Origin: Liolophura sinensis
Lineage: Eukaryota; Mollusca; Polyplacophora; Chitonida; Chitonidae
Direction of reading: 5' to 3'
DNA length: 64,000 nucleotides
Assembly: GCF_032854445.1 (NCBI RefSeq)
Contig: NC_088300.1
Coordinates: forward strand, 1,736,001 to 1,800,000
The notes under the pieces are model-generated. The model was not told where the DNA came from and did no database searches. It worked only from the letters and a program-made list of their open reading frames with translations. The translations under genes were made by a program, and so were the position numbers. Positions 1 through 64,000 of this stretch are shown here, piece after piece; the first letter of the stretch is position 1, and every line of letters starts with the position of its first letter.

Positions 1-1140
1 TAAATGATTTTTGTTTCAATTTGTAGTTTACATTTAGCTTTTTATGCAGTGTTTGATGTAATTCACTATAGACCACAGAGTGAGATGTATCAGTGAAAAC
101 ATTAACTGATCACATAAGTCATAATGCTCAGATGGATGGACAATACTTCCAAAGGACCTGGCTGGCTCAGTAGTCATAAGTGCTGCTCTCTCCTTCAGAC
201 CACAGGCTCTTGACAGGTGCATTTGAATGCATTTCAGGCTAGTTTGTCTGGAGTGTTGTGTCAGAAGTTTTTCGTTGGTGATTCTTGGCACGCATGCTCT
301 GTCTCAGTATGGTTTCCTCTACCAACATACACTTGACAGCTGTCATATATTTTGTGACATGCATGTATTCTTGAGTACAGAGTGCCTTTCTCATCTTGTT
401 TGTGGGTCCCACATACCAAGATTAGATCTGAGATGTATCCCTTTAAATACAAAGAAAACACTCAAGTGAAGTAACATTAAAGCCAAAGAAAACACTAAAA
501 TGAAGTGTATCGGATGAAGGACCATTAAGTTAAAGAAATCACTAAAATAAAGTATAACTGATGAAGGGCTATTAAACAACTGTTCTGGTAAATAATTTTA
601 TTTATTTTTTTAGAATTCTTTCTACCTAGTAAAATGGTTTTAAAACATCAGAATCCACGTTGTGATCCAGAGGGTATGAGTGACGTCACATCCATGTTTT
701 CTGCTTGAAATAGTTTCTGGGTAATTTGGCGAATGCATTCAAACTCATATATATATTATATGTATGCATTTTAAATGATGAAACCTGAGTTTGATGAAAT
801 CTAGCCATCTTTGGTTGTCAGGTGGCAAAACCCTGATTTTACACCACCTGTATCAGTATGGGTAGAAAAGGAATTTAAAGACTTTAAAGTTTCAAATGCA
901 ATTTGCTTGGTTGAAAGAATTAAAAAAAAAAAATAAACTGAACGTTTTTTTTTTTTTTTCAGTTGTCTTGCATCTGAAATGTTATTCACGTGTAGTGTTT
1001 TCTATGCCTTTAATCTCATAATACTTTGGAGATCTTCAAATATATATTCGTATTCTTGGAATGTCGTTGGGTTTAGTGTCTCAACATATGGTCGTTTAAA
1101 CAAACTGATTACCTCAGTCAAAGGTATTGGCTGCAATAGA
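1..1140. other. Unassigned DNA left of the 64-bp array
   Basis: AT-rich sequence with only short open frames that resemble no family I know. It holds a perfect cAMP-response-element palindrome at 681-688 and, at about 920-960, an A-run and a T-run some 15 bp apart that could pair as a hairpin. I see no splice-flanked coding exon here. Confidence 0.6.
681..688. promoter_or_regulatory. CRE-like palindrome TGACGTCA
   Basis: A perfect 8-bp CREB/ATF consensus is present. It lies 2.7 kb upstream of the INAFM2-like start codon, so a promoter role is doubtful; a distal element or chance occurrence is possible. Confidence 0.25.
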
Positions 1141-2738
1141 TCTGCCTTGTCATGACCCGCATCAGAGACAAATGTATTCTCTGCTGAGTACTTTGGATCA
1201 TTATTCTGCCTTGTCACGACCCGCATCAGAGACAAATGTATTCTCTGCTGAGTACTTTGGATCATTATTCTGCCTTGTCACGACCCGCATCAGAGACAAA
1301 TGTATTCTCTGCTGAGTACTTTGGATCATTATTCTGCCTTGTCACGACCCGCATCAGAGACAAATGTATTCTCTGCTGAGTACTTTGGATCATTATTCTG
1401 CCTTGTCACGACCCGCATCAGAGACAAATGTATTCTCTGCTGAGTACTTTGGATCATTATTCTGCCTTGTCACGACCCGCATCAGAGACAAATGTATTCT
1501 CTGCTGAGTACTTTGGATCATTATTCTGCCTTGTCACGACCCGCATCAGAGACAAATGTATTCTCTGCTGAGTACTTTGGATCATTATTCTGCCTTGTCA
1601 CGACCCACATCAGAGACAAATGTATTCTCTGCTGAGTACTTTGGATCATTATTCTGCCTTGTCACGACCCGCATCAGAGACAAATGTATTCTCTGCTGAG
1701 TACTTTGGATCATTATTCTGCCTTGTCACGACCCGCATCAGAGACAAATGTATTCTCTGCTGAGTACTTTGGATCATTATTCTGCCTTGTCACGACCCGC
1801 ATCAGAGACAAATGTATTCTCTGCTGAGTACTTTGGATCATTATTCTGCCTTGTCACGACCCGCATCAGAGACAAATGTATTCTCTGCTGAGTGCTTTGG
1901 ATCATTATTCTGCCTTGTCACGACCCGCATCAGAGACAAATGTATTCTCTGCTGAGTGCTTTGGATCATTACTCTGCCTTGTCACGACCCGCATCAGAGA
2001 CAAATGTATTCTCTGCTGAGTGCTTTGGATCATTACTCTGCCTTGTCACGACCCGCATCAGAGACAAATGTATTCTCTGCTGAGTACTTTGGATCATTAC
2101 TCTGCCTTGTCACGACCCGCATCAGAGACAAATGTATTCTCTGCTGAGTACTTTGGATCATTATTCTGCCTTGTCACGACCCGCATCAGAGACAAATGTA
2201 TTCTCTGCTGAGTACTTTGGATCATTATTCTGCCTTGTCACGACCCGCATCAGAGACAAATGTATTCTCTGCTGAGTGCTTTGGATCATTATTCTGCCTT
2301 GTCACGACCCGCATCAGAGACAAATGTATTCTCTGCTGAGTGCTTTGGATCATTATTCTGCCTTGTCACGACCCGCATCAGAGACAAATGTATTCTCTGC
2401 TGAGTACTTTGGATCATTATTCTGCCTTGTCACGACCCGCATCAGAGACAAATGTATTCTCTGCTGAGTGCTTTGGATCATTATTCTGCCTTGTCACGAC
2501 CCACATCAGAGACAAATGTATTCTCTGCTGAGTACTTTGGATCATTATTCTGCCTTGTCACGACCCGCATCAGAGACAAATGTATTCTCTGCTGAGTACT
2601 TTGGATCATTATTCTGCCTTGTCACGACCCGCATCAGAGACAAATGTATTCTCTGCTGAGTGCTTTGGATCATTATTCTGCCTTGTCACGACCCACATCA
2701 GAGACAAATGTATTCTCTGCTGAGTACTTTGGATCATG
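1141..2738. repeat. 64-bp minisatellite, about 25 copies
   Basis: Head-to-tail copies of a 64-bp unit starting TCTGCCTTGTCACGACCCGC and ending near CTTTGGATCATTAT. Copies differ only by a few recurrent substitutions: GTACTT/GTGCTT, CCCGCATC/CCCACATC and ATTATTC/ATTACTC. The GTGCTT type clusters in the 3' half. There are no spacers and no length variants, so homogenisation is recent. The 64-bp period shifts frame at each unit, giving 63-codon open frames that are artefacts of the repeat. Confidence 0.97.
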
Positions 2739-3170
2739 ATTAGTTTTCACAGAGTAAGGAAAATATTAATAATTAAACACTAATTCGTTACACAAAAGTA
2801 GCCGAAGTCATTCCATTCAATTCAAACTTCTCAAACCTTTGCATCTCTCTTGTACCTCTATTGTAAAAAGATAGGGGATAAGAACACTGAACACAAAAGT
2901 ACAGGTGCATCATAGTTGGCTTGTAGGGGTATGAGTTCATAATACATAATTAATGAAAATAGGCCTCAACGTTTAATTTAATTGAACTAATATATGTCGG
3001 TAGGCTTACGCAAAAGTGTTTGTACACTTATATTTGAAGAGCAGCTGTGTCTTCTAGGCGTTGTTACTTTATTCTATGGCAACTGGAAATGTGATGATTC
3101 ACTTACATTCCTTTAAGACATGTATCAAACGCCTACGCAGTTAGAAAAGTTTTGATTTCTTAGCTTTTCA
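2739..3170. other. Unique spacer between array and INAFM2-like promoter
   Basis: AT-rich unique sequence without recognisable coding exons or repeats. Confidence 0.5.
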
Positions 3171-3669
<499 letters not shown>

Positions 3670-6573
3670 AACAGGTGAATAGGAAGACGTGGTATTTTTG
3701 CTTTGTATAGATCATATTGTTTATTGAATACAGTTATATTATTATCCAATAGTGGTTCATTGCGGACTACTATAAGGTAATAAGCTTCTGGCATAAGTAA
3801 ACTAGAGCCAATGCCATTCAAAATTCTTTGAAATATTCTAGGGTGACATTGTGGAACTGACTAGGCTACCCATGTATCTTTAAAAAAATCACCGAATGTA
3901 AGTGTTTAAAAAAAATGGATATGTTGATTATGTATGAAATTGTGATTCACTACATTGTTACACTCACTCACTCGTATATCAGATTCATTTAGAGTTTATA
4001 TATACTGTATAGACCTTGTAAATAACCTTTTGTTTGAATGTGTGTATGCACAAGGGGCTCAAGGGAGAGTGCTTTTGTAACTAATTGATCTCCCTCAGAA
4101 AATGAATTATTATCATTACTAAGATCATATTATTGGTCTGAATGATTAAGCTAGTAAATCCTAAAAGTCTGAAGTCTGATATATGTAAAATAGAGCCAGT
4201 AGAGGGAAAATAATGTTTGGTAATAGTAGAGCTGATAAAAGCGACAACAACTGACACTCAACCAGACATGTTACATTTTGCAAGATATCTAAGTTTGTTT
4301 AATGTTTGTTTGCTTAATTAAGAATTGTGAACACATTTTGATATTTTTCTGTATGTGTACTTCTTGTTTAATGTCTACGTACACTCTTTTGTTTTCAAAG
4401 ACATTCTCCCTCATGTCACGACCCTGTGTAACAATAGGTTAGTCACAGCTTGGAGCTGCCATTCAGAGTGACATAATTGCTGAATGCTGCGTTTGGCAAT
4501 TTCATTTCTGGTTAATAGACTGATTACTTGATGCAAATATTAATAAATTGTGTGATTTCTGTTTGTGTGACCTTTCATGTCACTCTACAAGGATAAAACA
4601 CATTAAGAATCCTGAGTTCGGTTCCTTCAAGTTTTTATTTTAATGCACAGGTATATCTGGTTTATATTATATTTTTTATATGGTTCCAGTATTAAATCGA
4701 TCATCAGAAGACTTTGGCCTTGACATCCAACGATAAAATATTTGATTTATCAGGTGAATGAATACAGAATGTTACAAATTGAAGCTAGGAAATGTTAAGT
4801 TAGCCCCAGAGGCAGACACCGATTTTCTGATTTCTAATTATTCATGTTTTGAAACTGACACGTGGTGTGTGGGGTTTTAACCTGTTTAAGTCACCAAACA
4901 TTACTCTACAAATAGCAGTGGATCGTTTGACTTGGTGAGCTAAATAACAAGCGTAGGCTGACAGGATGTAGGCAGAATGTGTGGAACATTTAGAATGTTA
5001 CATAGGACATGGGAATGAAAGGTGTCGAAGAGGCTGCGTTTATCGCTATAAAACTTGGTTGCTATGATAGACTGGAAAGGTAAGCCATTTATAGTTTTAA
5101 GAATGACCACTAATGTCCACCACCATAAGTCATGGAACAAAATACTTGAAATACCACAATTTGAGGATTGATAGCAGAATTAAAATTACCTCAGCTGACA
5201 ATTTGCTATCACATCATAATTTTAACAGTGATGTGGTATTACCTTTGAGTCTCACTTCAACATTTTGCTGACATCCAGTAACCTACCGTTATGTGCACAA
5301 TCATTTGAAACCATGTGGTATTTGTAAGGTCAAGCATGATCATCAAATAATGGGCCTTCTTGGTTCCAGGGCTTGACAATCTTTGCGTCGGCATTCACCA
5401 AGTTGGGGAACCACGACAGAAAAGTGCAGTGGCACTCAAGATGAGATTTTAATATGAAACGCACGCTTGGCATTGCAACTTGCAGACGTAAAACTATGAA
5501 ATGCATATAAGTGTTGAGGCAAATGTCACTGTGATACAAATGTAATTATAACTTGGTTTTGTTTTTTAGAATTAAAGATCTACCTCAACCCATTTCGTAA
5601 TATACATTGTTTGATATCAGTGAAAATTTGATCAGTTTAAAGATTTGGCATGACAGCCTTTGATTAGTTGGACACCTTCTTATGACATTGTTACTTCTCA
5701 TTTCATTGTATGTGAACGGTGAAAAGCGAATGCTATTTTTGAGGTCAGAGAGGATAAAGCAGATGTACTCTGTTCTGACATTTCCTTATACGGAAAACAC
5801 GACAGTGGTTATGTTCAGAAACAGGAGTTCATCATGAATTTAACTTGGGATGGTGCAACAGCACAAACATAGGTCATAACAAAAGCTGTTGTGTAATTCA
5901 AGCATGGCGCACACATTTGCGTAGTTCACATGCATGGACAGCCACTGATGTAACAGTAGACCCACGTGTTATTCTCAGCAGACTGAAGGCTATACTAATA
6001 TGGATTGATGTGATTCCAGGTTATTTGAACTTTTTACTGTCTGTGTTATAGTATGTCCTGGGTTCACACCTGCTGGTAGTGTTTGATTATGATATCAACA
6101 TTGCATAATAATACTCAATTCTTTGTACAGTTCAGTGTGCATGAGTAGATCAGCTATGCTGTAGGCTAAAAACATGCAGGAAAGTAAATTTTCATAGCAA
6201 CTAATCATGGGTGATGACTAAGAATGCATATGATCATATTGATGAGTGTTGTACTTAGGTCAGATTATTTGCTGCTACCACAGCGAAGCTCTCCTGTCAT
6301 TAATGAGATATCTGCTTTGTCGCTCATCAACCACACTGTCATCATGAGCTCTGAGTTAATTAATCAGTACATAGCTAAGTTGAAATACAGAAATACCATA
6401 TGAAGAGAAGGCCCACCTACATGTATTAACAAAATTACTTTATAGTGTGTGTTTATGCAGTATCATGCTGTCTGACAGATTCTCCCTGTAAACTAGGGTT
6501 GGGCTATATCAGTCCAGGTTGGATGTTCGAATCTGCATTTAACATATTAAAAGGTGAGCTATAAATGTATAAT
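3670..6573. other. Non-coding DNA downstream of the INAFM2-like gene
   Basis: AT-rich unique sequence, part of which may be 3' UTR. An AATAAA occurs at 4542-4547. All open frames are short and unconvincing. No tandem repeat array is present. Confidence 0.5.
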
Positions 6574-6830
6574 ATTAAGGGCCTCCGTGGCTCAGTTGGT
6601 TAGCACGCTTGCCTAGAGTAATGACCCAGGGGTCTCTCACCAATGCGGTCGCTGTGAGCTCAAGTCCAGCTCATGCTGGCTTCCTCTCCTGTACGTGGGA
6701 AGGTCTTTCAGCAACCTGCGGATGTTCGTGGGTTTCCCCCGGGCTCTGCCCAGTTTCCTCCCACCATAAAGCTGGCTGCCGTCGTATAAGTGAAATATTC
6801 GTGAGTATGGCGTAAAACACCAATCAAATC
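6574..6830 (+). mobile_element. tRNA-derived SINE, near full length (family B)
   Basis: It starts with a tRNA-like head (GGCCTCCGTGGCTCAGTTGG, including an A-box) followed by a degenerate B-box-like segment near 6655. A conserved body follows, with a CAACCTGCGGATG block and TTTCCTCCCACCATAA near 6748-6770, and the 3' end is GGCGTAAAACACCAATCAAAT. ATGTATAAT occurs on both sides (6565-6573 and 6831-6839), a 9-bp target-site duplication. It is the most complete member of the family also seen at 9548, 23335 and 61018. Confidence 0.85.
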
Positions 6831-9534
6831 ATGTATAATGTTGTTTTTTTTCTCTATTTACAGAACACTTGAGAGAAAAAAAGCAGTCTGGCATGTTGGA
6901 TTTAGAAGGAGGACCTATTTCGTTCTGGGTACAACTCTGTATTTTGAGGTTTGGGGACAGAGGAGGGCAAAGGGCCTCTCTATGGTATCTCCCTATCTAT
7001 TGTCTACATGCTTAATTGTTGATCCTCTGCTGGCAGGGAGGAGAAGTAGGACCTGGTCACATCGGGGATATCCACGGATAGTTTTTCTGGTTGTTGTTGT
7101 GGACAATCCTCAAGCTCTCAGTGACAGATGTGCCCTTTTCACCACCTCTATTGGTCTGCACTGTTACACCAAGACTGCAGCGATTCTGCTGTAGGGAACA
7201 AGCCCTTGTATAGTCGTCTGTATTGACATTACTTTACAATGTGCCTGGCTGTCAATTAATACCAGTGTTGAACTTGCGTTAATTATGGCTCTCAGTATTG
7301 ACCTGCAGTCCTTGGCACCTGTTTCCTATTTTGTTCTGGCCAGCTGCCCACTCGTTCATACCATTACTGCTCTACAGATAAACATATTTACACCATTTCA
7401 TTTTTTTTTACTCCATTTTTTTTTTTTACTGTTAGATGATATTATTTTTGGGAAATGTTATTTCACTTTGTTCCCTTTTTATTTGCTCATTTGGGGCCAA
7501 TTTTACCAGACTCCCCTGCCCCCTCTCCACTGCTTATGGTATTTAGTATGTGTTCATTATCTCTGGAAATGGATGGAACAGAAATGAATTGAAGTTTGTG
7601 ATAGATCATTAAGTCCTTTTTCTTTTCAATAAAGCACCTTTGAGATATTTGTCTGAAGTGTCTGATTTACATTCATATTTTTACAGATGTATGTATGTAT
7701 CCTGTAATTTTAACTGTATAGTTTTTGGTGTGAGTAACTTGTACAAAATCTATATGCCTTGTGGTTTGGATTTTCAGCGATGAATATTTTGTGTTCATAG
7801 GCTTCCTCCTGGTGACAGCTTCAATGTTGTTATGTCAAGTAGGTTTACATTGAGCAGCTTGTGCATTGAAATGCCTGATCAATATCCCTCTGAACGTTTC
7901 TTCAGTCTCTTATGGATACTCAGTATGGGACAGTAAAGTAGCTATTCATCAGCAAATCATCTTTACTGTACTTTGTGTTCTAGTAGACACTATAATGTGT
8001 GTATTTTACTTTTAAACAGAAAACTTGAATTGCCAAAGAAAGTTTTGACAGAGCACCAAAGAGAATTGATCAGATCTGGCTTATTTGATAATGGGTCGAT
8101 CTTCAACTTTTTTCTGGGGAATTGAGATTAATTCCCTGCCTTGTTCCATTTGTGAGTTTTTAGTTGGAATCAAGACCATTGAAATACTCTCTTGCTGAAG
8201 ATCGAGTAACTTGTGTCATACAAAGTTGTTTTATTGCTGTGTGCTAATATTTCAGATAGTGATTGGATATTTGACAAGGCTGATAAATGACCTCTTGTAG
8301 TTCTATGCATTTTTATTTCATTTTTTTTCACCGTATACTTGTTGTTACCTGATGATCCTGTTTATGTCATTTTTTTAAATGGACTGATGTCAATTTGCAC
8401 ACTAGATGTGTAAAACGTGATTATTTCTATATACATTTGCATTGCAATAATTGGAATATGATTTTGATCATATTCTGTCCCTAGTCTCAAGACCTTTATT
8501 TATGAGCACAGTAGTAATTTATTATATTGTGTCTATTGACCAGAACTGATTATGAGCAGTATTTCTTTTTCTGTTTCTTTTGGAATTGTTTCTTTTACAT
8601 GGTATTTATTGGAGATGTTTTTTTTTTTTCTGAGTGGTCAGTTTTATTAGTTTGTTTATAGAAAGCTTTTCATATTTTCTTTGTTTTGCCATGTTTGCAT
8701 GTTACCGGTTCACAGATGTTTTTATTTGAGAGTAAGCTAATTGTTTCATGATAATGTGCAATATGATGTGTTGTTTAATTTCATATGTAAGGTGGCATAA
8801 AGGCAGGAACTCGCCATATAAAGAATGGTTGATACACTTCAAACATGTTGTTCAGAATTGCTACATTACCAGACAAGCAGAAACTTGTGTGTGCTTCACA
8901 TCAGATGTGATAGTTCCAGTGGATATCCACAAAGTATGCATTCAAATATTATGTTTGGGGCTCTTTGTGCAAAAAAGGGCTATTGACATGGCAAACATTA
9001 CTGGCATAGCAAATTGTTAATTCTGAATAATGGTATAAAGTATGTTTTGTCAGCATGTGCTCGTTTAAGACTGTGAGTGTCAGGTGTATGGCCTGCCTGG
9101 GGGTGAAGTGGGCATCTGGTAATCTACCAGCATCTTCTGACCACAAAACTTTTACAGTATATTAACTAGATGGATAGTATGATGAGTGCACACCTCTGTA
9201 TATATGTATTTGATGTGCACTGTGTGTCATAGATACACCTTCACTCGAGAACTTTCACCGTTAAATTTGTGCAATATATTGCCTTTTAGTTGTGTTTTCA
9301 CTTCGTTGTGTAATGGAGTCTTTCACATGTTGTATTATTGACTGACGTAATTGTATACTAAGGACTGGTAGTTCTCACTACCATGTTTTCTCTGCAAGCT
9401 ATTTATCAGGGCAGTGGCCATGAATACAAGAACAGTATGCCTGTAAGGCTCAGCCACACAGTACATGCTGTAACTGTCATGAGTGGGGGTGAAGGGAATA
9501 CATTATTAGTAATAGTGCTGATAATAGGGAAAGT
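6831..9534. other. Non-coding DNA with a possible 3' UTR end
   Basis: A 118-codon open frame at 6838-7194 starts beside a pyrimidine tract and TTTACAG, but it resembles no known protein and is followed by a polyadenylation signal at 7628. A long 3' UTR or a non-coding RNA exon is as likely as coding. The rest is AT-rich with poly-T runs. Confidence 0.4.
7628..7633 (+). promoter_or_regulatory. Polyadenylation signal AATAAA
   Basis: The hexamer is followed within about 25-45 bp by GT-rich sequence (TTTGTCTGAAGTGTCTG), the usual layout of an animal poly(A) site. It may end a long or spliced 3' UTR of the INAFM2-like gene or of an unknown + strand transcript. Confidence 0.35.
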
Positions 9535-9547
9535 AAGAACAGTGTAT

Positions 9548-9671
9548 TTATTTATGTATTTATTTGATTGGTGTTTTATGACGTACTCAAGAATATTTCA
9601 CTTATACAATGGGGGGAGGAAACCGTGCTAAACCCACAACCATCCGCAGGTTGCTGACAGACCTTCCCACG
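9548..9671 (-). mobile_element. 5'-truncated SINE (family B) with a 13-bp target-site duplication
   Basis: The reverse complement reads through the family B body and ends with CACCAATCAAATAAATAC. AAGAACAGTGTAT is present on both flanks (9535-9547 and 9672-9684), a perfect 13-bp target-site duplication. The tRNA head is missing, as expected from incomplete reverse transcription. Confidence 0.88.
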
Positions 9672-9684
9672 AAGAACAGTGTAT

Positions 9685-12600
9685 GAAAGGATGTAAACCA
9701 CAGAGAAAAATTACTCACCTTTACTTCTTATTCAAAGTCGGTGTTTACAAGTGAAGTGAGCTACATGTAATGTATGAAAATATGTGTAATGTTCATTTCA
9801 GTGTAACAGTAATTGAAAACCATGAAAATGAGTAGGAATCGTGTTTAAGAAAAGAAGCCTAGGAACACAGTATTGAGGTATTAAAGTGTTTAGTGTTTCA
9901 TATGAAAACATGTACAGTAAGTTTTCAAGCTGGTCTTGATTGGATGAAATTGAATCCTAGAATACTGTCTACTTACAAAGTTAAGTATGTGTGATTAATG
10001 TTATCAGCATGTGACGGCTGAAATTGGTTCCTGCTTATACTCTGTGACCAGACCAGGACTGTGATACGCTATGTCAAGCTGTCAGAACATTTGTGTCCAC
10101 ACTTGTACATTGTACTCCAGCACGCTTTGAAAAGAAACAGGTGAATAGATTGCTTTTGTCATGACCATTGTAGATTACACAGCACCAGAGTATATTTCAG
10201 TATATTTAGTGTATGTATTATTTTGTGCAAACAGTATATCTCAGTGGTTTGATGTGGAGCGGAGACTTGAGTATGCTGAATGTACTTGATGTTAACAGCA
10301 CCATTATTGTTTAGGGAAGGATTTTTACCACAAATATTCTTATGTTCTCAGAATTTTTTGTCTATTGGTGTTTTATGAAAATTAATTTGTTGTGATTTAT
10401 TGAGACGTTTACTCTTAATAAAGTATTTGGTTAACCTATAACTATGTTTGTATTGAACGTGACATTGTTACTGATAAAGCAACCCTAAATATAACTGTCT
10501 ACCCCTTGGGTATGGTCAATCTACACACTAATTATTTTTCATTAGATTGTCTTTTAGTCAGTAGAAAACATGAGGTGGGGGTACAAATTCACTGTTTGGC
10601 TCGTTTCACCAATATAATGTGCATATCTGTACGTCATATAATTGAGAAAGCTGGTTAGTAACTTGCCAAAGGTCAGTGGTTTACTCATAATTTCCTTTGT
10701 ATAAATGCAAAACACTAGACTAATTGTATATATGCATCGATAAAGTGTTCCACGTACAGTTTAGAAAACATACCTTTTCATTTTTGTGGTATTGCATGAC
10801 AGACATTGGGAAAATTCTAACCAGTCCCACCCGAGTTATTTCAATAACGGGAGAGGACAGTGGTTAAGCCATATGAGCATGAGTTATACAAGTTACGCCA
10901 TGTTGTGTGGAAGGTTAATAGTTGATTTGTTCAGTTATCAGGCACGTCAGAACAAAATGGCTTTGGCGGTTTACATCTGTTTATGAAATACATTAACATA
11001 TTTTTCATCGCATAATTAAGTTGTTCAATTCCGCTGTTCTCACACCATAATCTCTCTTGGTGGACTGAACTGTAGTGGACAAGCGGAAACGATGAAAACC
11101 ATCGTGTTAATCTAAGTGAAGTCGTGCATGTGCTGGACTTGTCAGGTACAGACAGATACAGAAGTATATGAATTCTATAGTGGACTGAGTGGTCAGAATA
11201 ATACAGTCCACAACGTCAAAGTCCACAACAGAACAAAAACGGCCACAATGTTTTCTACAATATTAACGAAGCGGTCGTGAATGGAAGTACTGTAATTCTT
11301 CAACCTTTTCGCATGTTTGTAATATGTATATTTAAGCATATTCTGAGGGCATTAGTCTGCACAGACTGACAAAATTATACTTTTAGTGAAACCCCGAAAT
11401 CATCCAACCCAACTAGTGTAGATTTGTCTTCAAAATTAACTGAAAAGGTGCATAAATCTGAAAGCTGCTCTTTCATATGCGACAAGATTCAGAAATTAGG
11501 GTAACGAGCGGAAACACGAAGCCTGATCTGTAGCGCGTTATGGTGAAGCCATTAATACCAACCTTCTAGGTTCAAGATGCATCGTATATGTTGGCCGTTC
11601 CTTTGTCGCCAGAAGAATAGTTTGGAAGAAACCATATTGAACGGAGAAGAAAAAAAATAAAATGGAAAGCGAGTATCAGGGGGTTCCAGCTCAATAATCG
11701 CAAGATCAATTCCCAAAATGACGTTTAACACAAACTACCAAAGAACTAAGAAAGTATATAAAGTGCACAATTTGAACGGATTCATACAGTCAAGAGAAAC
11801 AGTCAACCGTATTCACTGATCATGTTGGAAAGACGCAAGAAATGTAGGTGAATTAATGAAAACAGTATTCAAATCGTGTACCATGCTTTATGTAAGTTGT
11901 CGATAATAACATATGTATGTCAGTAGCGCTTTGATTGGAACTGTTCGTATATCCAACATGTCTATCTTATCGCCACGATGAAAGTACGATTCATATCTCC
12001 GGGTAAAGCGGGATAAACCAGACACAATCATGAAACAGAATGCCAGAGATTCTGGACGGTCTGTCCGTACTTACTGAAATACATACAAGAGAATTATACT
12101 CGTTGTAAAAGTTAAGGAACTTAGTGAAAGCGTTTGAGGTAATAACCTTGACACTAGTTTTTGCAGTAATAACTTGTGACGTCGCTTAATTCAAATCGTC
12201 ACATCACCCACAGGATGTAACAAATGCTACAAGGCGAGAGACACGTATACGCCATACATGCAGGACCTTTCCGTATATTGCTCTTCAAGTAAGGATAATA
12301 AGGTCCTAAGGATAAATTGAAACTACCCCCTTGTCATGAAGTCTGCAAGAGAGGAAACCGTCTTGGTCTTTGTACAAATATAAAACCAGGTAAGATGTAC
12401 CATCTGGAGAGTAGGTGCATGCATGGTTTACTTTTAATCTAGCTGAGATGGATATATATCTCTCACAGCCTTTGTTATATATGGATTGTTTAAAACTAGC
12501 AACCCATAAGTATGCCGTTTAATGAATAAGAAGATGGGGCTTAGCGAAGACAACTTTAAACGTTTCTGTATATAGCCGTATTAGTACGAGAACAGGTATA

Positions 12601-13169
12601 GGTCAACCAAAAGGGGGCACATGGCAATTGGCACCCATCCGAATACCCATACACTACTGATATATGTTTTCCCGCATTTCACATAGATATTATTAATGAG
12701 GAACTCAAGCAACTCAATGAACAACAACAAAGCATCCCATGAATGGTAACCCTTGTATGTAACTAAACTGAAGAAAGCTTTGTTGTCTTTGATGTTAATG
12801 TTGCGGTGACCAGTTTTATTGAACACCGATACAGTTAGTGATGAAATTCTGTCAGGTCTACACCTTCAACCTAAACTAATAACCTCGTTCGCCTTACTGG
12901 CTATAAAACTGTAGCTAGGCACCCATAGATGAAACATTATTTCTTAATTTTTTTTGTTATATTCGTCCACGGATAGGGGCATGTCTTTGCCAAAACACAA
13001 CCCATGAATGCCGAGAAGGTTGCAAGGGGAGGGAACTCGTGAACGTCTGAAGAGAGCATTACAGATTGTCGTCACGGAATTTCATCATATATACATATGA
13101 ATGATGGTGAGATGTTTCACAATGTTCTCGTAAACATTCCATGGCATACCCCTTGTTTGCTTACCACAT
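9685..13169. other. Intergenic DNA between the INAFM2-like gene and ARV1
   Basis: Unique sequence. About 11-13 kb is somewhat richer in CpG and mixed-complexity DNA than the preceding AT-rich part. I found no exon with recognisable protein similarity and no tandem repeat. An AATAAA lies near 10.42 kb. Confidence 0.5.
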
Positions 13170-13243
13170 GGCCGATTAGCTCAACCGGATAGAGCAATGT
13201 CCTTCTAAGGCAAAGGCTGTGGGTTCGAATCCCACATTGGCCC
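13170..13243 (+). tRNA. tRNA-Arg, anticodon TCT, no intron
   Basis: A complete 74-nt cloverleaf folds by hand. The acceptor stem GGCCGAT/ATTGGCC has 7 pairs with one G-T. The D-arm is GCTC/GAGC, the anticodon loop CTTCTAA has TCT at 13204-13206, the variable loop has 5 nt, and the T-arm is GTGGG-TTCGAAT-CCCAC. The anticodon stem has one A-A mismatch at its base. The A-box (TAGCTCAACCGG) and B-box (GGTTCGAATCC) are intact. A T5 Pol III terminator follows at 13245-13249. The discriminator base is C. No SINE body follows, so this looks like a tRNA gene rather than a SINE head. Confidence 0.88.
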
Positions 13244-13559
13244 ATTTTTGTGAACACACTGATGTACGCTGTTCGTTCTAAATAGAATATATTTACTATC
13301 CTGCTACACATGATACCTAGTATGCTTGGATTCACTCCCAACACCTCGTGTGTTTTACATTCATTTGCCAGAACCAGTAGGGCCCTACAACGCCAGTAAC
13401 GGCTTACTTGAACTTGACGTACCTCACCTGAACTGATGATACTTCGTCAGTTTGTTCGAGGACTAAAATACAGGTTCATTTTAATCCCTGGACTCATGTA
13501 AAGACAGGTGTTAACAGCAGTACTAATACCGTGTTGAAATACTAGTTAGATCAGACGCG
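13244..13559. other. Spacer between tRNA-Arg and ARV1
   Basis: Apart from the T5 terminator nothing distinct is seen. Short minus-strand frames here overlap the tRNA and are shadows. Confidence 0.5.
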
Positions 13560-13687
13560 GACCTTTCCGTTTTGTTCATAGGTTGATATTTTTGCATCAG
13601 TCATTTTATTATCCGGGAGATTTGAACATGGCTGCGCGCATGGAGACATGAATTCTGCGAGACTGACATTTGAGAGGATCGCTGACA
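13560..13687 (+). promoter_or_regulatory. ARV1 promoter/5' leader with a short upstream ORF
   Basis: There is no TATA box at a usual distance. AACATGGCTGCGC at 13625-13637 resembles a YY1-type initiator region. If transcription starts upstream of it, the leader holds a 7-codon upstream ORF (MAARMET) at 13628-13651 in good context, ending 36 nt before the ARV1 start codon. The arrangement could dampen ARV1 translation. The transcription start is not known. Confidence 0.35.
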
Positions 13688-13792
13688 ATGTCGTTATCTG
13701 AAGGAAAGACACATCGCTGTATCCAGTGCGGTAGACCAGCGCAAGAACTGTACCACGACTACCAAGCCGATGTCATTAAAATTGCCCACTGT
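13688..13792 (+). CDS. ARV1: ARV1 exon 1: N-terminal zinc-binding half-site
   Basis: ARV1 is an ER membrane protein involved in sterol movement and GPI-anchor synthesis. This exon gives residues 1-35. It contains the first CxxC pair (C11, C14 in RCIQCG) and the conserved ELYHDYQADVIKIAHC block of the ARV1 homology domain. C35 opens the second zinc pair, which exon 2 completes at C38. The donor is TGT|GTAAGTAT, phase 0. ATG 13688 is the first in-frame ATG. The protein starts only 10 residues before the first Cys, so it lacks the longer N-terminal extension of human ARV1. Confidence 0.9.
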
Positions 13793-16732
13793 GTAAGTAT
13801 TGTTCTCAAAAGCACAACAACAACAACTTGGATGGTAGTTGCAGAATGTAACTCTGTATCGAGCAACACGCAGTGTTGGGAGAGTTACGGGGAGAAACTC
13901 GTTCTAATGTGCATCTTCACACGCACATTAAATCTTCCCTAGCGTAAATCGATGTCAACCGATATGCTTCCATAATCAACTAACCTGTTCTGAGTCTCAC
14001 CAAACCAAAAACGATGAATGACAACTGCACGAATGTTGTTAATTTCCCAATACCTTCCTATGTTATCTTTTACCGCGTCATCTGCTTGATGCTGCCTTGT
14101 ATAAGAGAAGTGCCCAGTTGTTTGCAGTCTCGAATACTGGGCATGCGGACTGTCATAGCCACAGCACGTACCTATATGGTAAAACGTACACTGTCTCTCA
14201 CGTAGGCCTTCATGTGCCCTGCTTTTTTTTTTCTTTTTTTTTTTTGCTTACGAAAGCCTTAGACTAGTTTAGCATGAGCTGTAAATATCAGAATTGATGG
14301 CATTGCAAATCTTGTCTGCTTCACTGTAAGGGTGAGAAATATTTGGATACAACATAATCATGGCTACTAGTCAGTGTACAGTTACTGTGACTTTGCAACC
14401 ACTGTAGCGTGCATGCCATTGAGGAGTCTGAAACATTGAAACTTAGGAATCTGTTAATATTGAAACTGAGGAATCTGTTAACACTGAAAGAGTACTCACA
14501 GCTGCATAAGGTTGAAACTGAGGAATCTGCTAACACTGAAAGAGTACTTACAGCTGCACAAGGTGGAAGTTGAGAAATCTGTTAACACTGGAAGAGTACT
14601 TACAGCTGCGCAAGGTTGACATTGAGGAATCTGTTAAAACTGAAAGAGTACTCACAGGTGCACAAGGTTGAAATTGAGGAACCTGCTAACACTGAAAGAG
14701 TACTTACAGCTGCACTAGGTTGAAATTGAGGAATCTTTTAACACTGAAAGGGTACTAGGAGGTGCACAAGGTTGAAACTGAGGAATCTGCTAACACTGAA
14801 AGAGTACTCACAGCTGCACAAGGTTGAAACTGAGGAATCTGCTAACACTGAAAGAGTACTCACAGCTGCACAAGGTTGAAACTGAGGAATCTGCTAACAC
14901 TGAAAGAGTACTCACAGCTGGCCAATCATCAGCATTCTCTTTGGTCTCATGAATTGACTACTTGAGGCTTAAACAAAGCAGATTTAATTTACAGAAGATA
15001 GGCCGTTAATATGATTTTACCAAAAGTGAACCTTAAAGCTAAACCACTAAAAATATGGTTCCTAAAGTAGTTTTCCCAATAGATTTAGTAAAAGCTCTTC
15101 TCAGATTGGCCACAAAATAAGTGTGCATAATGTATAAACCAAAATGTTTCAGTTTAACTCTTTAAATTGCTTCAAAGTCCGATTTATTGCATTAGTGTCT
15201 TGTCTATCCACTATAAGAAGCCCACTGACAATCGAGAGCTGATATGTATTAATTTTATGTCACAGCCACTTTCAAGGATAGTGATTGGCCGAATTCATAA
15301 GGGCTTCAACCACGTGGCTATTCTTACTGAATTGCCCTTCAATGCCATGAGTGATGAATTCCATCTTTTTCGCTTTTCAAATCTTTATAGAATTTTAAAA
15401 ATATTTTTCTTTGGTGCTTGTGTCCTATTTCCTTTTTTTCTATGTATGTATAGTTGCAAACTTTATGCTCACTTTAAGCTAAGAAAGTTTTTCTGTTTTA
15501 ACAGAAGTTTAACTCCCCTGTTCTAACAACCTAGGTCAAGTACTGGTTACTGCCATCACTCAACTTGCCGCTGTTTTATCAACCCAGATACTCTTTAGAC
15601 ATGGGTGCTAAAGTTTGAACAGGTACGGAGAATCTGATCGCTTGAGAATTCTCCTGTCAGAAGCATTACTGTGCTATGAAACCACTTGCTAGGAGAGTGT
15701 TTCTCTTTTACGCAGTTAGGGAATCCCTTCTAGGTTTGACACATGTGAAGAATATGAAGGCAAGGGTGAACATGATGGGAAACACAACCATGACAACCCC
15801 ACGAAATGTAATTGAGACAGTTTTTCCTTCTTCAGGTAGGGAATAGTTTTGAAAGTGAGGGATTTTCCACATCCTATTGGCCAATACTGCAATTTTATCC
15901 AAACACGCTTTAAGGCAAATCTGCCTGTTTGGGTTGAAGGAAATTAAATTCTGTGTTTCTGACTCCCTTAGAGCATGAAAGACTTTTATGTTTAGGCCAA
16001 ATGTTAGGTCATGAGTGCAGGAACCTGGTAATGATGATAGTACTACATGTATCATTACCGGTGCTGTATGCCCGTGTCTGTGGGGGATTCCCCAAGGCCT
16101 TGATCCATGAATAGATGACCTGTTTGCGAAAATGAGGCTGTCATGATTTAAAAAGAGATTTGCTAGCAGCCTATAAGAAATCTGCCTCGGAAGCAATGGG
16201 GGTGATGTTTACTTGACCCTATATGTCACTCGAGTCAAGCGTCTCTAATTCTGTCACATGAATAGTTTCAGTGACATCCAAATCTGCAAAAATCACGAAA
16301 TCACCCATTCAGTCCCATATTTTTTTTTTCTCATCTCTTGCTTTTGTGAAGAACTATCATTAATCTTAATTTGGTTGTGTGACCAGTGAAATGCAGTTAT
16401 TATTTTTAGTACTCAGAAATGTCTTTCCTGACATGTACTCCTCATTCATTCCCTGTGTTCTAATTGGTACTCGAAGTACATGTTGGTAATATTAGTCTAG
16501 AAGAGTCAGGTGTGTTCAAGAAATTTTTGGTCTGGCTATAACAACATCATATATTCCCCAAAGTCCATGCAGATCCATTTTGTAAGTCATGTAAATGTTT
16601 ATCGACAAATGCACATATATAGTGATTTATGAAGACGGAAAGTATGGACCATATTACAACATGTCCTGCAATTCCAACATGACCTACTTGTTAACATTTC
16701 TCTCCCCTTCGTATTCTGAATTGACTTTTTAG
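13793..16732 (+). other. ARV1 intron 1
   Basis: A GT-AG intron of 2,940 bp. It contains the 52-bp minisatellite at 14421-14920. The remaining sequence is AT-rich. A 162-codon minus-strand open frame (15708-16196) with one hydrophobic segment near its C-terminus resembles no known protein and is probably chance. Confidence 0.8.
14421..14920. repeat. 52-bp minisatellite in ARV1 intron 1, about 9-10 copies
   Basis: The unit contains TTGAAACTGAGGAATCTG, AACACTGAAAGAGTACT and CACAGCTGCACAAGG. Copies at the left end are more divergent and partly truncated; the last three are nearly identical, so the right side was homogenised most recently. Confidence 0.93.
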
Positions 16733-16852
16733 GAGCATTGCCAAGGTGTTGTGGATAAATACATAGAGTTTGATCCTGTTGTTATCTTGCTGGATGCATT
16801 CTTGCTGAAGAGGCAAGCTTTCCGACATGTTCTTTATAACACAGATATACAG
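16733..16852 (+). CDS. ARV1: ARV1 exon 2
   Basis: Forty codons, phase 0 at both ends, between TTTTTAG| and CAG|GTAAGTGC. The exon starts EHC, completing the second CxxC (C35, C38), and continues [20 protein letters not shown] and [11 protein letters not shown]. This is the strongest ARV1 signature: D-K-Y-I-E-x-D-P, a hydrophobic segment, then an R-H-x-L-x-N-T block. The first membrane-associated segment begins here. Confidence 0.92.
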
Positions 16853-17374
16853 GTAAGTGCAATCAAGGGAGGCAATGTAGTCAAGACCTGGTAATCAAAA
16901 TTGTCTCCCTTTATTCCATCAAATAATGAGTTGGGATTTATGTATTATTGGTGATTGTCATTAACTGGTACAGAGTTTTGTGTTTTATAGTTGTTAATTA
17001 TAGGGATTAGGCTGTGGTTGAATGGTTAAGGCGCTTTACTCCTTTCAATCCATAGGACACATGAGGTGCAGGTTCAAAACCTGCCCTGGACAGGGCCCCG
17101 CTCGTAGACACCCCCTGCTCTTAGACGCCCAACTAGTACTTCGCTCATTCTTAACATTTGTTGAAGACCACTTGTCTTCCACCAATATTACATGCATGCA
17201 TGTACATCATATGTGGCAAAGTTTGTCAGTATTTTGCCAAAGGTTAGTGGTCACCTATAAAACCAACTGCTAACGTATAAGTGAAAACTTCTTCAATATG
17301 GTGTCAAACATCAATTAGAAAAATAAATGCATTTTTTAATCAGCGCTGCATTGCTACTATTTCCCTCTTGTCAG
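16853..17374 (+). other. ARV1 intron 2
   Basis: A short GT-AG intron of 522 bp, more than half of which is a SINE-like insertion (17007-17327). Confidence 0.8.
17007..17327 (+). mobile_element. Diverged tRNA-derived SINE in ARV1 intron 2
   Basis: A tRNA-like head is followed by a perfect B-box (GGTTCAAAACCTG, 17071-17083). The tail ATGGTGTCAAACATCAATTA plus AAATAAAT resembles a degraded family B 3' end. The intermediate sequence has drifted and no target-site duplication was found, so the insertion is old. Confidence 0.6.
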
Positions 17375-17531
17375 TCCCACTGGAAGTTGACCCTCGTGTT
17401 CTTGTTATGTGATGCATACACCAAGCTATTCAGGAGCAAGGGAGCTGTCAGTGAAAAACTCAAGCCAGATTATGTCTTTTATTCTGCTCTGGAATGGGAC
17501 TTATATGTGATGTTCTTCATAGCCACAGCTG
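17375..17531 (+). CDS. ARV1: ARV1 exon 3
   Basis: The exon lies between CTTGTCAG| and GCTG|GTAAGCAT, phase 0 in and phase 1 out. It encodes 52 full codons: the transmembrane segment KLTLVFLLCDAYTKLF, a short hydrophilic stretch, then LEWDLYVMFFIATA. The E-W-D motif and the following aromatic-rich helix match the equivalent region of animal ARV1. The acceptor has a good pyrimidine tract (TTTCCCTCTTGTCAG). Confidence 0.9.
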
Positions 17532-17544
17532 GTAAGCATTACCT

Positions 17545-20110
17545 TGTAGGATTGTCGTACAGTGAGTACAGGATGCGTTATCCTGTAGGATTGCTGTATG
17601 ATTGTTATATTTCTAACAAAATTATAATCCTGCATTATTGCAATGATAGGAGATTTAGGATTACCCTAATCTTATCAAGTGTGGTAGTTATTTGTTATCA
17701 ATATTGGATGGCTATACACATGTAAAGTGTGTTAGATGGGTGTCCTAGGATTGCTCCACTTATGTAAAGTGTGTTAGATAGGTGTCCTAGGATTGCTCCA
17801 CTTATGTAAAGTGTGTTAGATAGGTGTCCTAGGATTGCTACAGCTATGTGAAGTGTGGTAGATAGGTGTCCAAGGATTGCTACATTTATGTAAAGTGTGT
17901 TAGATACATGTTACAGGATTGTTCCACTTATGTAAAGTTTGTTAGATAGGTGTCCTAGGATTGCTACAGTTATGTAAAGTGTGTTAGATAGGTGTGCCGT
18001 AGGATTGCTACAGTTATGTAAAGTGTGGTAGATAGGTGTCCAAGGATTGCTACATTTATGTAAAGTGTGTTAGATACATGTTACAGGATTGTTCCACTTA
18101 TGTAAAGTTTGTTAGATAGGTGTCCTAGGATTGCTACAGTTATGTAAAGTGTGTTAGATAGGTGTGCCGTAGGATTGCTACAGTTATGTAAAGTGTGATA
18201 GATAGGTGTCCTAGGATTGCTCCACTTATGTAAAGTGTGTTAGATAGGTGTCCTAGGATTGCTACAGTTATGTAAAGTGTGTTAGATAGGTGTCCTAGGA
18301 TTGCTCCACTTATGTAAAGTGTGTTAGATAGGTGTCCTAGGATTGCTACAGTTATGTAAAGTGTGGTAGATAGGTGTTCTAGGATTGCTCCACTTATGCA
18401 AAGTATGTTAGATAGGTGTCCTAGGATTGCTCCACTTATGTAAAGTGTGTTAGATACATGTTACAGGATTGTTCCACTTATGGAAAGTGTGTTGGATAGG
18501 TGTTCTAGGATTACCCCTTTTATGTAAAGTGTGGTAGATAGGTGTCCTAGGATTGCTACAGTTATGTAAAGTGTGTTAGGTGTTCTAGGATTGCTCCACT
18601 TCTGTAAAGTGTGTTGGATATTTGTTCTAGGATTGCTCCACTTCGGTAACGTGCATTATATAGGTGTTCTAGGATTGCTCCACTTCTGTATAGTGCATTA
18701 GATAGGTGTTCTAGGATTGCTTCACTTATGTAAAGTGCATTAGATAGGTGTTCTAGGAATGGTTCACTTATGTGTGTTAGGTGTTATAGGATTTGCTCCG
18801 CTTGTGTAAAGTGCATTAGGTAGGTGACCTAGGATTGCTCCACTTCTGTAAAGTGTGTTAGATAAATGTTCTAGGATTGCTCCACTTATGTAAAATACAT
18901 TAGATAGGTGTTCTATGATTGCTCCACTTATGTAAAGTGTCTTAGATAGGTGTTCTAGGATTGTTCCAGTAAAGTGCATTGGATAGGTGTTCTAGGATTG
19001 GTTCACTTATGTAAAGTGTGTTGGGTGCTCTAGGATTGGTCCACTTATGTAAAACTGTGTTAGGTGTTCTAGGATTGCTCCACTTATGTAAGGTGCATTA
19101 GATAGGTTTTCTAGGATTGCTCCACTTCTGTAAAGTGCATTAGATAGGTGATCTAGGATTGCTCCACTTCTGTAAAGTGCAGTAGATAGGTGATCTAGGA
19201 TTCCTCCGCTTATGTAAAGTGCATTGGATAGGTGTTCTAGGATTGCTTCACTTATGTAAAGTGCATTAGATAGGTTTTCTAGGATTGCTCCACTTATGTA
19301 AAGTGTGTTAGATAGGTGATCTAGGATTGCTCCACTTATGTAAAGTGTGTTAGATAGGTGTTACAGGATTGTTCCAGTTATGTAAAGTGTGTTAGATAGG
19401 TGTTACAGGATTGTTCTAGTTATGTAAAGTGTGTTAGATAGGTGTTCTAGGATTGGTTCACTTATGCAAACTGTGTTAGGTGTTCTAGGATTGCTCCACT
19501 TATGTAAGGTGCATTAGATAGGTGATCTAGGATTGCTCCACTTCTGTAAAGTGCAGTAGATAGGTGATCTAGGATTGGTTCACATATGTAAAGTGGGTTA
19601 GGTGTTCTAGGATTGCTCCACTTATGTAAAGTGTCTTAGATAGGTGTTACAGGATTGTTCCAGTTATGTAAAGTGTGTTAGGTGTTCTAGGATTGCTCCA
19701 GTTATGTAAAGTGTGTTAGATAGGTGTTCTAGGATTGGTTCACGTATGTAAAGTGTGTTAGGTCCTCTAGGATTGCTCCACTTATGTAAAGTGTGTTAGA
19801 TAGGTGTTCTAGGATTGCTCCACTTATGTAAAATACATTAGATAGGTGTTCTAGGATTGCCCCACTTCTGTAAAGTGTGTTAGATAGGTGTTACAGGATT
19901 GTTCCAGTTATGTAAAGTGTGTTAGATAGGTGTTCTAGGATTGGTTCACATATGTAAAGTGTGTTAGGTGTTCTAGGATTGCTCCATTTATGTAAAGTGC
20001 ATTAGATAGGTGTTCTAGGATTGGTTCACTTACATGTATGTAAAGTGTGTTAGGTGTTCTAGGATTGCTTCACGTATGTAAAGTGCATTAGATAGGTTTT
20101 GCCAGGTAGG
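17545..20110. repeat. 42-bp minisatellite A in ARV1 intron 3, about 55-60 copies
   Basis: The unit reads roughly TATGTAAAGTGTGTTAGATA then GGTGTTCTAGGATTGCTCCACT. Shorter variants lack the AGATAG step. Substitution diversity is much higher than in the 64-bp array, so this array is older. The first units, from 17545, are highly degenerate. Confidence 0.95.
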
Positions 20111-20133
20111 GCTATTCAGCATCTGTAAAGTTG

Positions 20134-20606
20134 CTTGACAGTGTATAGTGTGGAATTGTTCTTCACCAGTGCCATGTGTTGGACAGATGTTGGTGTGTAG
20201 GATTGTTCTACACCTATGCAGTGTGCTGGACAGGTATTGGTATGTAGGATTGTTCACACCTGTGCAGTGTGTTGGACAGGTATTGGTATGTAGGATTGTT
20301 CACACCTGTGCAGTGTGTTAGACAGGTATTGATATGTAGGATTGTTCCACACCTGTGCAGTGTGTTGGACAGATATTGGTGTGTAGGATTGTTCACACCA
20401 ATGCAGTGTGTTGGACAGGTATTGGTATGTAGGATTGTTCTTCACAAGTGCAGTGTGTTGGACAGATATTGGTGTGTAGGATTGTTCTACACCTATGCAG
20501 TGTGTTGGACAGATATTGGTGTGTAGGATTGTTCGCACCTGTGCAGTGTGTTGGACAGGTATTGGTATGTAGGATTTTTCTACACCTATGCAGTGTTTTA
20601 AGTAGG
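20134..20606. repeat. About 46-bp minisatellite B in ARV1 intron 3, about 10 copies
   Basis: The unit carries GCAGTGTGTTGGACAGGTAT, TGGTATGTAGGATTGTTC and ACACCTGTG. It keeps the GTGTT...GATAGGT...TAGGATTG order of family A with insertions, so it appears to be a derivative of A. Confidence 0.92.
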
Positions 20607-20635
20607 TGTTATCATGAAACATTCTTCTACCCCTC

Positions 20636-21455
20636 TAAAGTTGGTAGGTGTTGTTATATAGTATTGCTGTAGAAGCTTTAAAGTTGATAGGTGTTATCAT
20701 ATAGCGTTGCCCTGGAAGCTCTAAAGTTGATAGGTGTTATCATATAGTGTGGCTCTAAAAGCTCTAAAGTTGATAGGTTATCATATAGTGTTGCTCCAGA
20801 AGCTCTAATGTTGATAGGTGCTATCAAATAGCATTGCTCTAGAAGTTCTAAAGTTGATAGGTTATCATATAGTGTTGCTCTAGAAGCTCTAAAGTTGATA
20901 GGTTATTATATAGTGTAGCTCCAGAAGCTCTAAAGTTGATAGGTGTTATCAAATAGCATTGCTGTAGAAACTCTAAAGTTGATAGGTGCTATCAAATAGC
21001 ATTGTTCTAGAAGTTCTAAAGCTGATAGGTTATCATATAGTGTTGCTCTAGAAGGTCTAAAGTTGATAGGTGTTATCATATTGTACTCCTCTAGAAGCTC
21101 TAAAGTTGATAGGTTATCATATAATGTTGCTCTAGAAGCTCTAAAATTGATAGGTGTTATCATATAGTACTCCTCTAGAAGTTCTAAAGTTGATAGGTGC
21201 TATCAAATAGTATTGTTCTAGAAGTTCTAAAGCTGATAGGTTATCATATAGTGTTGCTCTAGAAGCTCTAAAGTTGATAGGTGTTATCATATTGTACTCC
21301 TCTAGAAGCTCTAAAATTGATAGGTGTTATCATATAGTACTCCTCTAGAAGTTCTAAAGTTGATAGGTGCTATCAAATAGCATTGCTCTAGAAGCTCTAA
21401 AGTTGATAGGTGCTATCAAGTAGCATTGCTCTAAAAGCTCTAAAGTTGGTAAGTG
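20636..21455. repeat. 43-bp minisatellite C in ARV1 intron 3, about 19 copies
   Basis: The unit contains AAGTTGATAGGTGTTATCAT, ATAGTGTTGC and TCTAGAAGCTCTA. It shares GATAGGTGTT and a TCTAG step with family A. A degenerate tail with TGTAGGAT steps extends to about 21565. Confidence 0.92.
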
Positions 21456-21920
21456 TCATGATATAGTATTGTTGTACACCTACAAGGTGGAAGAGACAAA
21501 TGCTATCCTGTAGGATTTCTTTATACATGTAAAGTTCAGTTAAGTAGGTGTTATACTGTAGGATATGCTGTTCAACGCAGTGGTTTTGGTTGGTTGTGAA
21601 ATATAATTTTCAAAGTGTGTTTGACAAGAAGGATTTCAGGTGCAAACCAGTAAAAAACATCTGGCCTAAATCAGTAGTTCAGTATGAATCTTTCACTCAT
21701 TAAATTGTTCAGTTTCAACTGTTTCTTGTTCTATGCCATGTAAAGGCCAATAAAAGTATTTGTCATGGCTTCTCTGTAAATATGGTATTAAAACTATATC
21801 TCAGTCTATGGTTGTTTTGCCATAATTACTATTACAGAGTTTGGCAGATATTGAGTTTTTAACAAGTGCATACTGTCACTGCTTTGGTGTTCTTGTTTTT
21901 TGTTCTCTTTTTTTATCCAG

Positions 21921-22002
21921 AAATGACCATCTGCGTAGTAACAATGTATGCCTTAGTCTGCCTTGTGTCAAAGCTGTTAAAGCATTCCACTGTATCATTC
22001 AG
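21921..22002 (+). CDS. ARV1: ARV1 exon 4
   Basis: The exon follows a long pyrimidine tract (CTCTTTTTTTATCCAG|) and ends ATTCAG|GTAAGTAT; it is entered in phase 1 and left in phase 2. With the split codons it reads E-MTICVVTMYALVCLVSKLL then KHSTVSF-R, a hydrophobic segment equivalent to the transmembrane helix after the EWD region. Another acceptor at 21847 would also fit phase 1, but it forces a frame that cannot join exon 5 as ARV1. Only the 21921 start keeps the family alignment through to GKLLVVPAILW. Confidence 0.86.
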
Positions 22003-22929
22003 GTAAGTATTTATATCAGCAGATTTCAGATTTGCCCAATTTGTTTTTGTTTTACATAAAAAATTGAGCCTAAATTGGGCTAAGTAGAGGGATTTCCACC
22101 TGAATACTATTCTATGAGTGAGATTTAGTTATTTTGCTTGGTGACATTACTCCAGACATTTTCTGGTGTGACTTTGCGTGGAAAACCTCTATCTTATTTT
22201 GTGATTTTATGGCTGGAAAACATATTTTGTTATTTAGTAATTTGTTGTGTGACTTTGTGCCTGGAAAACATGTGTAGTATTTTGTGTGTGACTTTGTGCC
22301 TGGAAAACCTGTATAGTAATTTGTTGTGTGACTTTGTGCCTGGAAAACCTGTATAGTAATTTGTTGTGTGACTTTGTGCCTGGAAAACCTGTGTAGTATT
22401 TTGTTGTGTGACTTTGTGCCTGGAAAACCTGTATAGTAATTTGTTGTGCGACTTTGTGCCTGGAAAACCTGTGTAGTATTTTGTGTGTGACTTTGTGCCT
22501 GGAAAACCTGTATAGTAATTTGTTGTGTGACTTTGTGCCTGGAAAACCTGTATAGTAATTTGTTGTGTGACTTTGTGCCTGGAAAACCTGTGTAGTATTT
22601 TGTTGTGTGACTTTGTGCCCGGAAAACCTCTATAGTATTTTGTTATGTGACTTTTTGTGGAAAACGTCTATAGTATTTTGTTGTGTGACTTTGTGCCTAT
22701 AAAACCAGTATAGTATTTTGTTGTGTGACTTTGTGTCTTTCTGAAGAGCCAAAAATCTATGTAACTATTGCTGTTGATGTTTGTAAGTAGATGCTATTTG
22801 TATTTTGAACATGCTGTGTATCTTCCAGTCCACTCTAACTGGTTTGATGTAAACATACATATGTAGTGTTTGTGAATAATGTTGATATTATTTGTGAGAC
22901 TTTAATACATTTGGGTCGTGTTTTAACAG
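22003..22929 (+). other. ARV1 intron 4
   Basis: GT-AG intron of 927 bp; about 60% of it is the 40-bp array at 22166-22735. Confidence 0.82.
22166..22735. repeat. 40-bp minisatellite in ARV1 intron 4, about 14-15 copies
   Basis: The unit reads GTGTGACTTTGTGCCTGGAA then AACCTGTATAGTAATTTGTT. One- or two-base length variants (TTTGTGTGTG against TTTGTTGTGTG) recur. The edge copies are diverged and the central ones nearly identical. Confidence 0.94.
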
Positions 22930-23072
22930 AGAAGTGCTCAGAGGAACGCTGCTGTCAAACTTTGGGAAGTTGCTGGTGGTGCCTGCCATTTTGTGGGGAC
23001 AGAGTGACAGTCTTCTCTATCTGTGGCTGACTAAGACATTTGTGCTGGGAGCTAATGTCCAGGCAGTGAGAG
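22930..23072 (+). CDS. ARV1: ARV1 exon 5
   Basis: The exon lies between TTTTAACAG| and GTGAGAG|GTAACTC; it is entered in phase 2 and left in phase 1. It encodes EVLRGTLLSNFGKLLVVPAI then LW and a TKTFVLGANVQAVR block. These match the G-K-L-L-x-x-P-A-x-x-W segment and the helix ending in Q-A-x-R of animal ARV1. The predicted protein to this point has about 202 residues; the family C-terminus (some 40-50 residues) is still missing. Reading past the donor gives only 11 more codons before a stop, so a shortened terminal form is possible but less likely than one more exon. Confidence 0.9.
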
Positions 23073-23334
23073 GTAACTCAATCTACCCAGTTGTTACAGC
23101 CCATTGAAAATCTTTGTTTTTCTTTGTGGTTCCTTACTTGATTATGATATTTCATACAAGGAGATAGGCAAATGTCAGCATTGGCACTGGCCAGTGAAAT
23201 GACCAAGATAATTTTGAAGAGAGCAAAAATGAACGGCTCTAAATTAGAACTACTAAAATTGATGACGTATTAAGATTGATTAATTACTTGTCCACTTGAA
23301 ATGCTATGAAACAATATAACAGCCTGTACGTGGA

Positions 23335-23434
23335 ACAGTCCGCCAGCAGTTTCCTCCCACCATAGTGCTTGCCACCACCCTATAAGTGAAATAGTCCCTG
23401 AATGCAGCGGCATAAAACACCAATCAAATAAATA
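23335..23434 (+). mobile_element. 5'-truncated, diverged SINE (family B)
   Basis: It holds TTTCCTCCCACCATAGTGCT, a TATAAGTGAAATA step and the tail GGCATAAAACACCAATCAAA followed by TAAATAAA. It is more diverged than the 61018 copy and shows no clear target-site duplication. Confidence 0.8.
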
Positions 23435-23595
23435 AACATGTATGCAACAGCCAGACAAGACTTGTATGCACATAAAATGTGGAAAAATGACAGTGTGGCT
23501 GATACCCAGATAAATGGAGTGTTTGGTGACAGTGAATTGGCTGTGACAAATAAGCACCTTTCATGGATTTTAGTGATTCATGGGTATGTATTATC

Positions 23596-23800
23596 TAATG
23601 ATACAGAGGCAAGATGGGAAATTCAAACCAGGAACAGCCCAGGGAAACCCATGACCATCTGCAGGTTGCAGGCATTACCACATACAACCATAGAGAATGC
23701 CAGCACTGGCTGGACTTGAAATCAGAGCGACCACATTATATGAGAGGCTTCTTGGTCACTGTGCTGCACTATCATGCTAACAACTTGGTCACAGAGTACC
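23596..23800 (-). mobile_element. Old SINE fragment, minus strand
   Basis: The reverse complement contains an AACCTGCAGATGGTCATGGG block and a B-box-like GATTTCAAGTCCA. The order and spacing match the head and body of family B, but the tail is missing. Confidence 0.5.
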
Positions 23801-24774
23801 CTGTAAATCTTGTGTATGAGTACATTCAGAATTGAACCCAGTCTTCTTGCATACATACAGAATGTACTGACCTCTCTGCCACCAGATAGAAGAGGTTGGC
23901 ATGAGAACTGAATGAACGACTACACAAGTCACAGACAAATAATTTTATGGGTGAAATATTTTTTTTTAAATGATTTCTCTTCCCAAATAAGGATGTGTGA
24001 AATTAGGAAGTGAATGTGTTGTTGATAGGCTCAAACTGTCAAAATCCATAGAGTGCATGTTATGTTTGAAATACATACGTATATAATATTTGAAGTGTTC
24101 TGATTGTTTTCTGAGGTGAGTTTGAGCTAAGGTATATATTTTGGAAAAGTCAAAGGTTGTAACATTGAATTTAATTTTACTAGGAAGGTGTTGATTTTAA
24201 TTTTGCCAGAGTTGATTTCCTGGAAAATCTGAGATATAAATTTTTGAATGTAATCCACTAAACGTTGCTGAAGGCCACCCATGGAGCTGAGTATGTGGCA
24301 GTGAAAACATTAGATTTTATCAGTTAGCGTTATGTCATCATTGTGCTGTCTTGTGGTTGACATTGATTTTATCTATAAGATCATTTGAGGCCTCTCCAGC
24401 ATTTCTGTCTGCAGGAAACATGCTACCCTTCAGACCTCAGCCTCTGCTGCTACAATTGGTTTCTCGTTTCCAGGGGCAACATGATAAACAGCTCTGTGCA
24501 GGAATTGTGTCAGTTATGTGGACAGACGTCAGCAGTGTATTGTTTATGTGTTATCCGTCACGCGCCCAGCCAGTTGGGAGGCTGATTCATGATACAACAC
24601 AAATGTCATTGCCAGTACAGACTGCAGAGTACTAAAATACTACTCACCCAGTATAAAGCAGATAGCCATTTTATGCTGCTATATGTAATTTTTTTTAAAA
24701 AATGAAAGAAGTGAAGAAAAATGGTTTTACAAAGTGAAAATAGGAAACTACTTCATCTTTGGTGGAATATCAAT
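23801..24774. other. Unassigned DNA downstream of ARV1 exon 5
   Basis: Mostly AT-rich unique sequence. An open frame at 24351-24635 resembles no known family. No ARV1 terminal exon was recognised here. Confidence 0.4.
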
Positions 24775-25842
24775 TGCACTACATATACGTCTAGAGGTTA
24801 GGATTGTACTGCATATATGTTCAGTGGCAAGCTTTGTACTGCATATATGTGCAGTGGCAAGCTTTGTACTGCATATATGTGTAGTGGCAAGCATTGTACT
24901 GCATATATGTTCAGTGGCAAGCTTTGTACTGCATATATGTTCAGTGGCAAGCTTTGTACTGCATATATGTGTAGTGGCAAGCATTGTACTGCATATATGA
25001 GCAGTGGCAAGCATTGTACTGCATATATGTGCAGTGGCAAGCATTGTTTTGCATATATGTTCAATGGCAAGCATTGTACTGCATATATGTGTAGTGGCAA
25101 GCATTGTACTGCATATATATGCAGTGGCAAGCATTGTACTGCATATATGTTCAGTGGCAAGCATTGTACTGCATATATGTGCAGTGGCAAGCATTGTAAT
25201 GTATATATGTGTAGTGGCAAGCATTGTACTGCACATATGTGCAGTGGCAAGCATTGTACTGCATATATGTTCAGGGGCAAGCATTGTACTGCATATATGT
25301 TCAGTGGCAAGCATTGCACTGCATATATGTGCAGTGGCAAGCATTGTACTGCATACATGTGCAGTGGCAAGCATTGTACTGCATATACGCACAGTGGCAA
25401 GCATTGTACTGCATACATGTGCAGAGGCAAGCATTGTACTGCATACACGCACAGTGGCAAGCATTGTACTGAATATACATGTATTGGCAAGCATTGTACT
25501 GCATACATGTGCAGTGGCAAGCATTGTACTGCGGCAAGCATTGTACTGCATATATGTGTAGTGGCAAGCATTGTACTGCATATATATGCAGTGGCAAACA
25601 TTGTACTGAATATGCATGTATTGGCAGTCATTGTACTGCATATATGTGTATTGGCAGTCATTGTACTGCATATATGTGTATTGGCAGTCATTGTACTGCA
25701 TATATGTGTATTGGCAGTCATTGTACTGCATATATGTGTATTGGCAGTCATTGTACTGCATATATGTGTATTGGCAGTCATTGTACTGCATATATGTGTA
25801 TTGGCGGTCATTGTACTGCATATACATGTATTGGCAGTCATT
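24775..25842. repeat. 30-bp minisatellite, about 35 copies
   Basis: The unit reads GCATATATGTGCAGTGGCAA then GCATTGTACT. Because 30 is a multiple of 3 and the unit lacks stops in several frames, long open frames of 10-residue periodicity appear on both strands (359, 347 and 342 codons). The right-hand seven copies are a distinct subfamily with GTATTGGCAGTCATTG. Each unit contains the self-complementary CATATATG and a GTAC step. One partial copy lies near 25530. A coding role is unlikely. Confidence 0.96.
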
Positions 25843-26269
25843 TAGTTTCTTGTGTCATAATGAAATCTAGCCTTCTATTTTCTATATTGACCTAAGAGTA
25901 AAGAAATAATTCGCAATACACATATAGACTCTCAGCTATGTGAACAGATGTTTAAATGAAGCCATTTATGTGATGCTGTCTTGCACATGGATGCAGTTGC
26001 AGTGAAGAGTCTCACCATAATAAACATTGAGATGTGTTTACTTTAGGATGAAAGCTTTCGCAGCTAAATTAGCCACGCCCATTTGTCTGAGTGCATTAGA
26101 CCTCAGTGGGTTACCTCGCCCCAAGGCCTGTCAAATTTTGGGGATTTTGGATCCTTTTCAAATTATAAGAGGCTCTGAAAAGAAACATTTGTTACAGTTT
26201 TTGGTTTACCATTTGCATTTTAGTCTGTTCGTTTCCACAGTAGTATCCCCAAGAAGATCACCTTGGTTG
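25843..26269. other. Spacer between the 30-bp array and the CT-rich repeat
   Basis: Unique sequence with a 91-codon open frame at 26027-26302 that resembles no known protein. Confidence 0.4.
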
Positions 26270-26660
26270 CCTTGGTTCTCTGGTTTGCTCTTTACAGTTT
26301 GATCTCTTCCAGCCATTCTGCTCTCCCTTAGTCAGTCTTGTCTCCCCTAGCCACTGGTTTCCCCCAGGTATCAAGCTCTCCTCCAGGCAGTTTTTTTTCC
26401 TCCAGACACTCCAACTACCTCCAGGCATTGGGTCTCTATACAGCTTGGTCTCCTCCAGATACTAAGGTCACCTCCAGGCACTCTGGTCTCCTCCTGGCAG
26501 TCTTTTTCTCCTCCAGGTACTCACTCTCCTCCAGTCACTTGGATTCACTCTGGGCACTATGAACTCTCTCCAGGCACTCTGAACTCTCTCCAGGCATCCA
26601 GTTTTCCTCCACTCTGGTCTCCTCCAGACACTCATTTTTTTTCCTCCAGACACTCCAAGC
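26270..26660 (+). repeat. Degenerate pyrimidine-rich repeat, (CTCCTCCAGGCACT)-like
   Basis: About 13 loose repetitions of TCTCCTCCAGNCACT with period near 20-30 bp. On the ARV1 sense strand each step looks like a 3' splice site (pyrimidine tract plus CCAG). It is too degenerate for a fixed unit length. Confidence 0.75.
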
Positions 26661-29600
26661 TTTAATCCAACCATTAAACTGACCACCGTTTTAAATATTT
26701 AACACCTAGTAATGAGTTTATCAGTCAAATCAAATTTCTTTCTGTAGGACATCAGAGAGGGAAATATTCTTCTCGCAGAAGTTTATAGTGTACATAATCA
26801 GGAATATATTTATCTATGATGTTTCATGTAATGCCTCACATAGGAAAACAAACCAGGAGTCTCAGCTTAACACAGGAGATAGGGCATTTCCCAGAACTTT
26901 CTCACTAGCTTTTGTTGTCTCAAACAGCCAACTCGTTATTTCTTTGACATTCCCAATTTGTGACCTGGTATCTTAACATCTCTTGTGAGATGAGGCTCTG
27001 TGATGTTTTGTTTCTTGGTGGAGGGCGGCATCGTGCAGCTGAAAACGCTGATTGCAGCACCGGGTGCAGTTGCATAACAACTGGCATTGTTCCAGCAAGA
27101 TGTGCAGATGATAGTAGATCTAGTAAATAAAACAGCCCTTCTGCATTTCTTTCTCTGTCGCTTTGACCTGATCGATTTACACCAAGCGTTCTGACAGCAC
27201 AGCTGGCCGAGGGATCGCTAAGGCAGGCGAAAAAAAAACAGGAAATTCCTGTAAAACCCAGCAGTCATTGATGTGCTAGAGGGTAGTTAGTGGGAGCATT
27301 AAAGGCCCAGTTACTGATTGTCTTTGGTTAGGATGTGAAAAAAGTGGAATGCTATGTCATTCTGACTTTTGCAGTGCCTTCATTCTGCTGTTTGGTGGAT
27401 CACAGACCAGGCCCGGGGATCATGAAACCATCTTAGGCTTAAGTCAAAATTTCAGTCGTGAAACTTGGAAAGCTCCTTTCCGTTATTTTAGCTGAAATTC
27501 ATTTTACTATAACATATCTAGAATTTACGTTGTCAAGAAATATTTTGACCTTGTTACAGAAGAAATAACTGTTTTAAAGCGATTTGAAATTATGACTTAA
27601 GTGTAAGACCTAAGGGGACCTAAGCATTTCCTGGCTGTTTTATACTGGAGTGATGTATAAACATTAAAAAATTTAAAAAGTGGTCAAGAGTGTCACTGTG
27701 TTTACTGGCAAACCCAGCACTGCACTTATTTTCTGTGTAGAACAAATAAATTTTCTGAGTAAATAAAGTTGTTAAAGTATTTCTGAGTAAAACAGTGGGC
27801 ATGTTCCTAAATCAGCTGAGCAACTGTATTTCTTTTCTGTAAATCTCAGTCAGTATATCTGTTTCGTAAGTAGTCTCCGCAGGTTTACAACCAGAATAAT
27901 TTAAAAGAATTTGGAATAACTTTGGAACCCTGCAGATGCGGGCAGTGTTGTAGTGTTACAGTGTTGCACTGTTGCATTGTTGTGGTGTTGCATCGCTGCA
28001 CTATTTTGAGTTAAGACTGGTATACAGTGGATGTTTTGCCACAACCTGACCCAGTGCAGCTGTAGCTCACTCAGAAATGGGTTCATATTGGTGACAGATT
28101 GACTAGTGTATACATGGACCTCCCCACAATGAATGTCGAAGCAAGTCAGCTTCACAAACATGAAATATCGCCCTGAGGTTTTTGGCATTTGCAGATTCTA
28201 AATTGCTGCTGCAATGGCCACGATAGCTGTATACTTTGTCAAAATCATCTGTCTTGTTTTCCATTCTCCACACATATGTGGCATACAGGGTATCGTGAAC
28301 TTCAAGGGACACCACTGTCCCCAAAGCGAGCTAATATGCCATGAAAATTCCTCTTTCACAAATTTTAGATTTCCATTTCTTGTGTTACCATACATGTACA
28401 CGGTTGTCATCCAGATAAAGAGGACTCTCTCTCTCTCTGCTTCTTTTTTCAGTTGTTTGTCAGTTGGGTCCCTTCCTGTCATTTGTTTCAGTCAGTCTTG
28501 CCCACCTCCTTCAGTTACTGGCAGCTGACTGGTTACACAGCAGATGTAGCACGTCGGGAATTGGCTGATGTGTCTCCTGGCCTGATTGACAGTTAATGGA
28601 ACAGATATAAACTTGCTCACTAGAGCTCTAATAACATGCTGACATTTTCTCCAGATTAACAATTAATATAAATTTATCACAAAAATGTTCTTCAGGTGTG
28701 AATTTCAAAGATGTGCAAAAACCTAAAATGTAAATGAACTTATATGGGAAAAATGGCTTCATCTACACAGAAATGTCAAGGTGACAGGAAATAAGAATCA
28801 TACATTGACTGTATCGTCTGGACAGTGGACTAGCAATGTATTTGCTGTGGATTTTTCTATAACACGGTTAGACTTATATCAGAGAAAGAAACTATCACAG
28901 AGTTAAATTTCTGTCACAAAAGGGAATATCTTTGACAGAAACTTGTGCGAGAGGACAGAAGAAAACCTCTCATCTTTTGTCTGTAACTTAAGCAAGTGAA
29001 ATAAATTATATTTCAAAAGATCATGTATGCAGGTGTTCTTTTTGATAGTGAAAGCCTTGCTGGAATTGGTGTGCAGGAAAACCAGTGGTTGTTGCATACT
29101 CCTATCACCAGCTGGCTTTAGATGTGAAGTTTTTATTTATTTCACATATATCTAATGGTTCTGCTACCACTGTACAAGTGAAATGAGATTAAATATGGTG
29201 TGTAAATATCAAGAAAATGTATTACAATTTTCATCACAGAATTCTGTGTGTGAATCTACTAGATTTAGTATTTGTGGTTATAGGTTTGGAAAATTTTTCA
29301 ACTGATAACAAAATCTGTTGTAGTGTAGTGTAATATTTTCTTAATCTCGGCATTTTCTCTTTGTGAAATGGTGTGGTGGGAGAACAGGAAGGGTGACGGA
29401 GAGGGGTGGGGTGACGGTGACGGAGAGTGGGGAGGGAGAGGGGTGGGTGGAGGAGGAGCGAATTAGGGTGGTGGAGGGCTGTACATAGAATCCTATATAG
29501 TGAATAGTTTACTAAATTGAGAATGTAGTTAATGGCTCTGTCTTGTCATGAACTGTTGTTTAACCGACATCTAGGTTGTCATGTCTCTGTTAGCCTTATC

Positions 29601-30286
29601 TCCCAAAAATCTTCTCATTCTACGTTTTTTTTTTTTTCTGTTCGGTGATGTTTTTGTTGTTGATATTTAATACTTTCAACATGTCAACCATTTTAAGTGA
29701 GTGCCACAAAAACAGCCCCTAGACAAGGCTCCAGGGGTTTTTAGCTGGCATTCGTGTACATATATACAGCTGGAGAGGCATTACACCCTCATGAACTTCT
29801 TCCTGAAACTGTCAACTGATCTCCTTTCATTGTCGAAGACAAAGGGAGAAAAAACTTGTAAAGGGCAGAAGAGTTTGTTGGTAAATTCCAAGGTATTTCC
29901 AGATGGTAAATTTGCTTGCCTGGCAACAGTGCCAGTCATTTTGGTGTCGTGTACTAACATATATGGAGGATAAGATAAATAACTAAACTGTGTTCTAGAA
30001 AGGTTACCAAGATGACCAAAACAACCATGTGAGACACATCCACCCCCCAACACTACCAACCCTTTCCTCTCTTCTTACCTCAGTCACCTTATTTCTCCAA
30101 CTGCCTACAGATTTTGCAAAATGGTTCTTCTTTTGCTCTGTGACATGAAAAAATCCCAAAATGGATCAAACATAAAATGATTGAAAAAATTATAATGTGA
30201 CTTGATTTATGAATTTTAGGAACTTAAAAAAATTACTTATTTTGGCCAGTAACACTTGATGAACCTGATACAGTCAAGGGTTCTGA
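26661..30286. other. Unique DNA, possible conserved non-coding stretch
   Basis: No convincing exon is seen. About 27,000-27,230 is of more balanced composition and contains clustered motif-like blocks; it could be a regulatory element or an unrecognised exon. A G-rich stretch lies at 29,385-29,460, poly-T at 29,620-29,640, and a TGTTG-rich simple stretch at 27,945-28,005. Confidence 0.4.
29429..29447 (+). other. G-quadruplex-forming motif
   Basis: The sequence GGGG-A-GGG-AGA-GGGG-T-GGG meets the canonical four-tract rule with short loops, inside a wider purine-rich stretch. Confidence 0.75.
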
Positions 30287-32098
30287 GGCAAAGGTTCCTG
30301 AAGTGTATAGTGCACACTCCACATGTATAGGGTGGGGTTGTGAATGTAAACTTCTTGGCTGGCAAAGGTTCCTGAAATGTATAGTGCACACTTCACAGAT
30401 ATAGGGAAGGGTTCTGATTATAAACTTCTTGGCTGGCAAAGGTTCCTGAAATGTATAGTGCTCACTTCACAGATATAGGGAAGGGTTCTGAATATAAACT
30501 TCTTGGCTGGCAAAGGTTCCTGAAGTGTATAGTGAACACTCCACATGTATAGGGTGGGGTTGTGAATGTAAACTTTTTCGCTGGCAAAGGTTCCTGAAGT
30601 GTATAGTGAACACTCCACAGATATAGGGAAGGGTTGTGAATGTAAACTTCTTGGCTGGCAAAGGTTCCTGAAGTGTATAGTGCACACTCCACAGATATAG
30701 AGAAAAGTTCTGAATATAAACTTCCTGGCTGGCAAAGGTTCCTGAAGTGCATAGTGTACACTCCACAGATATAGGGAAGGGTTGTGAATGTAAACTTCTT
30801 GGCTGGCAAAGGTTCCTGAAGTGTATAGTGAACACCCCACAGATATAGGGAAGTGTTGTGAATGTAAACCTCTTGGCTGGCAAAGATTCCTGAAGCGTAT
30901 AGTGCACACTCCACAGAGATAGGGAAGGGTTGTGAATGTAAACTTCTTGGCTGGCAAAGGTTCCTGAAGTGTTTAGTGAACACCCCACAGATATAGGGAA
31001 GGGTTGTGAATGTAAACTTCTTGGCTGGCAAAGGTTCCTGAAGTGTTTAGTGAACACCCCACAGATATAGGGAAGTGTTGTGAATGTAAACTTCTTGGCT
31101 GGCAAAGGTTCCTGAAGTGTATAGTGAACACTCCACAGATATAGAGAAGAGTTCTGAATATAAACTTCCTGGCTGCCAAAGGTTCCTGAAGTGCATAGTG
31201 TACACTCCACAGATATAGGGAAGGGTTGTGAATGTAAACTTCTTGGCTGGCAAAGGTTCCTGAAGTGTATAGTGAACACCCCACAGATATAGGGAAGTGT
31301 TGTGAATGTAAACCTCTTGGCTGGCAAATATTCCTGAAATGTATAGTGCACACTCCACAGAGATAGGGAAGGGTTGTGAATGTAAACCTCTTGGCTGGCA
31401 AAGGTTCCTGAAGCGTATAGTGCACACTCCACAGATATAGGGAAGAGTTGTGAATGTAAACCTCTTGACTGGCAAAGGTTCTTGAAATGTATAGTGCACA
31501 CTCCACAGATATAGGGAAGGGTTTTGAATGTAAACTTCTTGGCTGGCAAAGGTTCCTGAAGTGTATAGTGCACACTCCACAGATATTGGGAAGGGTTGTG
31601 AATGTAAACTTATTGGCTGGCAAAGGTTCCTGAAATGTATAGTGCACACTCCACAGATATAGGGAAGGGATGTGAATATAAACTTATTGGCTGGCAAAGG
31701 TTCCTGAAGTGTATAGTCCACACCCCACAGATATTGGGAAGGGTTGTGAATGTCCCTGAAATGTGCACACCCCACAGATATAGGGAAGGGTTGTGAATGT
31801 AAACTTCTTGGCTGGCAAAGGTTCCTGAAGTGTATAGAGCACACGCCACAGATATAGGGAAGGGTTGTGAATGTAAACTTATTGGCTGGCAAAGGTTCCT
31901 GAAGTGTATAGTGAACACTCCACAGATATAGGGAAGGGTTGTGAATGTAAACTTCTTGGCTGGCAAAGGTTCCTGAAGTGTATAGTGCACACTCCACAGA
32001 TATAGGGAAGGGTTGTGAATGTAAACCTCTTGGCTGGCAAAGGTTCCTGAAGTGTATAGTGCACACCCCACAGATATAGGGAAGGGATGTGAGTATCC
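30287..32098. repeat. 74-bp minisatellite, about 24 copies
   Basis: The unit contains GGCAAAGGTTCCTGAAGTGT, AGTGCACACTCCACAGATAT, AGGGAAGGGTTGTGAATG and TAAACTTCTTGGCT. A shortened copy occurs near 31741-31775. On the minus strand the unit has almost no stops in any of the three frames; since 74 is not divisible by 3, this yields overlapping open frames up to 368 codons with a 74-residue (three-unit) period. I regard these as by-products of the repeat. Confidence 0.96.
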
Positions 32099-32750
32099 CT
32101 GAAATGTTCTTTAATTTGCAACAGTTCAGGTTTCTGATGTTTCTCAACTGTGTCTGGCAGGAGTCATTTTATTTTAAAATAAATCATAATAGATAAGCAT
32201 TTCTGCTGAAAACAACTAGTATAGGTTGTGGATAATAGAAATGCTGATGTGCTCTTCATTATAGTTGCAATTTGATAATCCTGGAAACACCTTGACCTTG
32301 GAGCGAAAATAGAGCACACACTATTTGACAGTTTTGATTACGTGTAAGGCCTGCACATTGCTGTTAGAACACGCTGCAGGTATGCGCCATACAAATCTGC
32401 TCGCATTGCAGAAGTGCACTTTCCCGTGCCAGTTTGATCTTGACCTTGATACGTGTGTCACAGGAGCTTCATATCTTCCGGCGCCTATTCTTAGACAGGT
32501 GGAACAAGAGTGCAGCACGCCCTGCCCTTGCAGCGCTGATCAGTATCACTGCCCTCCATGTGGGTTGCACAATCATGAGCAGCCAACCCCTTGCCAAGCG
32601 GACATTCCTCGGCATTTTTGCAGCTTTCAATGTCAGCCAAACTACCCCATGCTAAGAACTTTTAGGTACTTTTCCAGTATAGTTTTCTGAATACTTGACT
32701 ATGTAGCCAATTTGTGTGTCAAAAATTGTCAATTTTATCAATGAAAATGA
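32099..32750. other. Unique DNA with a GC-rich open segment
   Basis: 32,368-32,655 (+) is open for 95 codons, ending in a stop, and is markedly GC-richer than its flanks. A CACAG at 32462-32466 could act as acceptor for a final exon of about 62 codons with one hydrophobic helix (PALAALISITALHVGCTIM). A second + frame across the same bases is also open and Cys-rich. I do not recognise either product. Confidence 0.35.
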
Positions 32751-32942
32751 CAAATTTTCATTGTGTTTTGTATATTGAAAGTTATCATAACCTGACATAG
32801 ACATGAACATATTTTTTTCACCACTTTTCTGCTGAGTAAATGAGTTATGTGAGTAATTTGTACATAACGAGGCATGCTAGGCATGAGAAGCTGTTCTTGA
32901 CAATGCATGTGTGGAATTTTGTGGTTAGTTTAGACAAGATTT
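32751..32942 (+). repeat. 192-bp exact direct repeat, copy 1
   Basis: Base for base the same as 33576-33767, in the same orientation and 825 bp apart. The first copy runs from CAAATTTTCATTG to GACAAGATTT. It has no terminal inverted repeats, and copy 2 is interrupted from its surroundings by different flanks. Confidence 0.95.
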
Positions 32943-33575
32943 ATTCTGCATGAGGTTGGAGGTAGACAAGGGCAGAATTCACGATTACTATACAGTGTTT
33001 AATGGCATTCAGTATTTCAGAAAGACAGACTTTTGTTACAGACCAGAAAAATTGTTTCATGCATAATTGTAGCCTGCCGTTTTGTTGCAATCCACTGAGT
33101 TTTAAAACTAACACAAGAGGCTACAGCATGGGGAGTGAAAATAAAGCCAGTAAATGGTCACATTTTACAGGTGAAATATGGCCTCTTGTCAATTTACATG
33201 AGTTAGGGTTCATCTGGCTGTTCATGTAACTGTTCAAAAAGTACATTGTACACACCCCCAGGTTTAGAAAAAAGCCGTGGTGTTAATTGTACTTGTAATT
33301 TATTAGATATCACTGGTCTAGATTAATTCAAAATGTTCCGTTGTCATCACATTTAATAAATATTTACTGGGAACAGTGCAAACAGACCAAGCCTCTGGGA
33401 CTCCTAGTTCAGTAGCAGTCTCCTGGTTTATGCATAATAAGCCTTAGCAATCCAGTATTCACTCCAGTCCCTTCACACATCTGCACCATTTCATCTGCAG
33501 ACATGGAGAACTGGCCATTCCTGAAAATAACCCAAAATATTTCCCCAACAGACAGTTTTAAGTCTTGGCATGAGT
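32943..33575. other. Unique spacer between the 192-bp repeats
   Basis: AT-rich sequence without recognised features. Confidence 0.5.
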
Positions 33576-33767
33576 CAAATTTTCATTGTGTTTTGTATAT
33601 TGAAAGTTATCATAACCTGACATAGACATGAACATATTTTTTTCACCACTTTTCTGCTGAGTAAATGAGTTATGTGAGTAATTTGTACATAACGAGGCAT
33701 GCTAGGCATGAGAAGCTGTTCTTGACAATGCATGTGTGGAATTTTGTGGTTAGTTTAGACAAGATTT
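33576..33767 (+). repeat. 192-bp exact direct repeat, copy 2
   Basis: Second copy of 32751-32942 with no difference seen by eye. Either a very recent segmental duplication or an assembly artefact. Confidence 0.95.
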
Positions 33768-33820
33768 GAAGAGAATCGATTTCAAACTTAACTTTGCGCA
33801 TATGAAATAAGAACTTGTAT

Positions 33821-34054
33821 TACCTGTAATAGTTTGATGGTACTGCCTGAATATGTGACCTCCAACATGGCCGCCACAGCCAGTCTGGACACAGTTCTTA
33901 CCTGTAATAGTTTGATGGTACTGCCTGAATATGTGACCTTCGAAATGGCCGCCACAGCCATTGTGGGCACAGTTCTTACCTGTAATAGTTTGATGGTACT
34001 GCCTGAATATGTGACCTTTGAAATGGTCGCCACAGCCAGTCTGGGCACACTTTT
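33821..34054. repeat. 78-bp tandem repeat, 3 copies
   Basis: The unit begins TACCTGTAATAGTTTGATGG and contains ATGTGACC followed by an ATGGCCGCCACAGCC block resembling a YY1 site. The 78-bp period keeps one frame open on each strand with a 26-residue repeat; no reason to think it is translated. Confidence 0.92.
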
Positions 34055-37026
34055 GTTAGTGGTGTATGTGATGTGGTACAGTCTCAGTCACTGAGGAACA
34101 CATTTGATATAAATTTTTGTCTTGCCATGCCACATTGTACATGTTAAAATTGCTAACAGAAGATGTGATAAAGCACATTTGAAAAAAGTAAGACTGCACT
34201 TTAATTTTTAAAATATATATACGTGTGTAGTTAAAAGTGTTTCTTTTTGGGTGGTGTGGAGAAGAGATATAGGGCAAAATCCCCTGATAAAAACCTCCTA
34301 TAGTTCTTGCTATTCCTGCTGCAGTTTTAAACCTTCAGTCTCATGGGGTATTGATATATACAAATACAGTTACAAATTTTCTGTCTGATAAGTTCTGCGG
34401 GTTGATTTATTGACACATGCTGTTTATTGGAGACAAGCTTGTGAGCTATTAAACATATATGCACATACTTATCAATACATGTGTATGTCAGTGCAGATGC
34501 AAGTGTACTGAGCATATGCGTAAGAGCACACGAGCTGTAAAATTGTTTGTTCTCGATTATTTTTACATGTGTATTTGAGATTTATCAGTTTTTTGTTTAC
34601 ACGTGCGGCAGAGTCTTATCATTGTGTTGGCAGACTTGTAGACAGCTGGTGGTCTAATGTGCAATCATATGATGTAAAACATGAAGTACCAAAACCAGCC
34701 AGCAAGCTTGCCACTTATGTAATAACTGCAGATTGACATTTCCTTAGGCCGTTACTTTTTTAATCTTTGGTTTTAAATTTGTGTACATTCTTTTGGATGT
34801 AGCTTTAGAATGTTATACGATTCACATAGTTGAAAATATATGTTTTCATTTATGTTTTTTTTTTTTTTCTCGCTTTTTTTCTGAATGTCGTCTTTCACCA
34901 TATACTCATTTTTCTGCCAAAGATTTTTGAGTGAGCCTGTTGAGGTGGGGAACATCAGGGAAAATTATTCAGTTTAAGAACAAACTACATACATGCATTT
35001 TTTGCATTCATATTTACTTTCTAGTAAGTAACAAAGAAGTTATGTTCATATCTCCCCATTACTGTGAGAGGTAGTCAACACCTGTTAGTTATCTTGAAGC
35101 AAGTAATTATACAATTCAAGAAAGAAAAAATTGTCTGACAAAATTACATGAACCGATGGAGGAATTCTTGCAGGCCTCATGATGTAGTCTTCACACTTAG
35201 TCATTGGAGAAGATCTTGGGAGTGGGTCATTGCTGTGCTCCTCAAACTATTTATAGCCAATTTGATTCTGATAAGTGGTATTTACTGGTAAATAAAGATG
35301 AAGGCAACCCATACAAATGCCGTGTGGTCTTCTCCCAGCCCGAGGGAGTGAATCTCTCTATTAATTTATATGCAGAAGTTGGATAAGAAAAAATGAATGT
35401 GGAAAAGTGCATTATTACTTGTACAAGTGGAACCCAAGAAGACTGAAGATGTGCCAAAAGTTTAGCGATGCGCTATTTTATACACTTTTATTTGCCAGAC
35501 ATAATGGGTATACACTGTACACTGTACATACATAAAGTTTGTTTGTTGTCATAAACAAAATACATGTTTATATCTGTACAAATATATATATATACTGGTA
35601 TGACAAGAAAGTCTGTTGTAGATGGTCAGTTAATATTTTACTTGAGTTCTTGGTCACAGTGGAATAATGTAATTGGTCGGAGTGTAATTGGTCACAGTGG
35701 AATAATGACAGTTGGGAAAAGTCCTGATAGAGTCACGTTATCTTTGTGTGTTGCAGAAAAGTGCATACCAAACACCTTTTTCTAACACAGTTTGTCTTCA
35801 AATATTTATATTTAAGGCTGCAATATGCAAAGGCACATTCTTAATATGAGATACAAAAATTCTCCATGTTTGATCTCCTTTGACCTATTGTGAGTGCATT
35901 GTATCACTTCCTTGTCATTTTTCACAGTGTGTTGGTGAAATAATATGATCATTAATTTGCTGTTAAACATCATTATTAAATTTCATTTTAGTGTGGTGTG
36001 GAAATTTGTGATAAATAATTACTTTGAAAATTACAGCTTTTAATTTTTTTTTTTTTTTTTTTTTTGAAATATGGATCAAGGGGCATAACTCTGACAGACA
36101 TGTCTTAAATAGACCTTAATCGATCCAACATCACAAGGAATGTCATCAATTTTTTATTGGTTTTCTACCTGATTGATTTGGTTGCTCATCTGTGTACCGG
36201 CCCGAGGCAGCATTTATTGTAACTGACTGGTTATTTTACACATAATGACACATGAACAGTGAGGTGTCTGGGCTTAGAAATTAGTCTTCCATATCACCTC
36301 CGTAGGAGCCTTAATGAACATTTCTGTAAGAAACAAAGCAGAAGTGTTGTCCTCACAAAAAAAAACATGGTTTCTGCCATATCTAATATAAATACGAATA
36401 AGTGTTTATACAGTGATGTACATAATCAGTGGTCTAGTGAGTGACATCCAGGTATGAATAACATCCAGATATGAATGTTAAGATTCCTGGTTAACATATA
36501 GAAAAAAGTGACACTGTAATAAGCTATTTGACATACCTGGGAGGTATCATTTATTTGAAACATATCATTGTCACATCTCAGCGTAGTGCTCCTTCCATTT
36601 AGCTATATGCTGTAAGCTCTTTTGTGAAACATTAATGAATATGAACCTTCAGTTGTCAGGTAGAACTTTTGATTTCGTAATGTTAACAATGTATTTCATG
36701 TTTCTTAATACTCATCACACTTTTACTGAATGCTGAATCTTTACTGGGTCAGGACAGCGGAAATACCTTTACAGGAGACCATTACTTTGCGGCCCCTGCA
36801 GTTACATGTACAAGTTCAAATCCTGCTACTGCAAGCATATGGGCAGGTTGTCAAAATTTGTCATTTACACAGGTAAAATAAGTAAATACTGACTGCACTA
36901 TACTTCACCTGTGTCCAGATTTTGTTGACTTCTGTATTATTACGCTATGCACTGCTGTAAGCAGCATCATTACTTGGAAGAGCTTCATTCCACTCAGTGT
37001 TCAAACTGCAGGCAATTATGTAAGAC
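34055..37026. other. Unassigned AT-rich DNA
   Basis: No exon recognised. A 60-codon open frame at 35204-35386 is unremarkable. A small direct repeat of GGTCACAGTGGAATAATG lies at 35,649-35,709 and a pure T-run at about 36,040-36,065. Confidence 0.45.
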
Positions 37027-40000
37027 AGAATAACTGTTGTATTACTGATGCATCTTTCTGTCTATATTTGTCTACAAAATAACTGTCGTATTACTGACGC
37101 ATCTTTCGGTCTATACTTGTCTACAAAATAACTGTTGTATTACTGACACATCTTTCTGTCTATACTTGTCTACAAAATAACTGTCGTATTACTGACGCAT
37201 CTTACCGTCCATACTTGTCTACAAAATCACTGTCGTATTACTGACTCATCTTTCTGTCTATACTTGTCTACAATTGTCTATGCTTGTCTACAAAATAAAT
37301 GTTGTATTACTGACACATCTTTCTGTCTATACTTGTCTACAAAATAACTGTAGTATTACTGACACATCTTTCTGTCTATACTTGTCTACAAAATAACTCT
37401 CGTATTACTGACGCATCTTACCGTCCATACTTGTCTACAAAATCACTGTCGTATTACTGACGCATCTTTCTGTCTATACTTGTCTACAAAATAATTGTCG
37501 TATTACTGACGCATCTTACCGTCCATACTTGTCTACAAAATCACTGTCGTATTACTGACTCATCTTTCTGTCTATACTTGTCTACAAAATAACTGTCGTA
37601 TTACTGACGCATCTTTCTGTCTATACTTGTCTACAAAATAACTGTCGTATTACTGACCCATCTTTTCGTCCATACTTGTCTACAAAATAACTGTCGTATT
37701 ACTGATGCGTCTTTCCGTCCATACTTGTCTACAAAATAACTGTCGTATTACTGACACATCTTTCTGTCTATACTTGTCTACAAAATAACTGTCATATTAC
37801 TGACGCATCTTTCTGTCTATACTTGTCTACAAAATAACTGTTGTATTACTGACCCATCTTTCCGTCCATACTTGTCTACAAAATAACTGTCGTATTACTG
37901 ACCCATCTTTCTGTCTATACTTGTCTACAAAATAACTGTCGTATTACTGACGCATCTTTCTGTCTATACTTGTCTACAAAATAACTGTCGTATTACTGAC
38001 GCATCTTACCGTCCATACTTGTCTACAAAATCACTGTCGTATTACTGACTCATCTTTCTGTCAATACTTGTCTACAAAATAACTGTAGTATTACTGACAC
38101 ATCTTTCTGTCTATACTTGTCTACAAAATAACTGTCGTATTACTGACGCATCTTTCTGTCTATACTTGTCTACAAAATCACTGTCGTATTACTGACGCAT
38201 CTTTCTGTCTATACTTGTCTACAAAATAACTGTCGTATTACTGACCCATCTTTCTGTCTATACTTGTCTACAAAATAACTGTCGTATTACTGACGCATCT
38301 TTCTGTCTATACTTGTCTACAAAATCACTGTCGTATTACTGACTCATCTTTCTGTCAATACTTGTCTACAAAATAACTGTCGTATTACTGACCCATCTTT
38401 CTGTCTATACTTGTCTACAAAATAACTGTCGTATTACTGACGCATCTTACCGTCCATACTTGTCTACAAAATCACTGTCGTATTACTGACTCATCTTTCT
38501 GTCAATACTTGTCTACAAACTAACTGTCGTATTACTGACGCATCTTTCTCTCTGTACTTGTCTACAAAATAACTCTCGTATTACTGATGCATCTTTCCGT
38601 CCATACTTGTCTACAAAATAACTGTCGTATTACTGACGCATCTTTCTGTCTATACTTGTCTACAAAATTAGTGTCGTATTACTGACGCATCTTTCCGTCC
38701 ATACTTGTCTACAAAATCACTGTCGTATTACTGATGCATCTTTCCGTCCATACTTGTCTACAAAATTAGTGTCGTATTACTGACGCATCTTTCTCTCTGT
38801 ACTTGTCTACAAAATCACTGTCGTATTACTCATGCATCTTTCCGTCCATACTTGTCTACAAAATTAGTGTCGTATTACTGACCCATCTTTCCGTCCATAC
38901 TTGTCTACAAAATCACTGTCATATTACTGATGCATCTTTCCGTCCATACTTGTCTACAAAATAACTGTCGTATTACTGACGCATCTTTCTCTCTGTACTT
39001 GTCTACAAAATAACTGTCGTATTACTCATGCATCTTTCCGTCCATACTTGTCTACAAAATAACTGTCGTATTACTGACGCATCTTTCTCTCTGTACTTGT
39101 CTACAAAATCACTGTCGTATTACTGATGCATCTTTCCGTCCATACTTGTCTGCAAAATTAGTGTCATATTACTGACACATCTTTCTCTCTGTACTTGTCT
39201 ACAAAATCACTGTCGTATTACTGATGCATCTTTCCGTCCATACTTGTCTACAAAATAACTGTCGTATTACTGACGCATCTTTCTGTCCATACTTGTCTAC
39301 AAAATAACTGTCGTATTACTGATGCATCTTTCCCTCCATACTTGTCTACAAAATAACTGTCGTATTACTGACACATCTTTCTCTCTGTACTTGTCTACAA
39401 AATTAGTGTCGTATTACTGACGCATCTTTCCGTCCATACTTGTCTACAAAATTAGTGTCGTATTACTGACGCATCTTTCTGTCTATACTTGTCTACAAAA
39501 TAACTGTCGTATTACTGACGCATCTTTCTGTCCATACTTATCTACAAAATCACTGTCGTATTACTGATGCATCTTTCCGTCCATACTTGTCTACAAAATT
39601 AGTGTCGTATTACTGACGCATCTTTCTCTCTGTACTTGTCTACAAAATTGGTGTCGTATTACTGACGCATCTTTCCGTCCATACTTGTCTACAAAATTAG
39701 TGTCGTATTACTGACGCATCTTTCTGTCTATACTTGTCTACAAAATTAGTGTCGTATTACTGACGCATCTTTCCGTCCATACTTGTCTACAAAATTAGTG
39801 TCGTATTACTGACGCATCTTTCTGTCTATACTTGTCTACAAAATTAGTGTCGTATTACTGACGCATCTTTCCGTCCATACTTGTCTACAAAATCACTGTC
39901 GTATTACTGACGCATCTTTCTCTCTGTACTTGTCTACAAAATCACTGTCGTAATACTGATGCATCTTTCCGTCCATACTTGTCTACAAAATTAGTGTCGT

Positions 40001-42079
40001 ATTACTGACGCATCTTTCTGTCTATACTTGTCTACAAAATTAGTGTCGTATTACTGATGCATCTTTCCGTCCATACTTGTCTACAAAATAACTGTCGTAT
40101 TACTGACGCATCTTTCTGTCTATACTTGTCTACAAAATAACTGTCGTATTACTGACGCATCTTTCTGTCTATACTTGTCTACAAAATCACTGTCGTATTA
40201 CTGACGCATCTTTCTGTCTATACTTGTCTACAAAATCACTGTCGTATTACTGACGCATCTTTCTGTCTATACTTGTCTACAAAATTACTGTCATATTACT
40301 GATGCATCTTACCGTCCATACTTGGCTACAAAATTAGTGTCGTATTACTGACACATCTTTCTCTCTGTACTTGTCTACAAAATTAGTGTCGTATTACTGA
40401 CCCATCTTACCGTCCATACTTGTCTACAAACTAACTGTCGTATTACTGACGCATCTTTCTGTCTATACTTGTCTACAAAATCACTGTCGTATTACTGACG
40501 CATCTTTCTGTCTATACTTGTCTACAAAATAACTGTCGTATTACTGACCCATCTTTCCGTCCATACTTGTCTACAAAATTAGTGTCGTATTACTGACACA
40601 TCTTTCTGTCTATACTTGTCTACAAAATAACTGTTGTATTACTGATGCATCTTACCGTCCGTACTTGTCTACAAAATTAGTGTCATATTACTGACTCATC
40701 TTTCTGTCCATACTTGTCTACAAAATTAGTGTCATATTACTGACACATCTTTCTGTCTATACTTGTCTACAAAATAACTGTTGTATTACTGATGCATCTT
40801 TCCGTCCATACTTGTCTACAAAATAACTGTCGTATTACTGACACATCTTTCTCTCTGTACTTGTCTACAAAATTAGTGTCGTATTACTGACCCATCTTAC
40901 CGTCCATACTTGTCTACAAACTAACTGTCGTATTACTGACGCATCTTTCTGTCTATACTTGTCTACAAAATCACTGTCGTATTACTGACGCATCTTTCTG
41001 TCTATACTTGTCTACAAAATAACTGTCGTATTACTGACCCATCTTTCCGTCCATACTTGTCTACAAAATTAGTGTCGTATTACTGACACATCTTTCTGTC
41101 TATACTTGTCTACAAAATTACTGTCGTATTACTGATGCATCTTTCCGTCCATACTTGTCTACAAAATAACTGTTGTATTACTGACACATCTTTCTGTCTA
41201 TACTTGTCTACAAAATTACTGTCGTATTACTGACGCATCTTTCCGTCCATACTTGTCTACAAAATTAGTGTCATATTACTGACTTATCTTTCTGTCCATA
41301 CTTGTCTACAAAATTAGTGTCATATTACTGACACATCTTTCTGTCTATGCTTGTCTACAAAATAACTGTCGTATTACTGATGCATCTTTCTCTCTGTACT
41401 TGTCTACAAAATAACTGTCGTATTACTGACGCATCTTTCTGTCTATACTTGTCTACAAAATTACTGTCGTATTACTGACGCATCTTTCTCTCTGTACTTG
41501 TCTACAAAATAACTGTCGTATTACTGATGCATCTCTCCGTCCATACTTGTCTACAAAATAACTGTCGTATTACTGACACATCTTTCTCTCTGTACTTGTC
41601 TACAAAATTAGTGTCGTATTACTGAGCCATCTTACCGTCCATACTTGTCTACAAAATCACTGTCGTATTACTGATGCATCTTACCGTCCATACTTGTCTA
41701 CAAAATAACTGTCATATTACTGACACATCTTTCTGTCTATACTTGTCTACAAAATAACTGTCGTATTACTGACGCATCTTACCGTCCATACTTGTCTACA
41801 AAATTAGTGTCGTATTACTGACCCATCTTTCTGTCTATACTTGTCTACAAAATCACTGTCGTATTACTGACGCATCTTTCTGTCTATACTTGTCTACAAA
41901 ATAACTGTCGTATTACTGACCCATCTTACCGTCCATACTTGTCTACAAAATCACTGTCGTATTACTGACGCATCTTTCTGTCTATACTTGTCTACAAAAT
42001 AACTGTCGTATTACTGACGCATCTTTCTGTCTATACTTGTCTACAAAATAACTGTTGTATTACTGATGCGTCTTTCCGT
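37027..42079. repeat. 49-bp minisatellite, about 103 copies (5 kb)
   Basis: The unit reads CTACAAAATAACTGTCGTAT, TACTGACGCATCTTTCTGTC, TATACTTGT. Variation sits at three sites. One is AAAATAACTG, AAAATCACTG or AAAATTAGTG. Another is GACGCATC, with GATGC, GACAC, GACCC or GACTC forms. The third is TTTCTGTCTATA, TTTCCGTCCATA, TTACCGTCCATA or TTTCTCTCTGTA. The variants recombine freely. TTAGTG and TCTCTGTA forms are absent from the first 1.5 kb. A block at about 40,340-40,626 is duplicated ten units (490 bp) downstream. No long open frame exists. Confidence 0.97.
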
Positions 42080-44004
42080 TTGAGGCACTGTTTGAGGTCA
42101 GTGCCAGGGTACAGATATAAAGGGCTGATTTGTGAAAATTGTATGGTGATGGAGGAATTTTTGTGGCCGACCCACCAAAGGTGTGGATTAGTAATTAGTG
42201 GATTACACAATCGTGACTTTGTTACATAAGATTTACATTTCAGGGTTTGTTGTGTCAGTCTGGTGATATTGATTGTTGTTAGAAGCTGTCCCACAAAGGT
42301 TTGCTCTTGTTGCCGTATGTGTTACCTCTATGTTCAAGTTGTGTGCTTAAGGCATTGGAAATCCAAACTGGCAAACAAGCTGTGATCTCTGCACGTTTGC
42401 TCGCATCGTTGACCTTATTTTGTCTGCAGTGTTCCTCATACCTCTGGGTCAGAGATGCTTCTCTTCCCCATGTCCGCAATGCTTCTTAACATTTTCTAAC
42501 GCAGAAATGTTGTTAGTGAATCGAGTGAAAGTGAACAACAAACCACATGGACTTGGCCAGTCAGAGGCCAATTTCTCGTACCCTTAACAGGGGAGCACAG
42601 GGGCAAAGTCATTCCTCAAACAGGATACAAAACCAGGGCTGTCTGTGTAATTTGTTAGACAAAGATGGACTGCTCTAAGACAACATGAGAGCAAGGGTTA
42701 AAATAAACACTGCCAATTGACAACTCAAATACATATTGGTTACAAAAATATCTTCAGGGAGCTTGAAATAACTGTGGTGTTTAATGTGGGATTTGTCAAA
42801 AATGCAACTGCTGCCAACTTCTAGGGTAATACCTGTTGTGAGATGGCCCAGTTTCGCAATATTTCATAGAAATGATCAGAATTTACCTGGGCAGATTCTG
42901 TGTTATGAATTATAGATGTTGTGTGATATAATTACTGGTGATTGTGAAACATACAAAACATTGTGCCCTAAATAAATGTACCATACTCAAAAACCAAATG
43001 ACTTCATCAGGCTGTAGGGAAACATATACATGTATATCCATATGAATGAATGAATGAATGAATGAATGATTATCCTATTTATTTGATGAATTCCTGGATG
43101 ATCCTCACATTGGATGTAGAACTGTATGGTAGGAGAATGAAAACACCTGGCCTAGCTGGTGAGGTGGTGCTGTGGCCTGAGCAGCTCCTCCCTACCCAGG
43201 GGCCAGAGGCAGGGCAGCAGGAGATGATAAATAAGTATTTGATGACTTTAATTGATTGTGGCTGCAGTGACTATTGTAATTGTCTTCACCACAGCGTTGT
43301 TATGTATGCATGCATGCGTAGTTAAGCGGGAGGGCTTAGGCAATAGCCCTGGCAAGCAACCATTTCAGAAAAAGCTCTGGTAGCTTCTTCTTTATCATCC
43401 TGCTCTATTATTTATCGACAGCGCTGCCCACAGCTGCCTTGCCATTTCCCCAATTTTTATTTTCCTGGTGTCCCCTGTGTAATCGTAGAATCATTTTTAC
43501 TACCCTGTTGTGTTGAGGTTCAAGTGCATTTTTACTGCACAGATATTTTCTGAATCGCATGGCTATGTGGGCCACTCTTGTTGATGACCTGTCAATATTT
43601 GCTCCCTGGTGTATGGTGATTAGCTACAACTGTCTGTCCGTCTGTCAGTATGTTGATGAAGTACATACTGCCTGATTGGCTCCTAGGGACGAGGCTGTAT
43701 GATAAGAATCCTGCTTAACCTCTCAATAATGTAATTAAATTTTTAAAATTTACTTTTTGTGAATCCCAATCAGCAGAAATTTTAATTTTCTATTAAGGCA
43801 GAATTTGATTTCTAATTCCTATTTTGAGAAATAGAGAGGCCTATTTGATTGTTATCTATTTGAGGAACATGTAACACACTTTATTGACACTGCATGAAAT
43901 CATGTCATTTGCTTGTTTTAATATCTCTCAGTACAGCTGTTCTCACCAATGTACAATGATAATATGATCTTGCAGCACAGGAATTAATATATTGTGTAGC
44001 ATAG
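42080..44004. other. Unique DNA between the 49-bp and 30-bp arrays
   Basis: No recognised exon. A (TGAA)7 microsatellite lies at 43,043-43,069. A 62-codon open frame at 42301-42489 does not match a known family. Confidence 0.45.
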
Positions 44005-44371
44005 TTGTGTTACCAAGGAGTACATCAGATATCATTGTGTTACCAAGGAGTACATCAGGTATCATTGTGTTACCAAGGAGTACATCAGGTATCATTGTGT
44101 TACCAAGGAGTACATCAGGTATCATTGTATTACCAAGGAGTACATCAGATATCATTGTGTTACCAAGGAGTACATCAAATATCATTGTGTTACCAAGGAG
44201 TACATCAGGTGTCAATGTGTTACCAAGGAGTATATCAGCTATCATTGTGTTGCATCCTTGTGTTACCAAGGAGTACATCAGGTATTATTGTGTTACCAAG
44301 AAGTATATCAGGTACCATTGTGTTAACAAGGGGTACATCAGGTGTCATTGTGTTACCAAGGAGTTCATTAC
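44005..44371. repeat. 30-bp minisatellite, about 12 copies
   Basis: The unit reads TGTGTTACCAAGGAGTACAT then CAGGTATCAT. It is unrelated to the 30-bp array at 24.8 kb. The frame-preserving period gives 10-residue repeat open frames on both strands. Confidence 0.95.
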
Positions 44372-44870
44372 CAAGGCAGCCAGCCAGCCATCCAGCAACA
44401 TGGGACACATACCTTGCTGGCTAACACTCTGTTACTCGGCCAGCCAGCCAGCCCACCCACAACACAGGACACATACCATGCTGGCTAACACACTGTTGCT
44501 TGGCCAGCCAGCCAGCCAGCCTGCAACACGGGACACATACCATGCTGGCTAACACACTGTTACTCGGCCAGCCAGCCATCCTGCAACACGGGACACATAC
44601 CATGCGGCTAACACACTGTTGCACAGCTAGCCAGCCATCCCACAACATAGGACACATACCATGCTGGCTAACACACTGTTACTTGGCCAGCCAGCCATCC
44701 TGCAACAAGGGACACATACCATGCTGGCTAACACACTGTTACTCGGCCAGCCAGCCAGCCAGCCCGACGGCAACATGGGACACATACCATGCTGGCTAAC
44801 ACACAGTTACTCGGCCAGCCAGCCATCACGCAGCAAGGGACACATACCATGCTGGCTAACACAATGTTAG
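44372..44870. repeat. About 60-bp minisatellite abutting the previous array, about 8 copies
   Basis: The unit has (GCCA)2-4 followed by TCCTGCAACACGGGACACAT, ACCATGCTGGCTAACACACT and GTTACTCG. Copy length varies with the number of GCCA steps. It begins directly at the last TTACCAAGG of the neighbouring array, with no spacer. Confidence 0.93.
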
Positions 44871-45659
44871 TAAAGAGATGTTGTTAACCATTATTTACTT
44901 TTATCTCAGCTCTCCTGAATAACTATTACCTGAGCGTGAAATAATTCTTCACGGCTTGGACATTAGATGGTGCTAGGTTGAATGGACCGTCTATTGGGTA
45001 AACAGATTTGAAAATGCCATCATAATTGAACCAGTGGGGAACCATCTTCAGTAGAGTTGCATCCAGTTATTTAGATTCTGCTCCAGATGAACTGTGTTCT
45101 GGATTGATACATGTAGGTTGAATCAACAAGGACAATAAAGCATGACAGCATCTCTGCTCCCCATTCCAGTCAAACTGCACTATTTGCCCTGTGGAACTGA
45201 TTGAGGGCGCACAATTCATACTCAACACGATCAGTGTTCAAACATTGTGACGGTTATACAAGTGTTGCTTGTTAAAATTACTTTGGTGCAGAAGTTGTTA
45301 ATATGCCATATCCAAGGTGAGGGAAAAGGTTTGTGGGCAAAAAATTTCATCATTTTCTTGTCTGTGTTTCATTATTGGAGCATATTGTTACATTTGGGTA
45401 TTATCCATTCTTGTACACAATTTGAACTTTTACATACATGTATGTAAAGCTCTAATGCCCAATATGTAATGAAAATGTAAGCAAAACTTATGCACATTAG
45501 TTTCATATATTGCAATCATTTATGTCATCACCAGTAACACACAGCATCAACATTCCACAAATGAATAGGTTGAAGATTTTAAAGTGGATACTTACTTAGG
45601 TGTGGAGTCATTTTATAAGATTCATTTTATTCTTGCTCAGTTAACAGTGCAAATCCCTC

Positions 45660-45730
45660 ACTGGCCCAAACTGCTATAGCATTATCAGCTTTGGTTGACC
45701 AAGAGGTCACCGGTTCAAATCCACTTTGTG
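45660..45730 (+). mobile_element. Possible tRNA-like SINE head fragment
   Basis: A B-box (CCGGTTCAAATCC) is preceded by diverged head-like sequence, with no conserved body or tail. It may equally be a decayed tRNA pseudogene. Confidence 0.3.
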
Positions 45731-46927
45731 TATGAAAATTTATCCTTTCTCCGGTCTGTGTTTTCAGGGAATTCTATTGCCAATATTTTGTGGTTTCTTC
45801 TAGAAGCTTCATGCTGTATTTTATTGTGCCATGTTCCTATCAAAGTTTTTAACAGGCCTATAAACTGTTAAAACTTGAAAAAGATCAAAGAGGCTATACC
45901 GGAGAAAAGAGCCTTAATTGCTTATCAAATCTTTGATGAAATGTAGCAATTGCCCACCATCTTACAAATACGGTGATCTTCAGATAATTGCATGTCAAAT
46001 CAAATTTTCTGTATGTACCAAGAACAGCTTAAATTATTGCCTTTCAGTAAATATCAGACTCGTACCTGTATATATATATATATTGAAAGGTACGTACCTC
46101 ATGGGTAGATGAAGCTGATATTTTTTTTAAACTTATTAATTATTTGTGTCATTCTAGAATATAACAAAAATGTGATTGGATTTGCGCTGGTCGATATTTA
46201 CCAAACACTTCCACTATAGCCTTTTTAAAAACTTGGAAATTTTAGTTCAGAGAGGGTACTCCTTACATTCAGTGCATATATGCTGATCAACAATGGCTTC
46301 CCTCCACAGAAAAAGCAAGTCGTGTAGATTGTTTAGTCTTCACTTCATATGTGTCTCCAGCAAAACCATCAGTTCTGTAAGGCATCAGATATTGAGCTAA
46401 TGAAGAGTGTTAAGAAAAAAACTTTGTCAAATGTCTTTTTTTATCTAAGCCGTCATTTGCATCTGGCAGAGGTGTGTGTGATTTGCTCTGTTCATAGCCA
46501 GATGAACGGATGGGGGGAGAAGGATGCTCATTTCTGTCCATTAGATTTTACCCCTATCTCTGAAGATAAGACCTTCATCATAAATCTCGAGTGCACTCAC
46601 TATATGATGACTAGAAGTCAGTCAAAACATCATGTGCTAGTTATACTGGAGACGCCAGGGTCATGACAAGGAATGTGGTTCTTTGGTGCAATGACATTTC
46701 AGTCACCAGTTTAGATATTTTTGGTGGATTTGAAAGGATATTTTACTATGGCGAATGACTGAAAAGGGTTGTTTGTTGTTTTTTTTTTTTAATGTCTTGA
46801 CTGCTATTTATTCCGCCGACAGTGGTAGTTTAATTCTCTTAAAACAACGCTTTGACACCAGAAACTCTGAAGACTGTGTGCCAGTGATTCATTCTGCAGT
46901 AAAATTGCACTCTTCATGATCATTACT

Positions 46928-47028
46928 GAAGAAGAAAAATTATCAGTGAAAATGTATTAAACATGAAGGTACAAAAAAAGAAGAAAATTTATCAGTGAAA
47001 ATGTATTAAACATGACGGTACAATAACA
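46928..47028. repeat. 49-bp tandem duplication (2 copies)
   Basis: Two near-identical units share ATCAGTGAAAATGTATTAAA followed by CATGA(A/C)GGTACAA. They are unrelated in sequence to the large 49-bp array. Confidence 0.85.
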
Positions 47029-49685
47029 AGTAAAGACAACCAGTAACATTGCTGCCAGATTGTTACAGACTTTTGTTAATCTGACAGACCAGGAACTGCT
47101 TACATAACACCAAGTCAGTAAGGTTTCAACACAAATATACAGCTTGCCTGTCATGCTGGCAAAGGAACCAGCAGTTAGGTTACGTGACATCAAATTGGTA
47201 ATGAAGTAGCGTCTATCATAGATTCGCCACGAACTTTAGTAACCACAGCCCGGACCCCGGGACATCAAATAAATGTGCCAAACACACGAGTTGTCTATGT
47301 CCCTAGCTGTTTTGAATAGTTTGTTGGTTTTCCGGACAAAAAACGTCCAGGTCAAGACCTCTTATCTCATGCCTACCGTCTTGTCAGGCGAGGGGATAAT
47401 TGGTTCCTTCTGGCTGTCCTAGTCACAAAAGATGTCCCCATGCTCTCAGCGTGATGGAACTTCTGTCGTCTGCTTTTTTTGATTGACGTGGTTGCCAAGG
47501 CGGCACGTGGCTGGGAGGTGACTACAAGTATTAGATGTGGCTCTGCTTGCACAGAACATCTGGGCCGACTAAAACGCTGGTAGTTATTTGTTAGCGGTTG
47601 TAGCGACATGAGGCCTCGAGGAAAGTTTTTTTTTGTAACCCCATCATATATGTATTATGGTTTCTTAAATTTCAAACAAAAACATTCAAAACAAAAAACG
47701 GAAATCAAAAACCTGCAAGAACGCATACGTTTTATACTTGTAATTAGTTTGGCATGCGTTATTACATGCAAATTTAAACCTCTACATTATTTCCGAGTAT
47801 AAAAGTTCAGGTGTTTAATGTAGAAACATCCCACATGCAGGTAAGATGAAATGCAGCATGGTTTTTATCACATAAATTGTGTTCGTACGTTTTCGGCAAA
47901 TGCAAATATGTCTTCTGATTGGACTATGTTTCTTCCACAAGTAAGTTTCATACTCTCGCTGACTTGGAGACACTGGGTCTATGTTTAAAAGCAGATCTCA
48001 TAAGCCTGATATTTGTACACCGTGTATCTCGATTGTTTATGTATTCTGATAATACATTTCAAAGAGGCGTTCAGATATACTTAGTCATGAAGCACCTCTG
48101 GGAGTGGTACGTACGGCGCGTTTGACGAAATGTAGCGATTGCCCACCATCTTGCCAATATCGCATCATGAGATCTTCGACGGACGTGGATGGAGAGAAAC
48201 ACATTAAATATAGAGGGCATATACAGTGTGTATACATGCAAGAATACGGTACAGACCTAAATTACAACTAGATTTCCAGCAAATGTCAAATATGAAGTGT
48301 GTTTTCAGAGTTTCTTTTTTTTTTTTTTCGTTCTTCGTTTATATATACAGTCAACCTGAATGTCGTGGAACATACGTGTTGATAACAAGGAAATTTGTTG
48401 CAGGAAGATGTTACCGTGAGCAGACGAACAGCAGATTTGTCGCTGGATTCAGTCAAAAATAAGAGATAAAGGGACTACGGTTTCACGGCGTGTGAGAGTA
48501 AATGTCAGAGATTTGTGCTTGCCTCTCGGATTGCAGCCGACGCGTGGACCGGCGACTGATAGCCCGTGCCCGACGTCAGGCGGTCAGCAAGGAGGCATTC
48601 TCTTGAGCCACACTTTTTTTATAATTTCTGCCAACCGGCGTTTTTCTTTTCTCGTTATCTTGAAGTACCGATGGTGTTCCATCCGAAATACAAACACGGG
48701 GCCACCAAAGAAAGTCGTCTTCTCAGGTTAGCTCGCATTAGTTGTGAAAATCCTTGGTATGTCGGCCGGTTGAAGTTTTTTTCTTCCCAATTTCTGTTGT
48801 TGTAAGGGTTACGTTACAGGCTTAGTTCTGGGTAAAGTAAGTTAAGGGACGATCTTTGACACGCTATAGCATTGCTATATAGAAAGGTGAATAATCTACA
48901 CACGAACTAGCCCACAGTTGTGCGCAAACGTATATAGTTGTGGTAATGCTATGTTTAGGATCGCATTATTTACAACTGTGGCTTATCGGACCTGTCATGC
49001 ACCATATAACTGCACTGAACAAGATGTCTGCGTTAAAATTCCGGCCTTAATTCAATGCACACCTACAGTGTCCTCAGATGCATCATTCACGCTGTAGCTG
49101 TACAGGTCGGTGAGAAGATTCACTTTATTTTAAGCGATGAAATGAGCCTTTTAAAGTTTGTTGACACATGTAAGCCTTCTGAGAAGTCGTGAATTCAGGG
49201 GGGACAACCTTATGTTACCTGTATATATGCTATACGCGGTATCTCCACTTCATGCACGTAATCTAGGTTTGGAAGAATTTCTACATGCGTATTGTTTTCC
49301 CAGTAGTAGTTGCCTAGGTCTTCATGTGTATTACGAACGACTGAGGTATGAAATCTGTGAATGGATATAATCATCTGCACTCATATTTGTAAGGAAAATA
49401 AGCAAATTTATGAAATGGAAAAAATACTGATATTTACACATTTTAAACAACTTTATGGAGTTTGTGGGATCTATTCGTACATCTCGTTCATTTCCAAAGT
49501 TAAAGAAGGCTGACCAAATAAAAAAAAAGGAAAATGCGACGAGCAACTGCTTAATATCGTATAATTGCGATATCGTATATTTTATTCGCGGAAAGTGTTT
49601 ACCCTCTTTATGTCTATATATGTGATATTTACATATGTTGTACATGTATTTGCAGGTCAGCATGTATCAGTTTAGTTATTTTGTG

Positions 49686-49995
49686 GAGAAGACTTCGGTC
49701 GCCTGTTGGTTAGAGCGTCCGCCTTGAAGTTGGAAGACCGCTGGAACACGGGATTGGGTCAGACCAAAAACTTTAAAATGGTAATTGCTGGTGCCTTGCT
49801 TGACGTTCAGCTATGAGACCAAGGAAACATGACTGGTTGACCCGGTGTCTGTATAATGTGACTGGATGGGTTTTCATGTTTGGTCACTTGGGCATGCACG
49901 ACACTTCTGTGACGGCGGCCCTTTGATGACTGTCACACCGCCAGTGTGACGTTCGAGTGCATGCATGACAAAAATACCTCGTACTGTTAATAGCT
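49686..49995 (+). mobile_element. tRNA-derived SINE (family A), diverged
   Basis: The head has GTTGGTTAGAGCGTCCGCC and a degraded B-box. The body keeps GCTTGACGTTCAGC and GACTGGTTGACCCGGTG...GTATAATG, as in the copy at 63281. The 3' end is decayed and no target-site duplication is evident. Confidence 0.75.
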
Positions 49996-50990
49996 GATTA
50001 GGAATTTAAACATTATTATATAAGCTAAGTTTTAACTTTTTCCCCATTTTAAATTATCCACATATATCCATGCATGACGAGGAGCCTATATCGAGATATA
50101 AATTTATGTGGGAGCATATATAGTGTTATTATAGCGGAATTAAAGCGTGGCGTGTATGGGCGTGGGTATATGTCACGTCCTTCAGAATTAAACGTTCTCC
50201 CTGAATCGTCAGTTACACCCGAGTGACTGATATCTATGCTGTTCTCCCCCTAAGCACATTATCTACTGCATCACTTCACAAGGAGGTCGTCGTCGTCGTC
50301 TTCGTTTTTGTTGTTCTTGCACATCTCACATGAACCGTTGAATTAAAGAGTTCAGATAGTACTAATGACGCGCAGGCCAAAACAAATATCTGTGCCGTTA
50401 CGGCACGACAGAAGATGATAGTAGAACAACAACTTGACATCATCACATAGTTTTGTACGGAGCCCAGACGCAGCTAGTCCTCTCCGTTCCCACGGTCATT
50501 GGGCTGCTGACATGTGCCCTAAAATTCCAGGAGGGCCGGGGGTGTCCGTGAAAATAGCGAACGGTCCACGCGCTGAAAGGGGACCCATGGAGATACAAGC
50601 ATACCGGAACAGGGCACCCTTGATCATCGAGATATAACCAGTTATATTGATGTACTGTCAGTCCGTACATGTAGGGCTTTAAACATTTGCCCCAATGCGC
50701 ACTAAATTGTTGTTGTTGTTGTTTTTTTTTTCAATTTAAAGCAATTTATTACCATAAAATTGCAAACCATCACTTAATAATGAAGCCCAGTCGCGTGGTA
50801 TGAAAAAAATATGATCACTGGATTTCAAGATTCAAGTTTTAAATTGTTTTAAGAACAACGTCGTGTAAAACGTACAGTTTCATCTTTGATATTTGTTACA
50901 GTTCTAATTATTACGTTGTGAGAAATGCTTTCTTTTGCACTATATTATCATAATAACTGCATGTACCTTCACCACATTTGTCGTCTGGGT
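49996..50990. other. Unique CpG-containing DNA
   Basis: No exon recognised. A perfect short hairpin GTGCCG-TTA-CGGCAC lies at 50392-50406. Confidence 0.45.
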
Positions 50991-51832
50991 GGGTTAAACG
51001 ATTGCACGTGATGGCGCGAGCAAAGCACGTGCCGCACTGTGACTCGGGGCGAACTTCTAAAGGACAGGGAAGGAATCGGTTTACTGCTGTGCTGTTTCGT
51101 TATTCGCTAGTCAGATTCCAAGCTCAGAACTGTCCCGCGTGTTAAAAGTGTCACGCTGATCAGCTGACAAGCCCGCCGCGAGCTCATATCACGAATTTAA
51201 AGAAGACCTTTATGACCTCTCGCACGCAGTAAGATAACTATATAGCGACGAATTTTCCAGCTCGGACGATTCATCTGCTGGAAAAAAAAGTTGTGTTTTG
51301 ACTTGTCTGGCTGTAGAGAGATCTGGAAGGCTGGAAGCGCATGAATTACAGCAATAGGTGTAAGGCAGAAATTTGTTCGCAGCGATTAGAGTTGATGGTA
51401 GTTTAGATTAAGGCTCGTGTGGCTAGCATGTGCTCGGCTCAGCTGATTGTTTACTGCAGGCGTCCACACAACCTCCGACGCTGTTAATTCAAGTGGGCAT
51501 GCGCACGGCACGCGGCACAAGCCAGCATCTGTCTTGGAGTCTATTCCTTGTGCGCCGCGGAGGGGGGAGTTAATGCGCGAAGGCTGCCGACGAACTGAAT
51601 TACGCCAGCGTATATAGCTTTAATAGATGGCTCATGAATTTTGCCAGCTCCGTCTTCTTTTTGTCAGCGGATGAAAATGTTACACTTAACTCAAAGTTCT
51701 TCGGAGAGTTCAGTTCGTAGTACATGGGAATGGTTGGTTTTACCGGCTTGTGCTCTGTCACACTTTTGAAGATAATCACAACTTTAAACTTTGGAGAGGA
51801 AACTTTCCTGTGGCAGTTTCTGAGAAAAAGCA
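50991..51832 (+). promoter_or_regulatory. Putative promoter/5' UTR of the Jagged-like gene
   Basis: This stretch is among the most GC- and CpG-rich in the window, against a low-CpG background. Two palindromic E-boxes (CACGTG) lie 21 bp apart at 51005-51010 and 51026-51031, the type of site bound by bHLH/HES factors. A TATATAG step at 51611 could act as a TATA element. No RBPJ/CSL consensus (GTGGGAA) was noticed. The promoter call is inferred from composition and position. Confidence 0.45.
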
Positions 51833-52171
51833 ATGCTGTCACTTCAGTTTTGTGTGATGGTTACGATGTGGGGAGTTGTGAGGGCCTCTGGTCATTTCGA
51901 GCTACAAATCATCAGTATACAGAATAGGCGTGGGGAATTAGCCGACAGGAGCTGTTGTGAGGGAACATCCCGTAACAAGGAAGGGGTGTGCACCCAGGAT
52001 TGTACTACCTATGTTCGTGTATGTTTGAAGGAATACCAGGCCAGCCCCCACCCCGATGGTCCCTGTACCTTAGGAAATTTATCGAGTGCCATTCTGGGGG
52101 GTAAATCGTTTACATACCCGCTTAACAGCAATGCGTCGAGACTTGATATACCATTTGACTTCGCATGGACC
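51833..52171 (+). CDS. Jagged/Serrate-type Notch ligand, first coding exon (partial gene)
   Basis: The exon encodes 113 residues and ends TGGACC|GTGAGT in phase 0. Residues 1-18 form a hydrophobic signal peptide (MLSLQFCVMVTMWGVVRA). Residue 19 starts the MNNL (C2-like) Notch-ligand domain: SGHFELQIISIQN, GEL, SCCEG (C41-C42), CTQDC (C53, C57), VRVCLKEYQ (C64), GPCTLG (C78) and the end IPFDFAWT. The FEL-x-I-x-S-x-Q-N start and FAW ending favour Jagged/Serrate over Delta. An in-frame TGA four codons upstream fixes ATG 51833 as the exon's first Met. Later exons (rest of MNNL, DSL, EGF repeats) are not in the next 11.8 kb, so the gene runs off the right edge. In vertebrate JAG1 the signal peptide and this region are on two exons; here they are one. 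Confidence 0.93.
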
Positions 52172-54030
52172 GTGAGTATATAATCATGTTGACGAGAAAT
52201 TAACGTTTAGCATCCATATAGTGTCAGTGTTTGTCATTTTATTACAGGGTATTCATACACGGATTAGTACGTTGTAAACGTTAATCCTATTTGATGGATA
52301 ATCTCGCACAATTACATTGGTGAAAGATTCATCGTCACCGGTACGAGCATGTCTGAAGGGTACTCGGGTTACAGATGTTCAGCTGTCGAATTCCTTTACA
52401 TGTAATACTTAAGTTTTCATGAATACCCCAAAATCAAATAGTTATATGAACAAATAATTATTGTAGATAATTATTAGAAAGACATTCTTCTATTGGTTTT
52501 GTCGGGTATATCGTACTATCAAAGTTTACACACCAAACATGACTTCAGTGCAAGCGTGGGAGAGCTTGCTAAGATTGAAACAAAGTAACCAACAATTCTG
52601 GCAACAATGTTATTGATGTCCGGGAAAGTCGTACAGGTCAGCCCGGATGCATGTGTTCATGACGCATGTTCTGCTCTAGAAAAACAAAGCGAACGGTACC
52701 AAGCCATTTGCATACAGTTTGGCATTGCCTTTAGTTTTATCTCGATATTATTGCCACATTTGGTTATTATAGCTATAGTCTAGCCTGCTGTCTTTTTCCT
52801 CTCTATACCCTGGCAATTTGCGTGTTCCTGCACGTTCTGGCGTCAGCCCACGTATGTACGTAAACCTACCCAAATCCATTCACTTTGGTTTTGTATTAAT
52901 TTTAGTGGGAATTCATCCTGGGGCACTGTCCGCCCCCTCCATGCCCCAAGCCCTGCAGGTTGCTGTCCCGACACCGTGAACTAACCGAAGCAGTGATAAA
53001 CCCACGTGGTTCGATGTACTATAAGATGATTAGTTTAGGGAATGAAGGGCGGCACATCTATATACCCGTGGGTGAAAGTCTCGTGTCAGCCGTATATGGG
53101 TGGGCGGCGATATTTTAAGAAATCAGGGGTAATTAAGGTGACTTGCCATCTTCTAAATAGGAATGTTCCTGTAAAAACCAGCAAAGCACATGCACTGAAC
53201 GAGTGGTATACCTTATGTGATGATGAATGAGGCATTGCACACATACACGGTATGTTAAGTCGTTATTTAGAAGTTCATGTCGTGTTGTAGATGTGGAAAT
53301 ACGGCAACCACGAATGAAGCAATTCACTGAATTACGACTGAGATCAAAACATGCATTTTAAGCCGAATAGGTGCTGCCTCACTGTAACAACATACCGTGT
53401 AAACACGACGCCCAGCTCAGCTGTATCTTTAACGACAGTGAACTGATCTCTGGCAGCTTAATCGTCTGTGAATTGTCCCTACCACAAAAGCGCCCATGCT
53501 CGACCCAGCTTGGGATTGAATCCGGGTTTATATTATTAGGCGGACTTCCTATATCAATTTGATTTCCGGTTCGCTTTAGTCGTAAAAAAAATCATTCGCC
53601 GCAAGGTTTTAGCCAGTTTATAGCCGTTTGGCATGAATGGGTATGAAACTGTGATGCACACTTTTAGTTACTTTAAGGACCTTATAAGTGAAATATTTTT
53701 GAGAATGGCCTCAAAACTCCATTAAAATGAAATAAATAAATTTCAAGGACCTAGAATAACGGAGTGCATTCAGCACAGTTATACTGCGTGTGATGTCATT
53801 ATATAGTTATATATGTTCGGTGCGTGCAAAGAGCTAATCCAAGTATGGCACATGCTGTAACATGACTGTTCATACTATAGGAGTATGCTTTATGACAGCC
53901 TACCGAATGTTCAACCTAACCCCTGGACGTAATTGGTACTTTCCGGTCGCATGCTATACATGTGCACTGCTCGATGCTTTCTTCCACAACATACTCCATG
54001 TGGTCGGTATAAGTCGCGTCACGTACATGC

Positions 54031-54064
54031 ACCTATATATATATATATATATATATATATAGGT
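54031..54064. repeat. (TA)14 microsatellite within a perfect palindrome
   Basis: The TA run is bounded by ACC on the left and GGT on the right, so the whole 34-bp stretch is self-complementary and could extrude a cruciform. Confidence 0.9.
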
Positions 54065-56628
54065 TTTTATGTCCAAGAGTATGATCATCCTTTGTGTCAG
54101 ACAGGGTTAACCCGAGGAAGCACCGCCTTGCTGTATAGATCGTCATAAAGTTTGAAGTCTTCAACAACATACATACAAATCATCGAGGTTTCTGTGGCGA
54201 TGCCACAATCAGCTTAGTACAATCAATTTTTTCGACATATATAAAAACGATAAAGTGGAAAAAAGATTATTTTTATAATCACCGTAAATACATATATATA
54301 TATGGGGTCTTCTCCTAACAGAGCTCGTGTTAGAGTTGATGGGTCAGTACAGTCTCCTTCCACAGTGACGGGGGACGAATAGAGGGCTCGTGCCGGGCGA
54401 AGCTACCGTCTAACGCGTCTCTCCCCCTCCCTTATCTCTCACTCTCCGTAACACACGCAATGTGTAACAGATACCTCGGCGGCCGACTCGTCAGATATCG
54501 GCCTCGTTTATCGCCACATTTTTAGAATTGTCTGGTTTTCTTACTACATCTTGCGTATATTATTTACAGTTCCTCGGCCTGTGAAGCGACCGCTAGAGCC
54601 TCTGTAGGCAAGAGGTAAAACTTGAGGATGGGTATGAAGAAAAAAGTATCGAAATTATACTAATCCCGTACATATGGCATGCTGCATGCGTGCGTGCGTT
54701 CACATACCGTGAGTGCTAACAGAGGGTACGCAGTACTAGACTCCAGCAGGCAAGCTGTAGTACATTCTTCACCGGGGTAGAAAGTGCGCTCTGACCGCTG
54801 TATACTAGGCTGCATATCACCTGGGCAAAGCCCTACTTGTATACGGCACTTACATCACTGTCATTTGTCAGAACAGTCAAATTATACGACTGTACAAATA
54901 TATTGGATCCCAGTGATAATCTATACTCTCAGTGCTGTGTGATTGGTCTGTTGGTTTTGCTTTTCTTCCTGTATCTGGTGTACATAAAGTCCTCCACGGT
55001 ATACTCCAATATAAAAAGTAAAATCCATTTAATTTAAGTTAATAACGCTACTACTTGTAGGTCTTTGCTCTTGATGAAAGTGCTATAATAAAGGGTAATA
55101 TTTGTCACCATGTGGGAAAAAAAGATTTCTGGATCGTAATACTCACTTGAATAAGTATACTACCCATGCATACTGCATGTTTTCACTTTCGCTTTGGCCT
55201 CATCTCGCGTTGGCCGACATTAATGTTTCATTTAGCGGTGTGGAGATCTGGGCGCTGCTTCACGAGGTTTATGAGCAGGTACCGTTATGTCATGATGAGC
55301 CGTTAATGAGTTCAGGGAAGGACTCGCGTTTAAGGCTTTCACTCTACCCGAATTGACATGCCGGTTACCAGAGCTGGGTTTTGTGTGGAACATCGCGTGC
55401 CGGAGTGTGTCTGAGGTTGCTGGCTTCATCGCGAGACGGTTTTTGACGAGGTCCGGCACGTGAGTTTGTGGTCTCGTCTATCGCGGAGTCTGTCAGTCTA
55501 GGTGCTCGTGCTGCGGGTGTTCGCGTGTTCCGAAAACCACATGCGACTGACACGGAAAACGGCGGAAGAGTTGACTGTTGACATATTTGTAACCTCTTGT
55601 CGGGAGTTTTAGAATGAAAGTATCGGTATTTTTCAACTGCAGCCTTGCAATCTTTTACATTTTGATGGTTACAGCCTCACGCTGAAGTTCATCCATAAGC
55701 TGGTACGCCGTATCAAGATGACGCGATCAAGTAGGGTAAATGAAACGTGAAAAACATTTTAAATAAACTTTTATCGCCGTCACGTGTTTTAGAATAATCC
55801 AGCAATCAACTTTGAATATTTTTGAATATTTCCATCATTAAAATTTAGTTGAATTGTATTTCTTCTCAAAATGGTTGTGTACAAACTGTCAAAATATAGG
55901 CCAACTACTGATATATATTTATAACATACAGCCCAGCGTGTGTCTAATTTACTAGATCCATTTAGTTCTGCAGATTTCAGATTGTCCAGTTGTGAACAAT
56001 TAAATCATCTCTATGTCTACATGGAAGGATTTTGCTTAAGTGTTTAGCATATGGATGATTACTGTACATGTACTTTACGTCAGTGTATCAGTTATTTACC
56101 ATGCACCAGTTAGATCAGTATACGTCAGGTGAAAAACCAATTCAGCTATTCAGGTGTGAGTACCAGATACATGTTCAAGTTATCTACAAATAGGTGCACA
56201 AAAACGTTTGTCTTAGCTCTGTACATGATGACAATTTTCAGTTCTTCACATCATAAGGCCTACATTTCTGTACTTCTGTACGCCAGGTGCATATACCCGT
56301 TGTGTATTTCAGCTGCACACTCTAGTACGGTTCTTTCAGCTGAACATTCCGTTCTGCAACTGTCCCTAGTGATGGGGTGCATAGAAAAGGCTCATTGTGT
56401 GCCTGTCCTTCTGTCTGTCACATGTGTCCTTGTCAACAATTTGCTACAGGCATCTTTAACTGTTTCGACCAGTGAAGTTCATATTAATGCACTGAGTGGT
56501 TTGAAGTCAGTCATATGTGTCTTGTTGGAATTGAGTTTTTCACTATGGAATCCATTATGGTTGCGGTGGGCCATCTTATATTTCTAGGCAGTGACCTTTG
56601 AACAAGATATATTGAACAGTTTTCACAC

Positions 56629-57000
56629 TTATACAGCTGCCTGAGGAAAGTGAAGGGGCAGTTGGGTGACTGATTTTTCAACACGTAAACTACAGAAACC
56701 AGTGTGGCCACCATCAGCAAGTTTGGATTTCTTAACCATTACCTCTCCCTGTGAAGGAGATGTTTTGAGAACAGTTTGCAACCAATTATCTTCATACTTA
56801 TTGATTGGGTTCAGGTCTGCAAAAAGATGGTCTGAGTGAGTTTTGTCCCTGTATTTAATCCAGTAAGACTGCTGTTGGCCGTTCATAATTTCTTGGTTGT
56901 TCAACCTGTCTAAATTGAGGTCAGCAAAGGAAGGATATTCTACACTCTGTACAACATACTCCTTACAGCACAGGAGTCCCTCTCTACCTTTTGGTTTACA
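56629..57000 (-). pseudogene. Unrecognised minus-strand open segment, 123 codons
   Basis: On the minus strand this stretch is open for 123 codons to a stop at 56629-56631, with protein-like composition (EYVVQSVEYPSFADLNLDRL, then KYRDKTHSDHLFADLNP and GEVMVKKSKLADGGHTGF). Its AT-rich surroundings would usually give more stops. Upstream the frame is closed by a stop at 57001-57003. A neighbouring frame continues for a few tens of codons on both sides, as in a frameshifted remnant. It could be a decayed mobile-element or host gene exon. I cannot name the family. Confidence 0.3.
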
Positions 57001-60000
57001 TCACTGCCACCACTGGTAAATTCTGTACCGAAATCTTGAACATTGCCGAGGTCACTGGGGTTACGGTGATGAGGCAGGAAGTGATATCAGAAAACACAAA
57101 CAATTGCTCTCAACCTTTGTCTCTAACAGTACTTTACATACATGCATTCTCTTTATCTGGAGTACATACAAAATGATTTTTACTAAAACCTAAAACAATT
57201 TTATTGATGAATGCTGATTAAATAGTTAAACAAGGGATGAAACTAAGCCTAAACAAGCATACATCCATCTTACAGGCTCCAAAGTGAAGCTTGTCTCTTG
57301 GTAGCAGTGATGTAAAGTGAAAAAGGTAGAGAGCAAGGCATAAGCTGTAAGGAGCATGTGTGTGCAATTCCAGTATGGCTACTGTGGGTCATGTTCGATT
57401 TCCTAGTTTTCACGCCTTTGTCTTACAAATGACTCTGAGAGTGGCAGTTTGTCTCATAATAAGGCAGTGGCAGCGGTGTTTGTTTCCCTTTATCATTCAT
57501 TCAAAAAATAATTAAGTAGACATTTTTTCTGGTGCATCTGTGCACATCTGAGGGGCTCATTAGGTCTTAAGAGCAATTGCACCAACCTGAGACAGCCTAG
57601 AGAGTTTGTTTTTTGTCAGGTAACTGACAAAGAGGTTTGTCTGTGGTGTACTTAATGCCCTGAGGGGTGCTGAGTTAAGTGGGGTTGGGCAGGAAAGTGA
57701 GGGGTTGGGGACTGCCAAACTAAAGCCAGCTGACCAGTGATTTAGGAAGAATACCCCCAGTCTCCAACCATCCCCAACAGGAACTGGGGACTATCTAATA
57801 CAGCACCCAATTACCTAATTAAGGGTTACCAAATGGCTTCCTTTGGGTCAGGGTGAATTTCCAGATGCAATGCAGATCCAGTTTTGGATGGGATAAGTAA
57901 CCTGGTGGCCATGATTTTGGCTTTTTTGTTTTTTTTGTTTGTTTTGTTTTCTTCTTTTGTTGTTGTTGTTTTTTTTGGAGAGGGGTGGGAATTTACACCT
58001 GACATTTAAGTTGCGGACATTTGACACTACTTCAGTACAGGTGTTACTCCATCAGGTAACCATGTACCCTGGTGCTGAACTTTTCTATCATTGATAACCC
58101 CAGTTCTATAGACCTCCCTTTTTAGCCAACAGGCTTTGTTGTTGTTGCACACCACCATATGGTTGTGTTAATGAAAGTCACATGGACACAGGTCCAGGGT
58201 GAAACAACAGATTATCATGTTAACACATTCAGAAAGCTCGGTATGAGTTGCGCTTTCCTAGACAGCCATTTTGTTTTGGCACAAGATTATTTAATAGTCT
58301 CACAAGTGAGTAGTAAACTGAAAGATTTTATGACCCATTTAGTTTCTGGATCACCGCTTAAGACTAATATAATGGGATTCAGCATTTAGAGCAGGGGATT
58401 ACACTTCTGTATGCATGTAGATTGAAGTGTATGAATTTTAGCTGTTTGAGGAAATTTAATTCTTAAACATTTGAAATAGAAAGTGGAAAAATACATGGTT
58501 TGGTTTAACAGGATAAACCATACATTTCCGATATTTTATTTAATTTGGTTAAAAAGAGTCCTTAATATCACTATACATACTTGTTTTTTGTTATGCTTAT
58601 ATGAGCGTTATTTCATGCTAAGAGCCATTGTGTTAATGCTTGTGGCTGTAAATTCATCTTCTTTCTGCTTCACAATCTAATAAAACCACATTTGTCTTGT
58701 CTGTTAGTTTTTAATGAATCTGCAGAAAGAGCCCGATCAGTCAATGATTTTTTGATGATTTTAGGAAAATTAGTGGTCTCTGTGTTGTAATTAGGATGCT
58801 AGGCTTTGGCAGAAAAAATGCCCTAAGGTGAATTGAGGACGCTCGCAAGCTGAGCATCTAGCAAACTATTGACAAATAATTGACTATCATAAAAAATTCG
58901 TCCTGAAGCTTGATTGCAGAAAAGTGACAGATGTTGTTTGAGGGCTAGTAGCAGGTTTACCCACTGGCGTCCTCTCATTACCAGCCCAGTATTTAACAAG
59001 ATGCAAGATTCCTTGTTTAGCAGTAAACTCTCAGCACATTTAGATTAAAAAACAAACCCCTGATGATATATGCCTTATTCATGGGTAAATTAGGGATATC
59101 CTTCTAAAAATACTCAGAACTCTTTAAGGTAATGAAATGGCAAAGAATAAAGGATAAATTAAGGTGAGAATTTGGTAGGTTGTGTGTATTCTGATTCTAA
59201 CCGAATAGTGTGACATTGTAGACTAATCCAAGAAGTTTTCAGTGCTTGTCATTTATTGGAATTGTGACATTAAATAGTATATCTAAATTTTTGAGCCATT
59301 AAAATCTATAAAAGGACTGATCTGTGGACATTTGGTGCCTGTAAAAGAGCAGTATGAACTTTGTCTCATGGACGGCCTGTATATTGGCACTAATTTCTAT
59401 CACTAGTTAATACAAAGTAGTTTTGAGTTTGCTTAACGAGCAAAAGGCAAACAGTGGCACGGGCTGGTGATTAAGAGATTGACAAAGAAACAATCGGGCC
59501 CCCAGGTGTTGTATTTACCTTGGTTAATCTAGGCTGTGTTAGCGGAGTGGCTTGTTTGAGGCTGTACGCAGAGGCCAGCAGCGCTCCCCAGGGTTTTTAG
59601 CTCAACATTGATTATCCTGCTCAGGATTGATAACTGTTATATCTGGTTATATGCGATGTAGGATGACTCAGTTAGCAACCCAGGTATATGCATAATTAGG
59701 TCATCACTTGACCTACTTTTTGCCATTGCAGATGTGCTCTAAATGAATGGCCATCAGCAACATTTGAAGTCTGCACCTTCAGCCACAGTGTTAGCAGAAT
59801 GTATATCTTTAAATCATAAGAATGCAGAAGCAAATGTTTGGAAGTGGACACAACACTTTTCTTTTGAGATTTTGGTATGAGCAAAGTAAACATGTATCGA
59901 CTTCTGATACGAGGTAGTATTTTAGCCATGCCTTTCCTGCAAGTAAGTGACAGTGGGTACAACTTCCGTATGTGTAGGGTAACACTATTCTTCACATGTG

Positions 60001-61017
60001 TGAGGGTGCAGATCTGACGAAAAGTTGCCAGTTGAACCATTTTGCTGAGCCATAGTTCAGTAATGTTATTCTTTGTCAGTGAGTCTACTATTTGTCGTGC
60101 AGGTAAGCTGTAGAGATGGATCTGCTCAGACTGTGCGCAGATTTTTAGCAGAAGGAAGGTAAATTGTCAGTATTTAACCTATTTTAATCACTCTATTTCA
60201 AACTGTCTGCTATTGAGAGATCTAGTGTCCTACAAATGTAAATATTGACTAGCTGCACATTGGGTGATAAATCTCATTGTGCCTTTTGCTCTGTTGAAAT
60301 TGATCTGTTTTATTAGACCATTATCAATAATTCACGATGCCGCTTTACCCTGTCTCATTATTGATCCGTGCTGAGGTATTTTGTGGAAGCAGTCTGTCGT
60401 CGTTGTGTTTTCTGCCAGTCCCTCACATTAAAAGCGTCTCTATCTAGTGCCAGTCCACCTATCACTAACAATACAAGCTTTCAAAACCTTTTTTACCTCT
60501 CAAACAAATGACCTCTATGTTTACAGAGCCTTTTACTCATTACGATAAAAGCCTGATATTTGTTTATTTTGCACACAAAAAAATGTAAATTAGTCTATAA
60601 TTATCACATTGGTGGTAAAAAGCTGGCCAATGCCTGAGCTGGTTATGTTCTACCTTTGTGTGGATAAGATGAGGGCATTAATACATAATTATACGCTGTA
60701 GTGTGCTGCATTCTTGTGGGGACAAGCTTGAAATACACCTAGAATGTGTTGAACTGCAGTTAATTACTAGAGGATATTTGTAATTAGTAGGTTTCTGCAT
60801 TAGGGAAAATTACAAAACATATTTTGACTTATGGATTTGACCAATCATTTGATATTAAAATATATCTAGTATGCACTGTTTGCACATATTTTGTTAATTA
60901 CAAGCTACATGTACATGACAGATTCAGCATTTTTGTAGTGTGCATGTATTTCTCTTTTCGGTATGATTAGTATTATTCAATATTATAAAAACAACTGAGC
61001 CATCATTAAAAAATATC

Positions 61018-61151
61018 GATCTGACAGCAACTTGCGGATGGTCGTGGATTTCCCCCGGGCTCTGCACGGTTTCCTCCCACCATAATGCTGGATGGATATA
61101 AGTGAAATATTCTTGAGTATGGCGTAAAACACCAATCAAATAAATAAATAA
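61018..61151 (+). mobile_element. 5'-truncated SINE (family B) with a 13-bp target-site duplication
   Basis: The body runs from the AACTTGCGGATGG block through TTTCCTCCCACCATAATGCT and TTGAGTATGGCGTAAAACAC to an AAATAAATAAATA tail. ATTAAAAAATATC occurs on both sides (61005-61017 and 61152-61164). The exact duplication and intact body point to a recent insertion in the Jagged-like intron. Confidence 0.92.
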
Positions 61152-61164
61152 ATTAAAAAATATC

Positions 61165-62904
61165 TACACTGGGAATCCAAACTTTAAAACATATATAGGC
61201 ATCTACTCTAAAGTTCTTATTCAGAGTTTGATGGGATTTTTGTTTTTTCCTCAGATTTCTTCAAAACCCGAGTCTTATTAATTTGCCAGGATTTAAAAAA
61301 AGAATTTTCCAATAAACGGGTCCTATTTGCTGTGATAGTATCAGGTTACATGCAACAAAGAATGTTTTAAGGATGGCCTGGTGGACATTTGTGAATGAAG
61401 ATGTGTGACAAGCTTTGTCAGATCTACACCAGTTGGCACATGTTGGCATGTATTATATTTCCATGCAGAAGGAGCAAATAACTGTGTCTGATTTGTAAAT
61501 CGGGGGCATTAAGGACATCAGAAATTGACAAATTGTGATTTCTGAATATAACTGTTAATAATTACACTTTTCTCAAGAGCCAAGGGCACCTCAGTTGTTA
61601 CATGTAACAAAGGCCAGGTAACACATGAGTCAATAATGAACGTTCCTTGTTAAGAAGGTATCTTACCAGCTGCTACTTTTTTACTACCTGTGAATTTGAT
61701 ACACCTTCAGAGTATTGACAGCTTGCCAAGTTCGCACTGACTTGAGTTTGGCATCAGCAAGGATTGTATGTGAGGGGTTATGTGTACTCAACTGTCATGC
61801 TTTATTCAGAATTACCCTTGTACTATTGGTGTCAGAGATGAGCAGTGCACAAGCTGTAGGTAATCTGTCCTAAAGATACAGCTGCGCCATGCACAGCACA
61901 GATAGAGGCTTATCATCCACATAAATGCCTCCTGCTTAGTCGCAAATTATGTAAAGAATATTTGGAAACCTGAATTTTCTTCACAAAACTCTGAGAGCAG
62001 AATGTACAGCTTAATTTTAATGATGTGCTGTTTTTGGTCAGTCTTGCAAATGCTCATCATGTTATGTCCCCGCGGTAAACCCAGAACTTTTTATTCTCAA
62101 AAACTCAAAGGTTAAATATTGTTTAATCTGTAACCCTACACAGTACTACACCATTTATTCACCTGTAAACACGCCTTGATCATATCCAATAGTTAATTAG
62201 CCTAGAACGTAAATAAATGTGCAGACTAATCATTGAAGACAACCATGCACTGTGCGCAGCAAAAAAAACTTGGCTGCGGATCGATTCTCAGCTGTTTGGC
62301 ACAGTGGCTTTATAGGCTACTAACATATCTGATTATCTTAGATTTATGGCACTACTTGAAGGATGAATGTTGTAAACTTTCCCACGATACTTTATGAATA
62401 GGTAATGTGAATAAATACTGTTTGGTATTGTGTTGAGCCACTTGTCAGAGCTCTGCGTCTCAGTGGCTTCTCCACAGAATCTGACCATTTCAGAATAGCT
62501 AGCGTACTACAGGTATTGATCAATGGCATGTGGGCACAAAATGTTGATACCTGAAGATAACATATGAATGAAAAAGTAAGCATGTACTTCAAACATCCTT
62601 TAGGTTGGATATTTTGGGGGTTTTTCCTTTGGGTAGATTTGCTTTCATTCAGTGCCAAAGTCTCATGTCAATGATTTGATATGAAGTTGGTGATGTTAAA
62701 ATGGATCAAGAGAGTCCTGACACAAAAATAGATATTCCATAAGTAGGGTTAGATGTACTTAAAATATATTTATCTTCCCTCCCACTGTCACATAAGCAAT
62801 TGCCATCACCACAAAGGGTTTGAACTGCCCTGCTTGTTGTTAATACTAACACTGTTAAGCATGTGTCTGAAATATCAAGAGCCTTGTGCATTAATCCTGT
62901 ATCA
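61165..62904 (+). other. Jagged-like intron 1 (continued)
   Basis: AT-rich unique sequence with no exon or array recognised. Confidence 0.5.
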
Positions 62905-63252
62905 TTGTTTGGATTTCCATAACTTCTGGGTTTTGCTGCAAACACTGTACCACACACCTATTGCCTCATTTATCGGGCTCAGTTGCCATCATTTGTTGGA
63001 TTTCCATAACTTCTGGGTTTTGCCACACAGAGTATATCATACACCTATTGCCTAACTTATCGGTCTCAGTTGCCATCATTTGTTGGATTTCCATAACTTC
63101 TGGGTTTTGCTGCAAACACTGTACCACACACCTATTGCCTAACTTATCGGTCTCAGTTGCCATCATTTGTTGGATTTCCATAACTTCTGGGTTTTGCCAC
63201 ACAGAGTATATCATACACCTATTACCTAACTTATTGGGCTCAGTTGTCATCA
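62905..63252. repeat. 87-bp tandem repeat, 4 copies in A-B-A-B order
   Basis: Units start GGATTTCCATAACTTCTGGG at 62911, 62998, 63085 and 63172, exactly 87 bp apart. Copies 1 and 3 continue TTTTGCTGCAAACACTGTAC; copies 2 and 4 continue TTTTGCCACACAGAGTATAT. This is a 174-bp higher-order unit present twice. The period is a multiple of three, which keeps open frames on both strands. Confidence 0.96.
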
Positions 63253-63280
63253 TTTTTCATAGCTTTCTTCAAATTTAAAC

Positions 63281-63558
63281 AACCGGCCCGGATAGCACAG
63301 TTGGTAGAGCGTCCGCTTCGGGACCGGTAGATCCAGGATCAATCCTTGATCGAGTCACACCTAAGACTTTAAAAGAGGAAGTTGTAACTTCCTCGCTTGG
63401 CGTTCAGCATGAAGGGGATAGTGCAACGACTGGTTGACCCGTATCAGTATAATGGCTCGGGCACATTACACATACATGCACCCTAATGATTCCTTCGTCG
63501 TCATATGACTGAAAAATTGTTGAGTACGACGTTAAACCCCAAGCACGCACTCACTCAC
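63281..63558 (+). mobile_element. Full-length tRNA-derived SINE (family A) with a 12-bp target-site duplication
   Basis: The head includes an A-box (TAGCACAGTTGG, 63293-63304) and a B-box-like GGATCAATCC. The central domain is GCTTGGCGTTCAGC...GACTGGTTGACCCGTATCAG. The 3' end is GAGTACGACGTTAAACCCCA followed by CACTCACTCAC. TCAAATTTAAAC is present on both sides (63269-63280 and 63559-63570). It is the best preserved family A element in the window. Confidence 0.93.
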
Positions 63559-63570
63559 TCAAATTTAAAC

Positions 63571-64000
63571 TTGGAATTTTGTAAAGGATGTGGGAGTTAA
63601 CCTGCCATCAAGGATCAGCATGCAGTTTGTAATCCAGTGTGATAATTGGAACACATGGCCTTCAGGATATTTCCTGAGAACACTGCAGCCAAAGGATGTA
63701 AAGAATATAATGGAAAAACCATTTTTATGGACTAAAGAGCTGAAGGATAGTTTTGAATTAGGGTTCTGGTGTTATTTAATTTTTGCAAAACATTCAAGCC
63801 TGTCCAAATGCAAGTCTTGTACATAGTGACTATATGTACATGTTCATGTATTTTGATGTAATTTCCAAACTAGAAAGGCCATCTGTTAAAGCGATGGATT
63901 TTCACACTAAAACGATTTCTTCAACAGATAAATGAAAAATTGCACGTAGCTAAGTTGAATTTGGAGAGTAAAATAATTGAATTTGAAACACTTGAAATAA
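63571..64000 (+). other. Right edge, Jagged-like intron 1
   Basis: A 78-codon open frame at 63590-63826 resembles nothing known; no Notch-ligand exon is visible. Confidence 0.45.

Follow-up and report, generated by a model that had tools for sequence, protein, structure and literature searches.

Why a single gene neighbourhood should hold so many different tandem repeats is the question raised by a 64,000-nucleotide stretch of the Liolophura sinensis genome (hereafter the window), which lies at 1.74–1.80 Mb on an 82.5-Mb contig. The initial annotation described more than ten unrelated minisatellite families between positions 13688 and 44870, in and around the gene ARV1, and attributed them to a local process that generates repeats. 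Using Tandem Repeats Finder (TRF) with a score of at least 200 and a period of at least 10, we identified eleven strong minisatellites in this interval, covering 43.6% of its length (the coverage count merges the adjoining 30- and 60-bp arrays and therefore gives 10 instead of eleven). Array coverage is 11.7% in positions 1–13687 and 1.9% in positions 44871–64000. All ten order-1 Markov simulations were devoid of arrays, so the arrays are not a product of chance.

Both unit length and array size identify the arrays as minisatellites. The units of the strong arrays in the interval are 30–78 bp long, within the approximately 10–100 bp typical of this class, and arrays in the 264 kb around the window span 128–5052 bp and are embedded in other sequence, in keeping with the usual minisatellite array size of roughly 0.1 kb up to several kb. 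The unit lengths first reported (52, 42, 43, 40, 30, 74, 78, 49, 30 and 60 bp) and their places agree with the TRF results, except that a unit given as 46 bp measures 47 bp. A CT-rich repeat reported alongside them is present, but it is weak and degenerate (Table 1).

Table 1. Tandem arrays, duplicated segments and located ARV1 exons in the window.
Feature	Positions	Strand	Location	Evidence and remarks
64-bp array, 25 copies, 98% identical	1141..2741		outside 13688-44870	TRF and copy analysis; same kind
ARV1 exon 1	13688..13792	+		ATG at 13688; ORF matches Pfam Arv1, E 1.1e-5
52-bp array (24-bp period at left edge)	14420..14920		ARV1 intron 1	TRF; query 14460-14720 matches own array only
ARV1 exon 2	16733..16852	+		AG/GT flanks; joined Pfam match
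ARV1 exon 3	17375..17531	+		joined Pfam match
42-bp array, 57 copies	17720..20097		ARV1 intron 3	TRF; query 17762-18100: own array matched ten times; one 68% match on contig C11
47-bp array (93-bp higher-order period)	20155..20596		ARV1 intron 3	TRF; blastn relation to 42-bp array; query 20155-21000 matches only here and adjoining 42-bp array
43-bp array	20633..21471		ARV1 intron 3	TRF; first part covered by query 20155-21000
ARV1 exon 4	21921..22002	+		joined Pfam match
40-bp array (199-bp higher-order period)	22235..22735		ARV1 intron 4	TRF; query 22235-22475 matches own array or beside it only
ARV1 exon 5 (last located)	22930..23072	+		joined Pfam match
30-bp array, two sub-blocks	24803..25842			TRF; query 24803-25000 matches own array or beside it only
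20-bp CT-rich repeat, weak, degenerate	26446..26633			TRF, 66% matches, score 102
74-bp array, ~25 copies	30287..32107			TRF; query 30287-30583 matches own array only
192-bp segment, first copy	32751..32942	+		self-blast
192-bp segment, second copy	33576..33767	+		self-blast, sequence unchanged
78-bp array, 2.9 copies	33820..34049			TRF; genome query returns itself only
49-bp array, ~102 copies	37025..42076			TRF; query 37275-37600: 21/21 matches inside own array
Second 30-bp array	44005..44368			TRF; query 44005-44869 returns itself only
60-bp array (128- and 247-bp higher-order periods)	44379..44869			TRF; query 44005-44869 returns itself only
87-bp array	62901..63255		outside 13688-44870	TRF; same kind

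The gene was correctly named as ARV1. The protein encoded by the five joined exons matches the Pfam Arv1 profile over positions 1–201 of 202 (E 2.8e-43). The description of nearly one array per ARV1 intron holds for introns 1, 3 and 4 but not for intron 2, which carries none, giving three of the four mapped introns with arrays. One frame-based look for the final exon yielded nothing convincing; whether the arrays between 24.8 and 44.9 kb belong to an intron or to intergenic DNA depends on the position of that exon, which was not located.

The units are largely independent of one another, although not to the extent initially described. Within intron 3, blastn relates the 42-bp array to the 47-bp array (E 1.1e-12). 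The 43-bp array shows no blastn match to either, but its consensus resembles that of the 42-bp array more closely than all 60 shuffles do (z 5.2, among 120 pairs compared), and on this comparison of consensus sequences alone the two are possibly related. By these comparisons the families number nine if the 43-bp array is joined to its neighbours and ten if it is not, rather than more than ten. The 60-bp unit, on the reverse strand, resembles the 30-, 47- and 42-bp units (z 4.8, 4.4 and 4.1, from 60 shuffles and 120 pairs); lacking blastn support, these similarities were not counted. The consensus link between the 43- and 42-bp units is barely stronger than these discounted similarities.

Whole-genome searches with parts of the interval's arrays returned matches exclusively in or beside the query's own array for eight of nine queries, in searches that rank the best candidates only and skip very common words, and with most queries representing part of an array. 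The ninth query, from the 42-bp array, found one outside match of 68% identity, on contig C11; a 42-bp array lies there too, but its consensus is different. We read the match as a chance similarity between two arrays of equal period. Nearly all of the units thus appear, short of proof, to be private to their own locus. This differs from satellite DNA, in which the same unit occupies many places or megabase arrays. The initial annotation favoured independent units over the spread of one satellite, and the nine queries bear this out.

Arrays of the same kind occur at high density in the flanking 200 kb and at eight of 20 distant sites. The 100-kb blocks on either side of the window contain 24.7% and 16.9% array DNA, compared with 24.3% for the window itself. 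Within the neighbourhood, the outcome that the initial annotation had named as refuting its proposal, a comparable array density away from the locus, is thus observed. In the 264 kb as a whole there are 67 arrays in 61 blastn groups, with units of 13–147 bp (median 43 bp) and a median of 12.5 copies, and they cover 57,103 of 264,000 bases (21.6%). The distant sites, pooled, average 13.6% array DNA with a wide bootstrap interval of 3.8–25.3%, as the mean rests on 58 kb of sampled sequence; arrays are found at five of ten five-kb sites on the same contig and, on four further large contigs, at three of ten sites of 0.8 kb. Given this average and the width of its interval, the ARV1 region may well lie above the genome mean. 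The ARV1 locus therefore looks like a dense but not unique example of a wide background.

Considering these observations together, the Liolophura genome is probably unusually rich in minisatellites that are born in place and turned over locally, with ARV1 as a dense stretch that has no special generator. An array would begin with a short tandem duplication of single-copy sequence, produced by template switching or slippage, and would soon reach several copies. Slippage, unequal exchange or repair-associated copying would then turn over the copies as they diverge to approximately 80–91% identity. No spread by transposons would be needed.

It is possible, if rather doubtful, that arrays also gather in some large domains, such as contig ends, a regional effect that is compatible with birth and turnover in place. 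The 264-kb average is high, and on the same contig the sites at 70, 78 and 81 Mb contain 39.5%, 28.9% and 56.5% array DNA, compared with 0–4.5% at the seven sites between 5 and 60 Mb. However, no array above the threshold occurs at the 5-Mb or the 10-Mb site, and in the thin sample from the four other large contigs arrays occur at one of five near-end sites versus two of five interior sites. A bias toward chromosome ends is thus suggestive on one contig and not apparent on the four others in this thin sample, and we did not adopt it.

The internal structure of the arrays bears on how they grew. TRF reports higher-order periods of 93, 199, 128, 247 and 174 bp. It also reports partial-unit periods: 24 for the 52-bp array, 20 and 69 for the 49-bp array, 17 and 47 for the 30-bp array, and 121 for the 74-bp array. 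In the 30-bp (z 4.7), 64-bp (z 3.0), 52-bp (z 2.4) and 42-bp (z 2.0) arrays, adjacent copies resemble each other more than they do when the copy order is permuted. This neighbour similarity, together with the higher-order and partial-unit periods and the linked 42- and 47-bp arrays, argues for growth by copying. In five other arrays similarity does not clearly depend on adjacency (z -0.3 to 0.8), and in the longest, the 49-bp array, adjacent copies are less alike than permuted ones at lag 1 (z -2.7) and more alike at lag 2 (z +2.8); these six arrays are a poor fit to purely stepwise local slippage. In addition, a 192-bp segment is present in two identical copies, the only ones returned by a genome search, and to judge from its unchanged sequence this private duplication shows recent local copying.

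A single burst, by rolling circle or break-induced replication, might instead make a whole array with little stepwise growth. We regard this as unlikely, even though two observations are in its favour. Identity in the 49-bp array is nearly flat with distance (0.90–0.92 at lags 1–64), and only eight of 50 arrays with units of 40–200 bp have fewer than 3.5 copies, where gradual birth should leave many. However, diverged short duplications are under-detected: simulated two-copy tandems were recovered in 85–100% of cases at 0–5% divergence per copy but in 45–78% at 10%. The neighbour similarity of the 30-bp array also argues against a burst, as does the finding that shared variants outnumber single ones in the 49-bp (20/14), 42-bp (31/24), 74-bp (24/16) and 43-bp (16/14) arrays, indicating that recopying or homogenisation has affected some of the copies. 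The 30-bp array (12/13) and the short arrays show no such excess.

The proposal that ARV1 is a special generator, through fork stalling, a germ-line break hotspot or open germ-line chromatin, is very improbable. The coverage of the interval is reached by only 1.4% of 31-kb windows in the 264 kb, and Mann-Whitney tests place its six 5-kb bins above 39 bins from the flanks (p 0.017) and above the ten sites on the same contig (p 0.032), although 13688–44870 had been selected for its arrays. Yet density at the locus is not far above its surroundings. A non-overlapping 31-kb stretch elsewhere in the 264 kb reaches 47.2%, and both the flanks and the distant sites carry arrays. Open chromatin was assessed by a proxy in which CpG depletion of non-array sequence marks germ-line methylated gene bodies. 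The expected correlation with array density is negative, but that observed over the 264 kb is weakly positive (rho 0.20, 0.25 and 0.28; p 0.03, 0.07 and 0.16 for 2-, 5- and 10-kb bins), and this component of the original proposal is left without support.

Tandem repeats borne by transposable elements occur in other genomes, and satellites derived from SINEs have reportedly been treated in reptiles. SINE-like elements are present in the window. That Helitron-like or SINE-derived repeats carried or seeded the arrays is nevertheless extremely unlikely, as the units are private in eight of nine queries and, in searches against the 264 kb plus 50 kb, no shared element sequence was found to flank the arrays: 12 of 100 array flanks have dispersed matches, versus 10–22 per 100 control segments over ten draws.

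Human-type minisatellites, or VNTRs, resemble the chiton arrays in unit length, copy divergence, locus-specific units, and higher-order and variant-unit structure. They differ in density, as the chiton arrays follow one another on average every 4 kb or so across the 264 kb. Human minisatellites also have a GC-rich core motif and cluster in subtelomeric regions. The core has no clear counterpart in the chiton: the most common 6-mer among the 67 units occurs 11 times, inside the 5–95% range of maxima (8–13) under a dinucleotide null. Similarly, no consistent end bias is seen in the thin chiton sample. The words CACAC and CTATAC exceed raw genomic controls. Compared with non-array stretches the units have a higher GC content (0.435 vs 0.387), and are richer in TG+CA and poorer in AA+TT. 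Folding energy reveals no excess of hairpins in the units (p 0.36), and GC skew over all units shows no excess strand asymmetry (z 0.48). Individually, the 42- and 49-bp arrays have strong GC skew.

Minisatellite-like tandem arrays in the genes of a marine invertebrate have a precedent in amphioxus. Gene-borne minisatellites, including 'mirages', are reported there at several loci such as Adh3 and the globin genes, with units of 10–72 bp (Adh3) and 150–160 bp (globins), copy identity of 81–100% in one case, and somatic instability (PMC3087553). As described there, mirages span exon-intron boundaries (PMC3087553), whereas none of the five located ARV1 exons overlaps an array. Another chiton, Acanthochiton rubrolineatus, also has a high share of tandem repeats, 9.21% by Tandem Repeats Finder, a figure quoted for tandem repeats as a whole, undivided by unit length or by privacy of the units (PMC11545220). 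The repeat annotation published for Liolophura lists, among its categories, 0.08% 'simple repeat, microsatellite, RNA' and 14.04% unclassified sequence (PMC11068029). A literature search gave no title on tandem repeats in Liolophura among the matches listed.

The arrays at the ARV1 locus are of a known kind, and they look like a habit of the chiton genome rather than the mark of a special place. No functional consequence follows for ARV1 itself. If about a seventh of the genome (13.6%, 3.8–25.3%) consists of private minisatellites, the published annotation, to judge from the categories quoted above, does not present them as such (PMC11068029). Should much of the genome be as dense in arrays as the 264 kb, it would offer very many independent arrays for studying minisatellite birth. 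A bolder and rather improbable reading is that the birth and growth of private minisatellites are unusually active in chitons, such that nearly any single-copy stretch could be seeded and on the order of a tenth of the genome would consist of thousands of unrelated, locus-specific arrays. Seeds would soon pass approximately five copies, so that few short arrays would be left. If true, such activity would suggest that replication or break repair is in a state peculiar to the chiton lineage.

The interval at window positions 13688–44870 contains eleven strong tandem arrays with units of 52, 42, 47, 43, 40, 30, 74, 78, 49, 30 and 60 bp, together with a weak CT-rich repeat, as identified with Tandem Repeats Finder. 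Every strong array named in the initial annotation was reproduced, and by unit length and array size these are minisatellites. Arrays (score of at least 200, period of at least 10) cover 13,583 of the 31,183 bases (43.6%), and none was reported in any of ten simulated sequences with matching dinucleotide composition.

The gene in the interval is ARV1, five joined exons of which match the Pfam Arv1 profile (E = 2.8e-43, profile positions 1–201 of 202). Introns 1, 3 and 4 contain arrays, unlike intron 2. The last exon of the gene was looked for and not found, so the arrays farther downstream may be intronic or intergenic. CpG o/e is 0.92 around a nearby Notch ligand exon (51000–54000) versus 0.49 in the whole window.

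Other features by window position
Feature	Position	Evidence
ORF with InaF motif (TRP-interacting helix)	3328–3666	Motif match, E 5.4e-18
SINE-like dispersed repeat family	6694–6829, 9547–9671, 23347–23436, 23625–23758, 53683–53742, 61020–61156	
tRNA-family match, upstream of ARV1	13170–13243	62.6 bits
Notch ligand exon	51824–52180	Pfam MNNL, E 5.3e-32

The arrays had been described as more than ten unrelated families. They are indeed mostly unrelated, but the count is nine or ten. Blastn links the 42-bp array to the 47-bp array (E = 1.1e-12), and the 43-bp array is a doubtful case, as it gave no blastn match and its consensus aligns with the 42-bp unit better than 60 of 60 shuffles (z = 5.2). 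These three arrays adjoin one another and may be a single array that has since diverged. With the blastn thresholds applied, the remaining pairs in the interval showed no relation. The array of 30-bp units at 24.8 kb falls into two blocks and was counted once.

Nine queries drawn from the eleven strong arrays, mostly array portions, were searched against the whole genome (609,464,459 bp in 632 contigs). For eight queries (49, 74, 30, 78, 40, the 30 and 60 pair, 52, and 47 with part of 43 bp) matches were confined to the array itself or to sequence beside it. The 42-bp query produced ten matches in its own array and one at 68% on another contig (C11), at a site that holds a separate 42-bp array with a different consensus. 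From these searches the units appear nearly private to their loci, although the search scores only the best candidates and omits very common words, so that the lack of a match does not prove rarity.

The interval does not stand apart from its surrounding 264 kb (the window and 100 kb on each side). Array coverage is 24.7% in the left 100 kb, 24.3% in the window and 16.9% in the right 100 kb, and the 67 arrays fall into 61 blastn groups. Of the 31-kb windows in this region, 1.4% attain the coverage of the interval, and one that does not overlap it reaches 47.2%. We also sampled 20 distant sites (58 kb), picked at round coordinates with the sequence unseen: ten of 5 kb on C6, the contig on which the window occupies 1736001–1800000, and ten of 0.8 kb across four other large contigs. 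Coverage there is 13.6% (bootstrap 3.8–25.3%), with arrays present at eight sites. Twenty 500-base pieces, 18 of them at contig ends, were left out of this mean; four start with N and have no G or C, one starts with telomere-type repeats, and one is a 41-bp array throughout. For a second chiton, Acanthochiton rubrolineatus, PMC11545220 gives 9.21% by Tandem Repeats Finder. Given the flanks, the second dense stretch and the distant sites, the proposal that the ARV1 locus is a special generator of repeats does not hold; the initial observation is true and its frame wrong. Dense, nearly private minisatellites are probably common in the Liolophura genome.

The array landscape is likely patchy along the genome. 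Bins of the interval exceed both flank bins (p = 0.017) and the distant C6 sites (p = 0.032), an excess that could be local or regional. A regional effect is favored by C6 sites at 70, 78 and 81 Mb, with 39.5%, 28.9% and 56.5% coverage versus 0–4.5% at the seven C6 sites between 5 and 60 Mb. However, the four other contigs lack that pattern, with arrays at one of five sites near ends and two of five interior sites. A unique hotspot at ARV1 is not likely. CpG o/e ranges from 0.19 to 0.82 along C6 (ten 5-kb stretches, 5–81 Mb) and from 0.19 to 0.27 in the three array-rich stretches at 70–81 Mb; across the 264 kb, non-array CpG shows no fall with rising array density.

One-step burst amplification was weighed against growth from copy to copy. 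In four of the 11 arrays tested, neighboring copies resemble each other more than they do once their order is permuted (30 bp, z = 4.7; 64 bp, 3.0; 52 bp, 2.4; 42 bp, 2.0), as expected if neighbors template new copies. The 74-bp array gave z = 1.8, z ranged from −0.3 to 0.8 in five arrays without a clear effect, and at lag 1 the reverse was seen in the 49-bp array (z = −2.7). Identity among the 102 copies of the latter is nearly flat over lags 1–64 (0.90–0.92), and 8 of 50 arrays with units of 40–200 bp have fewer than 3.5 copies; both count against simple stepwise growth. This suggests that an array, once formed, grows fast, or that its copies are homogenized array-wide. Higher-order and partial-unit periods are also present (Tandem Repeats Finder), in keeping with growth by copying. 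Mean within-array identity is 0.80–0.91 in 12 of 13 window arrays and 0.98 in the 64-bp array at 1141, and array ages may therefore differ. A 192-bp direct repeat (32751–32942 and 33576–33767, 825 bases apart) has zero differences. No further copies were found in the genome search, and by eye there is no clear target-site duplication or LTR end. The pair represents recent copying within the locus, a spacer lying between the copies, and could have been made by template switching or repair copying. Apart from base composition the units have no motif in common, and hairpins are not in excess. Transposon carriage finds little favor, with dispersed repeats beside arrays in 12 of 100 flanks versus 10–22 of 100 controls in a search against 264 kb plus 50 kb. 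These explanations are not mutually exclusive.

The nearest published parallel found is in amphioxus, where minisatellites are described within genes, some crossing exon-intron borders ('mirages'; PMC3087553). The five ARV1 exons do not show this border feature. Twin arrays 12 kb apart (C6:1864897–1866280 and C6:1877004–1879093; 96% identical over 1385 bases) have a common 59-bp unit containing GTAAGT, a splice-donor-like word, and the unit could thus be a mirage-type exon-border repeat. The assembly was first published as Liolophura japonica and the name later corrected to L. sinensis (PMC12441733). In a table of the genome paper, 14.04% is unclassified and the entry 'simple repeat, microsatellite, RNA' stands at 0.08%; the paper's main text has no word starting with 'satellite' or 'tandem' (PMC11068029). 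The genome-wide minisatellite question behind the ARV1 case is more interesting than the locus itself.
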